Source: Roseburia sp. 831b (GTDB lineage: Bacteria > Bacillota > Clostridia > Lachnospirales > Lachnospiraceae). From it: a stretch of DNA of 64,000 nt. A model generated the notes under the pieces. It was not told the DNA's origin. It was given only the letters and a program-made list of their open reading frames with translations, and made no database searches. The stretch spans positions 2,137,501-2,201,500 of the forward strand of contig NZ_CP135162.1 in assembly GCF_001940165.2 (NCBI RefSeq), written 5' to 3'. Within the stretch, counting starts at the first letter, position 1. Every line of letters begins with the position of its first letter. This document shows positions 1 through 64,000 of this stretch, in pieces. Position numbers and translations under genes: made by a program.

Positions 1-150
1 ACGAACCACGGACGGTTCGTTTCGAATGTTTGCGTCACCTCTTATCACACTAAATCAGATATATTTAGAAATTCTTATTCATGTACAACGGAGCAAAAAG
101 AATTATAGAATAGCAGATACCAAATTCAATGAAATTCATAAAAATCCATA
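1..150. other. Gene-free left edge with a small hairpin
   Basis: No gene is visible here. The first 20 bases form an inverted repeat (ACGAACC ... GGTTCGT), possibly the end of a terminator for a gene left of the window, but only a short T-run follows. The rest is AT-rich spacer. Confidence 0.25.
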
Positions 151-202
151 AAAAAAGGTTCATGAAAGAACATACCCGCGGTGGTATGCCCCTTCATGAA
201 CC
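151..202 (-). terminator. Intrinsic terminator of pckA
   Basis: GGTTCATGAA (157-166) pairs with TTCATGAACC (193-202), and CATACC/GGTATG pair inside. On the minus strand the stem is followed by six T (151-156). It lies 77 bases past the pckA stop codon. Confidence 0.85.
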
Positions 203-278
203 ATAAGTTCACTCTGTGTTATCTATATTTTGTTTCCAAATAGAAATTATAACAGATTGATTTCAAATTGCAAGCTTT

Positions 279-1883
279 TTATGCTTTTGGTCCTGCTGCA
301 ACTAATGCTTTACCAGCATCGTTTCCTTCGTATTTTGCGAAGTTCTTCACGAATCTGGATGCAAGATCTTTTGCTTTTGTTTCCCATTCTGTAGGATCTG
401 CGTATGTATCACGAGGATCTAAGATACCGGAATCTACGCCTGGAAGTTCTGTTGGAACTTCGAAATCAAACATAGGAATCTTCTTGGTAGGAGCGTCTAA
501 GATTGCGCCGCTTAAGATGGCATCGATGATACCACGGGTATCTTTGATGGAGATACGTTTTCCAGTTCCGTTCCATCCTGTATTTACTAAGTAAGCTTTT
601 GCTCCACTCTTCTGCATTTTCTTAACGAGTTCTTCTGCATATTTAGTAGGATGTAACTCTAAGAATGCCTGTCCAAAGCAAGCAGAGAAAGTAGGGGTAG
701 GCTCTGTGATTCCACGCTCTGTACCAGCTAATTTTGCTGTAAAGCCAGATAAGAAATAGTACTGTGTCTGTTCTGGAGTTAAGATGGAAACTGGAGGAAG
801 TACACCAAATGCATCTGCGGATAAGAAGATTACGTTCTTAGCTGCTGGAGCAGAGGAAATTGGACGTACAATATTCTGAATGTGATCGATTGGATAAGAT
901 ACACGTGTATTCTCTGTCACGCTCTTATCTGCGAAATCAATCTTACCGTTTGCATCAAGAGTAACGTTCTCAAGAAGTGCGTTACGTTTGATTGCATTGT
1001 AGATATCCGGCTCAGATTCTTTATCCAGGTTGATAACTTTTGCGTAGCATCCACCTTCGAAGTTGAATACACCATTGTCATCCCAACCGTGCTCATCATC
1101 ACCGATTAAGAGACGTTTTGGATCGGTAGAAAGCGTTGTTTTACCTGTACCGGAAAGACCGAAGAAGATTGCTGTATTCTCACCGTTCTTGTCTGTGTTT
1201 GCAGAACAGTGCATAGAAGCAATACCTTTTAATGGAAGGTAGTAGTTCATCATGGAGAACATACCTTTCTTCATCTCACCGCCGTACCATGTATTGATGA
1301 TAACCTGCTCGCGGCTTGTGATGTTGAATGCAACACATGTCTCAGAGTTAAGACCTAATTCTTTGTAGTTCTCAACTTTTGCTTTAGAAGCATTGTAAAC
1401 AACGAAATCTGGCTCGAAGTTCTCTAATTCTTCTGCTGTAGGTTTGATGAACATGTTTGTTACAAAGTGTGCCTGCCATGCTACTTCTACGATGAAACGA
1501 ATTGCCATACGTGTATCTTTGTTTGCACCACAGAATGCATCTACTACGAATAATCTCTTATTGGAAAGCTCTTTCTTTGCGATATCCTTTACAGCGCTCC
1601 AAGCTTCCTGTGTCATTGGATGGTTGTCATTCTTATACTCATCAGATGTCCACCATACAGTGTCTTTTGAGTTCTCATCTACTACGATAAATTTATCTTT
1701 TGGAGAACGTCCTGTGTAAATACCAGTCATAACGTTGACTGCGCCCAATTCACTTTCCTGACCTTTTTCGTAACCGTCAAGTCCTGATTTGGTTTCCTCT
1801 TCATACAGTACATCATAAGAAGGATTGTATACGATTTCTGTTGTTCCGGAAATACCATACTTGCTTAAATCAATTTTTGCCAT
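279..1883 (-). CDS. pckA: Phosphoenolpyruvate carboxykinase (ATP)
   Basis: Interconverts oxaloacetate plus ATP and PEP plus CO2 and ADP in the cytosol; in gut Firmicutes it often runs toward oxaloacetate as a CO2-fixing step. The 534 residues match the family's usual length. Visible motifs are the P-loop [11 protein letters not shown] (about residue 243), the LIGDDEHGW metal/kinase segment and the RVSYPIDHI segment. The ATG is preceded by AAGAGG on the minus strand. It is a single-gene unit with its own promoter region and terminator. Identification is secure. Confidence 0.97.
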
Positions 1884-1986
1884 CTTACATTAACCTCTTT
1901 TCTTTAATAGTAGTGAATCTGATTCCCGCTTGCGAGCGTAGGTAACAATTTCATTCGTCACTAGCTTACCACTTCACCTAGATAAC

Positions 1987-2021
1987 ATTATACACAACTA
2001 TCGCTCATTTGACAGTCAAAT
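1987..2021 (-). promoter_or_regulatory. Probable pckA promoter with palindromic operator
   Basis: On the minus strand a TATAAT box lies at 1987-1992. Upstream is TTGACT (2014-2019), with a spacing of 21 that is too long for an ideal pair. The TTGACT lies inside the 15-base palindrome ATTTGACAGTCAAAT (2007-2021), a likely repressor or activator site. Leader bases 1910-1980 can also form weak hairpins. Confidence 0.45.
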
Positions 2022-2114
2022 CTTGAAAATTTTTTCATTTTTTGTAAATTTTTTTCGTTTTTCTTTCTTTTGTGACAAAAGTACTATATTTTCAAGTCAT
2101 TCTATATGCAAAAG

Positions 2115-2765
2115 TTATGCCCGCAAAATCCGGTACGCCTGCTCTAGCCTTTTTTCAAACTGTGAATAAAAGTCTGCCTGCATATCATACGGTTTCAGAT
2201 AAAAATTATGGAGTAAAAACATATTCAGCGTTTTTACAAGCTCCTCATCCTGCTGTGCTGCTATCACCGCCTGTGCTTCCTTGCGAAGTCTGTACCATGC
2301 CATTGCAAATGCTTCATACCTGGTCCGATCTGGAATGTTCAGCCATTTTCCTACTTTTACCTTCGAGCAATTCTGTTTTTCACATTCGCCTGTCTGCAAA
2401 ATATAGCTTACTTTTCCATCTTCATAAATCCTTCCTAATGGAAAAAGCCTGCATATCCCCGGCCGGAACGCATGAATCTTGCAGCGCCCCTCCTGGTTTA
2501 AAAAAACGCATGCCCCATCCGTCTTTAAATGTGGCAGAATCATTCCCTCTTCCACACCAAGTGCTATCTCCTTCGAAAGAAGTGTCTCAAACTCCTTTTC
2601 CAATCCTTTTGTCAGGAAAAAAGCATCATACGGGTCAACTTTTACCGTATCTGCCATATCCCTGCAACAGGAAGAACAGCCCGCGCAGTCGTTACAACTT
2701 ACCCGTACCATATCATTCCAGCCATATATTTTTCCATCCGAGATTTCTGCTAAATCCCTCTGCAT
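2115..2765 (-). CDS. YkgJ-type cysteine-cluster protein (CxxCxxCC, UPF0153)
   Basis: A 216-residue cytosolic protein of the YkgJ family, thought to bind zinc or an Fe-S centre; its reaction is unknown. The signature is CNDCAGCSSCC near the N-terminus, followed by GACVFL, GRCKIH and RPGICRLFPLG with further cysteines. A GTG 36 bases upstream is in frame, but it sits about 20 bases from the predicted transcription start and has no ribosome site. The ATG at 2765 follows AGGTAGGAAG, so I chose it. It is a stand-alone gene with a clean promoter. Confidence 0.85.
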   Translation of the reverse strand: MQRDLAEISDGKIYGWNDMVRVSCNDCAGCSSCCRDMADTVKVDPYDAFFLTKGLEKEFETLLSKEIALGVEEGMILPHLKTDGACVFLNQEGRCKIHAFRPGICRLFPLGRIYEDGKVSYILQTGECEKQNCSKVKVGKWLNIPDRTRYEAFAMAWYRLRKEAQAVIAAQQDEELVKTLNMFLLHNFYLKPYDMQADFYSQFEKRLEQAYRILRA

Positions 2766-2815
2766 ATTTCTTCCTACCTTTTCTAAATCATTCCTGCCCA
2801 CTGACAGTTTCTTCT

Positions 2816-2844
2816 ATTATAATTGCAAACTTTTTCACGGTCAA
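2816..2844 (-). promoter_or_regulatory. Sigma-A promoter of the YkgJ-type gene
   Basis: Minus strand: TTGACC (2839-2844), 17-base spacer, TATAAT (2816-2821). Just upstream, GCCAATT and AATTGGC (about 2850-2896) form an inverted repeat that could bind a regulator. Confidence 0.75.
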
Positions 2845-2964
2845 CCGCTAGCCAATTCTCGCAGAGCATTTTTACACTATTGGAACAAAATTGGCTTGTC
2901 ATTGTGTAATTTGCCAGTAGGAAAACTGTAAGCAACCCTTTGACACCCGAATCCTATTACATAA

Positions 2965-2998
2965 AGAAAAAAGGGAGTGTGAAAAATTTCACACTCCC
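2965..2998 (-). terminator. Intrinsic terminator after metQ
   Basis: GGGAGTGTGAAA (2973-2984) pairs perfectly with TTTCACACTCCC (2987-2998). On the minus strand a T-rich tract follows, 17 bases past the metQ stop. Confidence 0.88.
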
Positions 2999-3014
2999 AA
3001 ATTGCTACCTATTC

Positions 3015-3902
3015 TTAGTCTTCAAAAGGAATAACAGCTCCATCGTATTTTTCATTGATGAAATTCTTGATTTCGTCTGATTTTAATACGTTAACAAGTG
3101 CTTTGATTCCTTCGTTGTTCTCATTTCCTTCTTTTACGGCAATGACATTTACATAAGTTTTTGCTGCTTCGGAATCAGATTTTTCATAAGCAAGCGCATC
3201 TTTTCCAACAGAGAAACCAGCCTCTAATGCATAGTTACCATTTAAAACTGCGTAGGAAACTTCGCCAAGTACGTGAGGAATCTGTGCTGCTTCTAACTCT
3301 TCAATCTTGATATTGTAAGGATTTTCTGCGATATCGTTCACAGTTGCCTCTAATCCTGCGCCATCTTTTAATTTGATGATGTCGTTATCCTGTAACAGTA
3401 AAAGTGCACGTGCTTCGTTTGTTGTATCGTTTGGAACTGCAATAACATCGCCATCTGCGATATCAGCAAGATCTGTCTTTGTTCCTGGGTAGATTCCAAA
3501 TGGTTCGTAGTGAATACCACCGGCATTTACAAGGTGTGTTCCTTTTTCTTCATTGAAGCTATCCAAATATGGGATGTGCTGGAAGTAGTTTGCATCAAAT
3601 TCGCCGCTCTCTACGACTTCATTTGGCTGTACATAGTCATCAAACACTTTTATCTCTAAGTCCCATCCCTCTTTTGCCAAGATGTCTTTTGCTTCTTCTA
3701 AGATTTCTGCATGAGGAGTTGCGGATGCTGCAACCTTAATCACTTTGTTTTCTGTGGTCTCGGATGCTGTTTCTGTTGCTGCAACATCGTTTGTGCTGTT
3801 GTCTGCTGCTGTGCTGTTATCTTTTGCACTGCTTCCGCATCCTGCTAATACTCCAACTGCTAATACTCCTGCTACAATACTTGATAATACTTTCTTTTTC
3901 AT
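3015..3902 (-). CDS. metQ: Methionine ABC transporter substrate-binding lipoprotein (MetQ/NlpA)
   Basis: Binds methionine outside the membrane and delivers it to MetNI. The 295 residues begin MKKKVLSS, a lipoprotein signal with lipobox LAGC. Typical NlpA segments follow, such as ASATPHAEILE and DANYFQHIPYLDSF. The frame could start 48 bases upstream, but the ATG at 3902 follows AAAGGCGG and begins the signal peptide. Normally this would be the third gene of metNIQ; here an IS110 element separates it from metI, so it needs read-through from the IS or a promoter of its own. It ends at a strong terminator. Confidence 0.93.
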   Translation of the reverse strand: MKKKVLSSIVAGVLAVGVLAGCGSSAKDNSTAADNSTNDVAATETASETTENKVIKVAASATPHAEILEEAKDILAKEGWDLEIKVFDDYVQPNEVVESGEFDANYFQHIPYLDSFNEEKGTHLVNAGGIHYEPFGIYPGTKTDLADIADGDVIAVPNDTTNEARALLLLQDNDIIKLKDGAGLEATVNDIAENPYNIKIEELEAAQIPHVLGEVSYAVLNGNYALEAGFSVGKDALAYEKSDSEAAKTYVNVIAVKEGNENNEGIKALVNVLKSDEIKNFINEKYDGAVIPFED

Positions 3903-4019
3903 AATTATAATCCGCCTTTCTGCGAAAGGCACCAATGCGTCATGAAACACTTTGGCTAACTTCCGCTTTTCTAATTTATATTCCTTCTGATATTATTTAC
4001 CTATAAGACTGACACACTA

Positions 4020-4216
4020 CAGAACACGTGGAGGTGAGTGGCGGGGCTGTATAGCGGCGACCTCGTATAATTATTTGTTGTCGGTCATCCGTTAAGGCAT
4101 CAATGATTGGCGCATAACGTAGCCCGTAAACTTATCTCTTCCAAAGTCGACTCGATTTTGCCGGATGACCAGTCACTGTCAGTTTTATAACGCTAAATCA
4201 TCAGGAGGTACTTTTA
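4020..4216 (+). ncRNA. Candidate IS110 bridge RNA region
   Basis: About 200 non-coding bases sit between the likely left end and the transposase. GAGGT (4031-4035) pairs with ACCTC (4060-4064). GGTCATCCG (4083-4091) pairs with CGGATGACC (4162-4170), leaving a large loop of the kind that carries guide segments. A TATAAT lies at 4066-4071. It is established that IS110-group elements encode a bridge RNA in the end upstream of the transposase. That this is such an RNA is inference from position and folding. Confidence 0.5.
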
Positions 4217-5476
4217 TTGTCGTTTAAAATTCTCAAAAATAACTGTTGTGGTCTTGACGTCCACAAAACCTGGATCTATGCCTGTATCGGCATAACTGAT
4301 TCCCTGAAACGTACCGAGTATAAAGAAGCCCGCTTTTCTTCCTTTACCAAAGGTCTGCAGGAGCTGTGTGACTGGCTTTCCAAATACAACTGTACGGATG
4401 TCTGCATGGAATCTACCGGTAAGTACTGGATCCCTGTTTTTAATGTTCTGGAGAAGAATAACATCTGGGTTACTCTTTCCCACCCCAAATATACCAAACC
4501 GCAAAAAGGCAACAAGACTGACCGCAAGGATGCTAAATGGATTTGTGACCTATATATGTGTGGAATGGTAAAACCTTCCTTTATTCCACCGGCTGACATC
4601 CGTGAATTAAGAGATTTAGTAAGATACCGTTTCAAACTCACTTGTATGATCACCGGTGAGAAGAATCGTGCTCATAACTGTCTTACTGTTTCTAACTTAA
4701 AACTGGATGATGTCTTTTCTGATATATTTGGTAAATCCTCCCGTTCCATTACGGAACAGATTTTACAACACCCTGGGGAAACATTTGATGTGTCACCTTT
4801 TGTGGATAGCAGATGTAAGACTCCTACCGAAGAAATACAAGCTGCTGTTGATGGTGCCATATCCAAACAACAAGCTGTAAAGCTCAGACAATGTTTAAAT
4901 CACATTGATGAATTAGAAATGCACAAAGTAGAAATAGAACGGGAAATCTTTCGTCTCAGTGATAAGTATGAAAGCATTCTCAATCTTATACGAACCGTAC
5001 CTGGATTCGATAAGACCCCAATGACTGCTATTCAGGTGCTTTCTGAAATCGGAGGTGATATGTCTGTCTTCCCCACAGCTAAAAACCTCATATCATGGGC
5101 TGGATGTTGTCCCCGTAATGATCAAAGCAATCATAAAATCAAATCCACTAGGATTTCCCGTGCTGGTTCTTATTTTAAACCAGTTTTGGTGCAAGTTGCA
5201 AATGCTTTAATCAAATCCAAGAAACACCCAGAATTTACAAACCGTTATCGACGTATAAAAGCACGTCGTGGTCACAAGAAAGCTATCATTGCCATCTGTC
5301 GTATGATCCTGACCGCTATCTGGCACATACTCACAGATCTAAAACCATATACGCCTGAAGGTTTTCTTGAATCGCGACCTGTGAATAAATCCAAAGTATT
5401 GACTACTTCACAGGCACTTAATTTAATGAAGCAGCGAGGCTACATTATCAAAGATGATGTTGTTCCTGTTACCTGA
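4217..5476 (+). CDS. IS110-family transposase (DEDD recombinase)
   Basis: A 419-residue RuvC-like DEDD recombinase. GLDVHKTWIYACI near the N-terminus carries the first Asp, CMESTGKYW the Glu, and KTDRKDAKW the last acidic pair. The C-terminal transposase domain contains VPGFDKTPM, AGCCPRND and ISRAGS with the conserved serine region. The start is TTG at 4217, 8 bases after AGGAGG. The frame is intact and full length, so the copy may be active. Confidence 0.93.
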   Translation: MSFKILKNNCCGLDVHKTWIYACIGITDSLKRTEYKEARFSSFTKGLQELCDWLSKYNCTDVCMESTGKYWIPVFNVLEKNNIWVTLSHPKYTKPQKGNKTDRKDAKWICDLYMCGMVKPSFIPPADIRELRDLVRYRFKLTCMITGEKNRAHNCLTVSNLKLDDVFSDIFGKSSRSITEQILQHPGETFDVSPFVDSRCKTPTEEIQAAVDGAISKQQAVKLRQCLNHIDELEMHKVEIEREIFRLSDKYESILNLIRTVPGFDKTPMTAIQVLSEIGGDMSVFPTAKNLISWAGCCPRNDQSNHKIKSTRISRAGSYFKPVLVQVANALIKSKKHPEFTNRYRRIKARRGHKKAIIAICRMILTAIWHILTDLKPYTPEGFLESRPVNKSKVLTTSQALNLMKQRGYIIKDDVVPVT

Positions 5477-5505
5477 TTAGGTGTTGTGTATATATTCAAT
5501 TTTTA

Positions 5506-5527
5506 AAACCGACTGCTTAGGCGGTTT
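5506..5527 (+). terminator. Hairpin after the IS110 transposase
   Basis: AAACCG (5506-5511) pairs with CGGTTT (5522-5527), followed by a short T-rich stretch. It may end transposase transcription or be part of the right IS end. Confidence 0.45.
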
Positions 5528-5673
5528 ATTTGCTATGCTCTTTATTTTTAGGCTGTCCTCTACTTGTTTGTTTCAAACTTTTTCTCTCCTTCTTTTTTGT
5601 TATGTAAACCTCTTTTGTAGATGTTTCTCGAAATCATTTTTTCGTAGAATAAAAGCTTTTGCTTTCTGTCTGG

Positions 5674-6333
5674 CTATTTTCTTCGGTCAAACTTTGTTGC
5701 GACCTTCATTCCGATTGTCTGGAAAATCTGAACCAGCGCAACCAGTAATACTACGCAGACAATCATGATATCTGCTTCATAACGATAATATCCGTATCGG
5801 ATTGCAATATCGCCGAGTCCGCCACCGCCGACAACTCCTGCCATGGAGGAATATCCAAAAATCGTTGCAAATGCAATCGTAACGCCTGTAATCAGAGAGG
5901 TTCTTGCTTCTACTAAAAGAACCTTGGTAATGATTGCAAAATTTCCGGCTCCCATGGATCTTGCTGCCTCAATGACACCTGCATCCACCTCTTTGATGGA
6001 GGATTCTACCATTCTTGCAATAAACGGTGCTGCCGCAATTACCAATGGCACGATGGTTGCTGTGGAACCATAACTTTTTCCAACCACAAATCTGGTAAAT
6101 GGAATCAAAAGCATCAGTAAAATCAAAAACGGAATACTTCTGACAATATTTGCGATAAAGTCCAAAATCTTGTATACAACCGCGTTTGGCCGGATTCCTT
6201 CTTTATCCGTTACCGCTAAGACAATTCCCATTGGAAGTCCTAACACATAACCCACTAAGGTAGAGACCAAGGACATATAGAGTGTCTCCCCGATTCCTTG
6301 TATCAGCATTGTTACAACTTCGCTACTCCACAT
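5674..6333 (-). CDS. metI: Methionine ABC transporter permease MetI
   Basis: Membrane subunit of the methionine importer. The 219 residues hold five or six hydrophobic helices (for example residues 15-40, 57-80, 90-115, 150-165 and 185-205). The transport-permease loop is EAARSMGAG at about residues 128-136, which contacts MetN. Its start overlaps the end of metN by 11 bases, indicating translational coupling. About 200 bases after its stop the IS110 insertion interrupts the expected run into metQ. Confidence 0.93.
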   Translation of the reverse strand: MWSSEVVTMLIQGIGETLYMSLVSTLVGYVLGLPMGIVLAVTDKEGIRPNAVVYKILDFIANIVRSIPFLILLMLLIPFTRFVVGKSYGSTATIVPLVIAAAPFIARMVESSIKEVDAGVIEAARSMGAGNFAIITKVLLVEARTSLITGVTIAFATIFGYSSMAGVVGGGGLGDIAIRYGYYRYEADIMIVCVVLLVALVQIFQTIGMKVATKFDRRK

Positions 6334-7366
6334 CGTCGGTCACCTCCTCAATCTCTAATCCTTTATCTAACAGATATTGCTCCATGTCCTGTAACAGTGC
6401 CTGATCTGCGGACAGTCCAAGAATCATTTCGCCTTTTGCAACACCATTCACATTTTTGGTATCTGCTTTTAAAATGTTAACCGGTATTCCAAATTTTAAA
6501 ACCATGTTCGCAACTACCGGCTCAAATGCGGAATTCTCTGAGAATACGATTCGAAGCTTTTTATCTCCTTTTAAAAGTTCCTGCTGTCTTTCCTCTCCAT
6601 TCCAGGAAGCCGTCTGCTGTCCTGAAATATCCTTGATAATCAGCTCTCTTGCCGCCTTTGATTTTGGATGATTGAAAATGTCTTCCACCGTTCCCTGCTC
6701 CACCAAGCATCCTTTTTCCACGATTGCAACATGGCTGCAAATCTCCCGAACCACAGCCATCTGGTGTGTGATGATGACAATGGTAATTCCAAACTTCTGG
6801 TTGATTTCCTTTAACAATTCCAGAATAGAGGATGTGGTCTGCGGATCAAGTGCGCTGGTTGCCTCATCACAAAGAAGAATCTTTGGATTCGAGGACAACG
6901 CTCTCGCAATGGCAACCCTTTGTTTCTGTCCACCGGAAAGCTGTGCCGGATATGCCTTTGCTTTTTCGGTTAAACCTACTGTCTCTAACAGTTCGTATGC
7001 TCTTTTTCTTGCTTCCTTTTTCTTAACTCCCTGTAACTGAAGTGGAAAACAGATGTTGTCAATTACATTTTTTTGCATCAGCAGATTGAAATGCTGAAAA
7101 ATCATTGCAATCTCGCTTCTTTGTTTGCGAAGTTCCTTTTCACTCAAAGAGCCAAGGTCTACTCCTTCAATCAAAACTTCTCCCTCGGTCGGACGCTCCA
7201 AATAGTTAAAGCATCGAACCAGGGTACTTTTTCCAGCACCGGACATTCCAATGATTCCGTAGATATCACCTTTTTCAATCGAAAGGTTGATATCTTTCAG
7301 TGCCTCTACTTTCAACTCTTTCTGGTTAAAAACCTTCGAAAGATGTTTTACTTCGATTTCTGCCAT
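6323..7366 (-). CDS. metN: Methionine ABC transporter ATP-binding protein MetN
   Basis: Cytosolic ATPase driving methionine uptake, 347 residues. It shows Walker A GMSGAGKS (about residue 42), signature LSGGQKQR (about 143), Walker B ILLCDEATSALD, and a C-terminal NIL domain (from about residue 265) which in this family binds methionine for feedback inhibition. AGGAG precedes the ATG. First large gene of the operon, it lies directly downstream of a terminator and a Met-rich leader gene, so its expression is probably attenuated by methionine supply. Confidence 0.95.
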   Translation of the reverse strand: MAEIEVKHLSKVFNQKELKVEALKDINLSIEKGDIYGIIGMSGAGKSTLVRCFNYLERPTEGEVLIEGVDLGSLSEKELRKQRSEIAMIFQHFNLLMQKNVIDNICFPLQLQGVKKKEARKRAYELLETVGLTEKAKAYPAQLSGGQKQRVAIARALSSNPKILLCDEATSALDPQTTSSILELLKEINQKFGITIVIITHQMAVVREICSHVAIVEKGCLVEQGTVEDIFNHPKSKAARELIIKDISGQQTASWNGEERQQELLKGDKKLRIVFSENSAFEPVVANMVLKFGIPVNILKADTKNVNGVAKGEMILGLSADQALLQDMEQYLLDKGLEIEEVTDDVE

Positions 7367-7382
7367 ATCGATATCTCCTAAC

Positions 7383-7419
7383 TAAAAAAGCAGATACACA
7401 CAATTGCATGCATCTGCTT
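7383..7419 (-). terminator. Attenuator-type terminator before metN
   Basis: On the minus strand AAGCAGAT (7419-7412) pairs with ATCTGCTT (7395-7388), followed at once by a T-run (7389-7384). It ends about 5 bases before the metN ribosome site and follows the leader gene. A competing pairing is possible between 7405-7414 and leader bases 7482-7491 (10 pairs including two G-U), which would disturb the stem. Confidence 0.75.
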
Positions 7420-7440
7420 CCTTCTATCTTGCAAAACTTA

Positions 7441-7581
7441 TCAGTTCCGCTTTAAGCCGGGACAGCCAGAGGCAGGCAAAGAACGCATGCACATCATACC
7501 ACAAGAGCACTCGCACATGGTGCTCATCATTTCATTCATCATGGTTGTCATCTGTCTTTTCATTTCTTTTGTCATCCTCAT
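7441..7581 (-). CDS. Met/Cys-rich 46-residue leader peptide of metNIQ
   Basis: A short open frame on the minus strand with ATG at 7579-7581, TGA at 7441-7443 and AGGAGA seven bases before the start. Of 46 residues 12 are Met (1, 3, 7, 11, 14, 15, 18, 19, 22, 29, 30, 32) and 5 Cys (23, 25, 27, 31, 40), with a CECSCGMMCM segment. It lies between a promoter and an intrinsic terminator, 74 bases before metN. I infer a leader peptide whose translation senses Met (perhaps Cys) supply. Alternatively it is a small metal-binding protein. I recognise no family. Confidence 0.7.
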   Translation of the reverse strand: MRMTKEMKRQMTTMMNEMMSTMCECSCGMMCMRSLPASGCPGLKRN

Positions 7582-7640
7582 AGCTGACTCTCCTTTCTCT
7601 TTCTTTTCTCACACACTTTTTATTCGTGCGTGTGTTTCAT

Positions 7641-7720
7641 TTGATAGTTGTATTATAGCAAGGCTTTCAAAAAAGTGTTAATACATGAAATTGATAGTTG
7701 GGTATAGGTAAAACCTATAC
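7641..7720. promoter_or_regulatory. Paired repeats around the metNI leader promoter
   Basis: TTGATAGTTG occurs at 7641-7650 and again at 7691-7700, exactly 50 bases apart, one on each side of the promoter. Next to the second copy is a perfect inverted repeat GTATAGGT-AAA-ACCTATAC (7702-7720). These look like regulator sites; the adjacent LysR protein is one candidate. Confidence 0.5.
7652..7680 (-). promoter_or_regulatory. Promoter of the metNI leader transcript
   Basis: Minus strand: TATAAT at 7652-7657 with a weak -35 (TAACAC, 7675-7680) at 17 bases. The leader that follows has a CACACGCAC/GTGTGTG hairpin (about 7607-7634) before the leader peptide's ribosome site. Confidence 0.55.
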
Positions 7721-7729
7721 TTAAAACTA

Positions 7730-8635
7730 TTACATGACCTTTTCTTTGTATTTTTTCAGTTCTTCGATATAAAGTTCGCCTAAGTGGCTTACTTTCGCAC
7801 CTTTTCGCTTGATATAGCCAATCCGCATTTTCTCCGATTCCTTTAGCGGAATTGCCAGATAATCGCTGCCGTTTAGCTCCTCACAGACAATTCCGGAACA
7901 GAGCGTGTAGGCATTTAAGCCAATCATCAGATTCAAAAGCGTTGCCCTGTCATTTGCCTTAATCAGACGTTTGTATTCGTAGGTACTTTTCATCTCCTCC
8001 GCAAGATAAAGGGAATTATTTTTTCCCTGGTCAAAGGACAGACATGGGTATTCGTCTAATTCTTCCATTGTGATAACCTTCTTTTTGGCAAGGGGATGTC
8101 CTGACCAAAGGTAAACATAGGTATCACACTGGAAAAGTTCGATGAACTCCAGACTGTTTTCTTTGATTATTTTGGTCATAACTTTCTCATTAAAGTCGTT
8201 TAGATAAAGCACACCCAGTTCACTTTTAAAATTCTTGACATTGTCAATGACATCATGGGTCATCGTCTCGTGCACCGCAAATTCGTACTGCTCCATACCG
8301 ACTTTTTTTACAGTCTCGACGAAGGCTTTGACTGCAAACGTGTAATGCTGCATCGAAACACTGAACTTTTCTTTGGTCTGTTTTTCGATGTAGCGCGATT
8401 CCAGCAAACCAAACTGCTCCTTTACCTGCCTTGCATAACCTAGAAATTCTTCCCCTTCCGGTGTAATCACAATTCCCCGGTTAGAACGCAGGAAAATCTG
8501 AAAACCAATCTCTGCCTCTAATTCTTTCATCGCCTCCGATAAACTTGGCTGCGAGATAAACAACTGCTTTGCTGCCTCGTTCATGGAACCGCTGTCCGCT
8601 ATCGTCAATGCGTATTTTAACTGTTGAAGTGTCAT
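7730..8635 (-). CDS. LysR-family transcriptional regulator
   Basis: A 301-residue LTTR. The N-terminal winged helix-turn-helix is typical (LKYALTIADSGSMNEAAKQLFISQPSLSEAMKELE region, residues 5-40), followed by a long linker helix and a periplasmic-binding-like effector domain from about residue 90. It lies between a MATE gene upstream and the metNI leader downstream, all on the minus strand. Its target and effector cannot be told from sequence; candidates are the repeats at 7641-7720. Confidence 0.9.
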   Translation of the reverse strand: MTLQQLKYALTIADSGSMNEAAKQLFISQPSLSEAMKELEAEIGFQIFLRSNRGIVITPEGEEFLGYARQVKEQFGLLESRYIEKQTKEKFSVSMQHYTFAVKAFVETVKKVGMEQYEFAVHETMTHDVIDNVKNFKSELGVLYLNDFNEKVMTKIIKENSLEFIELFQCDTYVYLWSGHPLAKKKVITMEELDEYPCLSFDQGKNNSLYLAEEMKSTYEYKRLIKANDRATLLNLMIGLNAYTLCSGIVCEELNGSDYLAIPLKESEKMRIGYIKRKGAKVSHLGELYIEELKKYKEKVM

Positions 8636-8731
8636 TCTTTTTCTCCGCCTTCTTTATTTCTGAAAATACCAATCCTATATATGGTAACATATCTTACCTG
8701 GTTGTTCTATTTTTTTACGAAAAAAATGCAT

Positions 8732-10081
8732 TTACGTCAAATATTTTCTTCTCTTTTCTGCATGTCTGTAATAGAAAAACATGAGAATACTGCAAAGAAT
8801 CCACCCTGCCGGATATGCAAACGCCACCGGATAAATACCTCCGATAAAATGTGCCGTCAATGCAAGGTAAATCTGGCGGAAAACAACAAACGAGCCTAAC
8901 ATAATAAACATCGGACCATTTGCATCCCCCGCACCACGAAGTGCTCCTGCGTGAATCTGATTGAAACAACAGCATACGTAAAACGGTGACATAAAATGAA
9001 GAAAAATTCTTCCAAAGTGAAGCACCTTCGCATCTCTCGTAAACATCATGATTGCAGGTGTTGCTGCGATATTTAAAAGAATTGTCAGCACAATCGTAAC
9101 ACCAAGTGATAGGTAAAGTGCCGTTTTCATTCCTTTTCCTGCACGTTTGTCATCATGCGCTCCCAGATTTTGACCTACAAATGTAGTTGCAGCAAGTGAC
9201 AGGCTCTGCATCGGCAGAATCACGAACTGATCAATCTTAGAGTACGAGGTCCAGCCCGCCATACAGGAGGAACCAAAATGATTGATATAAGACTGTACAA
9301 ACACATTGGAAAAAGATGTCACAGCCATCTGCAAGCCTGCCGGAATTCCGACGATACAGATTTTCTTTAAAATCTCTTTTGTCAGGCATAAATCTCCCCA
9401 ATTCAGACGGTATACATCTTTTGTCTTTGTCAGAACCCATAAGACCATAATTGCAGAAATAAGCTCCGACAAAATGGTAGCGTAGGAAACTCCTTCAATT
9501 CCCATTCCAAGTCCAACTACAAAAAGCAAATCCAAAACAATATTGATGACAGAGGAAAGACACAAGAAATAAAGCGGGCGCTTCGAATCCCCAACTGCAC
9601 GTAAGATTCCTGAGCCCATATTATAAACCATAAGTCCCATCAGACCTGCAAAATAAATTCTTAGATATCTCGTTGACTCCGCTACTACATCTGCCGGTGT
9701 TTTCATGAAAGATACCATAAAAGGAACCATCAGAATTCCAATCACGGTAAACAAAATTCCAAGTAAAAACGTCAGAAGAACCGTCGTGTGAATCGCCTGG
9801 TGCAATTTCTTTTCATCCTTCGCCCCAAAATAATGGGAAATCACAACGCCGGCACCGGAGGACATTCCAAGGAAAAATCCAACTAACGTGTTAATAACCG
9901 GCCCTGTCGAGCCGACTGCCGCAAGCGCCTCGCTGCTGACAAAATTTCCAACAACAATGCTGTCCACGGTATTGTATAATTGTTGAAAAAAATTTCCGAT
10001 TAATAATGGTATGGAAAAGAGAACAATGTGTTTCCAGATTGTTCCGCTTGTCATATCTCTCGTATTACGCTTTTCTTCCAT
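8732..10081 (-). CDS. MATE-family multidrug efflux protein
   Basis: A 449-residue cytoplasmic-membrane antiporter with about 12 hydrophobic helices in two MatE repeats. Family segments visible are SIPLLIGNFFQQLYNTVDSI at the start and the SLAATTFVGQNLGAH segment in the second half. It probably exports cationic compounds or metabolites using Na+ or H+. Only 12 bases separate it from the upstream nth gene, so the two may be cotranscribed. Confidence 0.92.
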   Translation of the reverse strand: MEEKRNTRDMTSGTIWKHIVLFSIPLLIGNFFQQLYNTVDSIVVGNFVSSEALAAVGSTGPVINTLVGFFLGMSSGAGVVISHYFGAKDEKKLHQAIHTTVLLTFLLGILFTVIGILMVPFMVSFMKTPADVVAESTRYLRIYFAGLMGLMVYNMGSGILRAVGDSKRPLYFLCLSSVINIVLDLLFVVGLGMGIEGVSYATILSELISAIMVLWVLTKTKDVYRLNWGDLCLTKEILKKICIVGIPAGLQMAVTSFSNVFVQSYINHFGSSCMAGWTSYSKIDQFVILPMQSLSLAATTFVGQNLGAHDDKRAGKGMKTALYLSLGVTIVLTILLNIAATPAIMMFTRDAKVLHFGRIFLHFMSPFYVCCCFNQIHAGALRGAGDANGPMFIMLGSFVVFRQIYLALTAHFIGGIYPVAFAYPAGWILCSILMFFYYRHAEKRRKYLT

Positions 10082-10093
10082 TTCCCACTCCTG

Positions 10094-10726
10094 CTAAATC
10101 CTTTTTTTACAAATATCGGCAAGACAGCACCGGTCACAGTATGGTTTCGTCCTTGCCGTACAGACGGCACGCCCATGCTCCACGAAACGATGACACAAAT
10201 CATTGCCTTCTTCCAGCGGAACAATCTTACGAAGTTCCATCTCTACCTTCTTCGGGTCTTTTATCCCATCTACCAAACCAATCCGGTTTGCCAGGCGAAT
10301 ACAGTGTGTGTCTGTTACAATCGCCGGTTTTCCAAACACATCCCCCATAATCAGATTTGCGCTTTTTCTTCCGACACCGGGAAGTTTTAGCAAAGCATCA
10401 AAGTCGTCCGGCACATTTCCGTTATATTTTTCACAAAGCATCTTCATACAGGCACTGATATCGCGCGCCTTACTTTTTCCAAGACCACAGGGACGCACAA
10501 TCTGCTCAATTTCGTCTACACCGGCTGCTGCAAGTGCGGCCGGATTTGGAAATTTTTCATATAAATCCTGTACGACAACATTCACCCTTGCATCCGTACA
10601 CTGGGCTGCAAGCCGAACACTGACTAAAAGTTTCCACGCCTGATCATAATCAAGACTGCAGGATGCATCCGGGTATTCTTTTTTCAAACGATCTATCACT
10701 TCTAATGCCAATTCTTTTTTTCGCAT
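10094..10726 (-). CDS. nth: Endonuclease III (DNA glycosylase/AP lyase)
   Basis: Removes oxidised pyrimidines from DNA and cuts the abasic site. The 210 residues show the helix-hairpin-helix LPGVGRKSANLI with its catalytic Lys, the Asp in VTDTHCIRLANR, and a C-terminal four-cysteine [4Fe-4S] loop. The Cys spacing here is 7-2-5 rather than the E. coli 6-2-5. A GTG 12 bases upstream is possible, but AAAGGTGG is correctly spaced for the ATG at 10726. Confidence 0.93.
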   Translation of the reverse strand: MRKKELALEVIDRLKKEYPDASCSLDYDQAWKLLVSVRLAAQCTDARVNVVVQDLYEKFPNPAALAAAGVDEIEQIVRPCGLGKSKARDISACMKMLCEKYNGNVPDDFDALLKLPGVGRKSANLIMGDVFGKPAIVTDTHCIRLANRIGLVDGIKDPKKVEMELRKIVPLEEGNDLCHRFVEHGRAVCTARTKPYCDRCCLADICKKRI

Positions 10727-10766
10727 TGCATCTTCCACCTTTCACTTCTTATTTTATGTGCACTTG

Positions 10767-11999
10767 TCAAGAACCCGATGGAATCCGAATCAGACGTATT
10801 TCTCCATCGACCTCTGCTTTTGTAAGAACCGTTATCTTTTTCTTGCGAAGCAAATGCACAACCGGATATGTCTCCCATACGGTTCCATCAACGTAAACCG
10901 CCTCCGGTTTCTCCGCTAACAGTTCCTTGCACTTTTCTTTTTGAAGCTGCTTCCAGTCCTGTTTTTCTAACGCAACCTCGTCATACCCTTGCTCCGATGT
11001 CAGCTCTGGAATATCGGAAAAAGACTTTCTTACCATTTTTGCCTGTTCCATCCCCGGAATCTCCCGCAATAATTTTTCCATTTGCGGGTCTAACTCACAA
11101 TCTTTTGTCACCGTCACAAGTACCGGCTGGAACCGGTACTCCCTCTGACTGATTTTACATGCTTCGATGGCATCCTCTAAGGTATCGACCGTCATCAAAA
11201 ATCCGCCCTTATGGCAAAAAGATGCACTCTTCAATCCACTCTCTTTTTGGAGTTCCTCCTTCTCTAATCCAAGCCAGCGTTCCGGGAAACTACATTTGTA
11301 GTTCATAGAGTGTTCCCTTTTCTGTGGTTGTATACAGTATCCACCACGATTCGATGGAAATACGACAAATTCAATTTCTGTTTCCTTTAATTTCTTCTGG
11401 CAAGGCACAAACTCTTTCAACACCAGTATCTTCTCTTCTCCAGGCTTTTCTCCCTCTAAAACCGCCTGCTCATGCTGCAACAAAACACGTTCGACCTGCT
11501 CATCTGCACGCCCGTTTGCCTGATACTTTAAAAATTTGTGTTCCAAAATCTTTCCAGCAACACCCACTGCTTCGAAAAAGGAGTCATCGCTTCCCCCTTC
11601 TTCGTCCCAGGATGGGTTAAAACTTCCAATCAACGATGCAAGCTCATTCTTCTCTCCCGTATTATCATTGCAATCAAGCGGCTGCACAAATTCCTCGTCA
11701 AACTGTCCGGCAAGTTCCTCCCCTAAAATATCCGCGCCAAGTGCCTCCCACAAAAGTCCAAATGCGGCATACGGCACTCCGTTTTCCCGGATTCTGCTAT
11801 CCTTTTGATGGTGGTCAAACGCACCTCTTCCAATGTCATATACAAGTCCTGTAAAATCATCCGGCACCTGATTTTTTCTTAAAATTTTAATTTGGGGATT
11901 TATATAAAAAAGCAACGCAGTCGAAAACACATCATCTGCATGAAATTTTCCGCCATGCGTCAACGCAACCGCATTGGATTCCTTTATCTGTTCTATCAT
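10767..11999 (-). CDS. MYG1-family (UPF0160) predicted metal-dependent nuclease
   Basis: A 410-residue protein of the MYG1 family, related to DHH phosphoesterases; eukaryotic MYG1 is a 3'-5' RNA exonuclease. Visible are THGGKFHADDVFSTALL near the N-terminus (metal-binding His and Asp), DIGRGAFDHHQKD, and LASLIGSFNPSWDE. The longer frame to 12044 would run over the upstream terminator, so the start is placed at 11999. The bacterial substrate is unknown. Confidence 0.88.
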   Translation of the reverse strand: MIEQIKESNAVALTHGGKFHADDVFSTALLFYINPQIKILRKNQVPDDFTGLVYDIGRGAFDHHQKDSRIRENGVPYAAFGLLWEALGADILGEELAGQFDEEFVQPLDCNDNTGEKNELASLIGSFNPSWDEEGGSDDSFFEAVGVAGKILEHKFLKYQANGRADEQVERVLLQHEQAVLEGEKPGEEKILVLKEFVPCQKKLKETEIEFVVFPSNRGGYCIQPQKREHSMNYKCSFPERWLGLEKEELQKESGLKSASFCHKGGFLMTVDTLEDAIEACKISQREYRFQPVLVTVTKDCELDPQMEKLLREIPGMEQAKMVRKSFSDIPELTSEQGYDEVALEKQDWKQLQKEKCKELLAEKPEAVYVDGTVWETYPVVHLLRKKKITVLTKAEVDGEIRLIRIPSGS

Positions 12000-12032
12000 C
12001 TGTCTTTCTCTCTTTTCTATTTCTGTCAGCTG

Positions 12033-12062
12033 AAAAAAGAGCAACCGCAGTCGCTCTTTTTT
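12033..12062 (-). terminator. Terminator after the membrane chemoreceptor gene
   Basis: AAAAAAGAGC (12033-12042) pairs with GCTCTTTTTT (12053-12062) with a 10-base loop. It is near-symmetrical and may work both ways. It lies 11 bases past the chemoreceptor stop. Confidence 0.85.
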
Positions 12063-12072
12063 CTAACTTTTT

Positions 12073-13569
12073 TTAGTCTTCTATTGCTGCTGTTTCTTTT
12101 AAACGTTCCAGTGCTTCAAACGTATCATCAATCGCTCCGGAAAAGCTTGTAACACTATCATGTAGGTGTTCCATATCTTCTTTTCCTGCTGTTGTACTTG
12201 CCGAAATCTCTTGTGAAATTCCTGACAATGTTGTGATACCATCTACAATCACCTGGTTTGCATTCAGTACTTCCTGTACTTCCTCGCTCACCGTCGTCAT
12301 ATTCTCAACCAAAGAATTGACATCTTCCTCCACGACAATAAAGCTCTCGTGAACGACTTTTACCTTTTCTCTTTGGACATCTATGCTTTCCACCGCCGTC
12401 TTTAACTCGGTCTGTGTCGCATTGGTAATGGAAATCAGTTCGTTCATAATTTCCGTAATCTGCTCCGTAGAAACCTTTGTCATCTCCGCTAACTGCCGGA
12501 TTTCGTCCGCAACAACCGCAAAACCTTTTCCTGCTTCCCCTGCACGCGCTGCTTCAATTGAGGCATTGAGCGCCAGAAGATTCGTCTGACTTGAAATATT
12601 TAAAATCGCATCGGTAATGCCGGATACTTTGTCCACATGTTCAGCCAGTTTCTCGATGGTCTTGGAAATCTGAACCGTCGATTCATCCACAATAACCGAT
12701 TGTCTTGCAAGTTCATCGGATTCGTTCTTTCCATTTTCAATAATATGCTGTAACTTTTCTGTGGTATCCAATGCACGGACTGCAGTGTCGTTGGTATTTC
12801 CCAATCGTGCCTGAATCTCATTTGTTTTCTCAGTCTGCACAATGGTCTGGGATGCACTGTTACTGGAACCATCTGCGATAAAATTCATTGCAACCTGAGT
12901 ATTATCAATTGTGGATGAAATCGCCGCAAGGTCTTTTCTTACTTCTGAAAACTGTTCATTCACATTATTGACAATCTCCTCAACCTCAAGTGCAACCTGT
13001 AACTGCTTTTCTGCCTTGCTTGCAACTGCATTTGTCTCTTCATCTGAAAATTCAATCAGACGTTTTACCGCCTTGCATCCACCAAATACACACATAAGCA
13101 GACACGCAATTACCAGGTTCAGACGGTTCAGCTGGTCCTGCCCATCTGCCGGATTCAACATCTTAATGCGAATAATCTTCGTAATAATAAATACCAGTGT
13201 CGCCCCGGCTCCCCAGATAATCAGGTATTCATTCAGATAAACCGCCAAAGAAAGAAGTACCGGAAAAATTAACATCATCGTACTCGGCGGCTGTAAAAAG
13301 GAAATGATGCCAAAGCCAATACCAAAACCGGCTGCAATAAAAATCTCCGCTTTTCTTGTCTCAATATACTTCTTGGTAAACACGGTTGTGATTGCAAACC
13401 AAACCACAAAAAACGATGTGAATATGACTTTCTCTATCATATTCTGTTCTTTTGACGCTAAAATAATTACAATAAAGAAGAAATATGCCATTGCAACTGT
13501 TGTCGAAGTCGTAATATTGGCACGTCTCATCTGGTCTGGCGTCAAATCTTTTCTCATTAATTTTATCAT
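12073..13569 (-). CDS. Methyl-accepting chemotaxis protein with multi-pass membrane N-terminus
   Basis: A 498-residue chemoreceptor. The first 190 residues hold about five or six hydrophobic helices with almost no extracellular domain, then a coiled linker and a signalling domain. The hairpin tip [19 protein letters not shown] (about residue 330) contacts CheA/CheW, and [16 protein letters not shown] is also present. The input may be sensed in or near the membrane. It is monocistronic between two terminators, as is common for scattered receptors in motile Lachnospiraceae. Confidence 0.93.
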
Positions 13570-13647
13570 GCGTGCACCTCTCCCTTTTGATCTGTATTTT
13601 TACTTTTTCACTTTACCAAACCACCTTAGCTTGCTGTATCATAACAT

Positions 13648-13695
13648 AAAATTCCCGCTTTCCGCAATAATTTGCGCAAAAACGGGAATTTTTTT
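13648..13695 (-). terminator. Terminator between the FKBP gene and the chemoreceptor gene
   Basis: AAAATTCCCG (13648-13657) pairs with CGGGAATTTT (13683-13692), with an inner GCAA/TTGC stem. On the minus strand it follows the FKBP gene and ends with TTTT; the T-run on the plus strand is longer, so it may act in both directions. Confidence 0.75.
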
Positions 13696-13729
13696 ACCAA
13701 AAAGGATAACGCTGTCAGACTTTCGGTGC

Positions 13730-14158
13730 TTACTCGCCTACCTCTACCAATTCAATTTTAAAATTCAGTTCTTTTCCTGCCATCTCATGATTTGCATCAA
13801 ATGTAATGGTCGTCTCATCTTTTTCTACAACTTTAACCGGAATCGGCTGGTTTAATTCATTGGTCAGGTATACCTGTGCTCCCACCTCTAAATCCTCTGC
13901 ACCCGGAAGCTCTGCGATGGTCACGCCAAAAATATTGCGCGGGTCAGGCTGTCCGTATGCTTCCTCCGGCATTAAATGGATGTCCTTGATTTCGCCGACT
14001 TCCATATCCTTTACCGCTTCATCAAAGCCTTTAATCATCATGCCCGCACCGCAGATGAATTCCAATGGTTCGCCACGGTCGTAAGAAGAGTCAAATTTGG
14101 TTCCATCATTAAATGTTCCTGTATAGTGTACCTTGCATGTTTTATTTTCGTTACTCAT
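13730..14158 (-). CDS. FKBP-type peptidyl-prolyl isomerase, SlyD-like
   Basis: A 142-residue cytosolic folding helper that speeds cis-trans isomerisation at proline. VHYTGTFNDGTKFDSSYDRGEPLEF opens the FKBP fold. An inserted chaperone flap (about residues 65-120, from PEEAYGQPDPRNIFGV) marks the SlyD type. The His-rich metal tail of E. coli SlyD is missing. It is a single gene with its own terminator. Confidence 0.92.
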   Translation of the reverse strand: MSNENKTCKVHYTGTFNDGTKFDSSYDRGEPLEFICGAGMMIKGFDEAVKDMEVGEIKDIHLMPEEAYGQPDPRNIFGVTIAELPGAEDLEVGAQVYLTNELNQPIPVKVVEKDETTITFDANHEMAGKELNFKIELVEVGE

Positions 14159-14259
14159 TCTGTTTCCTCCAATGTGTTTGTTCTATTGTGATTTGGGTAT
14201 AAAAATCAACGGTATCATAGCATATCCGCCGCAAAACGTAAATGCTCCAATTTAAACCC

Positions 14260-15012
14260 CTATTTCATTTCCAGCACAATCGGACAGTGATCCGAACCCA
14301 TAACGTCTGTCAGAATCTTTGCATCTTCCAACCGGTCTTTCAAGCACTCTGACACACAAAAATAATCGATACGCCATCCTGCATTCTTCTCTCTCGCCTT
14401 AAAACGGTAAGACCACCAGGAATAAACGCCTTCCTGATCCGGATAAAAATAGCGGTAAGTATCGATAAAACCTGCCTCTAAAAGCTCTGTAAATTTCTGC
14501 CGCTCCTCGTCCGTAAAACCAGCATTTTTCCGGTTTGTCTTTGGATTCTTTAAATCAATCTCTTTGTGCGCAACGTTCATATCTCCCGTCACAACAACCG
14601 GCTTTGTTTCCTCTAACTTTTTCAGATAGGCACGGAAATCATCCTCCCATTGCATGCGGTAATCTAAACGTTTCAATTCATTCTGGGAATTCGGTGTATA
14701 CACGGTCACAAAATAAAAATCTTCAAACTCACAGGTAATCACACGTCCTTCCTGGTCGTGCTCCTTAATTCCAATCCCATAATGCACGGACAGTGGTTCT
14801 TTTTTGGTAAAAACAGCGGTTCCGGAATATCCCTTTTTCACCGCAGAATTCCAGTATTGATAATATCCATCTAACGCTAATTCCAACTGCCCTTCCTGCA
14901 TCTTCGTCTCCTGCAGACAAAAGATATCCGCATCTATTTCGTTAAAAAAATCTAAAAATCCTTTTTGCACACAGGCACGTATTCCATTGACATTCCATGA
15001 TACAAATCTCAT
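14260..15012 (-). CDS. xth: Exodeoxyribonuclease III / AP endonuclease
   Basis: Cuts DNA at abasic sites and degrades 3' ends in base-excision repair. The 250 residues begin [13 protein letters not shown] (catalytic Asn), with [10 protein letters not shown] (metal-binding Glu), VTGDMNVAH and [11 protein letters not shown] (catalytic Asp-His at the C-terminus). The frame extends 84 bases upstream, but the ATG at 15012 follows AAAGGTG and starts the conserved domain. With nth it makes two base-excision-repair genes within 5 kb. Confidence 0.95.
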
Positions 15013-15040
15013 TTTTTCTACACCTTTCTTTTTCACATAT

Positions 15041-15067
15041 AAAAAAGAATCCTGCTTGCAGGATTCT
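15041..15067 (-). terminator. Terminator of the 15.2-16.5 kb operon
   Basis: AGAATCCTGC (15046-15055) pairs perfectly with GCAGGATTCT (15058-15067). The minus strand continues into six T. Confidence 0.85.
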
Positions 15068-15182
15068 CCGCCTGCGGCGGGTCGCATTTGCGACATTGTT
15101 CAACTCACCGGCAACACCTGGCCATCATGCTCTTTTCCTATCATACCATGAATTTCTCCTTCTTAAAAGAATCGAATTGTCC

Positions 15183-16025
15183 TTACAAAATAACAACATT
15201 TTCCAGATACTTCACCTCTTCCACCTGTTTTAGCCGAATCGAGAACTCTGCAATCTCTTTTTCAAAATATTTTGTAATGTTCTGGTTTCCGTCATACTTT
15301 TCTTGTATGAGCAGCTGAAAACAATTATACAACGTATTTTTTAGTTGAATCTCATCTTTTTCTTTCAGCAACGTAAACAGATTTTGATAATCTGTGTCTG
15401 TTGCAGCCGTCCCCATTCTCTTTTCTATCATCATGTTTCCTAACAGGTGACGCACCACAACACTTCCAATGTTAAAAAACTGCTCCTTATACTCTGAATC
15501 AAACCGGTAAAGCAGAGGACAAATGTACTCCCTTGGCAGTTTTTGCAAAAAAATCTGTTCCGTATAAATTGCTTTCACATATACCGCAATTGCATCGATT
15601 CCCTGCAGTTTCTGGTCAACATTCAAAACCGGATAATCCATTGTGATTCTGGTATGCTGCGGTGCAAAAACCGGATCATAATACTGGAAAAATCCGTAGA
15701 TTGCCTTCTCCACGGTGTCTTTTAAAATGTCATTTCCATAATCGTAAAAAAATGACATTAATTCGTTATACATTTCCTGCGTTTTCTTAGCCTTTTGCAT
15801 CACTGCCTCAAAGCCTAGCTGATATGCCTCCTTTGCCGGAATTCCCTTTTGTTTTGCAGGCATATTCTCTTGCAGCTGTTCGAATTCGTCAATGCAAAAT
15901 AAAACCGCACCCATAAACTGCTGCGCTTTTTCATAACTTATGGATGTACTCTCCGTCGTTGTAAACCTCCGGCTTAACTGCGCCACAACGGGCAGCAGTT
16001 CCTCCATCTCATACCTCATCTTCAA
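15183..16025 (-). CDS. Conserved protein of unknown function (DUF6179-like)
   Basis: A 280-residue soluble, largely helical protein without signal or membrane segment. It resembles the Lachnospiraceae family I know as DUF6179, from memory rather than a search. No catalytic motif is visible. It overlaps the upstream gene by 17 bases, so the two are translated together and probably work together. Function unknown. Confidence 0.7.
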   Translation of the reverse strand: MKMRYEMEELLPVVAQLSRRFTTTESTSISYEKAQQFMGAVLFCIDEFEQLQENMPAKQKGIPAKEAYQLGFEAVMQKAKKTQEMYNELMSFFYDYGNDILKDTVEKAIYGFFQYYDPVFAPQHTRITMDYPVLNVDQKLQGIDAIAVYVKAIYTEQIFLQKLPREYICPLLYRFDSEYKEQFFNIGSVVVRHLLGNMMIEKRMGTAATDTDYQNLFTLLKEKDEIQLKNTLYNCFQLLIQEKYDGNQNITKYFEKEIAEFSIRLKQVEEVKYLENVVIL

Positions 16026-16491
16026 CCGTTCTCCTTCTCCTTTGCTCCCTCAAAAAACGTTCCCCACCGACACGTATGGCTCTTGCCATCTTCTCTAGTA
16101 TGGTTTCTTCCAGATAATCAGCACTTCCCTGGCATTCCCCATTGAACGCCTCTTCCATAAAAGAAAGGAGTTCCTCATCCGTCAGCGTATCCATCGACTC
16201 ATTTTTATATTCATAAAAAATATCCATCAGCCGGCCTAGCGTCTCAACATAATTGTCCTGGTAAAGATACGGCGAATCATAAAACGTATCGATAATCTGT
16301 GGCAAAATCCCTGCTCCAAACTCCACCCGCCTCTTTTCCATCAGAATGTTCTTTCGATCCGCCAAAAGCACCCTTGCATCCGCTTCCGATAACGCCAATC
16401 CGTAGGATTTCGTCTTTTCATTTAGACGAAGTACCCTTGCCAGTTCCTTTTTTTCATCCCATAATTCCACCCCAAAATCTTGTTCCATCAT
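16009..16491 (-). CDS. Conserved small acidic protein (DUF6323-like)
   Basis: A 160-residue acidic helical protein, first gene of a two-gene operon with the DUF6179-like gene. It resembles the family I know as DUF6323, found beside DUF6179. The Arg-rich C-terminus (REQRRRRTVEDEV) overlaps the next gene's start. No function can be assigned; the constant pairing suggests a complex. Confidence 0.65.
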   Translation of the reverse strand: MMEQDFGVELWDEKKELARVLRLNEKTKSYGLALSEADARVLLADRKNILMEKRRVEFGAGILPQIIDTFYDSPYLYQDNYVETLGRLMDIFYEYKNESMDTLTDEELLSFMEEAFNGECQGSADYLEETILEKMARAIRVGGERFLREQRRRRTVEDEV

Positions 16492-16526
16492 TCTAATGCA
16501 CCTTCCCTTCTCCTTACGGTTTGCCT

Positions 16527-16555
16527 ATTATACGATGACCTCTACCGCTTTACAA
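16527..16555 (-). promoter_or_regulatory. Sigma-A promoter of the DUF6323/DUF6179-like operon
   Basis: Minus strand: TTGTAA (16550-16555), 17-base spacer, TATAAT (16527-16532), 36 bases before the first ATG. The remainder up to 16771 is T-rich spacer with no gene. Confidence 0.7.
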
Positions 16556-16771
16556 GCCTTGAAAAATTGGGCATTTTATGGTAATATAAGTTATGAAAAG
16601 AGGCAGAAATTTATTTTTTTGCCCCTTTTTTCTTTTTCCCTTCTTTTGATTGTAAAAGTTCTTTTTTACATATTTTTCATTATTTTTGCCTTTTTTTGTA
16701 TATTTCGCTGTAAAACAACACTTTAATGTGGTAAAATAGAACTATATTATTGATGATTTTGGGAGGGACTT

Positions 16772-17830
16772 ATGAAACAGACTATTAAAATATGTAATAC
16801 CGCTTCCTTTTCCGAAGCACTCCAATCCGTTGCATCTGCAAACCTGGTTATTTTAATTGCACCATCTCCTATTTTTGATGACTGTGCAAGCAGCATGAAG
16901 CTTGCTCTATCTGACGTTCCAAACATTGGAATTTGTGGTCAGGGGTATGCAGAGTCCAAGGACCATCCGGAAGATATCATGCTCGTTGGCTTTTATGATT
17001 GTCATGCTGTGGTTGATGTCATCCAGGATGCGAATCAGCCTATCTTATCCGTGGATTCCCTTATGCACCATGTAACCAGTCTTGCTGGGAATAAATCGAA
17101 TACCGTCTGTCTGGACTTTACGACGGGAAACGACAGTGTGATTGTCACCACTTTTAATGCCTGTCTGAATGAAAAGCAGATTCCTTTGATTGGTGCAACC
17201 GCCTGGGATAATAAAGTAAGCTGCAATGGCATTGTCTACCAGAATGCCTGTGTCTATGCCTTTCTTACAAATAAAACCGGTTCTATCCGTCCATATAAGG
17301 AAAACATTTACTGTATTGACGAAACAATGCCTGCTTTTACCGCCACAAAAATTGATGCGGCAGCACAAAAAATTGTGACACTGGATAATCAAAAGGCATC
17401 CTCTGTCTACCAGAATGCCTTGCATATCAGTGAAAATGCCATTGAAAACCAGACCTTTCAAAATCCGATTGGTCGTCTTGTCGGGGATGACATTTTCATT
17501 ATTTCAGTAAAAAACAAATGTCCGGATGGCAGTCTGGAATGCTACAAACGCGCAAACCCGATGGATGCATTAACCATTTTGCAGCTTGGCGATTATGAAA
17601 AAATTATTCAGGAAACCGTCTCACAGATCAAACGTGATTTTCCAAAGCTGAGCGGTGTGTTTTCCATCAACTGTATTCTGCGTTATCTGATGTTCCAGGA
17701 TTTACATTATTGGGATGATTATTTAAAGACAATGAATCAGCTTGGCACACACATTGGCATTGTCGGCTGTGGGGAACATTTTCTGACGCAGCACGTAAAT
17801 CAGACTATGACTTGTTTTGCATTTGATTAA
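16772..17830 (+). CDS. FIST-domain sensor protein
   Basis: A 352-residue cytosolic protein with FIST_N (about residues 20-210) and FIST_C (about 215-340) domains, a sensory module thought to bind small ligands. Segments [21 protein letters not shown] and [15 protein letters not shown] fit this family. GGGAGGG precedes the ATG. A cytosolic chemoreceptor gene follows 35 bases after its stop, so FIST is probably the ligand-binding input for that receptor. Confidence 0.88.
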
Positions 17831-17865
17831 TACATGCGCATACTAAGAAAGGAATGAGAAAATCT

Positions 17866-18813
17866 ATGAGTATCTTTCGTAAAAAAAATGACACTGCTGA
17901 ACAGCATTTTGCCGTGGCACCGGGAAAACCTAATTATGTCAACCATGATGCTGCCGTAAAACAGCTTGCATCTTATCAGAAAAAACAAATGGACGCTGTC
18001 CTGAAAGAAGATTTTAAACTGACACAGGATATTAAAAATATCCGAACCGAGTTTGACTCTGTTACTGGAAATATGAGTGCTTTAGATGGCATCATCAGCA
18101 ATTTCAAGCATAATTTCCATGATTTGCTAGAAACGGTAAATCAGTACCGGGAGTACCAGTCACGCGTTCACAATTCCATTCAGACGGCACAAAACCGCGT
18201 TACTAATTTTACCCAGGAATCTTCCGAAATCAGGAACCGTTTTGACTTACTTGACAGCTCTTTTACTGAATTAGAAGAAGCTGTGGAAAATATCGGATTG
18301 TGTGCAAAAAGCATTGAAAATGTGGCTGCCCAGACAAACCTCCTTTCCTTGAACGCGAGCATTGAAGCTGCAAGAGCCGGGGAAGCCGGAAAAGGATTTG
18401 CCGTTGTTGCAACAGAAGTACAAAGCTTGTCCGGTGAAATCAAGCAGCTTGTCAATCAGGTAAATTCCAGCATTGAAATGGTAAACAAATCCATCGAAAA
18501 AATGAATCTTTCTGTTACCTCCAGCAAGGAAATGATTGTAGAAAATCTCGAAAACACAACCAAAATTGATGAAGATTTTGCTGCAATTACAGCGGAAACC
18601 GATGAGCTAGAGTCCATCAACAGCTCCATTGAATCCATGGTGACAAAATCCAACGATGAACTTGGAAATATCACAGAATTTATGGATTCCTCCAGCCAGT
18701 CTTACGCTTCCGTTGCAGCCTGCATCAAGGAGATGGAGAATAACTCCAAGACAAAGGGCATCATGTATGAGGATATCAACAATATCATCCAGCAGTTTGA
18801 GACGCTTTCGTAA
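17866..18813 (+). CDS. Cytosolic methyl-accepting chemotaxis protein
   Basis: A 315-residue chemoreceptor without membrane segments. It has an N-terminal coiled coil and the signalling tip [19 protein letters not shown] (about residue 160) followed by [15 protein letters not shown]. It has no sensing domain of its own, consistent with taking its signal from the FIST protein encoded just upstream. An ATG 12 bases earlier is in frame, but it directly abuts AAAGGA, so the later start is preferred. Confidence 0.9.
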
Positions 18814-18820
18814 CAACACG

Positions 18821-18876
18821 AAAAAAGAGTTTTTGCACCATCTGACTTCACTCAGTCGTGCAAAAACTCCTTTTTT
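18821..18876. terminator. Bidirectional terminator between convergent units
   Basis: GAGTTTTTGCAC (18827-18838) pairs with GTGCAAAAACTC (18858-18869), with an inner GACT/AGTC stem, flanked by six A on the left and six T on the right. It serves the FIST-receptor operon from the left and the DUF4230 gene from the right. Confidence 0.9.
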
Positions 18877-18894
18877 ATCTATTCTGTTTCTATC

Positions 18895-19566
18895 CTATTC
18901 CGCCTCTTCAAATTCAACCGTATAACCGGATTCCTCCGTCACATCATTTTGAATCAGGTGCTCAATCATTTCTTTTGCATTTTGGGATGCTTTTTCCAGG
19001 ATGCCTTGATCTATTGCACGCTGCTCCATGTCATCCTTGCTGACAGCATCAAAACTTTTTACATCCTCCACCTTGATGGAATTGAACAATCCGTCTTTTT
19101 CATCTAAAACCTCGACACTGTCATCATCGATATCATTCGATAAAATCTTAGCTTTTGGAAGTTTGACCACAATTTTCTTTTCCGTATCGTCTGCCTCTTC
19201 CGTTACCTGAGTGATATCCACGCCTGCCTTAATGACGCCATCCCATTTTACAACAAATGATTTTGTGGTAAATTCGAATGGAAGTTCTTTTCCAAATAAT
19301 TTCTTCGGATCTTCAAACTTTGCCGCATCCGTATATAGGTATTCCACCGTGGCAAGTTCCCCTATGTCCTGAATCTCTGCATTTATGACACTGATATCAA
19401 CTTGTTTGGATGCTTCCTCATAAACGGCAACCGGGTCGGATAATCGGTCCACTTCCCCTTCTAATTTCTTTATCTTTACGGTGGAATAAGCAATAAAGAT
19501 AACCGCCGCTGCTAAAACAAGCAGCCATACGAGAAACTTCATTTTTCTTTTCTTATACTTTATCAT
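18895..19566 (-). CDS. DUF4230 membrane-anchored protein
   Basis: A 223-residue protein with one N-terminal membrane helix (about residues 8-28 from MIKYKKRK) and an outer domain of the DUF4230 type, containing TTKSFVVKWDGVIKAGVDIT and the C-terminal helix NAKEMIEHLIQND. The ATG at 19566 follows AGGAG and lies 5 bases after the LysR stop, so the two may be cotranscribed. Function unknown. Confidence 0.8.
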   Translation of the reverse strand: MIKYKKRKMKFLVWLLVLAAAVIFIAYSTVKIKKLEGEVDRLSDPVAVYEEASKQVDISVINAEIQDIGELATVEYLYTDAAKFEDPKKLFGKELPFEFTTKSFVVKWDGVIKAGVDITQVTEEADDTEKKIVVKLPKAKILSNDIDDDSVEVLDEKDGLFNSIKVEDVKSFDAVSKDDMEQRAIDQGILEKASQNAKEMIEHLIQNDVTEESGYTVEFEEAE

Positions 19567-19571
19567 CACAT

Positions 19572-20444
19572 CTAATCTCCTCTTTTGTTTTCTCTTTTCC
19601 AATACCGGAAAAATGCCTCCTCCTGTTCCGACCGGATGCCATATTTTCTTCTCGCTATGTAGAATTTTGACTTCCAGGTCGATGTCTGTACCGGAATTGT
19701 CACGATATTATGAAGACGTACGATATCCATGTACGGCAAAACCGAAATACCAAAGCCGTTCTCCACCAGCCCCGTGACAACCTCAATTTCTTCTGCCGAG
19801 CACACCGGTTTTACCTTGATTCCTTCCTCCGCGAAAATCTGTTCCTGTAAGGAGCGAAAACCGCTCGTTTTGGAAAACATAATCTGTGGATATTTTGCCA
19901 CCTCTTTTAAAGAAACCGTATCTCTTTTTTCAAGCGGATGTCCTTTTGGCACCACTGCTGCAATATACGATTCTAAAATCGGATAATACTCTAAATCCTC
20001 TGATTTTAAAAGATCTGAACAAAAGCCAATGTCATATTTTCCGTTCAAAAGCCCTTCCGCAATCTCCGGTGTCATGCGGTTATAAACGATAAACGGAAAT
20101 GTTGCGCCAAATTCCCGCAGCATCCGCGGAATCGTTCCCGGTGCCAGCGGATACACGGTACCAATCCGCACCGTTTTCTCCTGATTCTTAAGTCCTGCTG
20201 CCCGCTCCTCCATCCGTAAATAAGCGTCAAGAATCTCCTCCACATCCTGCATCAATTCTTTTCCATATTGGCTCAGGCTCACATTTCGTCCCTCTCTTAA
20301 GAAAAGTGGAACTCCATACTCCTCCTCAAGTGTCTTGATTGCATGACTAAGACCCGGCTGTGAAATGTTAAGCGCCTTCGCCGCTTTTCCATAATGCTGC
20401 ACCTTCGCCAGCTCTGCAAAATATTTCAAATATTCAATATTCAT
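19572..20444 (-). CDS. LysR-family transcriptional regulator
   Basis: A 290-residue LTTR. The N-terminal helix-turn-helix contains KVQHYGKAAKALNISQPGLSHAIKTLEEEYG, and the effector-binding domain runs from about residue 90. It is divergent from the YczE-like gene at 20683, the classic layout for regulating that neighbour. The DUF4230 gene follows directly on the same strand. The effector is unknown. Confidence 0.9.
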   Translation of the reverse strand: MNIEYLKYFAELAKVQHYGKAAKALNISQPGLSHAIKTLEEEYGVPLFLREGRNVSLSQYGKELMQDVEEILDAYLRMEERAAGLKNQEKTVRIGTVYPLAPGTIPRMLREFGATFPFIVYNRMTPEIAEGLLNGKYDIGFCSDLLKSEDLEYYPILESYIAAVVPKGHPLEKRDTVSLKEVAKYPQIMFSKTSGFRSLQEQIFAEEGIKVKPVCSAEEIEVVTGLVENGFGISVLPYMDIVRLHNIVTIPVQTSTWKSKFYIARRKYGIRSEQEEAFFRYWKRENKRGD

Positions 20445-20602
20445 CTGCTTCCTCTGCCTTCATTCCAGCGTTCGTTCTTGATATTACAATTTCCTCTAAA
20501 ATTGTTTCTTTTTTCATTCTATCATGTTTCATTCAATTTTAGAATCAATTTATTCAAAATAATCATTTGTTTTTATCAATCGTATTCCATATAATAAATA
20601 GC

Positions 20603-20630
20603 GTTTCAAATATATATCGGATTTCGAAAC
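20603..20630. promoter_or_regulatory. Possible LysR operator
   Basis: GTTTCAAAT (20603-20611) and ATTTCGAAAC (20621-20630) form an imperfect inverted repeat in the divergent spacer, of the size LTTRs bind. The rest of 20445-20682 is AT-rich spacer. Confidence 0.35.
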
Positions 20631-20682
20631 TACAATTTACAGTTTTTCATGTTATCTATCAGGAAAGAAGGATATTTTACTT

Positions 20683-21354
20683 ATGAATACAAAAAGATTT
20701 TACCTTGCCGGAGAGGCAGCTCTTTTGATTGTTTTACTGATTAATTCACTTGGCGTGGATTTGATGTCCAAAAGCGGATTTGGAATTTCAACCATTTCCT
20801 CTGTGCCACTCATCTTTAGCACTGCCTTCCCGGTTTTCAGTTTTGGCACATGGAATTACATTTTTCAGACTCTTTTGGTTATCACACTGATGATTCTAAA
20901 ACGTTCTTTTTGCCCCGGCTACCTGTTCTCTTTCGTAGTCGGACTTGGATTTGGAAAAATGATTGACGTACACAACGCATGGCTTGGGGCTTTGCCAAAC
21001 TCCTTACCATTCCATACTTTCTACTTTATTGCAGGATTTCTCTTAGTATGTTTTGGTATCTGCCTTGCAAACAACTGTATGCTCCCAATTATTCCCACAG
21101 ACATTTTCCCTCGTGACCTGTCTGAGATTTTAAAGAAGAATTATAAAAAAATAAAAACCACCTTCGACCTTTGCTGCCTGACAACAACCGTCATTCTGTC
21201 CCTTACAATCCTTCACAAATTTTACGGAATCGGCGTTGGCACTGTTTTCTGTGCATTTTTAACCGGTAAAACGGTTTCCGTTGTCCAGAACTTCATCGGC
21301 AAACATGTGGAATTCTACCGCATTACAGGAAACAGGAACGTGCATTTTAGTTAA
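20683..21354 (+). CDS. YczE/DUF6198-type membrane protein
   Basis: A 223-residue integral membrane protein with five hydrophobic helices. Typical YczE-family segments are KSGFGISTISSVPLIFS, the FSFVVGLGFGKMIDV helix start and IIPTDIFPRDLSE. The family has no established transport activity; some members lie beside nonribosomal peptide or drug genes. It is divergent from a LysR gene that probably controls it. A short hairpin (21361-21381) follows. Confidence 0.82.
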   Translation: MNTKRFYLAGEAALLIVLLINSLGVDLMSKSGFGISTISSVPLIFSTAFPVFSFGTWNYIFQTLLVITLMILKRSFCPGYLFSFVVGLGFGKMIDVHNAWLGALPNSLPFHTFYFIAGFLLVCFGICLANNCMLPIIPTDIFPRDLSEILKKNYKKIKTTFDLCCLTTTVILSLTILHKFYGIGVGTVFCAFLTGKTVSVVQNFIGKHVEFYRITGNRNVHFS

Positions 21355-21378
21355 AGCTGCTAGGAAAGTAACTTTTTC

Positions 21379-22761
21379 CTAACCAATGGAAAAAATCACC
21401 TTTGCCCCCTTTTCTCCATTGGTTAAAACCAGCTCTCCGTGATGTTTTTTTGCAATCTGCTCCACAATATAAAGTCCCATTCCATAATGGCCATCCATGC
21501 TTCTCTCGTTCTTCGCACGATAGAACTTCGTCTTAGCATATTTTAAATCTTCTGCGGAAAATCCGGCTCCTTCATCTTCCACAGATACCGACCATATCCC
21601 CTTCTCCACACACGAAGCCAGATAAATGTTTCCACCTTCTTTGGAAAACTGGACGGCATTATCCACAAGATTTAATAATGCACGCATGCATTGCTGTCGA
21701 TCCAGTCGCATCCTGGTGCCACTCGGATGATAATCAAGGACAGCCTGAATATGTTTCACCTTACATAACTGCTTTGCCTGTTCCACAAACTCTGACCAAA
21801 AATTGTCAATCACCGTCTGCTCCATCTTCACTTCAAACTCATTTCCCTTGGAAATTTCCAAAAGATCCACCACGTAATTTTGAATTCTTTCCACATTACC
21901 GGAAATCGAATTTAGATAATCGGATTGTTCCTCCTCTAATTCTGTCTCTGCGAGCAGTTCTGCATTTCCACGAATAATGGTGAGCGGCGTCTTGATGTCG
22001 TGGGCAAGTGCTCCCATCTGTTCCTTTTGCATCTGTTGCAGCTGCCACTGGTTTTGCAACGACTCTTTTAAATCATCGCGAAGGTCTTTCAGCGAATCCA
22101 CAACCGTGTCTAATTCCTTTACACCCGTATAGGAAATCTCAAATTCCAGCTCCCGTTCCTTAATCTGATCCGCCATCTGTTTCATTGTCTCAATTTTTTC
22201 AGAAAGCTTTTTCGCCATTTTGACAGACTCCGCTAAGATTCCTCCTAACACCAAGACCAGGTACAGTGGAATCGCGATGCGTTCTATATGTGGAAATACG
22301 CTTCGTAGAACATCAGACGAAAACTCTGCATAGACATAACAGGAAAATACATATGTTTTTTCAGATGTTCTCAAAATGCGAATCTGTTTTTTATTGCTAT
22401 TTTGTGATAGGGTTTCCGATTGTGAATCTTTTAACAATGCCACAGCACTCTTTCTATCCTTATTCGAAAGCGTTGACTGCAACACATTTTTATCGGAGTC
22501 AAGTACCGCATAGCTGATTTCTTTTGGAATCTCCCCCATATCCAGCGTCCCATTTTTTTGAATGGATTCCATGTACTGATCCACCTTCTTTGGATAATAA
22601 TCCGCTGGCAGAAATAAATGATTGATAATCCCAATTGCCCATAACGCTACGTACCCAATTGTAATTACCACAACACAGACCGCTACCTTTATCAGATAGG
22701 TCAGAAACAGCTGGCGAAGAGACATCCCGGAACGTTTCCGATTCTTTTTTCTTATTTCCAC
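21379..22761 (-). CDS. Sensor histidine kinase of a lantibiotic-immunity-like cluster
   Basis: A 460-residue kinase with two membrane helices (about residues 18-45 and 160-180) around an extracytoplasmic sensor. A HAMP-like linker leads to HisKA (GALAHDIKTPLTIIRGN, phospho-His) and HATPase (LVDNAVQF N-box, DEGAGFS and GMGLYIVEQ G-boxes). Its start overlaps the response regulator by 10 bases. It probably detects a cell-envelope peptide and switches on the ABC genes upstream. Confidence 0.92.
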   Translation of the reverse strand: MEIRKKNRKRSGMSLRQLFLTYLIKVAVCVVVITIGYVALWAIGIINHLFLPADYYPKKVDQYMESIQKNGTLDMGEIPKEISYAVLDSDKNVLQSTLSNKDRKSAVALLKDSQSETLSQNSNKKQIRILRTSEKTYVFSCYVYAEFSSDVLRSVFPHIERIAIPLYLVLVLGGILAESVKMAKKLSEKIETMKQMADQIKERELEFEISYTGVKELDTVVDSLKDLRDDLKESLQNQWQLQQMQKEQMGALAHDIKTPLTIIRGNAELLAETELEEEQSDYLNSISGNVERIQNYVVDLLEISKGNEFEVKMEQTVIDNFWSEFVEQAKQLCKVKHIQAVLDYHPSGTRMRLDRQQCMRALLNLVDNAVQFSKEGGNIYLASCVEKGIWSVSVEDEGAGFSAEDLKYAKTKFYRAKNERSMDGHYGMGLYIVEQIAKKHHGELVLTNGEKGAKVIFSIG

Positions 22762-23417
22762 TTATATCCTACCCCCCACACGGTTTCAATGGAATTCAAT
22801 CCAAATGTCGCTAACTTTTTTCGAATATTTTTGATGTGCTCCGTAATTGCAGACTCATCGCTCTCGCCTTCATACCCAAAAACATGCTCATAAATCTGTT
22901 CCTTGCTATAAACCTGCCCGTGATGTCTGGCAAGAAACAGCGAAATCTGATACTCGCTTTTGGTAAATGGAATCCTGGTATGTTCCACATACGCTTCCTC
23001 TTTTTGCAGGAAAAAACGGACACCGTCCACTACCAGGCTCTGTGTGTGTTCTCTGGTCTCTCTTCTAATGTGCGCGTTCACCCTAGCCCGCAATTCCTGA
23101 ATGGAAAATGGTTTCCTGATATAATCATCTGCCCCTAGCGAAAATCCAAATGTGACATCCTCCTCCATACTCTTAGCCGTCAGAAAAAGAATCGGACAAT
23201 CCACAATATCCCGAATTTTGGAACATACCTCAAATCCATCTGTGCCCGGCATCATCACGTCAAGCAAAATCAAATCATACCAGCCAAGAGCATCCAGCGG
23301 TATCTGTGCCGAATCTGATATTACCGTCACCTCATGACCGTCCTTTTGTAATGCTTGTTTTATGATTTTTAAAATCTCTGGTTCATCATCCACTGCAAGG
23401 ATTTTCGACATCTGCAT
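22752..23417 (-). CDS. OmpR/PhoB-family response regulator
   Basis: 221 residues: a receiver domain with phospho-acceptor Asp in DLILLDVMMPG and Lys in IRKPF, then a winged-helix DNA-binding domain ending VWGVGYKWK. It lies between the permease genes and its kinase in one operon. The likely targets are the 11-base-spaced repeats upstream of the first gene (25711-25743). Confidence 0.93.
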   Translation of the reverse strand: MQMSKILAVDDEPEILKIIKQALQKDGHEVTVISDSAQIPLDALGWYDLILLDVMMPGTDGFEVCSKIRDIVDCPILFLTAKSMEEDVTFGFSLGADDYIRKPFSIQELRARVNAHIRRETREHTQSLVVDGVRFFLQKEEAYVEHTRIPFTKSEYQISLFLARHHGQVYSKEQIYEHVFGYEGESDESAITEHIKNIRKKLATFGLNSIETVWGVGYKWK

Positions 23418-23426
23418 TCTCCTTTT

Positions 23427-24182
23427 TTATTCAAACGTTTTCCTGCCTTCCCATCTTTTCACCCAGCCAAAAAACAGCAGATGGGCAAGAATCAATTCAA
23501 CTACAATTATAAATGGTAATGGTGTTATCTCATTTTGAAGAACCATTCTTAATTCCATTATCTTTTTTGTATAGGGCTGGTCAATGAAATACAACACATT
23601 TGCCCCTCTTGCTCCCATTGCAAATGGCATAAACTTCCAAATGCCGTCCCCTAGCCCTGTTAAAAATACCATACTCATCACAGTCTCACAGATTCCGGCA
23701 AGCAAATTGATGCTGTTGCCCAAACATAAGAACAGGAAACTATGAAAGATATAAATTATTATATTCGAAAACATCACAATGGAAAAGATACCAATCAGAC
23801 ATTTTATAGAGGCACCTTTTCCAACAATAACTTCAAACAATCCCATAAGGATAAGTTCTGCCATCATTCCCATACCATTCAAAAGCAGCAGTTTTGCCAA
23901 CACGGCGCTTTCCCGATTCACCGCAGATAACATATTGAAAAAATTATTTTCTTCTTCCTTCTTGAAAATCAGGTTCACCACCAATGAAATCATAAAGGGA
24001 AACGCTGCCTGCATCAAAACATAATAGTTCACAAACTGCTCTTGTAGGGAAAACTGTCTTACATGAAAGTATTCCAATATTAACGCAGCTGCAAATATGG
24101 GGGCAACAACATGGATTGGAAAAAAGATTCCTCTTTTATTTTTTATCAGTTCACTCCGAATATTGTTTTTCAAATGCTTCAT
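23427..24182 (-). CDS. ABC-2 permease, lantibiotic-immunity type (LanG/MutG-like)
   Basis: A 251-residue permease with about six membrane helices, starting MKHLKNNIRSELIKNKRG. It resembles the second permease of LanFEG self-protection transporters. The order ATPase, permease, permease, regulator, kinase on one strand is typical of antimicrobial-peptide detoxification modules. No lantibiotic precursor or modifying enzyme lies nearby, so it probably protects against peptides made by neighbours. Confidence 0.8.
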   Translation of the reverse strand: MKHLKNNIRSELIKNKRGIFFPIHVVAPIFAAALILEYFHVRQFSLQEQFVNYYVLMQAAFPFMISLVVNLIFKKEEENNFFNMLSAVNRESAVLAKLLLLNGMGMMAELILMGLFEVIVGKGASIKCLIGIFSIVMFSNIIIYIFHSFLFLCLGNSINLLAGICETVMSMVFLTGLGDGIWKFMPFAMGARGANVLYFIDQPYTKKIMELRMVLQNEITPLPFIIVVELILAHLLFFGWVKRWEGRKTFE

Positions 24183-24201
24183 AACAAAAATCTCCTACTT
24201 T

Positions 24202-24930
24202 TTATTGGCAATCTCTTTTTGCAAGCTTTCCCGTTATCCATGCAAAAAGGAAACATAAAATCATCGACAATAGCACAAGCACCGCAATGGCAGTATTCGA
24301 AATAATAAAAGCCTTACCTGCCTCATCGACCCAAAGTCCATTTACCATAATGCCAAGTACCTGATACATTGCTCTATTGCACCAGGTCATCGGGAAAAGA
24401 TACCAATATGGCTTTTCCACGAAACCAGCTCCTATTAACAATGAGATAACGCTTACTAACATCACAACAATCACATTGTATTTTTTTGCAAGAAACATAT
24501 AGATGGGTATTTTATAAAGAGATAACAGGCTCATCACAACGGCCGCCACAATCATCTGACCGAATCCAAATTCCAAGCTATGATAAATGGAATTCGTGGC
24601 CACTATCAAAATTACAACGAGCAGGGCACTCACGGTTGCATACCAGGCAGCCAGAAAGATTTTTGCTGTCCAATATTTTTCAAAGGAGACCGGCGACGCC
24701 AGAATGTTCCGGTAATCCAGTTTCTTTTTCTCTTTTTCCTGAATCTGGCTACAAATAATTGCAATCACAACGCTAAAAATAAAAACATACCACCAATTCA
24801 TTGCCACACTGTAAAAAAGTACCCCCGCAAATACGGAAAGTACCATATTGACAAGAGGTGCAATCGCTACAAGTCTTTTTCCCATGGTTCTTTTCATTTT
24901 CAAATTCTCTGTATACAATAAATTACGCAT
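24202..24930 (-). CDS. ABC-2 permease, lantibiotic-immunity type (LanE-like)
   Basis: A 242-residue permease with about six hydrophobic helices and the N-terminal ENLKMKRTMGKRLVAIAPL segment common to LanE proteins. Its start overlaps the end of the ATPase gene by 8 bases. It pairs with the other permease to form the membrane part of the exporter. Confidence 0.8.
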   Translation of the reverse strand: MRNLLYTENLKMKRTMGKRLVAIAPLVNMVLSVFAGVLFYSVAMNWWYVFIFSVVIAIICSQIQEKEKKKLDYRNILASPVSFEKYWTAKIFLAAWYATVSALLVVILIVATNSIYHSLEFGFGQMIVAAVVMSLLSLYKIPIYMFLAKKYNVIVVMLVSVISLLIGAGFVEKPYWYLFPMTWCNRAMYQVLGIMVNGLWVDEAGKAFIISNTAIAVLVLLSMILCFLFAWITGKLAKRDCQ

Positions 24931-25630
24931 GGCTCTTTGCTCCCTCCTTGACGATGTCTAAAAACAACTGCTCAAGATTCTGCCCTTGATGATTTGCCTC
25001 TTGATATCTTAATTCCCCATCCATAATAATGCCGATATCATCCGCAATTTGTTCCACCTCCGACAAAATATGGCTGGAAAGAATCACTGTAATGCCATGC
25101 TCGGTGAAAGAGCGAATCAGCTGACGTAACTCCTGGATTCCCAATGGGTCTAATCCATTCGTCGGTTCATCCAAAATCAAAAGACTTGGCTCATTTAACA
25201 GGGAAAGTGCTATTCCTAGCCGTTGTTTCATTCCAAGGGAAAATTCCTTAGCCCTCTTTTTCCCGGTATTCTTAAGCCCCACAACTTTTAAAACCTCCGG
25301 TATTCTACTCTTTTCAAGCCCCAATGCGCTCACTTGAACCAGCAAATTTTCCTCTGCTGTCAGATTGTCATAAAGTGGCGGATTTTCAATCAAGGCAGAA
25401 ATTTTCCACAAATCATTTCTGCTCCATTTATGTCCATCAAAAGAAATCTCCCCTTTTGTAGGCGTCAAAATACCCGTAAGCATCTTTAGCGTTGTTGATT
25501 TTCCTGCTCCGTTCGGCCCTAACATGCCATAAACTGTATTTTTCCTGACACGAAGATTTACCCCCTTTACCGCCGTATTCTTCTTAAAAATCTTGGTAAG
25601 GTTGTTTGTTTCCAATAAAATTTCACTCAT
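24923..25630 (-). CDS. ABC transporter ATP-binding protein (LanF-like)
   Basis: A 235-residue ATPase with Walker A GPNGAGKST, signature FSLGMKQRLG, Walker B LLILDEPTNGLDPLG and H-loop LSSHILSEVEQIAD. It matches the lantibiotic-protection group (SpaF/MutF-like, BcrA superfamily). It is the first gene of the five-gene operon; the ATG has an upstream AGAGG. Confidence 0.92.
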   Translation of the reverse strand: MSEILLETNNLTKIFKKNTAVKGVNLRVRKNTVYGMLGPNGAGKSTTLKMLTGILTPTKGEISFDGHKWSRNDLWKISALIENPPLYDNLTAEENLLVQVSALGLEKSRIPEVLKVVGLKNTGKKRAKEFSLGMKQRLGIALSLLNEPSLLILDEPTNGLDPLGIQELRQLIRSFTEHGITVILSSHILSEVEQIADDIGIIMDGELRYQEANHQGQNLEQLFLDIVKEGAKSHA

Positions 25631-25710
25631 TATTTTTCCTCTCTTTCCTCTTCATCCTCTTTTTCGTTTCTAAAATTCAGGTGAAGAATCTTGGATGTTC
25701 TATTTTCATG

Positions 25711-25743
25711 ATAAAGGGAATTTATAAGGAAATGATAAGGAAA
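25711..25743. promoter_or_regulatory. Direct repeats upstream of the LanF-like operon
   Basis: ATAAGGAAA at 25724-25732 and 25735-25743 (11 bases apart) and a related ATAAAGGGAA at 25711-25720. One-turn spacing suits an OmpR-type dimer. The repeats lie 80-115 bases before the operon's first start codon. Confidence 0.5.
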
Positions 25744-25776
25744 CGTAAATTTTATTATGAAAATTGGGGGAGCAAA

Positions 25777-25804
25777 AAAAGAAGCCCTTTGACAGGCTTC
25801 TTTT
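25777..25804 (-). terminator. Terminator of the FUSC-like gene
   Basis: AAAAGAAGCC (25777-25786) pairs with GGCTTCTTTT (25795-25804); the minus strand continues into T. It lies 4 bases past the stop. Confidence 0.85.
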
Positions 25805-25807
25805 CCT

Positions 25808-26800
25808 CTATGCAAATCTTCGTACACGAACACGATCCACACATTTATTTAAAATAACCGTATAAAACGATGCAGCAACATTAATACCCACACGAAGCGC
25901 CACTGCCATCGGCATGCCAAACAGTGATGATGCAATCGCAAGTGCACCAAACGTATTAAACGCTGTCTGCCACTTGTAACCCGCAGAATAACCGACGCCA
26001 ATTCCACCGATAATGCCAATCATGCTATACATGGATTCTGGTAAAACCAGATACAACACAATGAAAAGTGCACAACCCACGATATTGAACAATCCTCTGT
26101 CTTTTGCTCTCGGTGCACAGTCTTTTGTAAAAGGCAGACAAACTGACATACAGGCAATTCCCGCCCACATAGCACGTGGCAAGCCAAGCAGTGTCACAAT
26201 AAGCATGGCACTCGACACAAGAAATGTTAATTTTACATACCACAGATTTCTGGCGGAACAGATATCAAATTCCCGGAACAAATCCAAAAATGTTCTACGA
26301 TATAGCCGGTTCTTCTGATTTTTGTAAAAAACGGCCATGCAAATTACCATACCCACCAATAATCCAATCAAACGCATCTGATAGGCATGTCCATTCACAT
26401 CATATCCATACAGCAACAGGTATCCAAGTACAAATGTCGAGTGATTATACATAATTACATTGTGACATCCCAAAATCATCAGCAGGAAAATGCAAAATGC
26501 ATTTACCACAAATGCACCAAACGGTGGCAGACTATTTGCCAGACGCGGTCCCGCCATCAAAATTGCAAAAATTCCCGCTATGGAAATCAATCCATGCGTT
26601 GTCCTAATTCCAAAATCTGCCTGTCTTTGCACAAGAAGTGCTAATAAGACAGTTACAGCAACAACACTGTTCTCATTTCCGGTCCATTTACTATATAAGG
26701 TCACCACGGCAACACAAAACGCCATAACCAGATATACTTTGAAGTTGTATATCAGGATGTGGCGTCTTTTTTCTTTTTTGTCGGTCGTGCTTCGAATCAA
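25808..26800 (-). CDS. FUSC-family membrane protein
   Basis: A 330-residue integral membrane protein with about nine to ten helices and a duplicated FUSC-type half, resembling aromatic-acid or fusaric-acid exporters. The only start near the family's usual N-terminus is TTG at 26800, with no clear ribosome site. The bases before it belong to the truncated DUF2971 gene. The native 5' end may therefore have been replaced by a recombination junction; an internal Met (residue 26) is the fallback start. Confidence 0.75.
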   Translation of the reverse strand: MIRSTTDKKEKRRHILIYNFKVYLVMAFCVAVVTLYSKWTGNENSVVAVTVLLALLVQRQADFGIRTTHGLISIAGIFAILMAGPRLANSLPPFGAFVVNAFCIFLLMILGCHNVIMYNHSTFVLGYLLLYGYDVNGHAYQMRLIGLLVGMVICMAVFYKNQKNRLYRRTFLDLFREFDICSARNLWYVKLTFLVSSAMLIVTLLGLPRAMWAGIACMSVCLPFTKDCAPRAKDRGLFNIVGCALFIVLYLVLPESMYSMIGIIGGIGVGYSAGYKWQTAFNTFGALAIASSLFGMPMAVALRVGINVAASFYTVILNKCVDRVRVRRFA

Positions 26801-27348
26801 CTGCTTCGAGCCGACTTCAACCTATAATTTGGGCTGAACTCTAACGCTACGTGCCCAACACCTTTATATTCAAGTTTTGCAATATTATCCTTCACTATAT
26901 CTCTGACATATGCTTCTGTATCATTGTAAATAACCTTACCAAACGCAATATGATATGGACTAATTGAATTTAATTCTTCAAGTATCTTTTTATCAAATCC
27001 TATAGCAAGACCTTTTCCGTTTTGTGCATACCCTCTCCATTGGCTTAACTGATCTTCACTTTCTGAAAAACAAACACCAAATGTTCTAGTTGAAAAATTA
27101 CTTTCTACTCCATTATCATACCAAACTTTCCATGCTTCTAACGCTTGCGTATCATTACATAAGTATTCTTTTATCTTTTCATTTACGCTTTCTCTACAAG
27201 CCACACATTCTCGATAATCATTTGATTTTTCAATATCGGACAGCCATAATTTTGCATTTTTTATAATGTTGAAAAAAGTTTCTGTACTACAATAGTGGTA
27301 TAATATTTCTTTTTCATGTTTTATTCTTTTATCTGTTCTTTCTTTCAT
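26797..27348 (-). pseudogene. DUF2971 protein gene, 3'-truncated
   Basis: The 183 residues match the N-terminal two thirds of DUF2971 proteins (about 250-300 residues): LYHYCSTETFFNII, LWLSDIEKSNDYRE, FGVCFSESEDQLSQWRGYAQNGKGLAIGFD. The tail after VALEFSPNY looks random and runs into the FUSC start. DUF2971 proteins are of unknown function and often lie in defence or mobile regions. Probably non-functional. Confidence 0.7.
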
Positions 27349-27457
27349 AGAACCACATATTCTCCCATAATATAATTAGTGGTAGCTTCTAATTAGTACA
27401 CAAAAAATGAGATATTTCCTTGAAATAGTATATAATAAGCAAGAGGATTAACTCATT

Positions 27458-27790
27458 ATACCACGTGAGAAATCGCACCTTTCAAAGAAATTCAAGTTAA
27501 ATGCTATCCACTATCGCAATGAATATTTTAATTTAATCCAGGTTGAAGTTGCCAAAAATCTCAGTATAGGCGTCTAAAGTTCCGGACACCATGTCTCTTC
27601 TTCCGAAATGCTGAAATTTTTAGGTGTGTCCCGCTCTGGATATCGTCCTTTTCTTAATCAATAATTATCTGCAACCAAGTAATATCCGGAAGCTGTCAAA
27701 AAGAGAATCCAGACTATCTATGATAATTCCAAACAAAATTACAGTGCTCCTAAAATCCCCCTGGTACTTCCCGAAACAAATGAAATGCCC
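27458..27790 (+). pseudogene. Decayed IS3-family transposase (orfA and orfB fragments)
   Basis: Frame 27458-27577 reads an orfA-like helix-turn-helix (KKFKLNAIHYRNE, QVEVAKNLSIGV) with ATA in place of a start. About 27610-27660 reads MLKFLGVSRSGY and 27690-27765 reads KKRIQTIYDNSKQNY then SAPKI, both from orfB. Stops and frameshifts separate them, so only a relic remains. Confidence 0.7.
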
Positions 27791-27909
27791 AACACACTGT
27801 ATGTAAATACATGCGTGAGAAAGGCAAGCAACGCTACAATCAGGCTACCAAAGGACATCAACAATGCTAATATCCCGATGAAAATCGAAATAATCTCATA
27901 AGCCGTCAT
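27739..27909 (-). CDS. Holin-like (type I) toxin gene with a foreign 3' end
   Basis: A 56-residue frame on the minus strand. Residues 1-31 (MTAYEIISIFIGILALLMSF and on) match the putative holin-like toxin family of small hydrophobic peptides, usually about 32-40 residues and held in check by an antisense RNA. After LLAFL the frame runs into antisense of the IS3 relic (THVFTYSVLG and on) until TAA. The ribosome site is weak. It is probably a fusion left by IS insertion, function doubtful. Confidence 0.55.
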   Translation of the reverse strand: MTAYEIISIFIGILALLMSFGSLIVALLAFLTHVFTYSVLGISFVSGSTRGILGAL

Positions 27910-27948
27910 CGGCGCCACATCTACACTCCGTTTCGGTCGGTGCTAAGC

Positions 27949-27966
27949 AAGCGTCCCCGGACGCTT
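27949..27966. other. Hairpin next to the holin-like toxin
   Basis: AAGCGTCC-CC-GGACGCTT, a GC-rich stem without a T-run. It could end the toxin's antisense RNA on the plus strand, but no such RNA is proven. Bases 27967-28067 hold no gene. Confidence 0.35.
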
Positions 27967-28067
27967 GACGCCCTGTCATGGATACTTTTCTTAGATGATG
28001 GTGCACCATAAAAATAAAATATCTGCAATATACAATCCCACAAAATCACCATTCAAATGGCTGATAA

Positions 28068-29030
28068 CTAATAATCACTTAAAAAACTTTTAATCTCCTC
28101 ACTTATTCTTCCATACTCATAATCATGCACATAATGTGGACACTCCAATTCTATATACTTTCCAGACTCCACTTCTGAGATGTATTCTTCCGGTATCCTT
28201 CTCCATGTTTCTTTATCAAAACCAGTTCCACCAGTACCATCAGAAATAAATAGCAGCATATCAATCTGTGGCACTCCATTTTGAGCTACAATCCTTGCAT
28301 TAGCCTTAACATTCTTTACTTCATTTATCATTGTTACAGTTGCCGTCCTGCTATAAAAAATTGCTCTATACATATTCTTTTCATCATCAGTCAATGTTCC
28401 ATGCTTTATAGCATCACTTTCCGCAAGTGTAGGAATTAGTCTTGTAATTCCTAAATCCGCTGCGCATTGTCCAAATTTTATCAGTGGAAGATTTATTTTC
28501 ATATTCTCGTAATATTCTGGCACAGCCATATCCAAACCTATGATTGCTTCAATTTCATCCGTATATTCTTGTGCCCAATACAGGGCTTCAATTCCAGACA
28601 TAGAATGCGGACATAAAACATATGAACCATCAATTCCTGCTTTATTCAAAGCTAATCTTGTTTCAGATAATATAGTCTGTATGTTTCTGTTTTCATCAAC
28701 AACATCACTATACCCATATCCAAACTTTTCGACAACAACAATTTTATACTCGTCACTTAACATTGAATATAGTGATTTAAAATCCAGAATGGGAGAACAT
28801 GTTCCGCCCCCAGACAAAAACACAAGTGTTTTGGAACCACTACCCTCAGCATAAATGCTAATATTATTTCCATTTATATCTATAAGTTGCCCTAATGGTT
28901 GTCTTAGTTTTTCCTCTTTCTTAAGCCTGTACCTATGATACCCAAAGCAAATCCACATTAAAATAACAATGATTGTTGCAATCCCTAGAAAAACACGTAA
29001 CATACTTTTAGTTTCCTTCCCTTTTTTCAT
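28068..29030 (-). CDS. Alpha/beta hydrolase with N-terminal membrane anchor
   Basis: 320 residues with one N-terminal helix (about 9-28), then an alpha/beta-hydrolase domain: oxyanion-side VFLSGGGTCSP, nucleophile elbow CPHSMSG with the catalytic Ser, and a late His in ECPHYVHD. The substrate is unknown. Its start overlaps the upstream CPBP gene by 23 bases, so the two form an operon, probably acting at the outer face of the membrane. Confidence 0.85.
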   Translation of the reverse strand: MKKGKETKSMLRVFLGIATIIVILMWICFGYHRYRLKKEEKLRQPLGQLIDINGNNISIYAEGSGSKTLVFLSGGGTCSPILDFKSLYSMLSDEYKIVVVEKFGYGYSDVVDENRNIQTILSETRLALNKAGIDGSYVLCPHSMSGIEALYWAQEYTDEIEAIIGLDMAVPEYYENMKINLPLIKFGQCAADLGITRLIPTLAESDAIKHGTLTDDEKNMYRAIFYSRTATVTMINEVKNVKANARIVAQNGVPQIDMLLFISDGTGGTGFDKETWRRIPEEYISEVESGKYIELECPHYVHDYEYGRISEEIKSFLSDY

Positions 29031-29769
29031 TATCTATACATACCCCTCTTGAAATAAAAACGGCAATACAAATAATTATTACCTTACATATCAGTGAAAT
29101 AATCAGATTTCCGCCAACTGATATTTGCGATAATGTATTAATCAATGCATGTGTCATCACACATATCCATAAACTCTTTGTTTTTTTGTATAGTGCAGAT
29201 AAAATAAAACAATTTATCAAAAGTCCAAGTAAAAAGCTCCCGACCCGAACAAATTGTATTGATCCTTCAATATAAAAATAAAAAATATGCCATATTCCCC
29301 AAAAAACAAATGTCATGCATGTCGAAACCACATAATTATGCTGTTCCTCAACAATAGGTTGAAAAGTGTATCTCCAGCCTACCTCCTCAATCCCACCAAA
29401 CAAAATAGCTTTTACAAATAATACCACCGGTATGTACCAATAGCTAACCTGAAACGTTCCACCCATTAGCATATAACAAAACTCTATACCTAAAAACATG
29501 AACACAAGCAAATAGCTAAAGACAGGCTGCTTTATGTTTATAAAATCAATTACGATCTTCTTGAAACTTATTTTCCGATAGCGAGTTGTGACAATACTCC
29601 CCCACATTGCAGAAGATATTCCACCAATCCCAATTGCTATCATTCCGGTTCCCGTTGTATAATCAATGACAATCCTCATCCTACGCAATAAGCAGACAAT
29701 AGCTGCTATAACCATTATTTGACCTATGGTTCCAGTTAAATATAATCTAATTGCATTTTTCCTATCCAC
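29008..29769 (-). CDS. CPBP-family intramembrane glutamic endopeptidase
   Basis: 253 residues, about seven membrane helices. The CPBP (Abi, CAAX-protease-like) motifs are EEVGWR (catalytic Glu pair and Arg) and FVFWGIWHIFYF with the conserved His. In Gram-positives these often accompany bacteriocin genes or self-immunity. The gene sits in the scar zone left of the att array and is cotranscribed with the hydrolase. Confidence 0.85.
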   Translation of the reverse strand: MDRKNAIRLYLTGTIGQIMVIAAIVCLLRRMRIVIDYTTGTGMIAIGIGGISSAMWGSIVTTRYRKISFKKIVIDFINIKQPVFSYLLVFMFLGIEFCYMLMGGTFQVSYWYIPVVLFVKAILFGGIEEVGWRYTFQPIVEEQHNYVVSTCMTFVFWGIWHIFYFYIEGSIQFVRVGSFLLGLLINCFILSALYKKTKSLWICVMTHALINTLSQISVGGNLIISLICKVIIICIAVFISRGVCIDNEKREGN

Positions 29770-29804
29770 AGATTATCAATATCCTTTTTTACTTAAAATG
29801 TGCA

Positions 29805-31556
29805 TAGGCGCTTGCGAAACGCCAAAAGCCGCATAAATACGGCTTTTTTTGTTGTTAAAATAAAATATCTCCTCAAGGTTTATGGTGAAATAGAGTTGTG
29901 AGAAACTATCAACCAATCCACCTAAAGGAGATATACCTACATGATAACACATAAACAGCTCTCTTGGGCAGAAGTTTTTGAAGATTGCCAAAATAAATTC
30001 GACAACGACAAATACCAGTTCCTTTCTCTTCTTGATGAAGCCATTAACCTTGATGAAATTGTTCCTGTTTCTTTTGTTACTCATTTTCATGCTTCAACCG
30101 GAAGACCTCGTAAGCACCAGCTTTATCCAATGCTTAAAGCTTTTCTGATTCAGCGTATATTCTCAATCCCGACTGATATGCTCCTAATCGTTTTCTTGAA
30201 ATACTCTCAGGAATTACGTGATTTCTGTGGCTTTGATGTTGTTCCTGATGCCTCAAAATTTACCCGTTTTAAACAGGATTTCCTGATGGACTTACAATCT
30301 ATGTTCGTTCACATGGTTGATATGACCGAACCGATATGCCAAAAACTTGATCCTCATCTGGCGGCTATGACCATCTTCGATACCTCTGGCATTGAAGCCT
30401 GGGTGACTGAAAATAATCCAAAATACGCAAACCGTATTATCAAGCAGTTAAAGGCTTTCAAGAAATCCCATAACCTTGATGATTCCTATGATCCTTATAA
30501 GGCTGCTTATGGTTCCATGCCTACGCATGCTGCTTCCAATCAGGCAATCCAGCAGATGTACATTAATGGACATTTCTGTTACGCCTATAAGTTTGGCATT
30601 GTAACCAACGGACTTGGTATTGTCCGTGATATCACTTTCTATAACAAAGAGTTCCTAAAGGCTCATCCGGATATCGTTGTGGAAAAGAAATCTGACTCTC
30701 CTGATGAGGATAAATCTCTTGCCGATTCAAAAGCCCTGCTTCCTGTCCTGGTTGATTTCTTTCAGAAGCATCCGCTTATCGCCCCTAAGACTTTTCTTGG
30801 TGATGCTGCTTTTGACACGATTGAAATCTACAAATCTCTTTTCGGTGAAATTGGATTTGAAAAAGCATTTATTCCTCTCCGCGTTAAACTTTCTATGGAA
30901 GATAACGGTTATACCATCAACGAAAATGGTGTTCCCTGTTGTCCTCATGATCCTTCGCTTCCTATGAAAAGAGAAGGTAGTAAATCACACTTAAAAAGCA
31001 AAATTCCCACGATGAAATTTGTCTGCCCGAAAATGAAATGGGAATACAATAAAGCAGATAAAACAAAACGCCGTGTATGCCATTGTGATAATCCCTGCAC
31101 AACATCTTCCTGTGGAAGAATGATTTACGTTTATCCCGAAAAGAATCTTCGTGCCTATCCCGGAGTGGAACGGGGGTCAGACGAATGGGAAGAAACATAT
31201 AAAATCCGTGTAAACGTTGAAAAATCTATTAACCACTTTAAAGACAGCTTTTGCGTAGCTAATCGTAAAACCCAGAACGAAAAAACGCTTCATGCCGATT
31301 TACTTTTGGCTGGCATAGCTCAACTTGTTACAGTAATCGTTGCTGATAAAATTCATCAACATCAATACATCCGAAGTCTTAAGCCTTTGATTGCTTAAAA
31401 TTGAGATTTTATAAATTTTTCTGCTTCATACTAACTATGAAGCCTTTTTGTCATGCCCTAAATGAATGACTGCCACCTTCCATTCCAAGAATCCTGCATT
31501 GCAGGATTCTATCCTTGTTTTCAATCAAGATTGCGAACTTGTTTCGCAATTACCTA
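29805..31556 (+). mobile_element. Intact insertion sequence, IS1182/IS5-superfamily-like
   Basis: A 1752-base element. Its ends are imperfect inverted repeats: TAGGCGCTTGCGAAAC on the left, and TAGGTAATTGCGAAAC as the reverse complement of the right end (13 of 16 match). It is flanked by a perfect 12-base target duplication TTAAAATGTGCA (29793-29804 and 31557-31568). A hairpin AAAAGCCG/CGGCTTTT (29824-29847) lies before the transposase and another, AGAATCCTGC/GCAGGATTCT, after it. Confidence 0.85.
29941..31398 (+). CDS. DDE transposase (DUF772 plus DDE_Tnp_1)
   Basis: 485 residues: N-terminal DUF772 domain (about 40-120, GRPRKHQLYPMLKAF), then an RNase-H-like DDE core with MTIFDTSGIEAW, TFLGDAAFDTIE and the late NVEKSINHFKDSF segment carrying the Glu. 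A Cys-rich insert (about 360-400) is seen in IS1182-type enzymes. AAGGAGATATACCT precedes the ATG. The frame is complete, so the element may be active. Confidence 0.92.
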   Translation: MITHKQLSWAEVFEDCQNKFDNDKYQFLSLLDEAINLDEIVPVSFVTHFHASTGRPRKHQLYPMLKAFLIQRIFSIPTDMLLIVFLKYSQELRDFCGFDVVPDASKFTRFKQDFLMDLQSMFVHMVDMTEPICQKLDPHLAAMTIFDTSGIEAWVTENNPKYANRIIKQLKAFKKSHNLDDSYDPYKAAYGSMPTHAASNQAIQQMYINGHFCYAYKFGIVTNGLGIVRDITFYNKEFLKAHPDIVVEKKSDSPDEDKSLADSKALLPVLVDFFQKHPLIAPKTFLGDAAFDTIEIYKSLFGEIGFEKAFIPLRVKLSMEDNGYTINENGVPCCPHDPSLPMKREGSKSHLKSKIPTMKFVCPKMKWEYNKADKTKRRVCHCDNPCTTSSCGRMIYVYPEKNLRAYPGVERGSDEWEETYKIRVNVEKSINHFKDSFCVANRKTQNEKTLHADLLLAGIAQLVTVIVADKIHQHQYIRSLKPLIA

Positions 31557-31596
31557 TTAAAATGTGCATAATTCTTTACATTACTCCGCCCACAAA

Positions 31597-31806
31597 TAGA
31601 GCCAAAGTAGAGCCATTCGATAAAACAAATGCCGGAAACCCGCATAAATACAGGCTTTCGGCATTTTAATTCATTATTCAAACTCGCAAAGTTCTATTCG
31701 CTTTGTAGTTTTTCTCTGGTATTTCAGTTTTTAAACCGTTCGTTTTTGAACTGTTTCGTGTGGATTCGCTATGTTTTCAGCTAATTGTATTGTCATTTTA
31801 TTGTCA
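31597..31806. other. Att junction J1
   Basis: Left arm pair TAGAGCC at 31597-31603 and 31608-31614 (11 apart); hairpin GCCGAAAGCC-type at about 31631-31665; core TATTCAAACTC at 31675-31685; right arm pair TTGTCA at 31790-31795 and 31801-31806 (11 apart, 115 from the core). It marks the left boundary of E1 and the right end of an earlier element. No gene lies between 31557 and 31881. Confidence 0.7.
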
Positions 31807-31881
31807 CGTTTCATTTTTCCATCTTTACGGCATTTATTATATTATTCGTTTTCATTCTAATATTCATTAATATAACCAATA

Positions 31882-33048
31882 TTAAATAGCTAATAAATCA
31901 TCGAATATTTTTCTTCTATCTCCATTAGTCTTATTTGTAAACTCTACCGTTGTAAACCATTTTATTATATTCTCTTTTTTTACCTGAATATCATTATCAC
32001 AATGAAACATGCAATATCCTGCCAAGTACAAAATATAGTCCATTCTATCAACATAATCTTCTAAATTTTCATTATCAATAAATTCAAGTGCTTCGCATAA
32101 TCCCGTTAGCGATATTTTTACTATTTCATTTAAACGTTCAACTTCCAATGCTGTAAGTTGACTTTCTTTTGTATCTGACGGTATTGGTGCATAATTCAAG
32201 TTATGTTTTCCTCCATTAACAACTATCTCGTATGCTGGATTAAGGGACGAAATTGGATATGATACATTTGTAGTAAATGGTGAAAACATATCCTCAAAAC
32301 CATACTCCTGAATATACTCCTTAAAAGGATTAATATAATCATTATATATATCAAAATTGTGGATTTTCAATTTAGAAAATGACATTTGTAAAGCAGTAAC
32401 TTTGCTTCCCGCATTATTTAAAACTTCGAACCATTCAATTTGCTCATCTTCACTCAAATCATTTGCTTGATTAATGGTGTAATTATAATCCATCAGCTTA
32501 CTTCTAATATCAATACATATGGCATATAAATCATTAAATGTTTTTTGTTGCATCAAATACTCCTGGAGTCTCTTACGATCTTTATTTAATAACATACCAA
32601 CTGGTATTTGATTCTTTTTAATTGATGCCTTAATTATTTTAAAACAAGCACTTGCCACATCTAATACAACATTTCTAAAATCGTTACTATCTATATATGC
32701 TTTATAATTTGTTGTCAAACGTTGTTGTCCATCTACAACTGACTGATGAGCATTTAATATTTGATCTTTCGGTACTATTTCTCTATTAATAAAAGAAACC
32801 TGTGGTACAGATAATCCAACTTCTCCTATCTCATTGATAGAAATCGGGGCTACCGGTGCCTTTCCAAAAAGTTGATAATTTAATAAATCAACTGATTTTT
32901 GTAATGACCAACTAACATCTCTTTGATATAAAGGTAACGTCAGTTTATTCTGGTCAATTTTTTCGCACATCTGCAATACTGACATTTGAAAACTTTTTTT
33001 AGTCGGGTTAAATTGTACTGCTTCTAACAATTTTTTATTAATTTTCAT
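31882..33048 (-). CDS. DUF262 (GmrS/ParB-like) domain protein
   Basis: 388 residues with DUF262 motifs: LPLYQRDVSW near residue 38 and VDGQQRLTT at about 107, which form the NTP-handling centre in GmrSD-type restriction proteins. The C-terminal half is helical and lacks an HNH/DUF1524 nuclease. It may depend on a partner nuclease; the DEDD-exonuclease/zinc-ribbon gene upstream on the same strand, 253 bases away, is the obvious candidate. The low-GC composition fits transferred defence DNA. Confidence 0.8.
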   Translation of the reverse strand: MKINKKLLEAVQFNPTKKSFQMSVLQMCEKIDQNKLTLPLYQRDVSWSLQKSVDLLNYQLFGKAPVAPISINEIGEVGLSVPQVSFINREIVPKDQILNAHQSVVDGQQRLTTNYKAYIDSNDFRNVVLDVASACFKIIKASIKKNQIPVGMLLNKDRKRLQEYLMQQKTFNDLYAICIDIRSKLMDYNYTINQANDLSEDEQIEWFEVLNNAGSKVTALQMSFSKLKIHNFDIYNDYINPFKEYIQEYGFEDMFSPFTTNVSYPISSLNPAYEIVVNGGKHNLNYAPIPSDTKESQLTALEVERLNEIVKISLTGLCEALEFIDNENLEDYVDRMDYILYLAGYCMFHCDNDIQVKKENIIKWFTTVEFTNKTNGDRRKIFDDLLAI

Positions 33049-33301
33049 TAAACAAACACCTCTTTCTAAACTCCTAAAGACAGTATATTATACGACCCCA
33101 TAAAAATCAAGTTTTTATTCGCAGCATAATTATTTTTATTGCTTTTTCAATTATATTGCATAATTTTATTATAGCAGCTTTTAAAAGCTGCTATAATAAA
33201 ATCCATGTTAATTTTCATTTTCCTCAAAATACATCCTTTAAATTTATCAAATAAACAAAAGAGTTTAGCTATCGAGATTCAATCGATATCTTTCAACTTA
33301 T

Positions 33302-35038
33302 TCATATGGATGCGCTTGTTTTTTCTTTTTTACATTTTGGACACCAACATCTATCTACTAAATGATCTGCCCGAGTTGTCCATTTATAACCGCAATTAAC
33401 ACATATTACATCTACATCATCCTTTGATCCTGTGTAATTAATTGCAACTATTGTATGATTGCTCTTTCTTAGTATTTTCTCATAATAATTATCCGCACGA
33501 AGTTTTTTTCTATCTTGTTCAGATATGAAAGGATTTTTTTCTCTTGATCTATGCACTTTACACTTAGGACAATCCGGAATTTTTTTCATTAATGTAGAAT
33601 ATCTAACCGTCCATTCATGTTCACAATTTTTACATTGCAATTTAATAGGCGAGCTGATATTAGTGAAAGATACTAAAGTCAAATCCGAAGATGACAAGTA
33701 TTTCTGAATTTCACCAATTTTTTGTAATCTTTTTTCTTCTCTTTTTCCTTCAACCCAATTGGAGGAACCTGGCGTACCTATGTGTGCATCAACATAAGAT
33801 ATATGAAAAATTACTTTTTTAAGCAAATTAGTATCCCTGTTTTTTACCCACTCCATCTTTAAATGATAGATATCTCTTCCTTTAGCTTCATAAAAAAACT
33901 GTTCTTTATACGCCAATGAATCAGTAGGATTGGTTTTTATTTCTAATATTGCTTTTTCTGTAGAAAGATCACATAAGGCAAGAATATTATTCTTCGAATC
34001 AACCACTAATTCTTGCGATAATATGCGTTCTTTATTAAAAATATCATTTTGAATATAATCAACCAAAGGACCGATTTGTTCTTTAAGTTTTTTTGTGGTA
34101 GAATTTAATCTCTCTTCCATTTCCTTATCTTTTTTACGAAGTGCGGTAACGGTACCATCTAAATTAAAAACCATCGGAAGTGCCAGAATACCATTATCAA
34201 TTTTTCCAATGAAATCTAATTTTCTCTTGTTCTCTTCTAAAAAAGGCAACGAATTCTGTTTATCAACTTCTAACATGGAATTTATCAAATGTTCTATTGT
34301 CATTCCTGTAAAATTAGTTGGGAACTTCTCAATTCCTTTTGCGTCAATCTCGAAAGACTTAATAACATTACTTTGACATTCAATATATGGTCTTTCGCTG
34401 AGTATACGACTCAAATTCGGATGTGAAGATAATAAACTAGCTGGAATAATATAATCTTCATTCAACCTAAATACATTATCTCCACCATTCCCTTCTGTCA
34501 CAAGATAATAATAACCTCCCATTCTTTCAAACAACTTCCATTCTAATTTACAATCGTTTAAACTATTATGAACTTGTTTCACACCCTCAATATTAAAAAT
34601 TGAACAAAGATTATCCTTTGTAATATTACCATATGAATATTTTGATGAAATAATGTTTCTTTTAAAATTGTAAAATCGCAATTTATCAAATCCAAAAATT
34701 TGGTGTCTTTTCATATATTCTGAGAGAAATACCTTGTCAAAATTTCCACCTGCATAAATTAATATTGTTCTTTTCTCCAATTCAAACTCATCTACAATAT
34801 AATCAAACTCGTCTTGACTAAGTGCTGTTGCGCCAATCAAATCTTTATCAGTAATACCATTTATATGCGTTGTAACAATCTTTCGATTCAATTCCAAAGG
34901 CAAAAACTTACTGTATTCTTTTTTGTCATCTGGTTTATAAAATGAAATAGAAAGCAAATCATCTTTTTTTGACTTTAATCCATTTGTTTCCACATCAAAC
35001 ACCACATATTCTCTTGGGTCTATACTTACTTTTTCCAT
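33302..35038 (-). CDS. DEDD 3'-5' exonuclease with C-terminal zinc ribbons
   Basis: 578 residues. Residues 10-175 form a DnaQ-like exonuclease: VFDVETNG (ExoI), AGGNFDKVFLSEY (ExoII) and HNSLNDCKLEW (ExoIII). The middle (about 200-440) is unassigned. The C-terminus has two treble-clef-like ribbons: CKNCEHEW...CPKC (about 470-500) and CVNCGYKW...CPKC (about 545-572), similar to phage-type DUF723 fingers. I know no named family with this architecture. A nucleic-acid-degrading defence effector is plausible. Confidence 0.7.
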   Translation of the reverse strand: MEKVSIDPREYVVFDVETNGLKSKKDDLLSISFYKPDDKKEYSKFLPLELNRKIVTTHINGITDKDLIGATALSQDEFDYIVDEFELEKRTILIYAGGNFDKVFLSEYMKRHQIFGFDKLRFYNFKRNIISSKYSYGNITKDNLCSIFNIEGVKQVHNSLNDCKLEWKLFERMGGYYYLVTEGNGGDNVFRLNEDYIIPASLLSSHPNLSRILSERPYIECQSNVIKSFEIDAKGIEKFPTNFTGMTIEHLINSMLEVDKQNSLPFLEENKRKLDFIGKIDNGILALPMVFNLDGTVTALRKKDKEMEERLNSTTKKLKEQIGPLVDYIQNDIFNKERILSQELVVDSKNNILALCDLSTEKAILEIKTNPTDSLAYKEQFFYEAKGRDIYHLKMEWVKNRDTNLLKKVIFHISYVDAHIGTPGSSNWVEGKREEKRLQKIGEIQKYLSSSDLTLVSFTNISSPIKLQCKNCEHEWTVRYSTLMKKIPDCPKCKVHRSREKNPFISEQDRKKLRADNYYEKILRKSNHTIVAINYTGSKDDVDVICVNCGYKWTTRADHLVDRCWCPKCKKEKTSASI

Positions 35039-35108
35039 TAACGCCCCTCCTCAATGCCACATGAAATATCTCATTTACCAATAAATATATAATACCATAT
35101 ATATCAAG

Positions 35109-35666
35109 TTAGCAATCTCTCATAAATTGGTCTATTTTTTCTAAAACGTCTATGTTTGTTTGATATGAAAAATCATTTGCATTAATATCTATTGTATTAC
35201 CAAGAATTTTTTCACTTCTCGAATATTCAGTATATCTTCTAAAATCGTCAAAAACATCTAATGTTGTACTTAAATGTACGGGATGCCTATTCTCATTATG
35301 CATTCGATTTAAATATCGCTTATGTAAAATCTCAACATCTCCACGAAGAACAAGGGTAAGCACCTCATAGTTTTTTTCATATGCCATTTTGTGTAATGTT
35401 TCCAATTCTATAGTATGAAAGTTTGATTCCAAAATGAGATTCTTATCTAGTTTTTCAAACTCTGAAAAGATAAAGAACATTAATTCCATTGTTGCTCTTG
35501 ATAATTTCTTATTTTCTTCTCTATTTGAGAATCCAATTGTATCTCCTAACACTTCTTTGATTGAATCCTTAAAAAATACATTTGTATCATATCTTTTTGA
35601 AAGAATATTTGCAAAAGTAGATTTTCCTGTTGCCAAATCTCCCATAATAAGTAAAAGTTTCTTCAT
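35109..35666 (-). CDS. P-loop kinase-like AAA protein
   Basis: 185 residues: Walker A GDLATGKST at residues 9-17, KDSIKEVL, and LILESNF as the second acidic strand. This resembles zeta-toxin or small-molecule and tRNA-end kinases (AAA_33-like). MKKLLLIMGD at 35666 is the natural start; the longer frame lacks a ribosome site. No cognate antitoxin is recognised beside it. The 55-residue gene upstream is a weak candidate. Confidence 0.75.
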   Translation of the reverse strand: MKKLLLIMGDLATGKSTFANILSKRYDTNVFFKDSIKEVLGDTIGFSNREENKKLSRATMELMFFIFSEFEKLDKNLILESNFHTIELETLHKMAYEKNYEVLTLVLRGDVEILHKRYLNRMHNENRHPVHLSTTLDVFDDFRRYTEYSRSEKILGNTIDINANDFSYQTNIDVLEKIDQFMRDC

Positions 35667-35742
35667 AATATACCTCGCAAAATTCAAATTTGTCTTACAC
35701 ATTATATCATGAGAACCTATAAAAAAACTACCCCTAATACTT

Positions 35743-35910
35743 TCAATCTTTCTGCTTACTCAAAAACTCTTCCAATTCATCAATAGCTTCATACAGTAGC
35801 TTGGCAGTAAAAAACAAAGCTAAATCATTATAAACTACTTCTTCATCTGTGCTGACCATGTTCTGAATAATTGCTGCTGCACCTTTAATTTTATCAATAG
35901 ACTCTTGCAT
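35743..35910 (-). CDS. Small acidic helical protein (55 aa)
   Basis: ATG at 35908-35910 with GGGGAG eight bases upstream, stop TGA at 35743-35745. The product is strongly acidic and helical (for example EAIDELEEFLSKQKD at the C-terminus). No family is recognised. Size and place beside a kinase-like gene would suit an antitoxin or accessory factor, but that is a guess. Confidence 0.55.
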   Translation of the reverse strand: MQESIDKIKGAAAIIQNMVSTDEEVVYNDLALFFTAKLLYEAIDELEEFLSKQKD

Positions 35911-36250
35911 ATTTTACACTCCCCTCTCATCCAAGTACGTGTATGATACCTCTCATTTTTACTTTGTCAAGAAAATGTTTTTAGGCATTAGTACCCCAAA
36001 GCACCTCAAATTTTTCTGAGCAAACTCATTTACTGCAACTACAGGTACTGGATGCACTAAATCAAACACATGGGTTACAAGGTCTACAAGATTACTTGGA
36101 GTAAATCAATTTTCATGATGATAAAATTGCTCTCAATTGGATAAGTACCTTCAAGACTTCCCAATGTATAAATTATCTCAAAGAATTTTTATCTACTGAA
36201 AGGCATAATAATAGGCTGAAGCACACACAACTCCAGCCTATTACCCATTT
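35911..36250 (+). pseudogene. Gene-free gap with a degenerate coding relic
   Basis: On the plus strand, from about 36040, one frame reads VLDALNQTHGLQGLQDYLE, a stop, then INFHDDKIALNWIS and TSQCINYLKEFLSTE up to 36250. The consistent protein-like frame with a single stop suggests a decayed gene of unrecognised family. Confidence 0.35.
36209..36243 (-). terminator. Hairpin after the 36.2-kb gene
   Basis: TAATAGGCTG (36209-36218) pairs perfectly with CAGCCTATTA (36234-36243), 6 bases past the stop of the gene at 36249. The T-run is weak. Confidence 0.6.
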
Positions 36251-36716
36251 ATATTAACTCAGAGGATTTTTTGCTATCTCTCCGACGGATAGCACCTATA
36301 ACTATCCCAGCCACCTCATCCATGTCGATATTGTCATACATGGATGGATACATCTTTTGTAACCTTATTAAATCCAAAACATCACTCATATACAATGCAT
36401 ACAATGAGGACTCAGCAAGCAGGTCTAGGATGGCATACCCCAAAGTAACCTTGCGTCCCACCTTCTTAAGCATTCTTGTTGGGACTAAAGGTTTTTCCCA
36501 ACTAATATCCTTATAAAAAAGATACCTCCTACCTTCACTTGCAACTACAATGTAAGTAGTCGTTGCTTCAATAATATTTGCATTTTCAATGCATTGTCTG
36601 AAACCATGCTTAGTGACTCCAGTAATCCTTATTGAGCCATCATCAATGACTTGCATCCTCCAATTGAGTAAATCAGAGGTATCCTTTTTTATATATCCTT
36701 TCTCTTCTAAACTCAT
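36249..36716 (-). CDS. Unknown protein (155 aa), partner of the next gene
   Basis: No family is recognised. A soluble mixed alpha/beta protein with a basic C-terminus (GAIRRRDSKKSSELI). The central ATTTYIVVASEGRRYLFYKD looks like a beta-rich core. It overlaps the upstream gene by 4 bases (ATGA), so the pair is translationally coupled. Together with the D12-like methylase it forms a three-gene set in E1. Confidence 0.65.
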   Translation of the reverse strand: MSLEEKGYIKKDTSDLLNWRMQVIDDGSIRITGVTKHGFRQCIENANIIEATTTYIVVASEGRRYLFYKDISWEKPLVPTRMLKKVGRKVTLGYAILDLLAESSLYALYMSDVLDLIRLQKMYPSMYDNIDMDEVAGIVIGAIRRRDSKKSSELI

Positions 36717-37321
36717 ACGCTACCCCACCCTTCATGAAAACCATACGCATCAAAGAACTCGTCAATATGCGTAAGGCAACTATCAAGTCTACAAATATTT
36801 AATGGGTCATGAATACCACATAACTCCAAAATTGCTGGAGTGATAAGGTCATCATTATAGCCATCTGGGTCAAGCGTAATAAGAACATGAACCCTATGAA
36901 TCTGCTCCTGCATGGCTTTATAGAAAAGCATGACAGGGTTTTCTGTAATATCTACAATGCATCTGTAGATAAAATAATCCACATCACCAATAGGTGTGTG
37001 AATCATTGGCAGGGATTTTGTATCAGTAACTACCCCTAAAACAGATGATTTGCACTCATATTCATGAGTTCCATTTGGCAACTCAAGGGTCACGCCAAAC
37101 ACATTACCATCGTTTTCAATGGAATCAAATGCGACCAACATACGCATCCACTGGTCAATCGCCTCCACTGCCTGCCTATATGCGTTCCCAATCTGCTCAT
37201 CAAGGACTGCGTCTACGCCAGTATCATAGATAACCACCGAATTATCTACGAAATCCAGCACAGGCTGGGATAGTTTTGCAGTCTCCTGCAATAAAAAATT
37301 GTTTAAAATAGCATCATACAT
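36713..37321 (-). CDS. Unknown protein (202 aa)
   Basis: No family is recognised. It is acidic and soluble, with an N-terminal helical half and a segment HVLITLDPDGYNDDLITPAILE. AGGAGGT precedes the ATG. Coupled to the 155-residue gene downstream, it lies 276 bases after the methylase gene. That gap (37322-37597) holds only the methylase terminator and AT-rich spacer. Confidence 0.65.
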   Translation of the reverse strand: MYDAILNNFLLQETAKLSQPVLDFVDNSVVIYDTGVDAVLDEQIGNAYRQAVEAIDQWMRMLVAFDSIENDGNVFGVTLELPNGTHEYECKSSVLGVVTDTKSLPMIHTPIGDVDYFIYRCIVDITENPVMLFYKAMQEQIHRVHVLITLDPDGYNDDLITPAILELCGIHDPLNICRLDSCLTHIDEFFDAYGFHEGWGSV

Positions 37322-37586
37322 TGGAATCTACCTCCTGAGAAATATAATAATAGGGAAATAGAAAAGACTTCCTCTAGGAGAAAGCCTTAAGCATCATCCC
37401 TGATAATATAGGGATAACTCAATCAATATAAAATAACCTCAGTTACCAGTAGTAGCTAGCAACTAAGAGGTATATGCGTCAAGTTTACTATATATAAGAA
37501 AACAACTCAGCTATGAACTATTGCCACTTTTTTATATGACTGATTGCTATTCATATTGGGATTTTGTTAGAAATAAAAGAAAAAAT

Positions 37587-37612
37587 GGAGTTTGGGATTA
37601 AACCCAAACTCC
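37587..37612 (-). terminator. Terminator overlapping the methylase stop codon
   Basis: GGAGTTTGGG (37587-37596) pairs perfectly with CCCAAACTCC (37603-37612); on the minus strand ATTTTTTC follows. The stem includes the last codons of the methylase. Confidence 0.8.
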
Positions 37613-39463
37613 TGAAGCATAATTATTTACTATATCATTTTCGCGATACTCTTCCGCTAATTTAGCAACCTGACCATAACTCTTATGTTCTTTTCCATCA
37701 AACGGCAACTTCATAAATTCCCTAAATGGAATCGCAACAGTTTCTCCGCCATAAGGAATAACTCTTCTCACATCAAAATTGCAAATCATCATCTCAGCGG
37801 TTGTCTTGGTATTACGGAACAAAATCACAAAATAGTCATCTGCTAAATCACTTAACACATCTGAATTTGAAGTATAATAGGACTTTTTCCCCTCATATTG
37901 AACAGTAAAATCATTTACAAACCCAGCAAAGTAATCTCTATAACATTTTATAAGTGGCTGACCTACTTTTTGAGCACTTGTTCTTTTGCTATTCCCCTTT
38001 GAAGCTTTGTTTGTATGAAATTCACGGTACTGCATAGAAAATAACCATTTAAAATCAGAACCTCTAAGCTGGTCAAGCATTATTTTTTGTTGTTCATCTC
38101 CGAAGCCAGTTTCATACTCAGCAGTCAGAAAATATGGACTATCTTCGTATATAAAACCATCTGAAAAGGTTTGAACAAGTTGTGAAAAATCTGCACTCTG
38201 AACATGCGACTTTTTCAATGCCTTCATGAAACTTTTTCCGTCACCAAATTTGATATCTTTTGGCTTTAAAGTAAGCTCAGATATTATTTTATAGTTCACA
38301 CCTGAATACTTATCTAACAATTTTTGAAATGGAACTACCCCTGCCGAATTAGCCTTAAATACTTCTAACTTATTTTCTAAGTATGCATAATAATTTTTAG
38401 TATCCATATCTGTAACCTTATGGACATTTCCACTAAACCCATTAGCATCAATTGCATTAATAAAATACCACGCAACTCCTATGTCATAATACATCTGTAT
38501 ATCATTTTCCGACGGATTAGAAAAGTCGACTGCAACCTCATCCAAAGCACTAACATACATCTTATAGATTTCTTCATAGTTATTGCGAAGTCTTATCATT
38601 AGTTCATCATAAGCTACATCAGTAATTTTAGAATAAGCTCTAACTTTTCTCTTGTGCTCCATCCACATATCAGAAGTATAATGATTAGCTCCATTGCTTA
38701 AGTCCCTGCTTACAAAAGAATTGTGTAATTCAGCCAAGCGGGTTCTGACTTCTTTTTCATCATGGGACATACTATATAGAAAACAAGCAACTCCAATATC
38801 AAAATCGTTTACGACCATTTCGTTTGCGTCTACCGATGCAGCTACACATCCTGAGCCAGCAAAGACATCTATGAACGGCAATAGTTGTTCCTTCTTTGGA
38901 GCAACCCATCCCTTAGTAGCAGGGTCAAAAAATCTCAACGCAGCTTCTTGTCTACTAGCTTCATAAAATGCTGACTTGATAACCTTCGTCAAATATGGTT
39001 GCTTTTTCCCATTTCGTCTAATGTTAATTGCATGATATGAATCCCTATTAATTAACTTTCTATACCTTGGGCTAATCTCCCATTTATTTAATATGTTAGG
39101 CTTTATACCAAACTGTTTCAGAAAGTCAGCATCTCTAAGATTATATTCAGTTATACAATAGAAACAAATCTTCTTAAACAATACTGGATAATATGTTCTT
39201 TCTCCTGTGGCTTGGTCACATAAAATACCAATATTACCAGCTTTTGAAAAGCTATAAAAAGCATTAAACCAGCTAACAAGCTTTGTAGTATCACCAGACT
39301 GATTACAGAAATACATAAGAGCATTCATCAGCTCATCATAAAGTGGAAATGTCTGTGAAAAATTTATATTCCCAGCCAGAACTGCATCTATATATTTCTT
39401 CTCATCTCCACTTATTGCCTCAAATGGCTCATAAGTGAGTAACCTAAGCATCAATTCACGCAT
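37598..39463 (-). CDS. D12-like adenine-specific DNA methyltransferase, variant
   Basis: 621 residues. The AdoMet motif is FIDVFAGSGCVAASV (about residue 196), with MVVNDFDIG as the acidic strand. The catalytic motif IV reads EDSPYFL instead of the usual DPPY. The first 190 residues and a long helical insert (about 280-400) are unlike Dam-type enzymes of about 270 residues, so this is an enlarged, divergent member. It heads a possible three-gene set with the two unknown genes. No restriction enzyme is recognised, so a defence role is only suggested. Confidence 0.75.
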   Translation of the reverse strand: MRELMLRLLTYEPFEAISGDEKKYIDAVLAGNINFSQTFPLYDELMNALMYFCNQSGDTTKLVSWFNAFYSFSKAGNIGILCDQATGERTYYPVLFKKICFYCITEYNLRDADFLKQFGIKPNILNKWEISPRYRKLINRDSYHAINIRRNGKKQPYLTKVIKSAFYEASRQEAALRFFDPATKGWVAPKKEQLLPFIDVFAGSGCVAASVDANEMVVNDFDIGVACFLYSMSHDEKEVRTRLAELHNSFVSRDLSNGANHYTSDMWMEHKRKVRAYSKITDVAYDELMIRLRNNYEEIYKMYVSALDEVAVDFSNPSENDIQMYYDIGVAWYFINAIDANGFSGNVHKVTDMDTKNYYAYLENKLEVFKANSAGVVPFQKLLDKYSGVNYKIISELTLKPKDIKFGDGKSFMKALKKSHVQSADFSQLVQTFSDGFIYEDSPYFLTAEYETGFGDEQQKIMLDQLRGSDFKWLFSMQYREFHTNKASKGNSKRTSAQKVGQPLIKCYRDYFAGFVNDFTVQYEGKKSYYTSNSDVLSDLADDYFVILFRNTKTTAEMMICNFDVRRVIPYGGETVAIPFREFMKLPFDGKEHKSYGQVAKLAEEYRENDIVNNYASGVWV

Positions 39464-39662
39464 AAAAATAGACCTACCTTTTCTTAAGATAAGTCCATTG
39501 TACTATAAATATTAAAGACACGCTATTACAAAATAAGACCGAACTTAATTAGCTAAAAAATCACCCTAAATGCGTACAAATCCCGAACTGGCTTTATTGA
39601 ATAATAAAAATTGACTTTTGCCATCCCCAGATAGAGCGTTTCAAAAAAGCGTAATGGAAACA

Positions 39663-39870
39663 TCCCCATTTCGTCCCCAGCAGAAAAAGAAAAAGCCCAC
39701 AAAGCCCGTAAATTCAAGCTTTGTGAGCATATTTCCGCTATTCAAACTCGCAAAGTTTGGTTTGCTTTTGATTGTTTTAATACAGTCATCTATACTATCT
39801 TGTATTGATAATGTGTATCTTTTCCACTCATTATTTTTGTTTCACATATTTTTAGTACCAATCCAGTACC
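39663..39870. other. Att junction J2
   Basis: Left arm pair TCCCCA at 39663-39668 and 39674-39679 (11 apart, a third copy at 39624); hairpin CACAAAG/CTTTGTG at about 39700-39728; core TATTCAAACTC at 39739-39749; right arm pair TAGTACC (39853-39859) and CAGTACC (39864-39870), 114 from the core. It separates E1 from E2. No gene occurs in 39464-40016. Confidence 0.7.
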
Positions 39871-40016
39871 ATTGCTATATTGCCATTATTGAGTGTAGTT
39901 CTGGTGGCTTGCAGGTTTGTTTACTATTCAGAGAATAATCATCTGATGGTTTGCAAGTCCACCTATGAAAATTATAATCCGCAACCGCTAATTCTGCAGT
40001 AAGAAATTTTGTGGTA

Positions 40017-40417
40017 CTAATGGATAGCATCATCCTTTTCCATATCATTCATCAATTTATCAAAATCACTTTCATACAGCGAATCCTGTATAACTCGTAT
40101 TTTTCAAATTCGCTTTCTGCAAATTCTTTCGCAATAGCTGCTAACGAATAAAATTTATATTTGTATGTTTTTCCATTGTCGGCAACTTGTGCAAAATTTG
40201 CACAAGTTGAATTTTCATCTAATTCTCCCTCTTTAAAAACGTTGCTCAGATGTTTTGTAACCACACTTCTATCTACATCAAAAAGCTGTGAAATTGCCTT
40301 CTGCGTAAGCCATACATCGCCATTCTGAACCCTGACTTCAATTCCGTCTTCTCCTGCATCTCGTGTGAAAACCAAAAAATCAACAGTGCTATTTCTTATC
40401 TGTAATTCTTTGCTCAT
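40017..40417 (-). pseudogene. RhuM-family protein gene, deleted and frameshifted
   Basis: The N-terminus matches RhuM (GIEVRVQNGDVWLTQKAISQLF, KEGELDENSTCANF). After YKYKFYSLAAI it jumps to the family's C-terminus (KEFAESEFEKY), so about 150 residues are missing. A frameshift near 40080 then moves the true end (IQDSLYESDFDKLMNDM) into another frame ending at 40017. Relic. Confidence 0.75.
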
Positions 40418-40433
40418 AAAATTTTACCTTTCT

Positions 40434-40577
40434 CTATTCTCCTACTATCTCGTTGCTCAAGACTCTCATAATACTATCATCCACCTTTGTCTTTGCCAAA
40501 AGATTAATATTCCCATACCAGACTACTTCCTGATCAATAACAGCAAACCGCTCACATGATTCTTCTACTGTTTTCAT
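40434..40577 (-). pseudogene. C-terminal fragment of a PLD-like nuclease/helicase
   Basis: A 47-codon frame reads ERFAVIDQEVVWYGNINLLA then DSIMRV, the C-terminal phospholipase-D-like segment of helicase-nuclease fusions. The rest of the gene is absent. Confidence 0.5.
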
Positions 40578-40681
40578 ACAACAAATGACTGAGTGACTCT
40601 TCTCTTTCTACTGTAATTCTACCATGAAACCTATATAAAGACATTCCCCATTTTCACTTGCTTTAATATAAATTTTTCCTT

Positions 40682-40815
40682 TTATTCCGGAAACACAATC
40701 TCCACACAGAACTCATTTTCTTCTATCCGGGCGCTGATTTTCCCATCCATACGAAGTACCAGCTCTTTCGCGATTGATAAGCCGAGACCGCTGGAAGTCT
40801 TAGTAAATAAAAAGA
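40682..40815 (-). pseudogene. C-terminal fragment of a sensor histidine kinase
   Basis: About 43 codons read TSSGLGLSIAKELVLRMDGK and end FCVEIVFPE, the G-box and end of a HATPase domain. Everything upstream is missing. Relic. Confidence 0.7.
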
Positions 40816-40973
40816 TTGTTGATGCAAGGATCGTGTAGAGATACATGGTCCTTTTGTTGTGCAAATATCACAAAAAACAAACACAGATTTTGTAATGGGG
40901 TACGCGCTTAACCTTTGTAAAATCCACATTTCTGCTGTACCATATAATCAGAATATAAAAAAAGGAGATTGAT

Positions 40974-41984
40974 ATGGCACTAAACAGGGTTCGGATTGCG
41001 GATGTTGCAGATTCATTAGGCCTAAGTACAGCGACTGTCTCAAAGGTGATTCACGGCAAAACAGAAAAGATCTCGGATGAGACGGTAAAACGTGTCCAGC
41101 AGGAGCTTGAACGCTCAGGGTATATCCCAAATATGGCGGGCATTCTGCTTGCGAGAAATAATTCAAGAATCATCGGTGTGGTGGTGAATGACAATGAAAA
41201 GTATGAAGGCAGGGTCTTAGAGGATGGATTTGTGATGTCATCGCTTAATGCTCTTTCTCATGAGGTAAATGAAAAAGGATATTTTCTGATGATAAAAACG
41301 ACATCTGACATCAGTGAGATTCCGGTGTTTGCTTCCATGTGGAATATGGATGGGCTGATTCTGATGGGCTTTTGTGAAGCCGATTATGAGAAGCTCAGAA
41401 ACCAGATGAGGATATCGTTTGTTGTGTATGATGGTTATTTTGAAAAATGCTCCAAGGTGGTCAATCTGGTCATCAATCATTATGATGGCGGTTATCAGGC
41501 AGGAAAATATCTAAAGGAGCTGGGACATAAAAAAGCGTTGTGCATAGCGGATAATTTCATATGCATGGATAAAGAGCGCATCGAGGGCTTTCGCAAAGCC
41601 TTTGAACCGGGGAAAACATTAAGATGGGAAATACCAAAGACAGAAAAGGAAAGAATGTGCTTTTATGAGGATAAATATAGAGAGCTGGTAAAGGGCAATG
41701 TTACAGCTGTTTTTGCAGTGTCGGATTTTTATGCACTTGAATTTATGCGGTTTTTGCAGGGGGAGGGAGTACAAATTCCAAAGGATATCCAGATAATAGG
41801 TTTTGATGACAATCTGGCAAGCAGGGAAAGTAATCCTGCGCTTACAACGATTCATCAGGAGGCGCCTCTTAGGGCCAAAACTGCAATCAAGTGCCTTGAA
41901 GCAATGCGCGATGGCGCGGAATGTGAGACAGAAATTGTGTTGCCGGTTGAGTTAATAAAAAGAGAAAGTACGAGGAAATTATAA
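40974..41984 (+). CDS. LacI-family transcriptional regulator
   Basis: 336 residues: helix-turn-helix VRIADVADSLGLSTATVSKVIHG at the N-terminus, hinge region, then a periplasmic-binding-like sensor domain (GVVVNDNEKY to the IIGFDDNLASRE strand). AAGGAG precedes the ATG and a TATAAT lies at 40943-40948. Its TAA overlaps the ATG of the MATE gene by one base, so it probably controls its own operon in response to a compound exported by that MATE protein. Confidence 0.92.
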   Translation: MALNRVRIADVADSLGLSTATVSKVIHGKTEKISDETVKRVQQELERSGYIPNMAGILLARNNSRIIGVVVNDNEKYEGRVLEDGFVMSSLNALSHEVNEKGYFLMIKTTSDISEIPVFASMWNMDGLILMGFCEADYEKLRNQMRISFVVYDGYFEKCSKVVNLVINHYDGGYQAGKYLKELGHKKALCIADNFICMDKERIEGFRKAFEPGKTLRWEIPKTEKERMCFYEDKYRELVKGNVTAVFAVSDFYALEFMRFLQGEGVQIPKDIQIIGFDDNLASRESNPALTTIHQEAPLRAKTAIKCLEAMRDGAECETEIVLPVELIKRESTRKL

Positions 41985-43315
41985 TGTCAAAGTTTATGAA
42001 ATCATTGTGTAAAATAGCTATTCCTGTTACCTTGCAAAGTATGCTGCAGGCATCCTTTTCAATTGTAGACCAGATTATGATAGGACAGCTCGGAGAGACT
42101 AATATATCGGCAGTGGGATTATGTGGGAATTTTTCTCTCATTTTTTCAGTGGTAATCGGTGCAGTGAGCACGGTTGCGGGAATATTAATCGCGCAGTTTA
42201 TCGGTGCGGAAGATAAAAAAGAGGCATGGTGCAGCTTTGATGTGAGTCTCATTTGTGGAATTATGATATCAGCATTATTTCTGTTTGCAGCAGGATTTTT
42301 TCCGTCGTGGATTCTTGGTCTGTACACAAAGGATGTGAGTATTGTAAATACCGGCGCGGTATATTTCAGGATTGTAGCGTTTTCCTATATTCCAATGGCA
42401 GTAAGCAATATTTTATCCTCATGGCTTCGATGTAAGGAGCATGCCACGATACCGTTTCTGGCAAGTTTTGGGGCAGTTGCAGTAAACACAGGTCTTAATT
42501 ATCTGCTGATATTTGGAAAATTCGGATTGCCATGTATGGGAATAAAGGGAGCTGCGATTGCAACACTTATTTCACAGTTATTTAATCTTGTAGTTATTGT
42601 CATCGGATTTGCTTTATCTATCAGGAAGGATGGAGATAAACCGGTATGGTCATTGCACTTCAGTAAAATTACTATAAAGGATTATCTTATCATGATTATG
42701 CCGATTCTAATCAGTGAGTTTTTGTGGAGCCTCGGACAGAATGTCGAGTCTGCCGTCTATGGTCATCTGGGCACGTCAAATCTGGCAGCGTACACACTTA
42801 CCTGCCCGATACAGGGGCTTATCGTAGGAGCGCTTAGCGGTTTGTCGGCGGCTGCAGGTGTGATGGTCGGCAAGAGGCTTGGCAGGAAAGAATACGATGA
42901 GGCTTACACAGAATCGAAGAAGATCATGTATGCAGGCTTAGCCGGAGCGGTAGCCGTTTCTGCACTGCTTATTGTATTGGCAGGAGCATATACCGGATTG
43001 TATCGTGTGGATGACAGCGTAAAAGCGCTTGGAAAGATACTGCTTATCGTGTTTGCCCTGTATGCACCAATCAAGGTGGAAAATATGATACTTGGAGGTG
43101 GAATTATAAGAAGTGGCGGCAATACCAAAATCATTATGGTGATTGATATTGTTGGCACATGGTGCATCGGAATCCCACTGTGTTTGCTTGCAGCGTATGT
43201 ATTTAAGTGGGGCATCGTTGGTGTGTATACATTGCTTACCACGGAAGAAATATTCAGGCTGGTTGTATCGCTTGTCATTTTTAAGAGGCGCAAGTGGATG
43301 ATTAGCTTATCGTAG
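41984..43315 (+). CDS. MATE-family efflux protein (LacI-linked)
   Basis: 443 residues, about 12 membrane helices, with paired MatE domains (KIAIPVTLQSMLQASFSIVDQ at the start; LSGLSAAAGVMVGKRLG in the second half). Its start overlaps the LacI stop. The coding DNA is visibly more GC-rich than the adjoining E1 genes, suggesting a separate origin. Substrate unknown. Confidence 0.9.
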   Translation: MSKFMKSLCKIAIPVTLQSMLQASFSIVDQIMIGQLGETNISAVGLCGNFSLIFSVVIGAVSTVAGILIAQFIGAEDKKEAWCSFDVSLICGIMISALFLFAAGFFPSWILGLYTKDVSIVNTGAVYFRIVAFSYIPMAVSNILSSWLRCKEHATIPFLASFGAVAVNTGLNYLLIFGKFGLPCMGIKGAAIATLISQLFNLVVIVIGFALSIRKDGDKPVWSLHFSKITIKDYLIMIMPILISEFLWSLGQNVESAVYGHLGTSNLAAYTLTCPIQGLIVGALSGLSAAAGVMVGKRLGRKEYDEAYTESKKIMYAGLAGAVAVSALLIVLAGAYTGLYRVDDSVKALGKILLIVFALYAPIKVENMILGGGIIRSGGNTKIIMVIDIVGTWCIGIPLCLLAAYVFKWGIVGVYTLLTTEEIFRLVVSLVIFKRRKWMISLS

Positions 43316-43335
43316 TGTGGTTTTTTAGTAAAATT

Positions 43336-43351
43336 GAGCCGGTGGTGAGCT
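43336..43351. repeat. J3 left arm repeats
   Basis: GAGCC (43336-43340) and GAGCT (43347-43351) are 11 bases apart. Ignoring the intron, they lie about 65-100 bases before the J3 hairpin and core, as at the other junctions. No clear right arm pair is seen after J3. Confidence 0.4.
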
Positions 43352-43431
43352 GGAAATCATGTACCCTGACCGGATGCAGATATAACAATCGGGTAGGAGG
43401 TAAATAATTATTTTATTTACCGTCCTCCCAC

Positions 43432-43464
43432 ACCACCCGGCATACGGTTCCGTACCAGGGCGGT
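43432..43464 (-). ncRNA. Group II intron domain V
   Basis: A 33-base hairpin 3 bases past the maturase stop, with the CGC catalytic triad in ACCGCCC and closing strand GGGTGGT, tip TACG-GAAC-CGTA. It is the catalytic core of the ribozyme; domain VI (43389-43420) with its A/T-rich stem follows. Confidence 0.7.
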
Positions 43465-43467
43465 TCT

Positions 43468-44880
43468 TTAGTTTTCACTAACTATTAGATAATAGTCAAG
43501 CATGGATGTATATCCCAGCTTGGCTATTATTTTCTTTGAAAAGATTTGGTTCAAGGCTTTCGCCATTCTCCAGTAACCTTTTCTACTATAAGCAAGTTCC
43601 TTGACTTTCCAATCTTCTAGCCCCAGCGCTTTCAGCATTCGATATTTTGTCTTGATTCTCTTCCATTGTTTCCAATAGACTGCTCGGATTCTCCGTCTTG
43701 CCCATTCATCCGTTTTTATGAGAAGTCCTTTCATGTCTGCCAGCCTGAAATATTCCACCCAGCCTTGCACATACTCTTGATATTTCTTCTCACGTACTTC
43801 ATTGCTAATGCCTTTATTTCGGTCGGTGAGTTCTCTGATTTTGTCTTTCATCTTAATTACCGACTTTGGATGTATTCTTAATCTGCATTTTCCCTTATGT
43901 CTATAAAAGGAATAGCCAAGATACTTGACCTTGCTGATGTGTGCCACCTCTGTTTTCTTCCGATTAACTTTGAGGAATAGTTTTCCTTCTATAAACGGAA
44001 TAATGTTTTCTAAGGTTCTTTCTGCACTTTTCCTGCTTTTGCAAAAAATCATACAGTCATCTGCATAGCGGACAAATCTATGTCCTCTACGTTCCAGTTC
44101 CTTGTCCAACTCATTTAGCATTACATTACTAAGTAACGGACTAAGCGGACCACCTTGCGGCATACCGACCTCTGTACGTTCAAACATTCCATTTGCGATT
44201 ACTCCCGCATTCAGGTATTTGTGTATTAAAGATATCACTCTGCCATCTTTGATGGTTTTTGACAATACTTCTATCAGCTTACTCTGGCATACGGTGTCGA
44301 AGAACTTTTCCAAGTCCATATCTACCACATATACATAACCATCGTTTACATGCTTTTGGCATTGTCTAAGGGCATCGTGTGCTCCTCGCTTTGGCCTGAA
44401 TCCAAAACTGTTCTCTGAGAATTGCTCCTCATAGATTGGCGAGAGTTCCTGTGCTATTGCCTGTTGTACAACTCTGTCAACAACAGTTGGAACTCCAAGC
44501 TTTCTGAACTCGCCTTTTGTTTCCTTGGGTATTTCTACCCTTCGAACCGGGGTAGGTTTATATTTTCCTTCCCTTATCTCCTGGATTAAGGATTCCTGGT
44601 TTTCTCTAAGGAAGGGCAGAAGTTCATCCACCTGCATACCATCGATTCCGCCTTTTCCTTTGTTTTTCCTGACTTGCTTATAGGCGTTGTTAAGATTGTC
44701 TTTTCGCAAAATCAGATCCAGAAGATTGTTCGTCCAATAGTCTGTGATGACACCGCTCTTTTCAGTAATCTTAGAGTAGTCGAACACTTCTGCATACTCT
44801 TTCTGTTCCGCAGATACCATTTGCAGATAGTCTTCCATATGAAGTTGTCTGTTCTTAAATCTACTTTCAGTTACATTCAT
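43468..44880 (-). CDS. ltrA: Group II intron reverse transcriptase/maturase
   Basis: 470 residues. Motifs: QVRKNKGKGGIDG (RT-0/1), LGVPTVVDRVVQQAIAQ (RT-2), FGFRPKRGAHDAL, VDMDLEKFFDTV (catalytic Asp), GMPQGGPLSPLLSN, RYADDCMIF (YADD catalytic pair), KYLGYSF, and a maturase domain X with WVEYFRLADM. No HNH endonuclease domain follows, typical of class C. It is close in style to the Eubacterium rectale IIC enzyme. It acts in splicing and target-primed insertion. AGGAGA precedes the ATG. Confidence 0.95.
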   Translation of the reverse strand: MNVTESRFKNRQLHMEDYLQMVSAEQKEYAEVFDYSKITEKSGVITDYWTNNLLDLILRKDNLNNAYKQVRKNKGKGGIDGMQVDELLPFLRENQESLIQEIREGKYKPTPVRRVEIPKETKGEFRKLGVPTVVDRVVQQAIAQELSPIYEEQFSENSFGFRPKRGAHDALRQCQKHVNDGYVYVVDMDLEKFFDTVCQSKLIEVLSKTIKDGRVISLIHKYLNAGVIANGMFERTEVGMPQGGPLSPLLSNVMLNELDKELERRGHRFVRYADDCMIFCKSRKSAERTLENIIPFIEGKLFLKVNRKKTEVAHISKVKYLGYSFYRHKGKCRLRIHPKSVIKMKDKIRELTDRNKGISNEVREKKYQEYVQGWVEYFRLADMKGLLIKTDEWARRRIRAVYWKQWKRIKTKYRMLKALGLEDWKVKELAYSRKGYWRMAKALNQIFSKKIIAKLGYTSMLDYYLIVSEN

Positions 44881-45304
44881 TGCTTGTGTCTCCTAAAGTT
44901 CAGCCCTTCGCCGATGTCTTAAGCCATCGGTTTACTATGGCTTCTGCTGACTTCTCGCCATTCGTTGTTACTGACGGATTTCATACTCTGTTTCCATCCG
45001 CTGACAAGACCTCCCTTGGTACCACACGTCACTTTCTCTCCATATATCTGCCACATTTACTTTAGTTAATTCCGAGTAGTTATTGGACTTTGACTTGTTA
45101 TGCAGCCTTATCCTTAACTATAGCCTCATGTGATTTCTGTTCGTCAGACCAGAGATTTGCCTCCACCTTCCTTCAGATTCCCCTCACGTTAATCATAGTC
45201 TTGCTATGAACAGGACACCCTTGGTCTTGGCTGTATCCTTCCCACTACTAGGGCGGATTAGGAACTTTCATCCATTAGCGACGTGCGCCGCAAGGCGCAC
45301 ATAA

Positions 45305-45362
45305 AAGCCTCATAAATGGCTTGTTTTCGCCATTTATGAAGCTCTGTTTACTATTCAAACTC
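45305..45362. other. Att-type core J3 with intron-invaded hairpin
   Basis: Hairpin CATAAATGGC/GCCATTTATG (45311-45338) followed by core TATTCAAACTC at 45352-45362, as in the other junctions. The group II intron sits exactly at the T-run side of the hairpin. Bases 45363-45540 hold no gene and no clear 11-base arm pair. Confidence 0.55.
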
Positions 45363-45540
45363 GACTTTTCCTAACTAATTTTATTTAGAAATTATTCTCT
45401 GCCGAGTATGTAAATCCTTTGATTATTTGATATATCCTACTAAATTTATAAAATTATAAAATTTATCGCAACGGTTTTTAAGTTTTTGCTTCTTGATTAC
45501 TTAACGGCGGAAAAAGAATGTTTTCACATAGGGCTGTTGT

Positions 45541-46896
45541 TTACATGTCATTTTTTTGTTTTTTTAATTCTATACCCACCAGTACAACAGATAGCACAAA
45601 CGCTGAAAAATCAGCAACAGGTCCCGCAAGCAATACTCCCATAATTCCGAAACGAAGCGGGAGCAGCAGGGTAAGCGGAATCAACAAAAAGGTCTGCCTT
45701 GTTAATGCCAACAGAGCACCTCTTAACGATTTTCCTATTGCGGTAAAAAAACTGGAAGAAAGCAACTGCACACCATTTACCAACACCATGAAAAGATAGG
45801 TACGCATGAACAAAACAGCAAATTCAAAATATAGCTCGTCCCCATCTCCGAATAGCGAAATGATAGATTGCGGGAAAAATTGAAATGCGATGAAAGCAAT
45901 AGTGGAAACAACAAGGTTCCATTTTACCGCAAGCAGGTAAGCCTCCCGTACACGATGGTATTGCCCTGCCCCATAGTTGAAGCCGATAATCGGCTGTGTT
46001 CCCTGCGAGATTCCTACAACAATCGCAAGGATTATGGCATTTGTTTTCATAACGATTCCGCAAGCAGCTAAGGGGATATCTGATCCATATTTTGTTAATG
46101 CGCCGTAATAAGTCAACGAATTGTACTGAATGATTTGAATCACGGTAACTGCAATCTGGTTTGAGCTGCTGCTGATTCCCATGCTGCAAATTTTCATGCT
46201 TTGTTTGATGTCCAATAAAAACGACTCTTTTTCAAAATGGATTGTTTGGAAACGCCATAGGTAACGGAGTGCGAGTATGAAGGAAAAAATTTGTCCAATA
46301 ACTGTTGCCCAAGCTGCGCCGGCAATTCCCCAATCGCAAACAAAAATAAAAATGGGGTCAAGAATGGTATTGATAATAGCTCCCACAACCATGCAGACCA
46401 TTGAATACTTTGGTTTTCCATCTGCTCGAATCAAATTGCTCATACCATTCGTTACAATGAGAAACGGCATTCCAATCAATGTTATGCTGGCATACTGCTT
46501 TGCATATGGAAATACATCTGTCGTTGCCCCAAATGCCTTTAGGAGCAAAGACAGAAAAGTTTCTCCAACCAGCAAATAAATAATTCCGAAAATTCCCATC
46601 AGAACAATACCATTTCCCGCTGCTTTGGCGGCAGCTTTCGGCTCTTTGCGTCCAAGACAGAGGGAAACGCGGGAAGCACTGCCAATTCCGACCAGTAGTG
46701 CAATGGCAAGGCAGATGGTAGAAAACGGGTAGGCAACATTGGTTGCTGCATTTCCCAAATAACCGACCCCTTGACCAATAAAAATCTGATCCACAATATT
46801 GTAGATTGAGCCGACAAGAGACGCCACAATACTGGGAACAGCAAAATTTTTCAACAGCTTTGAAATTTTTTCATAGCCCAGAGGATTTTCAGTCAT
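45541..46896 (-). CDS. MATE-family efflux protein (MarR-linked)
   Basis: 451 residues with 12 predicted helices. The start region (KLLKNFAVPSIVASLVGSIYNIVDQIFIGQG) and the repeat in the second half are typical of NorM/MepA-like pumps. Its start overlaps the MarR gene by 8 bases; marR-mate pairs of this type usually form a self-regulated drug exporter. Confidence 0.9.
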   Translation of the reverse strand: MTENPLGYEKISKLLKNFAVPSIVASLVGSIYNIVDQIFIGQGVGYLGNAATNVAYPFSTICLAIALLVGIGSASRVSLCLGRKEPKAAAKAAGNGIVLMGIFGIIYLLVGETFLSLLLKAFGATTDVFPYAKQYASITLIGMPFLIVTNGMSNLIRADGKPKYSMVCMVVGAIINTILDPIFIFVCDWGIAGAAWATVIGQIFSFILALRYLWRFQTIHFEKESFLLDIKQSMKICSMGISSSSNQIAVTVIQIIQYNSLTYYGALTKYGSDIPLAACGIVMKTNAIILAIVVGISQGTQPIIGFNYGAGQYHRVREAYLLAVKWNLVVSTIAFIAFQFFPQSIISLFGDGDELYFEFAVLFMRTYLFMVLVNGVQLLSSSFFTAIGKSLRGALLALTRQTFLLIPLTLLLPLRFGIMGVLLAGPVADFSAFVLSVVLVGIELKKQKNDM

Positions 46897-47338
46897 TGAA
46901 CTCCTCCCCCTTTCTCTCTATATGGAGTTCCGATGTGATATTTCTGCCCGCCTGTATTAAGAAATCCATAAAAAGGTTCTGCTCGGATTCGCTCATACCC
47001 TGCAATAAAAGAGCTTCTGTCTTTTCGCATACCGTCTGTACCTCATCAATTACAGACAGCGCACGTTCCGTAGGATACAGCTTACACGTCCGCTTATCCT
47101 TATCATTTGGGGAACGCATAATCATTCCCTGCTTTTCTAATGCCGCAACTGTCCGTACAATATTGCTCGGATGAACATAAAACATATCCATTAAAGAATC
47201 CTGTAAAATGCCGGGCGAACGACAGATTTTGATTAAGAACATATATTGACTGTTGTTGATTCCATAGGGGGCAAGTTGCTTGTCCAAATAGATTTTGTAA
47301 AATCGGTCTGTTACGGAAAGCCATTTTAATAGTTTCAT
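46889..47338 (-). CDS. MarR-family transcriptional regulator
   Basis: 149 residues with a winged helix-turn-helix: NNSQYMFLIKICRSPGILQDSLMDMF, then VHPSNIVRTVAALEKQGMI and the wing MRSPNDKDKRTCKLYPT. AGGAGG lies correctly before the ATG at 47338; the longer frame does not fit. It likely represses itself and the coupled MATE gene until a drug-like ligand binds. Confidence 0.9.
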   Translation of the reverse strand: MKLLKWLSVTDRFYKIYLDKQLAPYGINNSQYMFLIKICRSPGILQDSLMDMFYVHPSNIVRTVAALEKQGMIMRSPNDKDKRTCKLYPTERALSVIDEVQTVCEKTEALLLQGMSESEQNLFMDFLIQAGRNITSELHIERKGEEFND

Positions 47339-47482
47339 AGATATATTCCTCCTAACCACCAGTATCATAACGCAATATGCGTGCGCACGCAACTACTTTT
47401 AACATTATATCTGCCGCTTTGTCCTCCTAAACACAAATCAATTCTACATCTATAATCTCTACTGCTCTGCTACGAATATTAT

Positions 47483-47578
47483 TCATTTTCCCGACCCATT
47501 CAAGCTGATTTTCTGCCTTTCATCTATTGTTTCGACTGCTTCTCTCTGTCTTTCAGAAAGACCTTCAAATATATCCAT
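47483..47578 (-). pseudogene. N-terminal fragment of a UvrD-like helicase
   Basis: 31 codons with AAAGGAG upstream read GLSERQREAVETIDE and end in NGSGK, like the Q-motif and damaged Walker A start of UvrD/PcrA helicases, then stop. The remaining bases of 47339-47664 carry no gene. Confidence 0.4.
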
Positions 47579-47664
47579 ACAAGCACTCCTTTCCAAAAAT
47601 AACGGTTTCAAATCAAACTATATAACACATCTTATCAAACTACTTGTCCCATAATCTGTACTTG

Positions 47665-47892
47665 TTATTTGTCACCCATTGATTCTTCTTTATCCGGAAC
47701 ATACTCCATAATCTCACCATAATCCGTCCCTAATTTTTTACATATTTTATCTAAAATAGGCATAGCAACATATTCATTTTTCCCAAGCTTTGTCATGGTA
47801 TTAGGTGCTATTTCTGCTTTTTTTCTCAAATCCGCTCTGCTCATTTCTTTTTCGGCTAATTTTATCCACAATCGCTTATATGATACTGCCAT
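47665..47892 (-). CDS. Small XRE/Cro-type regulator
   Basis: 75 residues, a single helix-turn-helix domain (MSRADLRKKAEIAPNTMTKLGKNEYV). The ATG at 47892 follows GGAGG. It is downstream of the relaxase gene on the same strand and may regulate mobilization or the pump genes of E2. Confidence 0.85.
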   Translation of the reverse strand: MAVSYKRLWIKLAEKEMSRADLRKKAEIAPNTMTKLGKNEYVAMPILDKICKKLGTDYGEIMEYVPDKEESMGDK

Positions 47893-48074
47893 TGCTAATC
47901 CTCCATATAAAATTTCATCAAACAATTCTATATCACATCATACCATATATCTAATATTTTCTCAATATTTTTTCGCACGTTCTCGCGACTTTCTATACTT
48001 CCTTCAATAGCCAATATTTCGATTTGTGAATCAATATTTTTCTATCTAATACATAACTGGAAGAGACAGAGGAA

Positions 48075-49844
48075 TTACCTTCCTCTGCCCCTATTCCACA
48101 TCTTATCTTCTGCTTTATCTTTACCAGCATCTCTACCAACACTCTCATCATAAATTCTCTGGAATTCCTCATACATTTCGTCTCCATCCAGCTTTATCCC
48201 AAGCCTTTTCATTACATCCGAGAACAACCATATGCTCCCACTAACATCAGCAATATCAAATCCGAATATATCAGCCTTAACAGAATCACTAATATTCTCA
48301 TAACCACCAAGCTCTGATATCCTCCTGACAATCCAGCCAGCTTTGTCCACAGACACTTTTTCTTCAGATTCCATAAATTCACTTTTACCTGTTACATCAG
48401 TAATATCTTCATCCCTTCTTGCCGTATTTACATCAGACGCATTACGAATATCTGGCATTACAGACGTATTGTTCTGATTATTGTCTGGATTCACTACCTC
48501 AACATTCGTCTCCGGCTCAACAGCCACATCTTTCTCTGACACAGCCTCCTTTTCCATCCCCGGTATATCAACATCCCTGTCTGCAACGATTTCTTCTTTC
48601 CCAGACACCACATAATAAGCTGTATACAAATCTTCTTTCACAATGCCATCAGCAAGCTGCAACTGCTTCTTAATCCCTCTTTTCTCCTGCTTCAATTTGT
48701 CCAGTTCTTTCTGCACTCCCACATGCCATATCTGGTACTCACGATACTGCTCCTCGTTCTTAATATTCCGTTTCCGACTAGAACTTTCTCTGTATATCTC
48801 CTTCTGTCTGTCCTCAATCTGCTGGATCTTTTCTTTCTGCTCACTTATGAAATCCACAAGCTCCACAACACTTTTGATGTCATTATTTACAAGCAGCAGA
48901 TATTCGTCCTGTAACTGATGAAACCTTTTCAAATCCTCTGTATACTTTGCTCCACCAACCTCAAAACGCTTCTGCTCTACAATCCTTAATCTGTATAGCT
49001 TTGCATAAAATTTCTTCTGATATGGTGACAGCTTCACTCTGTGCAATCCCATGATATCCGACGAATAAAAGTAAGGCTTTGCCATCCAAGGCATATCCAC
49101 ATAATGCCGTAACATATCTTCTGAAAACATCTCGTCCAGCTTTGCCAGTTTATGATAATATCTAAATCCCGGTGCCTGCACCTCCATCCACGCATCTTTC
49201 TTGAATACATATCCCAGCCGTTTCATCAGATATATAAAATGCTCTACATTCCCTGCTGCATACGCACACATCTTGGCATCTCTGAGAATTATCTCTTTCA
49301 TTGACATTTCTCTTTCCCACTTGTCCCTGCTGATATTCTTAGGGTTCCTGCTGTACTCCGCCGGCATTATGGAAAGTCCAAGTTCATCACAATATTTATT
49401 TGTAATAGGCTGGAGATGATTCTTCCAGTTGCTTTTAGGTGAATTGTATTTCTTGCCAGTTGTCATACTGACACTATTCCAGATCAGATGTCCATGCATA
49501 TGCTCCTTGTCAGTATGAACCGCATACACAGCCTCATAATCATCTCCCAGTAAATTCTTCGCAAAGTGCTCCAGCACATACATTGCCTGCTCTGCACTTA
49601 CTTTTTCTTCCGGTGAAAATGATATGATCACATGATAGCCCTGCCTTTTACCCGTCTTATGAAAAATATTCTTTGTCTCTTCCATCTGCTCAAATGCTGT
49701 GTCCGCCAGGCAGTTAATACCGCCCACCAGTACACATTCTTCTGTCTTATCCGGGTTCTGGATATATTCCAAGGCATTCTTCAAGTGCGATGCCGGATTT
49801 CTGCCCTCTGATTCCTGTATATTTAAGATCTTTGTAATCGCCAT
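48075..49844 (-). CDS. Relaxase MobA/VirD2-like (MOBP type)
   Basis: 589 residues. The N-terminal relaxase domain has GINCL and FEQMEETKN near the catalytic zone, HVIISFSPEEKVS, and the three-His metal motif HTDKEHMHGHLIWNSV (about residue 110-125). The C-terminal half is coiled coil and charged linker. It nicks oriT and leads the strand into a helper's mating channel. It overlaps mobC by 22 bases. Confidence 0.9.
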   Translation of the reverse strand: MAITKILNIQESEGRNPASHLKNALEYIQNPDKTEECVLVGGINCLADTAFEQMEETKNIFHKTGKRQGYHVIISFSPEEKVSAEQAMYVLEHFAKNLLGDDYEAVYAVHTDKEHMHGHLIWNSVSMTTGKKYNSPKSNWKNHLQPITNKYCDELGLSIMPAEYSRNPKNISRDKWEREMSMKEIILRDAKMCAYAAGNVEHFIYLMKRLGYVFKKDAWMEVQAPGFRYYHKLAKLDEMFSEDMLRHYVDMPWMAKPYFYSSDIMGLHRVKLSPYQKKFYAKLYRLRIVEQKRFEVGGAKYTEDLKRFHQLQDEYLLLVNNDIKSVVELVDFISEQKEKIQQIEDRQKEIYRESSSRKRNIKNEEQYREYQIWHVGVQKELDKLKQEKRGIKKQLQLADGIVKEDLYTAYYVVSGKEEIVADRDVDIPGMEKEAVSEKDVAVEPETNVEVVNPDNNQNNTSVMPDIRNASDVNTARRDEDITDVTGKSEFMESEEKVSVDKAGWIVRRISELGGYENISDSVKADIFGFDIADVSGSIWLFSDVMKRLGIKLDGDEMYEEFQRIYDESVGRDAGKDKAEDKMWNRGRGR

Positions 49845-50185
49845 ACTTCCAGCACCTCCCCAAATGTTTTCTTTACATCATCCAGACTGTTCTGCAGCTT
49901 GTCAATGTCGCTGTAATACAACCTCCCATGTGAATTGCCAAGCTTTACCGCCTGATTAATATTATTTGCAATACCGGCAATAACACGGATTGCTCTTGCC
50001 CTGTCCTCAGGATAACTTGTATCTATATTGCCTCCTGTCCGGATTAATTCTCTTATATAGGCACTTGCTGTCATTCTCGTCCGTTTAAGTGCCGCTTTCA
50101 GAATATCCATATCTTTTTCTGACAGCTTCACCGATATCTTATAATCTTTCCTGTCAGACTTGTATCTTCTCTTTCCATCTGCCAT
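49823..50185 (-). CDS. mobC: MobC-like relaxosome accessory protein
   Basis: 120 residues: an N-terminal ribbon-helix-helix (KISVKLSEKDMDILKAALKRTRMTASAYIRELI) and the MobC tail (IAGIANNINQAVKLGNSHG). It binds oriT and helps melt the nick region for the relaxase. It is placed directly between the relaxase gene and the predicted oriT, as in other mobilizable elements. Confidence 0.9.
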   Translation of the reverse strand: MADGKRRYKSDRKDYKISVKLSEKDMDILKAALKRTRMTASAYIRELIRTGGNIDTSYPEDRARAIRVIAGIANNINQAVKLGNSHGRLYYSDIDKLQNSLDDVKKTFGEVLEVWRLQRS

Positions 50186-50289
50186 ACATTTCTCCCCTTT
50201 CGTAATTTTTCAATGCTGTATCAAACCAATCTCTTTTTATCTGTACCATTGCTTTTCATCCTTTCCAAAAGTTCTGCTTATAGGTTTTG

Positions 50290-50345
50290 CAAGATGCGGA
50301 AAAGGTCGGACCTTTTCCCGAAAAAATATAAACGCATCAGCGTTT
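50290..50345 (-). other. Candidate origin of transfer (oriT) of E2
   Basis: A perfect inverted repeat GGAAAAGGT-CGG-ACCTTTTCC (50298-50318). Right after it, on the minus strand, GCATCTTGC resembles the yATCyTG/C nick of MOBP origins at the expected 8 bases. A second hairpin AAACGC/GCGTTT (about 50331-50345) followed by T on the minus strand lies beside it. Position upstream of mobC fits. Confidence 0.5.
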
Positions 50346-50394
50346 ACATAATTTTTCGTCTTGGCAGGAGCTCCTGCACCCTGTATATGATATG

Positions 50395-50655
50395 TGGTGG
50401 TTAATGTACCACCACGATTACTGATATGGTGGTTGAAGTTCCACCAGAGTTGTAAAGTGGTGGCACTTTTTGCCATCACTTTATTGTTTTGGTGGCATTT
50501 TCCGCCACCACTTTTCCATTTTGATGGCACTTTCCGCCACCATGACTTTTTTCACTCTGATTTGAGTGGTGGCGCTTTTTGCCGTCACTTTGCTGTTTTG
50601 ACGGCGCTTTTTGCCCCCACTTTTGCATTTTGACGGCACTTTTTGCCCCCACACT
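50395..50655. repeat. Degenerate tandem palindromic repeats (GGTGGCA...TGCCACC type)
   Basis: About six units of 32-43 bases, each with GGTGGC or GACGGC, a T-rich centre, GCC(A/G)CCAC and a spacer such as ATTGTTTT or TGCATTTT. Preceding are two short hairpins GTGGT/ACCAC and TGGTGG/CCACCA. Neighbouring units differ by compensating changes. No open frame convincingly explains them. Confidence 0.65.
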
Positions 50656-51028
50656 AATGAAACTGCATCACCACATCCATAATAACGATTTCCTCTGCCA
50701 TCATCCTGGTCTGTGTTCTTAGCTGTAACTGTTCCGTAAAGGAATTTGGATTCTTAGGCTTATGCTTTTTCAGCCACTTAGCTTCAATATCATCAAGCAG
50801 CTCATATGCTGTTTCATTGACTTCATTTGCTCTCTCTTCAAGCTCGCCGAACCTCACCAGGCTTTTATATCTCATTGGATATTCTTCCTTGATATATTTA
50901 ATCCACATACGCCCATACTTTCCTGCATCTATATCTGCCTTTTCTGTTCCTGCAACAAGCACCGGATAAAAGATTCCATCCTTTTCTTCATACGGAATAC
51001 CAAGCTTTTCAAATGTTGTTTTACTCAT
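50654..51028 (-). CDS. TnpV-like transposon protein
   Basis: 124 residues resembling TnpV of Tn4451-type elements: KTTFEKLGIPYEEKDGIFYPVL, IKYIKEEYPMRYKSLVRFGEL, then a helical tail. TnpV proteins have no proven activity but travel with mobilizable elements. The ATG at 51028 follows AAAGGCGG; it overlaps the upstream gene by 8 bases. Confidence 0.75.
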   Translation of the reverse strand: MSKTTFEKLGIPYEEKDGIFYPVLVAGTEKADIDAGKYGRMWIKYIKEEYPMRYKSLVRFGELEERANEVNETAYELLDDIEAKWLKKHKPKNPNSFTEQLQLRTQTRMMAEEIVIMDVVMQFH

Positions 51029-51362
51029 AATGATTACCGCCTTTCTCATCACTCTGCAGGATATCAAGCACATGCTTTAATGGAACCAGCAGTTCTTCAA
51101 CTTCTATACCTCTGTCAGATTCATCTAACGTCTGTAATTCTTCCAGTATCGTATCAAGATGAACCTGTACTTTCTTTGCCACCTTTATTCCACCAACAAC
51201 CTTGATTTCATGCTTCAGCAGACATTGGATGATATAATCCTGTTTTGAAAGTCCGCTGAGTGAAACCTTCACATTCAGCTCCTGCGCTTCCTCCGGTGAC
51301 ATCCGAAATGCTACCACAACATTTCTCCATCTGTTCTTGGCATCCAGCCTTTTCTCGCTCAT
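51021..51362 (-). CDS. Ribbon-helix-helix-like protein downstream of the integrase (E2 copy)
   Basis: 113 residues with NRWRNVVVAFRMSPEEAQEL and KQDYIIQCLL, a MobC/arc-like DNA-binding fold. It is a paralogue of the gene at 60876 in E3, in the same place relative to the integrase. Probably a relaxosome or regulatory DNA-binding protein. Confidence 0.75.
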   Translation of the reverse strand: MSEKRLDAKNRWRNVVVAFRMSPEEAQELNVKVSLSGLSKQDYIIQCLLKHEIKVVGGIKVAKKVQVHLDTILEELQTLDESDRGIEVEELLVPLKHVLDILQSDEKGGNHYE

Positions 51363-51475
51363 AATAATCTGCTCCTTCCGATATAAAACCTTTTACTTAA
51401 GTCCACATAACATCACATCCATACATAATGCAAAACTCTCGCCGGCATGATTCATAATGTTTCGCATCGCCATTA

Positions 51476-52672
51476 TCAGACTGCCTTGTACTTATCAATA
51501 CTTATAATCTTTTCCGCAGCCGCATCCATATCAATCATAGGTGCTGTTTCCTCTGTCTGCATGATTTCTACATCATCATCCTGTTCTTCACAATCCTCAA
51601 AGCTCGCATTGACAGCATCAAGTCTGTCCGCCATTGCCACCTGCTTTGATGGAAACAGATGCGAATAACGATATGTGATATCAATGCTCTCATGACCTAC
51701 CCTGTCAGCTATTGCAACTGCGGAGAACCCAAGGTCAATCAGATGTGAAATGTGCGAATGCCTTAGATCATGGATTCTGATTTTCTTCACACCGGATAAT
51801 CTGCATCCACGCTCCATCTCATGATGAAGAAAGCTCTTTGTTACCAGAAAAATCCTGTCTGTTGGTTTTTGGTCATATAACATTGCAAAATATTCCTGCA
51901 TTTCTTCCGCAAGGAATTTTGGCAGCTTGATTGTTCTGTTGCTCTTAGGTGTTTTCGGTGTTGTAATAACATCCTGCCCCTGCAGTCGCTGATACGATTT
52001 ATTTATTCTGACTGTGTTCTTTTCAAAATCAAAATCTTCCATCGTAAGAGCAAGCAGCTCACCTAATCTCATTCCCGTCCAGTACAGCATTTCAAATGCA
52101 TAAAATGAAACCGGCTTGTCAATCACCGCTTCGGAAAACTTCTTATATTCTTCAGTTGTCCAGAAAAGCATTTCCTTCTTTTCTTCCCTGCCCATATTTC
52201 CGGCCTGTCTTGCCGGATTTGATTTCAGATTATAAAACCTGCACGCATGGTTAAATATCGCACTTAAGATGTTGTGCATTGTCTTCTTGTAAGTCTGGGA
52301 ATAACTCTTCCCATTCTCATTACGAAATGCAACCATCTCATTCTGCCACTTGCGTACATCTCCCGGTGTAATCTCATTCATCTTAAGATTCTTAAAATAT
52401 GGAAGTATCTTTGTATCCACAATGTGTTCTTTTGTAAGCCAAGTGTTGAGTTTGACATAATTTTTCACATCCTCTGTATACAGCTTCCAGAACTCTCCAA
52501 ATGTCATATCCAGATTATTCTCCTGCCGTATTTTGTAATTACGCTCATAATCCAACGCTTCTCTTTTTGTTGCAAATCCTCTCTTCTTTATCTGTTTATT
52601 TTCCCCGGTCCAGTCCTTACAATAGAATTTGACGAACCAGGTGCCTGTCTTACTGTCTTTATAAGCTGGCAT
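51476..52672 (-). CDS. int: Tyrosine recombinase (integrase) of E2
   Basis: 398 residues. The N-terminal AP2-like arm-binding domain (residues 1-50, KTGTWFVKFYCKDWTG) recognises repeats near element ends. A SAM-like core-binding domain follows (about 60-150). The catalytic domain has TGMRLGELLAL (Arg), RIHDLRHSHIS (His-x-x-Arg), GHESIDITYRYSHLF (His and nucleophile Tyr). It should act on the TATTCAAACTC core with TAGTACC arms. The start at 52672 follows GGAG at 9 bases. Confidence 0.93.
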   Translation of the reverse strand: MPAYKDSKTGTWFVKFYCKDWTGENKQIKKRGFATKREALDYERNYKIRQENNLDMTFGEFWKLYTEDVKNYVKLNTWLTKEHIVDTKILPYFKNLKMNEITPGDVRKWQNEMVAFRNENGKSYSQTYKKTMHNILSAIFNHACRFYNLKSNPARQAGNMGREEKKEMLFWTTEEYKKFSEAVIDKPVSFYAFEMLYWTGMRLGELLALTMEDFDFEKNTVRINKSYQRLQGQDVITTPKTPKSNRTIKLPKFLAEEMQEYFAMLYDQKPTDRIFLVTKSFLHHEMERGCRLSGVKKIRIHDLRHSHISHLIDLGFSAVAIADRVGHESIDITYRYSHLFPSKQVAMADRLDAVNASFEDCEEQDDDVEIMQTEETAPMIDMDAAAEKIISIDKYKAV

Positions 52673-52765
52673 ATTCATCATCTCCTTCTTTTCATATGCA
52701 AAAGCAGATGCCTAAGCCGATATAACTTTTGCACCTGCCTCTGTCTCAATCTTCTTACCTGTTGC

Positions 52766-52951
52766 TTATCCTGCATCACTCATACCATAAATGCGTTCTT
52801 CAAAATATTTTCTGCTTACTTTTCCACGGATTACAATGTAACCCTTCTTTTCAAGTTCACTGTTGATCTGTCTCATAAGCTTGTATGCTGCGGATCTTGA
52901 AATTCCAAGAATCTGCATCACATCTCCTACTTCTAAAAACTTTTCGTTCAT
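52766..52951 (-). CDS. xis: Excisionase-like helix-turn-helix protein (E2)
   Basis: 61 residues of the MerR-like excisionase fold: FLEVGDVMQILGISRSAAYKLMRQ, then a wing GYIVIRGKVSRKYFEERIYG. It lies upstream of int on the same strand and is near-identical in plan to the E3 copy. It bends att DNA to favour excision. Confidence 0.88.
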   Translation of the reverse strand: MNEKFLEVGDVMQILGISRSAAYKLMRQINSELEKKGYIVIRGKVSRKYFEERIYGMSDAG

Positions 52952-53177
52952 GCCCTTTCACCACCTTTCCATTAAAATTTGTTTTGGCGTTTCTCCATAC
53001 CAGTTCTGCTGATGTCACAACCAGCCTCCTCACCTGAGATGATCTCCTGTAATACCGCCCGCTCCTGCTCGAGGTACTCGGTCCGCTTGGGGGAGTGTCT
53101 ACATTCGCTCGATTCCTATGAATGTCCTGGCAAATGCCTGTTAGATTTCTGATACCGCTCATTCAGTTGTTTTTTTT

Positions 53178-53233
53178 CAATACCATACCGTATAGATAAT
53201 TGAATTGGTATTATTCTATACCGTGTGGTATTG
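53178..53233. promoter_or_regulatory. Operator between xis/int and the XRE regulator of E2
   Basis: CAATACCATACCGTATAGA (53178-53196) and TCTATACCGTGTGGTATTG (53215-53233) form 19-base inverted arms with two mismatches. They lie in the divergent control region (52952-53349), which has no gene. Likely the site of the XRE protein or the excisionase. Confidence 0.6.
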
Positions 53234-53349
53234 AATTGTCAAGTAGTTTTTCTAATGCTTTCGTATAGAAAAACTTCCATTTTCATTTTTTCCGTGTTAT
53301 ACTGTCTTTAACAGTCCATCAGGGACAGATAAACGGAGGTAACTACACT

Positions 53350-53898
53350 ATGACAATTGGTGAAAGAATAAAGAAAATACGGGTATTCCGTAAAATGACA
53401 ATGGACGAGCTGGGCGGTGCACTTGGATTTGAAGGCAAAAATATGTCGGTCCGTATATCCCAGTATGAAACCGGTGCCCGCATTCCCGGTGAAGATATGA
53501 TTCTAAAGCTTGCTGATGCTTTGCACTGCAATTACAAGGCAATCTCTGATTACAGCCTTGGTGCTGCTGAAGATATCATCGAAACACTTTTCTGGCTTGA
53601 AGAAAGTGCCACATCTCTCCCGGCACGTGGAAAAGGCACAAGATTTCCAGAGTATACAGCTCCCGGCAACCTGATTCATCTGACTGCAATGACACCTGCA
53701 AAACCTTCCGAGACTGCCAGACCAACTTACAATGAAGATGATTATGACAGTGCAGGCTCACCTGTCGCATTAACTTTTGAATATGGATTGGTAAATGATT
53801 TCCTTTCGGAATGGTGTGAAATGAAAACGAAATTAAATAATGGAGAGATTTCTCCTAACGAGTATTTTGAGTGGAAAATAACATGGCCTCATGCGTGA
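53350..53898 (+). CDS. XRE-family regulator of E2 excision
   Basis: 182 residues: an N-terminal helix-turn-helix (KIRVFRKMTMDELGGALGFEG, with RISQYETGARIP) and a C-terminal domain shared with the E3 homologue (LNNGEISPNEYFEWKITW). It is divergent from xis-int and probably represses them. It has a good ribosome site (GGAGG). The stretch to J4 contains short hairpins but no gene. Confidence 0.9.
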   Translation: MTIGERIKKIRVFRKMTMDELGGALGFEGKNMSVRISQYETGARIPGEDMILKLADALHCNYKAISDYSLGAAEDIIETLFWLEESATSLPARGKGTRFPEYTAPGNLIHLTAMTPAKPSETARPTYNEDDYDSAGSPVALTFEYGLVNDFLSEWCEMKTKLNNGEISPNEYFEWKITWPHA

Positions 53899-54044
53899 AA
53901 CATAATGTCATCCGCTGTGCACCATCTCGATTCCGCTTCGCTGCATCTCGATGGAGGGCGTTCGCCCTATATGAATAGAAACCTGCTGTCTATGGAATGC
54001 AAGCATTCCAAGCCATCAATTTTCTATTCCCGCACAACTCACTT

Positions 54045-54254
54045 TAGTACCAAAATAGTACCACAAGGCAAAAAACAAGCTCGCAAATGCCCATTTTACT
54101 AGGCTTTGCGAGCTTTTGAAAATTATTCAAACTCCGCAACGGGTTGATGGAATGACCTTTTTCTCATGGTTTTTGTTAACATATTTGTTAATCTTTTATT
54201 CGTATTATCTGTATTATATATCTCCTATTACTCAAACAGTACTGTAACAGTACT
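54045..54254. other. Att junction J4
   Basis: Left arm pair TAGTACC at 54045-54051 and 54056-54062 (11 apart); hairpin with CTCGCAAA/TTTGCGAG at about 54090-54116; core TATTCAAACTC at 54124-54134; right arm pair ACAGTACT at 54236-54243 and 54247-54254 (11 apart, about 112 from the core). The boundary of E2 and E3. At 54174-54189 is a 16-base motif also found inverted at 62578. Confidence 0.75.
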
Positions 54255-55253
54255 TTAGTCTAAAGACAAAATAAATAATAACTCTTTACTTGAATTCTTG
54301 TTCTCCTTACCTGTAACCTGATAATTATGATTTATTTCTTTTACCTTTACATCTCCAAATGCAGACAACATTTCTTTAATAGCATCCGGTTCTGGTTTAA
54401 CTCTTGTATTTTGGCTTAATACTATATATCTAGTTTTATCTTTCAAAACCGAAATAAGAGTTTCCATATTAGTCAAAAAACTATCTTTACTTGTAAAATC
54501 CATGTGAGATAATTCTCGCCCAAACATAGCATCATACAATCCATAAAACGCATCATAATTATTCATAGTAGAAGGATATGGTGGATCCATATAAACAATA
54601 TCTACATTATCAATATTTTCTGCTAGTTCCATAACATCCATATTTTTTACACAGCATTGCTTACCCTCAAATATCGCATTATTGTATGAATCAAGATTAT
54701 CTATCATATGCTCGGTAAACGATTGATTATGGTACGCCCTACGTCTTTTATATTTTTTATAACTATATTCTTCATCCCGTAACAATTGAATTTGATTCCA
54801 CGGTACATTCATTCTAGAGTATGGAAGTTTTCTTATCATCGCACGACGCAAGAGCGCTAAAAACATATACCTTTCATATCCTTCAAGTTTATCAGCTATA
54901 GCTAATAATCTAGATAATTCATCTATTTCCTCCGGATAATACAATCGATCTGATAAAAACTCTATTCGCTTCCGTATACTTTTTAGACTATTACTGTCAA
55001 TGTCATACTCAAAAACATCACGTGATAGTTGTGTGCTATTATTCTCAATCAAGGCCTTCGCAATCACTACATCCGCAAATAGAATATCATTTGAAATGAC
55101 CGAATATCCTGCCTTTTTTAATGCATAAGAAACTGAACAGCCTCCGGCAAATATATCTAGTACAGTCCCTTCTTTTACCGGCATTTCACTTATTATCCAA
55201 TCAACTATTTTTTCTTTATTACCAATATAGTTAACCTTCGGATACTTAGGCAT
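54255..55253 (-). CDS. D12-class DNA N6-adenine methyltransferase (restriction-modification)
   Basis: 332 residues: NYIGNKEKIVDWI, motif I VLDIFAGGCSVSYAL (about residue 30), and motif IV YMDPPYPS (about 217), the D12/Dam group. It methylates adenine in the recognition site to protect host DNA. Last gene of the four-gene system; its start overlaps the 5mC methylase by 8 bases. Confidence 0.92.
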   Translation of the reverse strand: MPKYPKVNYIGNKEKIVDWIISEMPVKEGTVLDIFAGGCSVSYALKKAGYSVISNDILFADVVIAKALIENNSTQLSRDVFEYDIDSNSLKSIRKRIEFLSDRLYYPEEIDELSRLLAIADKLEGYERYMFLALLRRAMIRKLPYSRMNVPWNQIQLLRDEEYSYKKYKRRRAYHNQSFTEHMIDNLDSYNNAIFEGKQCCVKNMDVMELAENIDNVDIVYMDPPYPSTMNNYDAFYGLYDAMFGRELSHMDFTSKDSFLTNMETLISVLKDKTRYIVLSQNTRVKPEPDAIKEMLSAFGDVKVKEINHNYQVTGKENKNSSKELLFILSLD

Positions 55254-56241
55254 TTTTCAAAGTCTCCTTTACTTGTTCTGCAAGCAAATAAGCCAGCCTT
55301 GGAGGTACTGCATTGCCAATTTGTTGCTGTATTTGAATGGAACTACCCTCAAATATAAAACTATCATCAAATGTTTGTATCCTTGCCAGTTCTCGACAGG
55401 TCAAAGCTCTATTCTGATTATAATGAAATATTTTCCTCATATCCCCTGTCACACAAACAGAAGGCTTTTTACTATCATATCTAATATATTTCCTAACGTC
55501 TCCTGATTTCGGTCTTATATCTTCCGGTATGTCATTTCTATCTCCGCCATCTTTTACATAACTCATTTTTTCCAGCATCTGCTTTGTATGCTTCATTGCC
55601 ACGTGATTTGGTATTTCACTACTTTCTCCACTCGATAATCTCGGAAGATCTCCAATAACGTCTTTAATAGTCAAAATTTTGTCTGATTTCTGCGGATATT
55701 CAAATTCAGAATTCAAATCTTTTCTTACACCCACAATAACTATTCTTCTTCTCTCTTGTGCTATTTCATAATTCACAGTATTAAGTACATCCCATTTGAT
55801 GCAATATCCGCAATTTTCAAAGGCTCCTACTATTTCTTTTATTGTTTTTCCTTTTAAATGAGTGGCCATTGCAGCCACATTTTCCATAAGAAATACTTTG
55901 GGCTTAATTGTATTAACAAAACGTACAAATTCTTTAAACAACCTGTTTCTATCGTCATCAACAAATGTTCTACCTATATTCCCTGCAATTGAGAAGCCCT
56001 GGCAAGGAGGACCACCAATGATAACATCTATATCCTTGTTTCCAACAAGTTTTTTTATATCCTCATTAGATATATTTTTAATATCGTCAACCAATAATTT
56101 ATGTGATGGAAAATTTCGCTCATAAGTTTTTGCAAAATCCGGATTAAACTCAACCGCAAAGACATTTTCCATTCCTGCCTTATCAAAACCCGCAGATAAA
56201 CCTCCTGCACCACAAAATAAATCAATATAATTAAAAGCCAT
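55246..56241 (-). CDS. DNA (cytosine-5) methyltransferase
   Basis: 331 residues: motif I DLFCGAGGLSAGFDKAG, motif IV GGPPCQGFS with catalytic Cys, motif VI MENVAAM, motif VIII QERRRIVIVG, motif X QIGNAVPPRLAYLLA. Complete Dcm family set. One base overlaps the restriction gene. Its pairing with an adenine methylase suggests the two strands of an asymmetric site are modified by different enzymes. Confidence 0.95.
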   Translation of the reverse strand: MAFNYIDLFCGAGGLSAGFDKAGMENVFAVEFNPDFAKTYERNFPSHKLLVDDIKNISNEDIKKLVGNKDIDVIIGGPPCQGFSIAGNIGRTFVDDDRNRLFKEFVRFVNTIKPKVFLMENVAAMATHLKGKTIKEIVGAFENCGYCIKWDVLNTVNYEIAQERRRIVIVGVRKDLNSEFEYPQKSDKILTIKDVIGDLPRLSSGESSEIPNHVAMKHTKQMLEKMSYVKDGGDRNDIPEDIRPKSGDVRKYIRYDSKKPSVCVTGDMRKIFHYNQNRALTCRELARIQTFDDSFIFEGSSIQIQQQIGNAVPPRLAYLLAEQVKETLKNA

Positions 56242-57386
56242 TATTGTTCTCCGTTTTTTTCTAGGAATAATCTCCTATGATACTCTAGAAATCTCTTTCT
56301 TTCATCATTTAGCACTTTTTTATCTAAATGCATTTTTTCTAACTCAACACGAACTGTTGCATCAACATTTTTTCCTATTAAAATATTTCCTTGGTCATCA
56401 AACGAAATATCATGTTTGTCGAAATACTGATCTGTATTCGGCGATAGTAACAACGCGTTATTAACATCATAGGCTAATTCTTCTTTTCCTTCATCAACAC
56501 ATTCTTGTTTAGCCTTTATATGTGAATCGCGTAATCCTTTATAGGGTTTTTTCTCCAAATAGCAAATTGCATCACCATATAGTCTCACGCTTTCTTCAAT
56601 TAATTCTTGACGATGAATCCTCAGTTTAATCGGGTCGCAATGATACTTACCATCATACTCATCTTCAACAATATCCGGATCATCCGCAAAATATATTTTT
56701 TTAGAATCCGAACTTACTTTTAAATCGATAAACTTTTTCAAAAAAGAAATCAAATGGCCTTTTTGATTATATTTTCTATCAATAAAATCATCAGCTTCTG
56801 ACGCACGGAACTGACTATCTAATTCTTCTCTAGTCATATAACCTTTAGGATATAATTCAATATCCGTATACATCAATGCTTGTATGTCATTATCTGAAAG
56901 TTGCTTGTTTTTATCCAATGTACGAAGTAAAAAACCCATATGGTTTAATCGCCTGTTATCTACTGTCACGCCAGATGCAAATGACGAATTTTCATAAAAA
57001 ATTTTAGAAAAGATAATTTGTTTTTCTTCTTTATTTGTAGTGTTTATAAACTTTTTTGCAAGTGGATGGTATCCTTTAAGCATAGGATACACAAACCCCA
57101 ATTTCACAAACTGATTAATTCCTTTTCTCGCAGTTATTTTAGCATCCGCAATATCTCCTTTAAAATCAAATGCCGTTACCATCTTTTCTTGTAAATTATT
57201 ATATAATTCACTATCCTCAAATCCGTCATCCAAAGCTTCTAATTCAGATTTATTCGCATCTATATAATTAATTATAATTCTTAACGCATTAAAAAAATTT
57301 TGTCCGTAAATATCTGTCCATTGTGCAGTTATTTTCCAATAATCCTCATACTGCTCATGACTTCTTCTTTGCTTAGATTTTCCCAT
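56241..57386 (-). CDS. Restriction endonuclease with HNH nuclease domain
   Basis: 381 residues. The C-terminal part has an HNH_2-like nuclease: CYLEKKPYKG, RDSHIKAKQECVDEGKEEL, NNALLLSPNTDQYFDKHDISF (about residues 280-345). The first 270 residues are probably the target-recognition region. It lies between the C gene and the methylases, as restriction subunits do. The ATG at 57386 follows GGAGGG; a C-box lies 30 bases upstream, so its timing is set by the C protein. Confidence 0.85.
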   Translation of the reverse strand: MGKSKQRRSHEQYEDYWKITAQWTDIYGQNFFNALRIIINYIDANKSELEALDDGFEDSELYNNLQEKMVTAFDFKGDIADAKITARKGINQFVKLGFVYPMLKGYHPLAKKFINTTNKEEKQIIFSKIFYENSSFASGVTVDNRRLNHMGFLLRTLDKNKQLSDNDIQALMYTDIELYPKGYMTREELDSQFRASEADDFIDRKYNQKGHLISFLKKFIDLKVSSDSKKIYFADDPDIVEDEYDGKYHCDPIKLRIHRQELIEESVRLYGDAICYLEKKPYKGLRDSHIKAKQECVDEGKEELAYDVNNALLLSPNTDQYFDKHDISFDDQGNILIGKNVDATVRVELEKMHLDKKVLNDERKRFLEYHRRLFLEKNGEQ

Positions 57387-57415
57387 TATATGCCCTCCTA
57401 AATAATACACTCATT

Positions 57416-57428
57416 GTTACTTATAGTC
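57416..57428. promoter_or_regulatory. Second C-box, between the C and R genes
   Basis: GTTACTTATAGTC repeats half of the main C-box operator (57702-57732). It is placed between the C stop and the R start, so the C protein may also act directly on the restriction gene. Confidence 0.6.
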
Positions 57429-57433
57429 AACAA

Positions 57434-57640
57434 TTACATTCCTTCAAAAAAATCATGAAATGACACCTCTAATGCCTGTAGTATCTTATCTAAACTTTTA
57501 ATTGATAAGTTTCGTTTTCCAAGCTCTACTCCAGCTAAATACGTTCTATCTATATCCGCTTTTAATGCAAGTTTTTCTTGACTTAAGCCTTGTTCATTTC
57601 TTATTTCTTTGACCCTTTGACCAACATCATTCAAAATCAT
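57434..57640 (-). CDS. Restriction controller (C) protein, XRE type
   Basis: 68 residues, a single helix-turn-helix: GQRVKEIRNEQGLSQEKLALKADIDRTYLAGVELGKRN, typical of C proteins. In such systems it first activates then limits its own operon, delaying the nuclease until methylation is done. It is located before R with C-box operators on both sides. Confidence 0.9.
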   Translation of the reverse strand: MILNDVGQRVKEIRNEQGLSQEKLALKADIDRTYLAGVELGKRNLSIKSLDKILQALEVSFHDFFEGM

Positions 57641-57701
57641 ATGGACTCCTCTCTGTCATCGCTAGGTCTCCTTAACACAACGCTTAAATTATCCATCAAT
57701 A

Positions 57702-57732
57702 GTTACTTATGAGTCAACGGACTATAAGTAAC
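57702..57732. promoter_or_regulatory. C-box operator upstream of the C gene
   Basis: GTTACTTAT (57702-57710) and ATAAGTAAC (57724-57732) frame GAGTC and GACT cores. On the minus strand the left half reads ACTTATAGTCCGT, the form of C-boxes in systems such as PvuII and Esp1396I. Confidence 0.75.
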
Positions 57733-57780
57733 AATGCAACAAAAAAGAGAAGCATTTCTGCTTCTCTCAACCATATACTT

Positions 57781-59016
57781 TTATCTATGCCGACCTCTTA
57801 TACGTTCCGGTTGTTCTAACTCCTTTAAAATATCCTCCGTCTTTACGTTCTTACTCTTCATCTCTAGATATTCCTCAAACTTGATTTCGAAATCAAACAG
57901 TTCTTCCCATCCCGGATCACGTCTTGCAACTGTACCATCTGGGTTTGATGCAGTTAATCGACTTACTAACGCTCCAAAGCCCTTCACATCTTCGTTGTTT
58001 ATTGCAATCCTCATATCACTAGTAAGATAAGGCTCGCACGCTTTGTAATAGCCAACCAGTTCTAACCGCTTATCTTCGATATCTTTCTTCGGAATTAAGC
58101 CAAGACGAATATTAATCTTTTCAAGCCACTCATTTGCTTTTGCCTTCGCAGATTCGATAATACTTGCAGCTTCTTTCTTTGCCTCTTCCAACTTTTCTTC
58201 TGCCTGCTTAATGAGACTCTGAAGATTACGAAGAGTTCCCCTAAGTTCTTTTTCCTGAGTTTCCAACTGCTGAATCTCCTGCTTACGCATTTCAGCCTTG
58301 TATTCAAGCACGGATAGGCTATCACGCTCCGGTGTCTTTATCTCACCATCAACAACCAAACCTCTGCGGACACATATCTTTTTAAAATGCGCTCGTTCCA
58401 TCTCCTTCCACTGCTTCGTAGCATTGTCTATACACTTCCCTGATGCATCCTTTTCATCCGGTCTTGGCGAATACTCACTACCGGTACGAACCGCAATCAA
58501 GTTGCGCATGGCTCTATCTAAAGAATTTCTCTTCTGTACCCCTGTCTTATATCCTTCCGCAACTGGAATATAATCAAAATGCATATGTGGAGAAGCCTCG
58601 TCCATATGGATATAAGCCCCTATCAGTTCCAATCCGGGATTTCTATCCTCAAACCCTTCAATATATTCAAGAAGACATTCCTTTGCTATATCACGCCACT
58701 CAGGATGTTCTATGAAGTCTTCCTGCTTTCCCCACTGAAACACATCCTCGTAAAACTCCTTCTCGCCATTCTTTGAATTGAGAATATGCGTCCGATAATC
58801 TTTGATCTGACGATCCTTACGTTTTTGTTTTGCATTATACTCACTAACTGCATCATCAAAAATTCGATGATATGCATGAGCTGTAGTTTCATCTTTCCAA
58901 ACAATATTTTGCTCTGTTCTGGAAGCATCCACATTGCTTGGCAATTTGCCCTCTCCGTAATTTCGGAGATTATGCTGTCTATTTCCTCTGCCCTGAGGCA
59001 TTGATATTGAACCCAT
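57781..59016 (-). CDS. MobV-family relaxase (Mob/Pre)
   Basis: 411 residues with the MobV nuclease motif AYIHMDEASPHMHFDYIPV (about residues 128-146), where the His residues bind metal, and an upstream HNLRNYGEGKLPSNVD region. Residues 230-300 are a coiled coil. It nicks its oriT for helper-driven transfer. AAAGGAG precedes the ATG. E2 and E3 therefore carry relaxases of different families. Confidence 0.9.
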   Translation of the reverse strand: MGSISMPQGRGNRQHNLRNYGEGKLPSNVDASRTEQNIVWKDETTAHAYHRIFDDAVSEYNAKQKRKDRQIKDYRTHILNSKNGEKEFYEDVFQWGKQEDFIEHPEWRDIAKECLLEYIEGFEDRNPGLELIGAYIHMDEASPHMHFDYIPVAEGYKTGVQKRNSLDRAMRNLIAVRTGSEYSPRPDEKDASGKCIDNATKQWKEMERAHFKKICVRRGLVVDGEIKTPERDSLSVLEYKAEMRKQEIQQLETQEKELRGTLRNLQSLIKQAEEKLEEAKKEAASIIESAKAKANEWLEKINIRLGLIPKKDIEDKRLELVGYYKACEPYLTSDMRIAINNEDVKGFGALVSRLTASNPDGTVARRDPGWEELFDFEIKFEEYLEMKSKNVKTEDILKELEQPERIRGRHR

Positions 59017-59188
59017 TTTTTAATCTCCTTTCTAACTTCTGCTCCACTGGAGTAAAAGTGTATTTTTTCTGCTAATGCCTTTGTTACTTTCGGCGAAAGT
59101 AACGCCTTATGACTTTTGACACTTCGTATCAAAAGACGGCGCTCTTCGAGGACTCCTTTGCGGAGTGCAGTCATTCGCCATGACAGGC

Positions 59189-59345
59189 ATCTCATAAGGG
59201 CTTTACCCTTGCCGATGGCTAACCCAATCTCAATAGGGCTTTGCCCTAAGGCGATGCCTTACCTAATCTCTCAGGGCTCTGCCCCGGCGATGCCTCCCCC
59301 GGTCTCATTGGGAGCTACACTCCCTGGGCGACGCCCTTCCCATGT
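59189..59345. repeat. Four tandem hairpin repeats upstream of mobV
   Basis: Four units of 36-39 bases, each starting TCTC and holding two small palindromes: AAGGGCTTTACCCTT, TAGGGCTTTGCCCTA, CAGGGCTCTGCCC or GGGAGCTACACTCCC, then GCCGATGGC, GGCGATGCC or GGCGACGCC. Stems are conserved while bases vary. This may be part of the MobV oriT or a structured leader. Confidence 0.65.
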
Positions 59346-59354
59346 AAAACCTTG

Positions 59355-59460
59355 TCGTAATTAAATCCACCTTGGACTTAATTACGCCTTCGGTTCAATG
59401 AAAAGAAAATACTCCTTCTTCCTTGACTACATTTCTACAAGTGCGTGCCACGCACTTGTT
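59355..59460. repeat. Two long inverted repeats, candidate MobV oriT
   Basis: GTAATTAA and TTAATTAC with TCC/GGA inside (about 59355-59384), and ACAAGTGCG (59437-59445) with CGCACTTGT (59451-59459). They lie in the gene-free stretch 59017-59480 between mobV and the 79-residue gene. A terminator or oriT role is possible. Confidence 0.45.
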
Positions 59461-59480
59461 ATTATTAATCAAGGTAAAAA

Positions 59481-59720
59481 TTACCATCTGAATGACGGAT
59501 GTATTCCCTTTGCATCCAAGTAATCTTGCCTAGCCTTTTCTCGTTCTTCTTCCGATTCAGCAGTCTTATACTTGGTGTAATTCTCATGCATTGCTAACAG
59601 TTCTAATTTCTCATTTAACGCTTTTCGTATCTCCGGCTCTTTCTCATAATCTTCAAATTCAAAATATGAAAACAAATCCAAAAACAGTTTTTGCGATATC
59701 ATTATTTTTCGTTCTTTCAT
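59481..59720 (-). CDS. Small conserved mobile-element protein (79 aa)
   Basis: An acidic helical protein ending KARQDYLDAKGIHPSFRW. This kind of protein (SQKLFLDLF start, ESFRW-type end) recurs in mobilizable elements of Clostridia and has been mislabelled complexin-2. The ATG at 59720 is chosen because the longer frame reads through the repeats at 59741-59796. Function unknown. Confidence 0.65.
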   Translation of the reverse strand: MKERKIMISQKLFLDLFSYFEFEDYEKEPEIRKALNEKLELLAMHENYTKYKTAESEEEREKARQDYLDAKGIHPSFRW

Positions 59721-59740
59721 CTTCAACCTCCAAATGAAGA

Positions 59741-59796
59741 TTGCAAGGTTGCAAGGATGCAATGTTATATATACTTTGCAATCTTGCATTCTTGCA
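59741..59796. repeat. Inverted array of six TGCAAG iterons
   Basis: Left block 59741-59762 has three TGCAA(G) copies at 8-base spacing; right block 59776-59796 has the same in reverse complement, around an AT-rich centre (TTATATATA). It lies just downstream of the RepA-like gene. It may be a replication or plasmid-like origin, or an operator. Confidence 0.6.
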
Positions 59797-59802
59797 TCCT
59801 TC

Positions 59803-60750
59803 CTAAAAACCCCAATACCATTTATCTCCGGTCTTTGTTGCCGTAACATTCAGTTCCTCTTTTGCAGTAAACAAAGTTCTTTTCTTAATCCCATCTGCCT
59901 CTGCAGCTTCAAAAATTTCTGTACTTGGTTTGGGACCATCCGCCAGATATTTTGCTAAGAATTCTTTTGCCGATGTTAATTTAGTTACTTTCTGGTCTCC
60001 ACTTAAGAGATCATCCACAGAAATATCAATTACACCTTCCCACGCAAATCCATTCTCTTTGTCTAAACGAAATGCAATCGAATCTCCCTCCGGCGCAAGA
60101 CTGCTCTTATCATGCGCAATTACTCTGCAGGTAGGATCATCTTTGATTCTCCCAACTATAAGTACACTTCTTGCTGTAGCCTGAAAGTCGATAGAACCAA
60201 GCCCTCTATACGTTGATTTAGAACCACTTGCTTTGTTCATATGACCAATAAGAATGATTGCACAACTATATTTCTCTGCTATGTCTCCCAATCGCTTCAT
60301 AACCGGGCGAATCTCGTTTGCCCTATGCATATCTACATTCGCACCAAGATACGCCTGTATAGGATCGAGAATGACCAATTTGGCTCCAGTCTCCTTTATA
60401 GCCTGTTCTATACGCTCATCAGACATACACAAGCCCTGTTCAGATTCATCTATCACAAGAACTTTGGAACAATCTGCCCCCGCCGCTTCCAATCGAGGTT
60501 TTACTGTATCAGCCAGACCATCCTCTGCCGTCTGATAGATAACATTGATAGGCTCTCGCTCCTGATCATCTTCAGGTAACTTCTCGCCCTTCGTTAAAAG
60601 AGCCGTCAGTTGTAATACAGCTGTTGTTTTTCCCTCTCCGGGATCACCCTGTATAATAGTTAGTTTTCCAAGCGGTATATATGGATACCAAAGAAATTCC
60701 ACCTTCTTACTTTCCACATCCGCCATATTAATAATCTTTAAGTTTTCCAT
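59803..60750 (-). CDS. RepA-like AAA ATPase
   Basis: 315 residues: Walker A QGDPGEGKTTAV (about residue 35), Walker B LVILDPIQAYLG, HMNKASGSKSTYRGLGSIDF sensor region, and a C-terminal winged-helix-like tail. It is of the RSF1010 RepA/hexameric helicase type often carried by mobilizable elements. It may allow limited replication of the excised circle. The TGCAAG iterons directly follow it. Confidence 0.88.
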   Translation of the reverse strand: MENLKIINMADVESKKVEFLWYPYIPLGKLTIIQGDPGEGKTTAVLQLTALLTKGEKLPEDDQEREPINVIYQTAEDGLADTVKPRLEAAGADCSKVLVIDESEQGLCMSDERIEQAIKETGAKLVILDPIQAYLGANVDMHRANEIRPVMKRLGDIAEKYSCAIILIGHMNKASGSKSTYRGLGSIDFQATARSVLIVGRIKDDPTCRVIAHDKSSLAPEGDSIAFRLDKENGFAWEGVIDISVDDLLSGDQKVTKLTSAKEFLAKYLADGPKPSTEIFEAAEADGIKKRTLFTAKEELNVTATKTGDKWYWGF

Positions 60751-60904
60751 TTTTTGTTATTCCTGCCTTTCTCATAAATTGATTGATAGCCGGAATAACC
60801 TCTGCTATAATGACCTTATCAATAGAGTCCGCAGAGATTATGCGGTTATCACAAGAGTCCTTTCGGTTGCCGCCGTTAGGATTCTTTTTCGTTTTTGAAT
60901 GCTT
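60728..60904 (-). other. Open frame without a start between the RHH and RepA-like genes
   Basis: About 58 codons read on the minus strand through KKNPNGGNRKDSCDNRIISA and VIPAINQFMRKAGI to TAA at 60728. It overlaps the start of the RepA-like gene. No ATG, GTG or TTG starts it, so it may be a relic or be expressed by coupling or frameshift from the upstream gene. It has a protein-like composition. Confidence 0.3.
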
Positions 60905-61208
60905 CTAATATTTCCAACATCGTTCTAATTGGTGTGAGTAGTTCCTCATCCATCTCATCAATCGAATTAATCCTCATAAGTTCCTCTTGAATGTGAATTA
61001 AATCATTTTGAAATTGAACCATCATCATAGGATTTCCTTTAGCAACAACTCTCTGATAAAGAGCGCTTTCTACCAGATAATCTTGTTTTGTTCTGGCACC
61101 GCAAAGGCGCACTCTGTCATCAAGTTCTAAAGCCTCCTCAGGGGACATTCGAAATGCAACGATTTTATTTCTCCATCTACCCTTTTTATCTTTTATCTTC
61201 TCCGACAT
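60876..61208 (-). CDS. Ribbon-helix-helix-like protein downstream of the integrase (E3 copy)
   Basis: 110 residues with RWRNKIVAFRMSPEEALELDDRV and KQDYLVESAL; a paralogue of the E2 protein at 51021. The ATG at 61208 follows GAGAGG and overlaps the integrase end by 23 bases. Probably a DNA-binding relaxosome or regulatory factor. Confidence 0.75.
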   Translation of the reverse strand: MSEKIKDKKGRWRNKIVAFRMSPEEALELDDRVRLCGARTKQDYLVESALYQRVVAKGNPMMMVQFQNDLIHIQEELMRINSIDEMDEELLTPIRTMLEILEAFKNEKES

Positions 61209-62289
61209 TGAAATAATCCTCTCTTTCATCAGATAGTTTCTGAGCCATCTTAATCTGCTCCCCTGGGAACATATGCGCATATCGATAAGTTACTCTGATA
61301 CTTTCATGTCCCATACGTTTTGCAATAGCCACCGCATCAAATCCCATGTTTATTAAAAGTGACACATGACTATGACGAAGATCATGAACACGAATACGCT
61401 TAACACCTGACAATTTACAACCACGATCCATCTCATGATGAAACTTTCCCTTCGACATATTGCTAAAAATACGCTGATTAGGTTTAACACCATAAAGCAT
61501 ACTAATGTATGTCTTTACTTCTTCTGCGACAAAATCTGGCATTGCAATAATGCGATTACTGTTTGCAGTTTTTGGTGTCGTGATTACATCCTTACCCTTT
61601 AACTTCTGATAGGACTTATTTACTTGAACCTCTAACTTTTCAAAGTCAAAATCCGAAGGAGTCAATGCTAAGCACTCACCCATACGAAGACCACACCAAT
61701 AAAGTATTTCAAAAGCTACATATGATTCCTGCTTGTCCGCGATCGCCTGCGAAAACGTAAGATACTCTTCTTTCGTCCAAAACTTCATCTCCACCTTTTC
61801 ATCCTGCTTAAAACTTCCCGCCTGATGGATAGGATTGATTCTTAAGCCATATAACTTACAGGCATGATTAAAAATACAACTTAGCTGCGCTTGGCATGAT
61901 TTCAAATATGTCTGTGCGAACTTACCATTTTTGCCGTTCTCCAATCCAAGCATTTCATTCTGCCACTTAATAATGTCTGTAGCTCTAATTTCATTAATCT
62001 TACGATTCTCAAAGTACGGCAATATCCTTGTCTTAATAATGGCTTCCTTTGTAATCCAAGTACTCATTTTTACCTGAGGTTTCTTATCTTTTTCATAGAG
62101 TTCATAAAACTCTCCAAAAGTCATATCAAGATCCCCTGACTCTTTTACACGAAAAGAAGCTTCCCATTCTACTGCCTCTTTTCTAGTGGCAAAGCCACGT
62201 TTCGTGGTACGTTTGGTTTTCCCCGTCCAATCCTGATAATATACTGAGGAATACCATGTACCATATTTTTTGTCCTTATAAACCGGCAT
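61186..62289 (-). CDS. int: Tyrosine recombinase (integrase) of E3
   Basis: 367 residues, homologous to the E2 integrase along its whole length. AP2-like arm-binding N-terminus (KYGTWYSSVYYQDWTGK), catalytic CGLRMGECLAL, RVHDLRHSHVSLL, GHESIRVTYRYAHMFPG with the nucleophile Tyr. Differences between the two arm-binding domains fit the different arm repeats (ACAGTACT here, TAGTACC in E2) with the same core. Confidence 0.93.
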   Translation of the reverse strand: MPVYKDKKYGTWYSSVYYQDWTGKTKRTTKRGFATRKEAVEWEASFRVKESGDLDMTFGEFYELYEKDKKPQVKMSTWITKEAIIKTRILPYFENRKINEIRATDIIKWQNEMLGLENGKNGKFAQTYLKSCQAQLSCIFNHACKLYGLRINPIHQAGSFKQDEKVEMKFWTKEEYLTFSQAIADKQESYVAFEILYWCGLRMGECLALTPSDFDFEKLEVQVNKSYQKLKGKDVITTPKTANSNRIIAMPDFVAEEVKTYISMLYGVKPNQRIFSNMSKGKFHHEMDRGCKLSGVKRIRVHDLRHSHVSLLINMGFDAVAIAKRMGHESIRVTYRYAHMFPGEQIKMAQKLSDEREDYFNVGEDKR

Positions 62290-62305
62290 TGCTATCCTCC
62301 TTTCT

Positions 62306-62485
62306 CTACGCTACGCCATAGAACTTTTCTTTGAAGTACTGTCTGCTTACCTTTCCGGCTACAACGATATATCCCTTGGAGTTAAGTTCTTCATTTAACT
62401 TGCGGATAATCTTATAAGCATGAGCCTTTGAGCAACCAAGTATTTCAGCCACTTCATCAACTGTCATAAATACCTTCTCATCCAT
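62306..62485 (-). CDS. xis: Excisionase-like helix-turn-helix protein (E3)
   Basis: 59 residues: VFMTVDEVAEILGCSKAHAY, wing GYIVVAGKVSRQYFKEKFYG, parallel to the E2 excisionase. ATG at 62483-62485 with AGGAGG upstream; stop at 62306. It sits 16 bases before the integrase start, so both are expressed together. Confidence 0.85.
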   Translation of the reverse strand: MDEKVFMTVDEVAEILGCSKAHAYKIIRKLNEELNSKGYIVVAGKVSRQYFKEKFYGVA

Positions 62486-62514
62486 ATGCTCTTCCTCCTT
62501 TCATTGAATAATTG

Positions 62515-62610
62515 CAATATTAACATTTTTGTTAACATGTTAATTGTATTGTAATCACCTCTTTTCTATTTGTCAATAACAAATATGTTAACATAACAAA
62601 TTTGTTGTAT
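62515..62610. promoter_or_regulatory. Control region between xis/int and the XRE regulator of E3
   Basis: AT-rich repeats of GTTAACA: TTTTTGTTAACATGTTAA (about 62526-62543) and AACAAATATGTTAACA (62578-62593), then AACAAATTTGTT. The 16-base motif recurs inverted in the E3 left end at 54174-54189. Likely operator and excisionase sites. No gene lies in 62486-62689. Confidence 0.55.
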
Positions 62611-62689
62611 TTCTATTATTCATATGGTACACTTATAGACGTAATCTGCAGAAAGTTTACAAATTAAATTTAAAAAAGAGGTTTTTGCT

Positions 62690-63265
62690 ATGAATATAGG
62701 AAAGAAAATCCAGATACTTAGAAAGTTCAGAGGTTTAACTCAAGCAGAACTCGGCATAGCCCTTGGCTTTAAGCCTGAAGCAGCTGCCAACAGAATTACC
62801 CAATACGAAACAAGTTATCGTGTTCCTAAAGAAGATGCTCTTACACAAATGGCAGAAGTCCTTAAGGTTAGCAAATACAACTTCATCGAAACAGATGATA
62901 CCGCCTGCGACTTCATACTTACACTCTTTTGGCTTGATCCACTTGAAGAAGGCGAACCTCTTATAGTTCCTTGGCTTCTTCATGGTCAAGAAGATGATAG
63001 TCGAGGAATGTCTATCCTACCTCGTTGGGCAGCTTTAACCACTGCTTTTTATAACGAAAACTCTGAAATGCCAAGACCATTTATTGAATTACGAGATGAT
63101 TCTATAAATAGTTATCTGGCTGAATGGAATAGAATCCGAACATATCTGTCGGAAGAAAAGATTAGCAAAGATGAATATTTAGATTGGAAATTTAACTGGT
63201 ATGAGCGAAAGTGTGATCCCGATAGAAGAATCAAATATACCATGTCTGAAATGTTCCAAAAATAG
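62690..63265 (+). CDS. XRE-family regulator of E3 excision
   Basis: 191 residues: helix-turn-helix KIQILRKFRGLTQAELGIAL with RITQYETSYRVPKED, and a C-terminal domain ending EEKISKDEYLDWKFNWYERK shared with the E2 regulator. It is divergent from xis-int and probably represses them. The first arm repeat of J5 begins 4 bases past its stop codon. Confidence 0.9.
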   Translation: MNIGKKIQILRKFRGLTQAELGIALGFKPEAAANRITQYETSYRVPKEDALTQMAEVLKVSKYNFIETDDTACDFILTLFWLDPLEEGEPLIVPWLLHGQEDDSRGMSILPRWAALTTAFYNENSEMPRPFIELRDDSINSYLAEWNRIRTYLSEEKISKDEYLDWKFNWYERKCDPDRRIKYTMSEMFQK

Positions 63266-63268
63266 CAG

Positions 63269-63482
63269 ACAGTACTGCAACAGTACTTTGAGAAAAAGTA
63301 AAAGCCGTGAAACCCTTTATTTAAAAGGTCTCACGGCTATTTGCTCGCTTACTCAAACTCTTGGGCGGAGAGATTTATTTGGTTGTTTTCTGATACATAT
63401 TTGTGTATTTCATTTTTCATATTTATCATATTTTGCATTTTTGTGTACCTCGTTCAAAATTTTTAGAGCCAAAATGGAGCCA
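63269..63482. other. Att junction J5
   Basis: Left arm pair ACAGTACT at 63269-63276 and 63280-63287 (11 apart); hairpin AGCCGTGA/TCACGGCT (63303-63338); core TACTCAAACTC at 63350-63360 (one mismatch to the others); right arm pair TAGAGCC (63464-63470) and TGGAGCC (63475-63481), 114 from the core. End of E3, start of the next element, E4. Confidence 0.75.
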
Positions 63483-63498
63483 CTCTTATAACTATAAC

Positions 63499-64000
63499 CT
63501 AATACTTTATTGCTTTAATCATATCATGCAACGAGTCGTATCCGTATTCCTTTATTACTTTCTTCATATTTTCCGAATAACACTTCTCATATTCTTTTCC
63601 TTCAACAGACAATATAAATGATTCATTTCCTTTAATACTCAATGCCTTCTCTCTGTCTTTTATTCGCCGCATATAATAACTCATCACATCATTATACAGC
63701 CTATCTTTTCGTTTTCTTCCAACTGTTAATTTTCGATAATTATCATTTTCCACAATAACATTAATACCCGTTATTCGCACATGACCACCTTTGCGTATAT
63801 CATAAACTCTTTCTTTATTCTCATTGCTTTTTAAATGCACTTGTTTTAAACATCTAATTACACACTCTTTAATATTCACATTTATATCTGGATCAATCTT
63901 CTCCGCTTTAAAAGAAATAACAATATCATCCGCATATCGTGTATATATAATATTATCTAAACTCAATTTTTTTAATTTTCCATAAATAATATTATCAAAT
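63499..64000 (-). CDS. Reverse transcriptase, C-terminal part (retron/defence-type), cut by window edge
   Basis: The frame is open to the right edge, so the true start is outside the window; an internal TTG at 63966 is not the start. Visible are IIYTRYADDIVISF with the catalytic YADD, VRITGINVIVENDNYRKLTVGRKRKD (retron-type motif 7 region) and a helical end. There is no maturase domain, unlike the intron protein at 43468. Retron or DRT-type defence is likely but not provable from this part. Confidence 0.75.
   Translation of the reverse strand, partial: FDNIIYGKLKKLSLDNIIYTRYADDIVISFKAEKIDPDINVNIKECVIRCLKQVHLKSNENKERVYDIRKGGHVRITGINVIVENDNYRKLTVGRKRKDRLYNDVMSYYMRRIKDREKALSIKGNESFILSVEGKEYEKCYSENMKKVIKEYGYDSLHDMIKAIKY

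Follow-up and report, generated by a model that had tools for sequence, protein, structure and literature searches.

Integrative elements that use the 3' end of guaA have been published, among them the streptococcal ICE_SmiB6_guaA, ATE-1 and GIsul2, and according to the passages on streptococcal ICEs the repeats there comprise nothing but the exact 3' end of the gene (PMC4701971, PMC5704250, PMC9376610). The passages on guaA elements in these papers mention neither arm pairs nor swapped terminators. Tandem accretion of ICEs, IMEs and CIMEs has also been described; where a review treats functional elements in tandem, it states that their integrases share specificity and are generally distantly related (PMC5704250). 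Both guaA hot spots and tandem accretion are already in print.

We analysed a 64,000-nucleotide stretch of the Roseburia sp. 831b genome (the window). The target is the same gene and the same end as for ICE_SmiB6_guaA, ATE-1 and GIsul2, as far as the passages on those elements describe them, in another host and with another core (that of GIsul2 is GAGTGGGA). As in the published accounts of accretion, elements are stacked at one att site together with decayed members; unlike in the accounts given in PMC5704250, four armed junctions, a further junction (J6) and a solo core combine one core, distinct tags and a fixed geometry. We are highly confident that the whole is a tandem (accretion) array of integrative mobilizable elements in the guaA 3' end, including the mechanism proposed below. 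The cores and the hairpins beside them are as follows.

31631..31662, minus strand: terminator-like hairpin of J1 (folding)
31675..31685, minus strand: core of J1, guaA EFE-stop (core scan)
39695..39728, minus strand: terminator-like hairpin of J2 (folding)
39739..39749, minus strand: core of J2, left end of E2 (core scan; L195 comparison)
45307..45342, minus strand: terminator-like hairpin of J3
45352..45362, minus strand: solo core of J3, without arm pairs (core scan)
54077..54115, minus strand: terminator-like hairpin of J4 (folding)
54124..54134, minus strand: core of J4, right end of E2 and left end of E3 (core scan; L195 comparison)
63303..63338, minus strand: terminator-like hairpin of J5 (folding)
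63350..63360, minus strand: core of J5, left end of E4 (core scan)

Read on the plus strand, the core is TATTCAAACTC at 31675, 39739, 45352 and 54124, and TACTCAAACTC at 63350. J6 (G000:C1:2216329) lies outside the window, 15.5 kb to the right of J5, and joins guaA. The minus strand to its right encodes ...TSKPPGTIEFE-stop, the C-terminus of GMP synthase (NCBIfam NF000848, 514 bits against a cut-off of 400), and the core, TAYTCAAACTC, is the reverse complement of the last guaA codons, GAG TTT GAR TA; in guaA sense it reads GAGTTTGA(A/G)TA. The core thus coincides with the guaA 3' end, which insertion restores. The initial annotation had known of no published description of this core; the guaA 3' end is a published hot spot. 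A tRNA was considered as target and rejected, as the window contains none.

The window holds 10 matches to the core with at most one mismatch, compared with a mean of 3.83 and a largest value of 7 in 100 shuffles. At J1, J2, J4 and J5, a pair of repeats spaced 11 bp apart, alike at 7 or 8 of 8 bases, stands on each side of the core. Our rescan thereby confirmed the five cores and the layout and distances that had been claimed for these four junctions. In guaA sense, an armed junction consists of the left pair of one element, the core about 121 bases on, a hairpin and then, some 61 bases past GAGTTTGAR, the right pair belonging to the next element. The arm pairs in the window are as follows.

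31597..31615, minus strand: E0 right-end arm pair (sense TGGCTCTA twice, 11 bp apart)
31788..31806, minus strand: E1 left-end arm pair (TGACAATA twice)
39661..39679, minus strand: E1 right-end arm pair (TGGGGACG and TGGGGATG)
39853..39871, minus strand: E2 left-end arm pair (TGGTACTG and TGGTACTA)
54045..54063, minus strand: E2 right-end arm pair (TGGTACTA twice)
54236..54254, minus strand: E3 left-end arm pair (AGTACTGT twice)
63269..63287, minus strand: E3 right-end arm pair (AGTACTGT twice)
63464..63482, minus strand: E4 left-end arm pair (TGGCTCCA and TGGCTCTA)

J3 was rejected as a full junction: it keeps core and hairpin, with no adjoining arm pair (at best 4 and 2 of 8 on the two sides) and none by eye beyond the intron, in keeping with its omission from the earlier layout. 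Across the genome there are nine exact cores, against four for the pattern read backwards: J1 to J6 and three strays. These strays are what one would expect if the array were a chance resemblance around a frequent 11-mer. Yet none of the three has arm pairs (their best pairs match at only 2 to 5 of 8 bases), and placing mock cores at every third position on both strands of the window gave both pairs at just 33 of 42,514, with the real neighbourhoods counted in; we consider chance vanishingly improbable.

E2 runs from J2 to J4, E3 from J4 to J5, and E4 from J5 to J6, where its right end abuts guaA. The ends of all three follow the order arm pair, core, hairpin, arm pair. Their principal genes in the window, with the segment E1, are listed below.

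31675..39749, no strand: E1, segment without integrase and with unlike arms, J1 to J2
40077..45534, no strand: 5.46-kb segment inside E2, with LacI regulator, MATE gene, group II intron and J3
43468..45193, minus strand: group II intron parts (RVT_1 and GIIM protein, two Rfam D1D4 matches)
48075..49844, minus strand: E2 relaxase (Pfam Relaxase; NCBIfam MobP match below cut-off)
51476..52681, minus strand: E2 integrase (Pfam)
53350..53898, plus strand: E2 HTH regulator (matches near Pfam cut-off)
54255..57410, minus strand: E3 cargo, two type II DNA methyltransferases and an HNH restriction enzyme
57781..59016, minus strand: E3 relaxase (Pfam Mob_Pre; NCBIfam MobV match below cut-off)
61186..62289, minus strand: E3 integrase (Pfam)
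62690..63265, plus strand: E3 HTH regulator (match just under Pfam cut-off)

Each of E2, E3 and E4 has its own integrase. Those of E2 and E3 carry the arm-binding, SAM-like and catalytic domains of Tn916/Tn1549-type enzymes (Pfam Arm-DNA-bind_4, Phage_int_SAM_3 and Phage_integrase), and that of E4 is 47% identical to that of E3. The best match of a model of the whole E3 integrase was Tn1549 Int (E 4.9e-13). A model of the integrase N-domain aligned to AP2 domains and to the N-domain of Tn916 Int, with scores that were middling only, which makes an AP2-like fold of this domain a candidate; the earlier assignment to the arm-core-arm att sites of AP2-type tyrosine recombinases is supported to that extent. 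Among solved structures we found none related by sequence to the arm-binding domain, the one weak match being unrelated (E 0.028). We regard the 11-bp repeat pairs as predicted arm sites of Tn916/Tn1549-like integrases which, unlike those of Tn916 and Tn1549, are site-specific for guaA. Relaxase domains scored above the Pfam cut-off in E2 and E3, and NCBIfam relaxase matches fell below cut-off in E2, E3 and E4. On their gene content, we classify these three as predicted integrative mobilizable elements, the scan for conjugation genes having covered part of the ORFs. They occupy successive att sites, as tandem accretion requires, which bears out the suggestion of several elements stacked at one site.

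The segments lie end to end and all point the same way, as they would in a single large composite element with internal repeats. Against this stand the three integrases and three relaxase-like proteins, the tags, which pair up per segment for E2, E3 and E4, and a second E2, which stands by itself at guaA in a different genus of the family (locus L195, genome G364) and is bounded by cores. We think a composite element very improbable. At L195, 8,601 bp of E2 are present at 99.0% identity, ending at the J4 core beside guaA, and the left end is represented by 338 bp at 90%, starting at J2. An E2 bounded by the J2 and J4 cores is, as judged from this alignment, a natural counterpart of excision mapping. 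The 5.46-kb segment inside E2 stands in place of about 414 bp of the L195 copy. Its intron probably begins with GTGCG just after the J3 hairpin (window 43468-45300); group IIC introns favour terminators. In the left part of the L195 copy, a hairpin and a GATACC-like arm pair without a core are visible by eye (L195:12240-12320), likely a remnant of another element.

The cargo of the array is varied. E3 carries a restriction-modification system. In E4, a reverse transcriptase (best PADLOC model RT_II-A) adjoins an NDT_II-A-like protein (L001:3499-5485; partly window 63499-63966), and the two are probably a type II-A retron; a response regulator lies beside genes judged from their translations to be ABC-transporter-like.

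The left side of the array is decayed. Over 100 bp, the left side of J1 is 93% identical to the right end of E4, indicating that an E4-like element, E0, once ended there. Searching leftward for the other end of E0, we found no core flanked by both pairs and no exact core beside a single perfect pair. The only blastn match, to L011/L038/L059, lay in cargo, and tblastn gave no clear chromosomal flank. No integrase was found in E1, whose genes include GmrSD_N, a DEDDh exonuclease and a weak AAA_18 match. E1 lacks an integrase, as would a CIME that retains attL and attR, but its ends carry different tags: in guaA sense, TGACAATA at one and TGGGGA(C/T)G at the other. We interpret E1 as a putative chimera. 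It also encodes a 621-aa protein without Pfam match that has a 37% relative in L175; the GmrSD_N, DEDDh exonuclease and 621-aa genes (31882-39463) are a possible defence island.

The initial annotation had included a hairpin in the layout. It is present, and we read it as a replacement terminator of guaA rather than as a recombination signal. Among 135 distinct right ends, the mean folding energy was -20.8, against -9.9 for shuffled sequences; 79 left ends carried no strong hairpin (mean -7.6). At L195, the hairpin past the left core of E2 (GGCAGATA...TATCTGCC) resembles the one directly after the unoccupied guaA of L164, which suggests that the element replaces the native terminator with one that it carries. 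Folding eight unoccupied guaA ends showed this likeness in L164 only, and folding was weak at three of the eight (L021, L022 and L151). The hairpin beside each core is accordingly a candidate terminator supplied by the element.

We propose that a circular element would recombine its own core with that of guaA. Insertion would displace the guaA terminator and supply a new one, while the core would restore the last codons and stop; later elements could use the core again, giving rise to stacking. The N-domain of the integrase would bind both repeats, whose 11-bp spacing corresponds to one helical turn, and bridge to the core, which would fix the spacing and leave the DNA between free to vary. 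An arm tag of its own would probably let the integrase of each element tell its own ends from those of its neighbours, and so keep it off neighbours with the same core.

The earlier suggestion to look in related genomes for the core with pairs at these distances proved fruitful, as the geometry recurs at many related loci, mostly of Lachnospiraceae. We scanned 74 guaA ends from L007-L134, some of them one locus twice, over 45-100 bases past the stop: 63 carry a pair alike at 7 or 8 of 8 bases, which in 62 cases begins at 57-61 (43 distinct sequences). A same-genus sample that includes this genome comprises 23 loci, 20 of them assessable, with a pair in 18; the end at L019, missed by the pattern, has a pair visible in the same locus as L052. 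A further sample of 60 genomes, taken in order of GuaA similarity, gave 57 assessable ends, 25 with a pair. By GuaA ending, these are 23 of 35 for TIE (one doubtful) and 2 of 22 for TVE; the pair is doubtful at L148, an occupied family end. In the L154-L193 family sample, the latter group has TVE(L/M)E endings. Elements of the same integrase family, with the tag GGTTCTA, also lie by an apparent EF-Tu gene end; at L118:900-1320, the EF-Tu-like 3' end was named by eye from its translation, and 11-bp pairs of GGTTCTA lie at 1459-1477 and 8644-8662. Like pairs on both sides were found for 3 of 50 integrases without a guaA tag.

The repeat, in guaA sense, is mostly TGxxxxxA. The labelled set contains 24 tag spellings, about 18 when single-base variants are merged, and core and geometry are common to all. 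Tags were alike at both ends in 27 of 33 elements (mean 8.07 and largest value 16 in 1000 shuffles) and in 12 of 12 held-out elements, with many related elements among them; L218|14342, whose only tag is its neighbour's, had been dropped from the held-out set. The remaining 6 of 33 have unlike tags at the scanned ends, perhaps through unseen remnants. With identical junctions collapsed, like tags met at none of 58 distinct junctions (13 guaA-first, 31 and 14 integrase-first). The 0 of 13 in the guaA-first set is unremarkable by itself (permutation mean 0.94, P(0) 0.36). The result is stronger for elements tagged GGCTCTA, which had like neighbours in 0 of 25 cases (P 0.0019 on the assumption of independence, 0.08 when only distinct neighbour tags are counted). 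Like neighbours could also be lost through homologous recombination or through collapse in assembly.

We tentatively suggest, as a possibility that falls short of our main conclusion, that the arm repeats are element-specific addresses, in which a few arm-domain residues would read the element's own tag, unlike tags could stack, and like tags would exclude or remove each other. A residue screen linked position W+5 of the arm-binding domain with tag base x6 (z 16.6; next best 5.8). The code that we propose would be Arg/His at W+5 for x6 = C and Tyr for T, and Arg/His at W+1 for x2x3 = GC or GG. Of 30 held-out integrases, 28 and 30 obeyed rules that had been fixed in advance. For the tree and the residue screen, identical proteins were collapsed to 93, two more being left out of the screen for their different spacing. 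L102 and L055 were dropped (their tag came only from a junction that is perhaps another element's), as was L085, with its arm domain cut off; L046 was relabelled to its right-end tag, and the E3 tag was shifted manually into register. Such changes work in favour of the rules, which had each held in 79 of 81 cases beforehand, the exceptions being L102 and L046 for rule 3 and L055 and L058 for rule 4.

Should tag diversity be drift only, the integrases would cross-react and the tags would insulate nothing. This account, doubtful to us although far from negligible, agrees with the unremarkable 0 of 13 in the guaA-first set and with the whole-domain distances: the catalytic domain and the N-domain show equal correlations with tag distance (r 0.436 each; both partial correlations 0.21), and we rejected the idea that these distances single out the N-domain. 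When the arm-binding domain was left out of the tree, about 2.9 of the 3 supported independent pairs agreed in direction for rule 3 (7 tag changes, 8 residue changes) and 2.0 of 3 for rule 4, too few pairs for either to reach significance. What drift accounts for poorly is the prominence of the W+5/x6 link in the screen, the success of the preset rules in held-out integrases, and the absence of like tags from all 58 junctions. In the open-licence literature we found no description of a tag series with common core and geometry, of tag agreement at both ends or of junctions free of like tags, or of an arm-domain residue that tracks a tag base.

The array explains how elements with restriction, probable retron and transport cargo share the end of an essential gene and leave it unbroken. 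With it comes a simple rule for finding element ends in related genomes, together with a base-to-residue code for the arm-binding domains of integrases that can be put to the test. Insulation by tags, if real, would also account for the usually distant relationship between tandem integrases at a single site.
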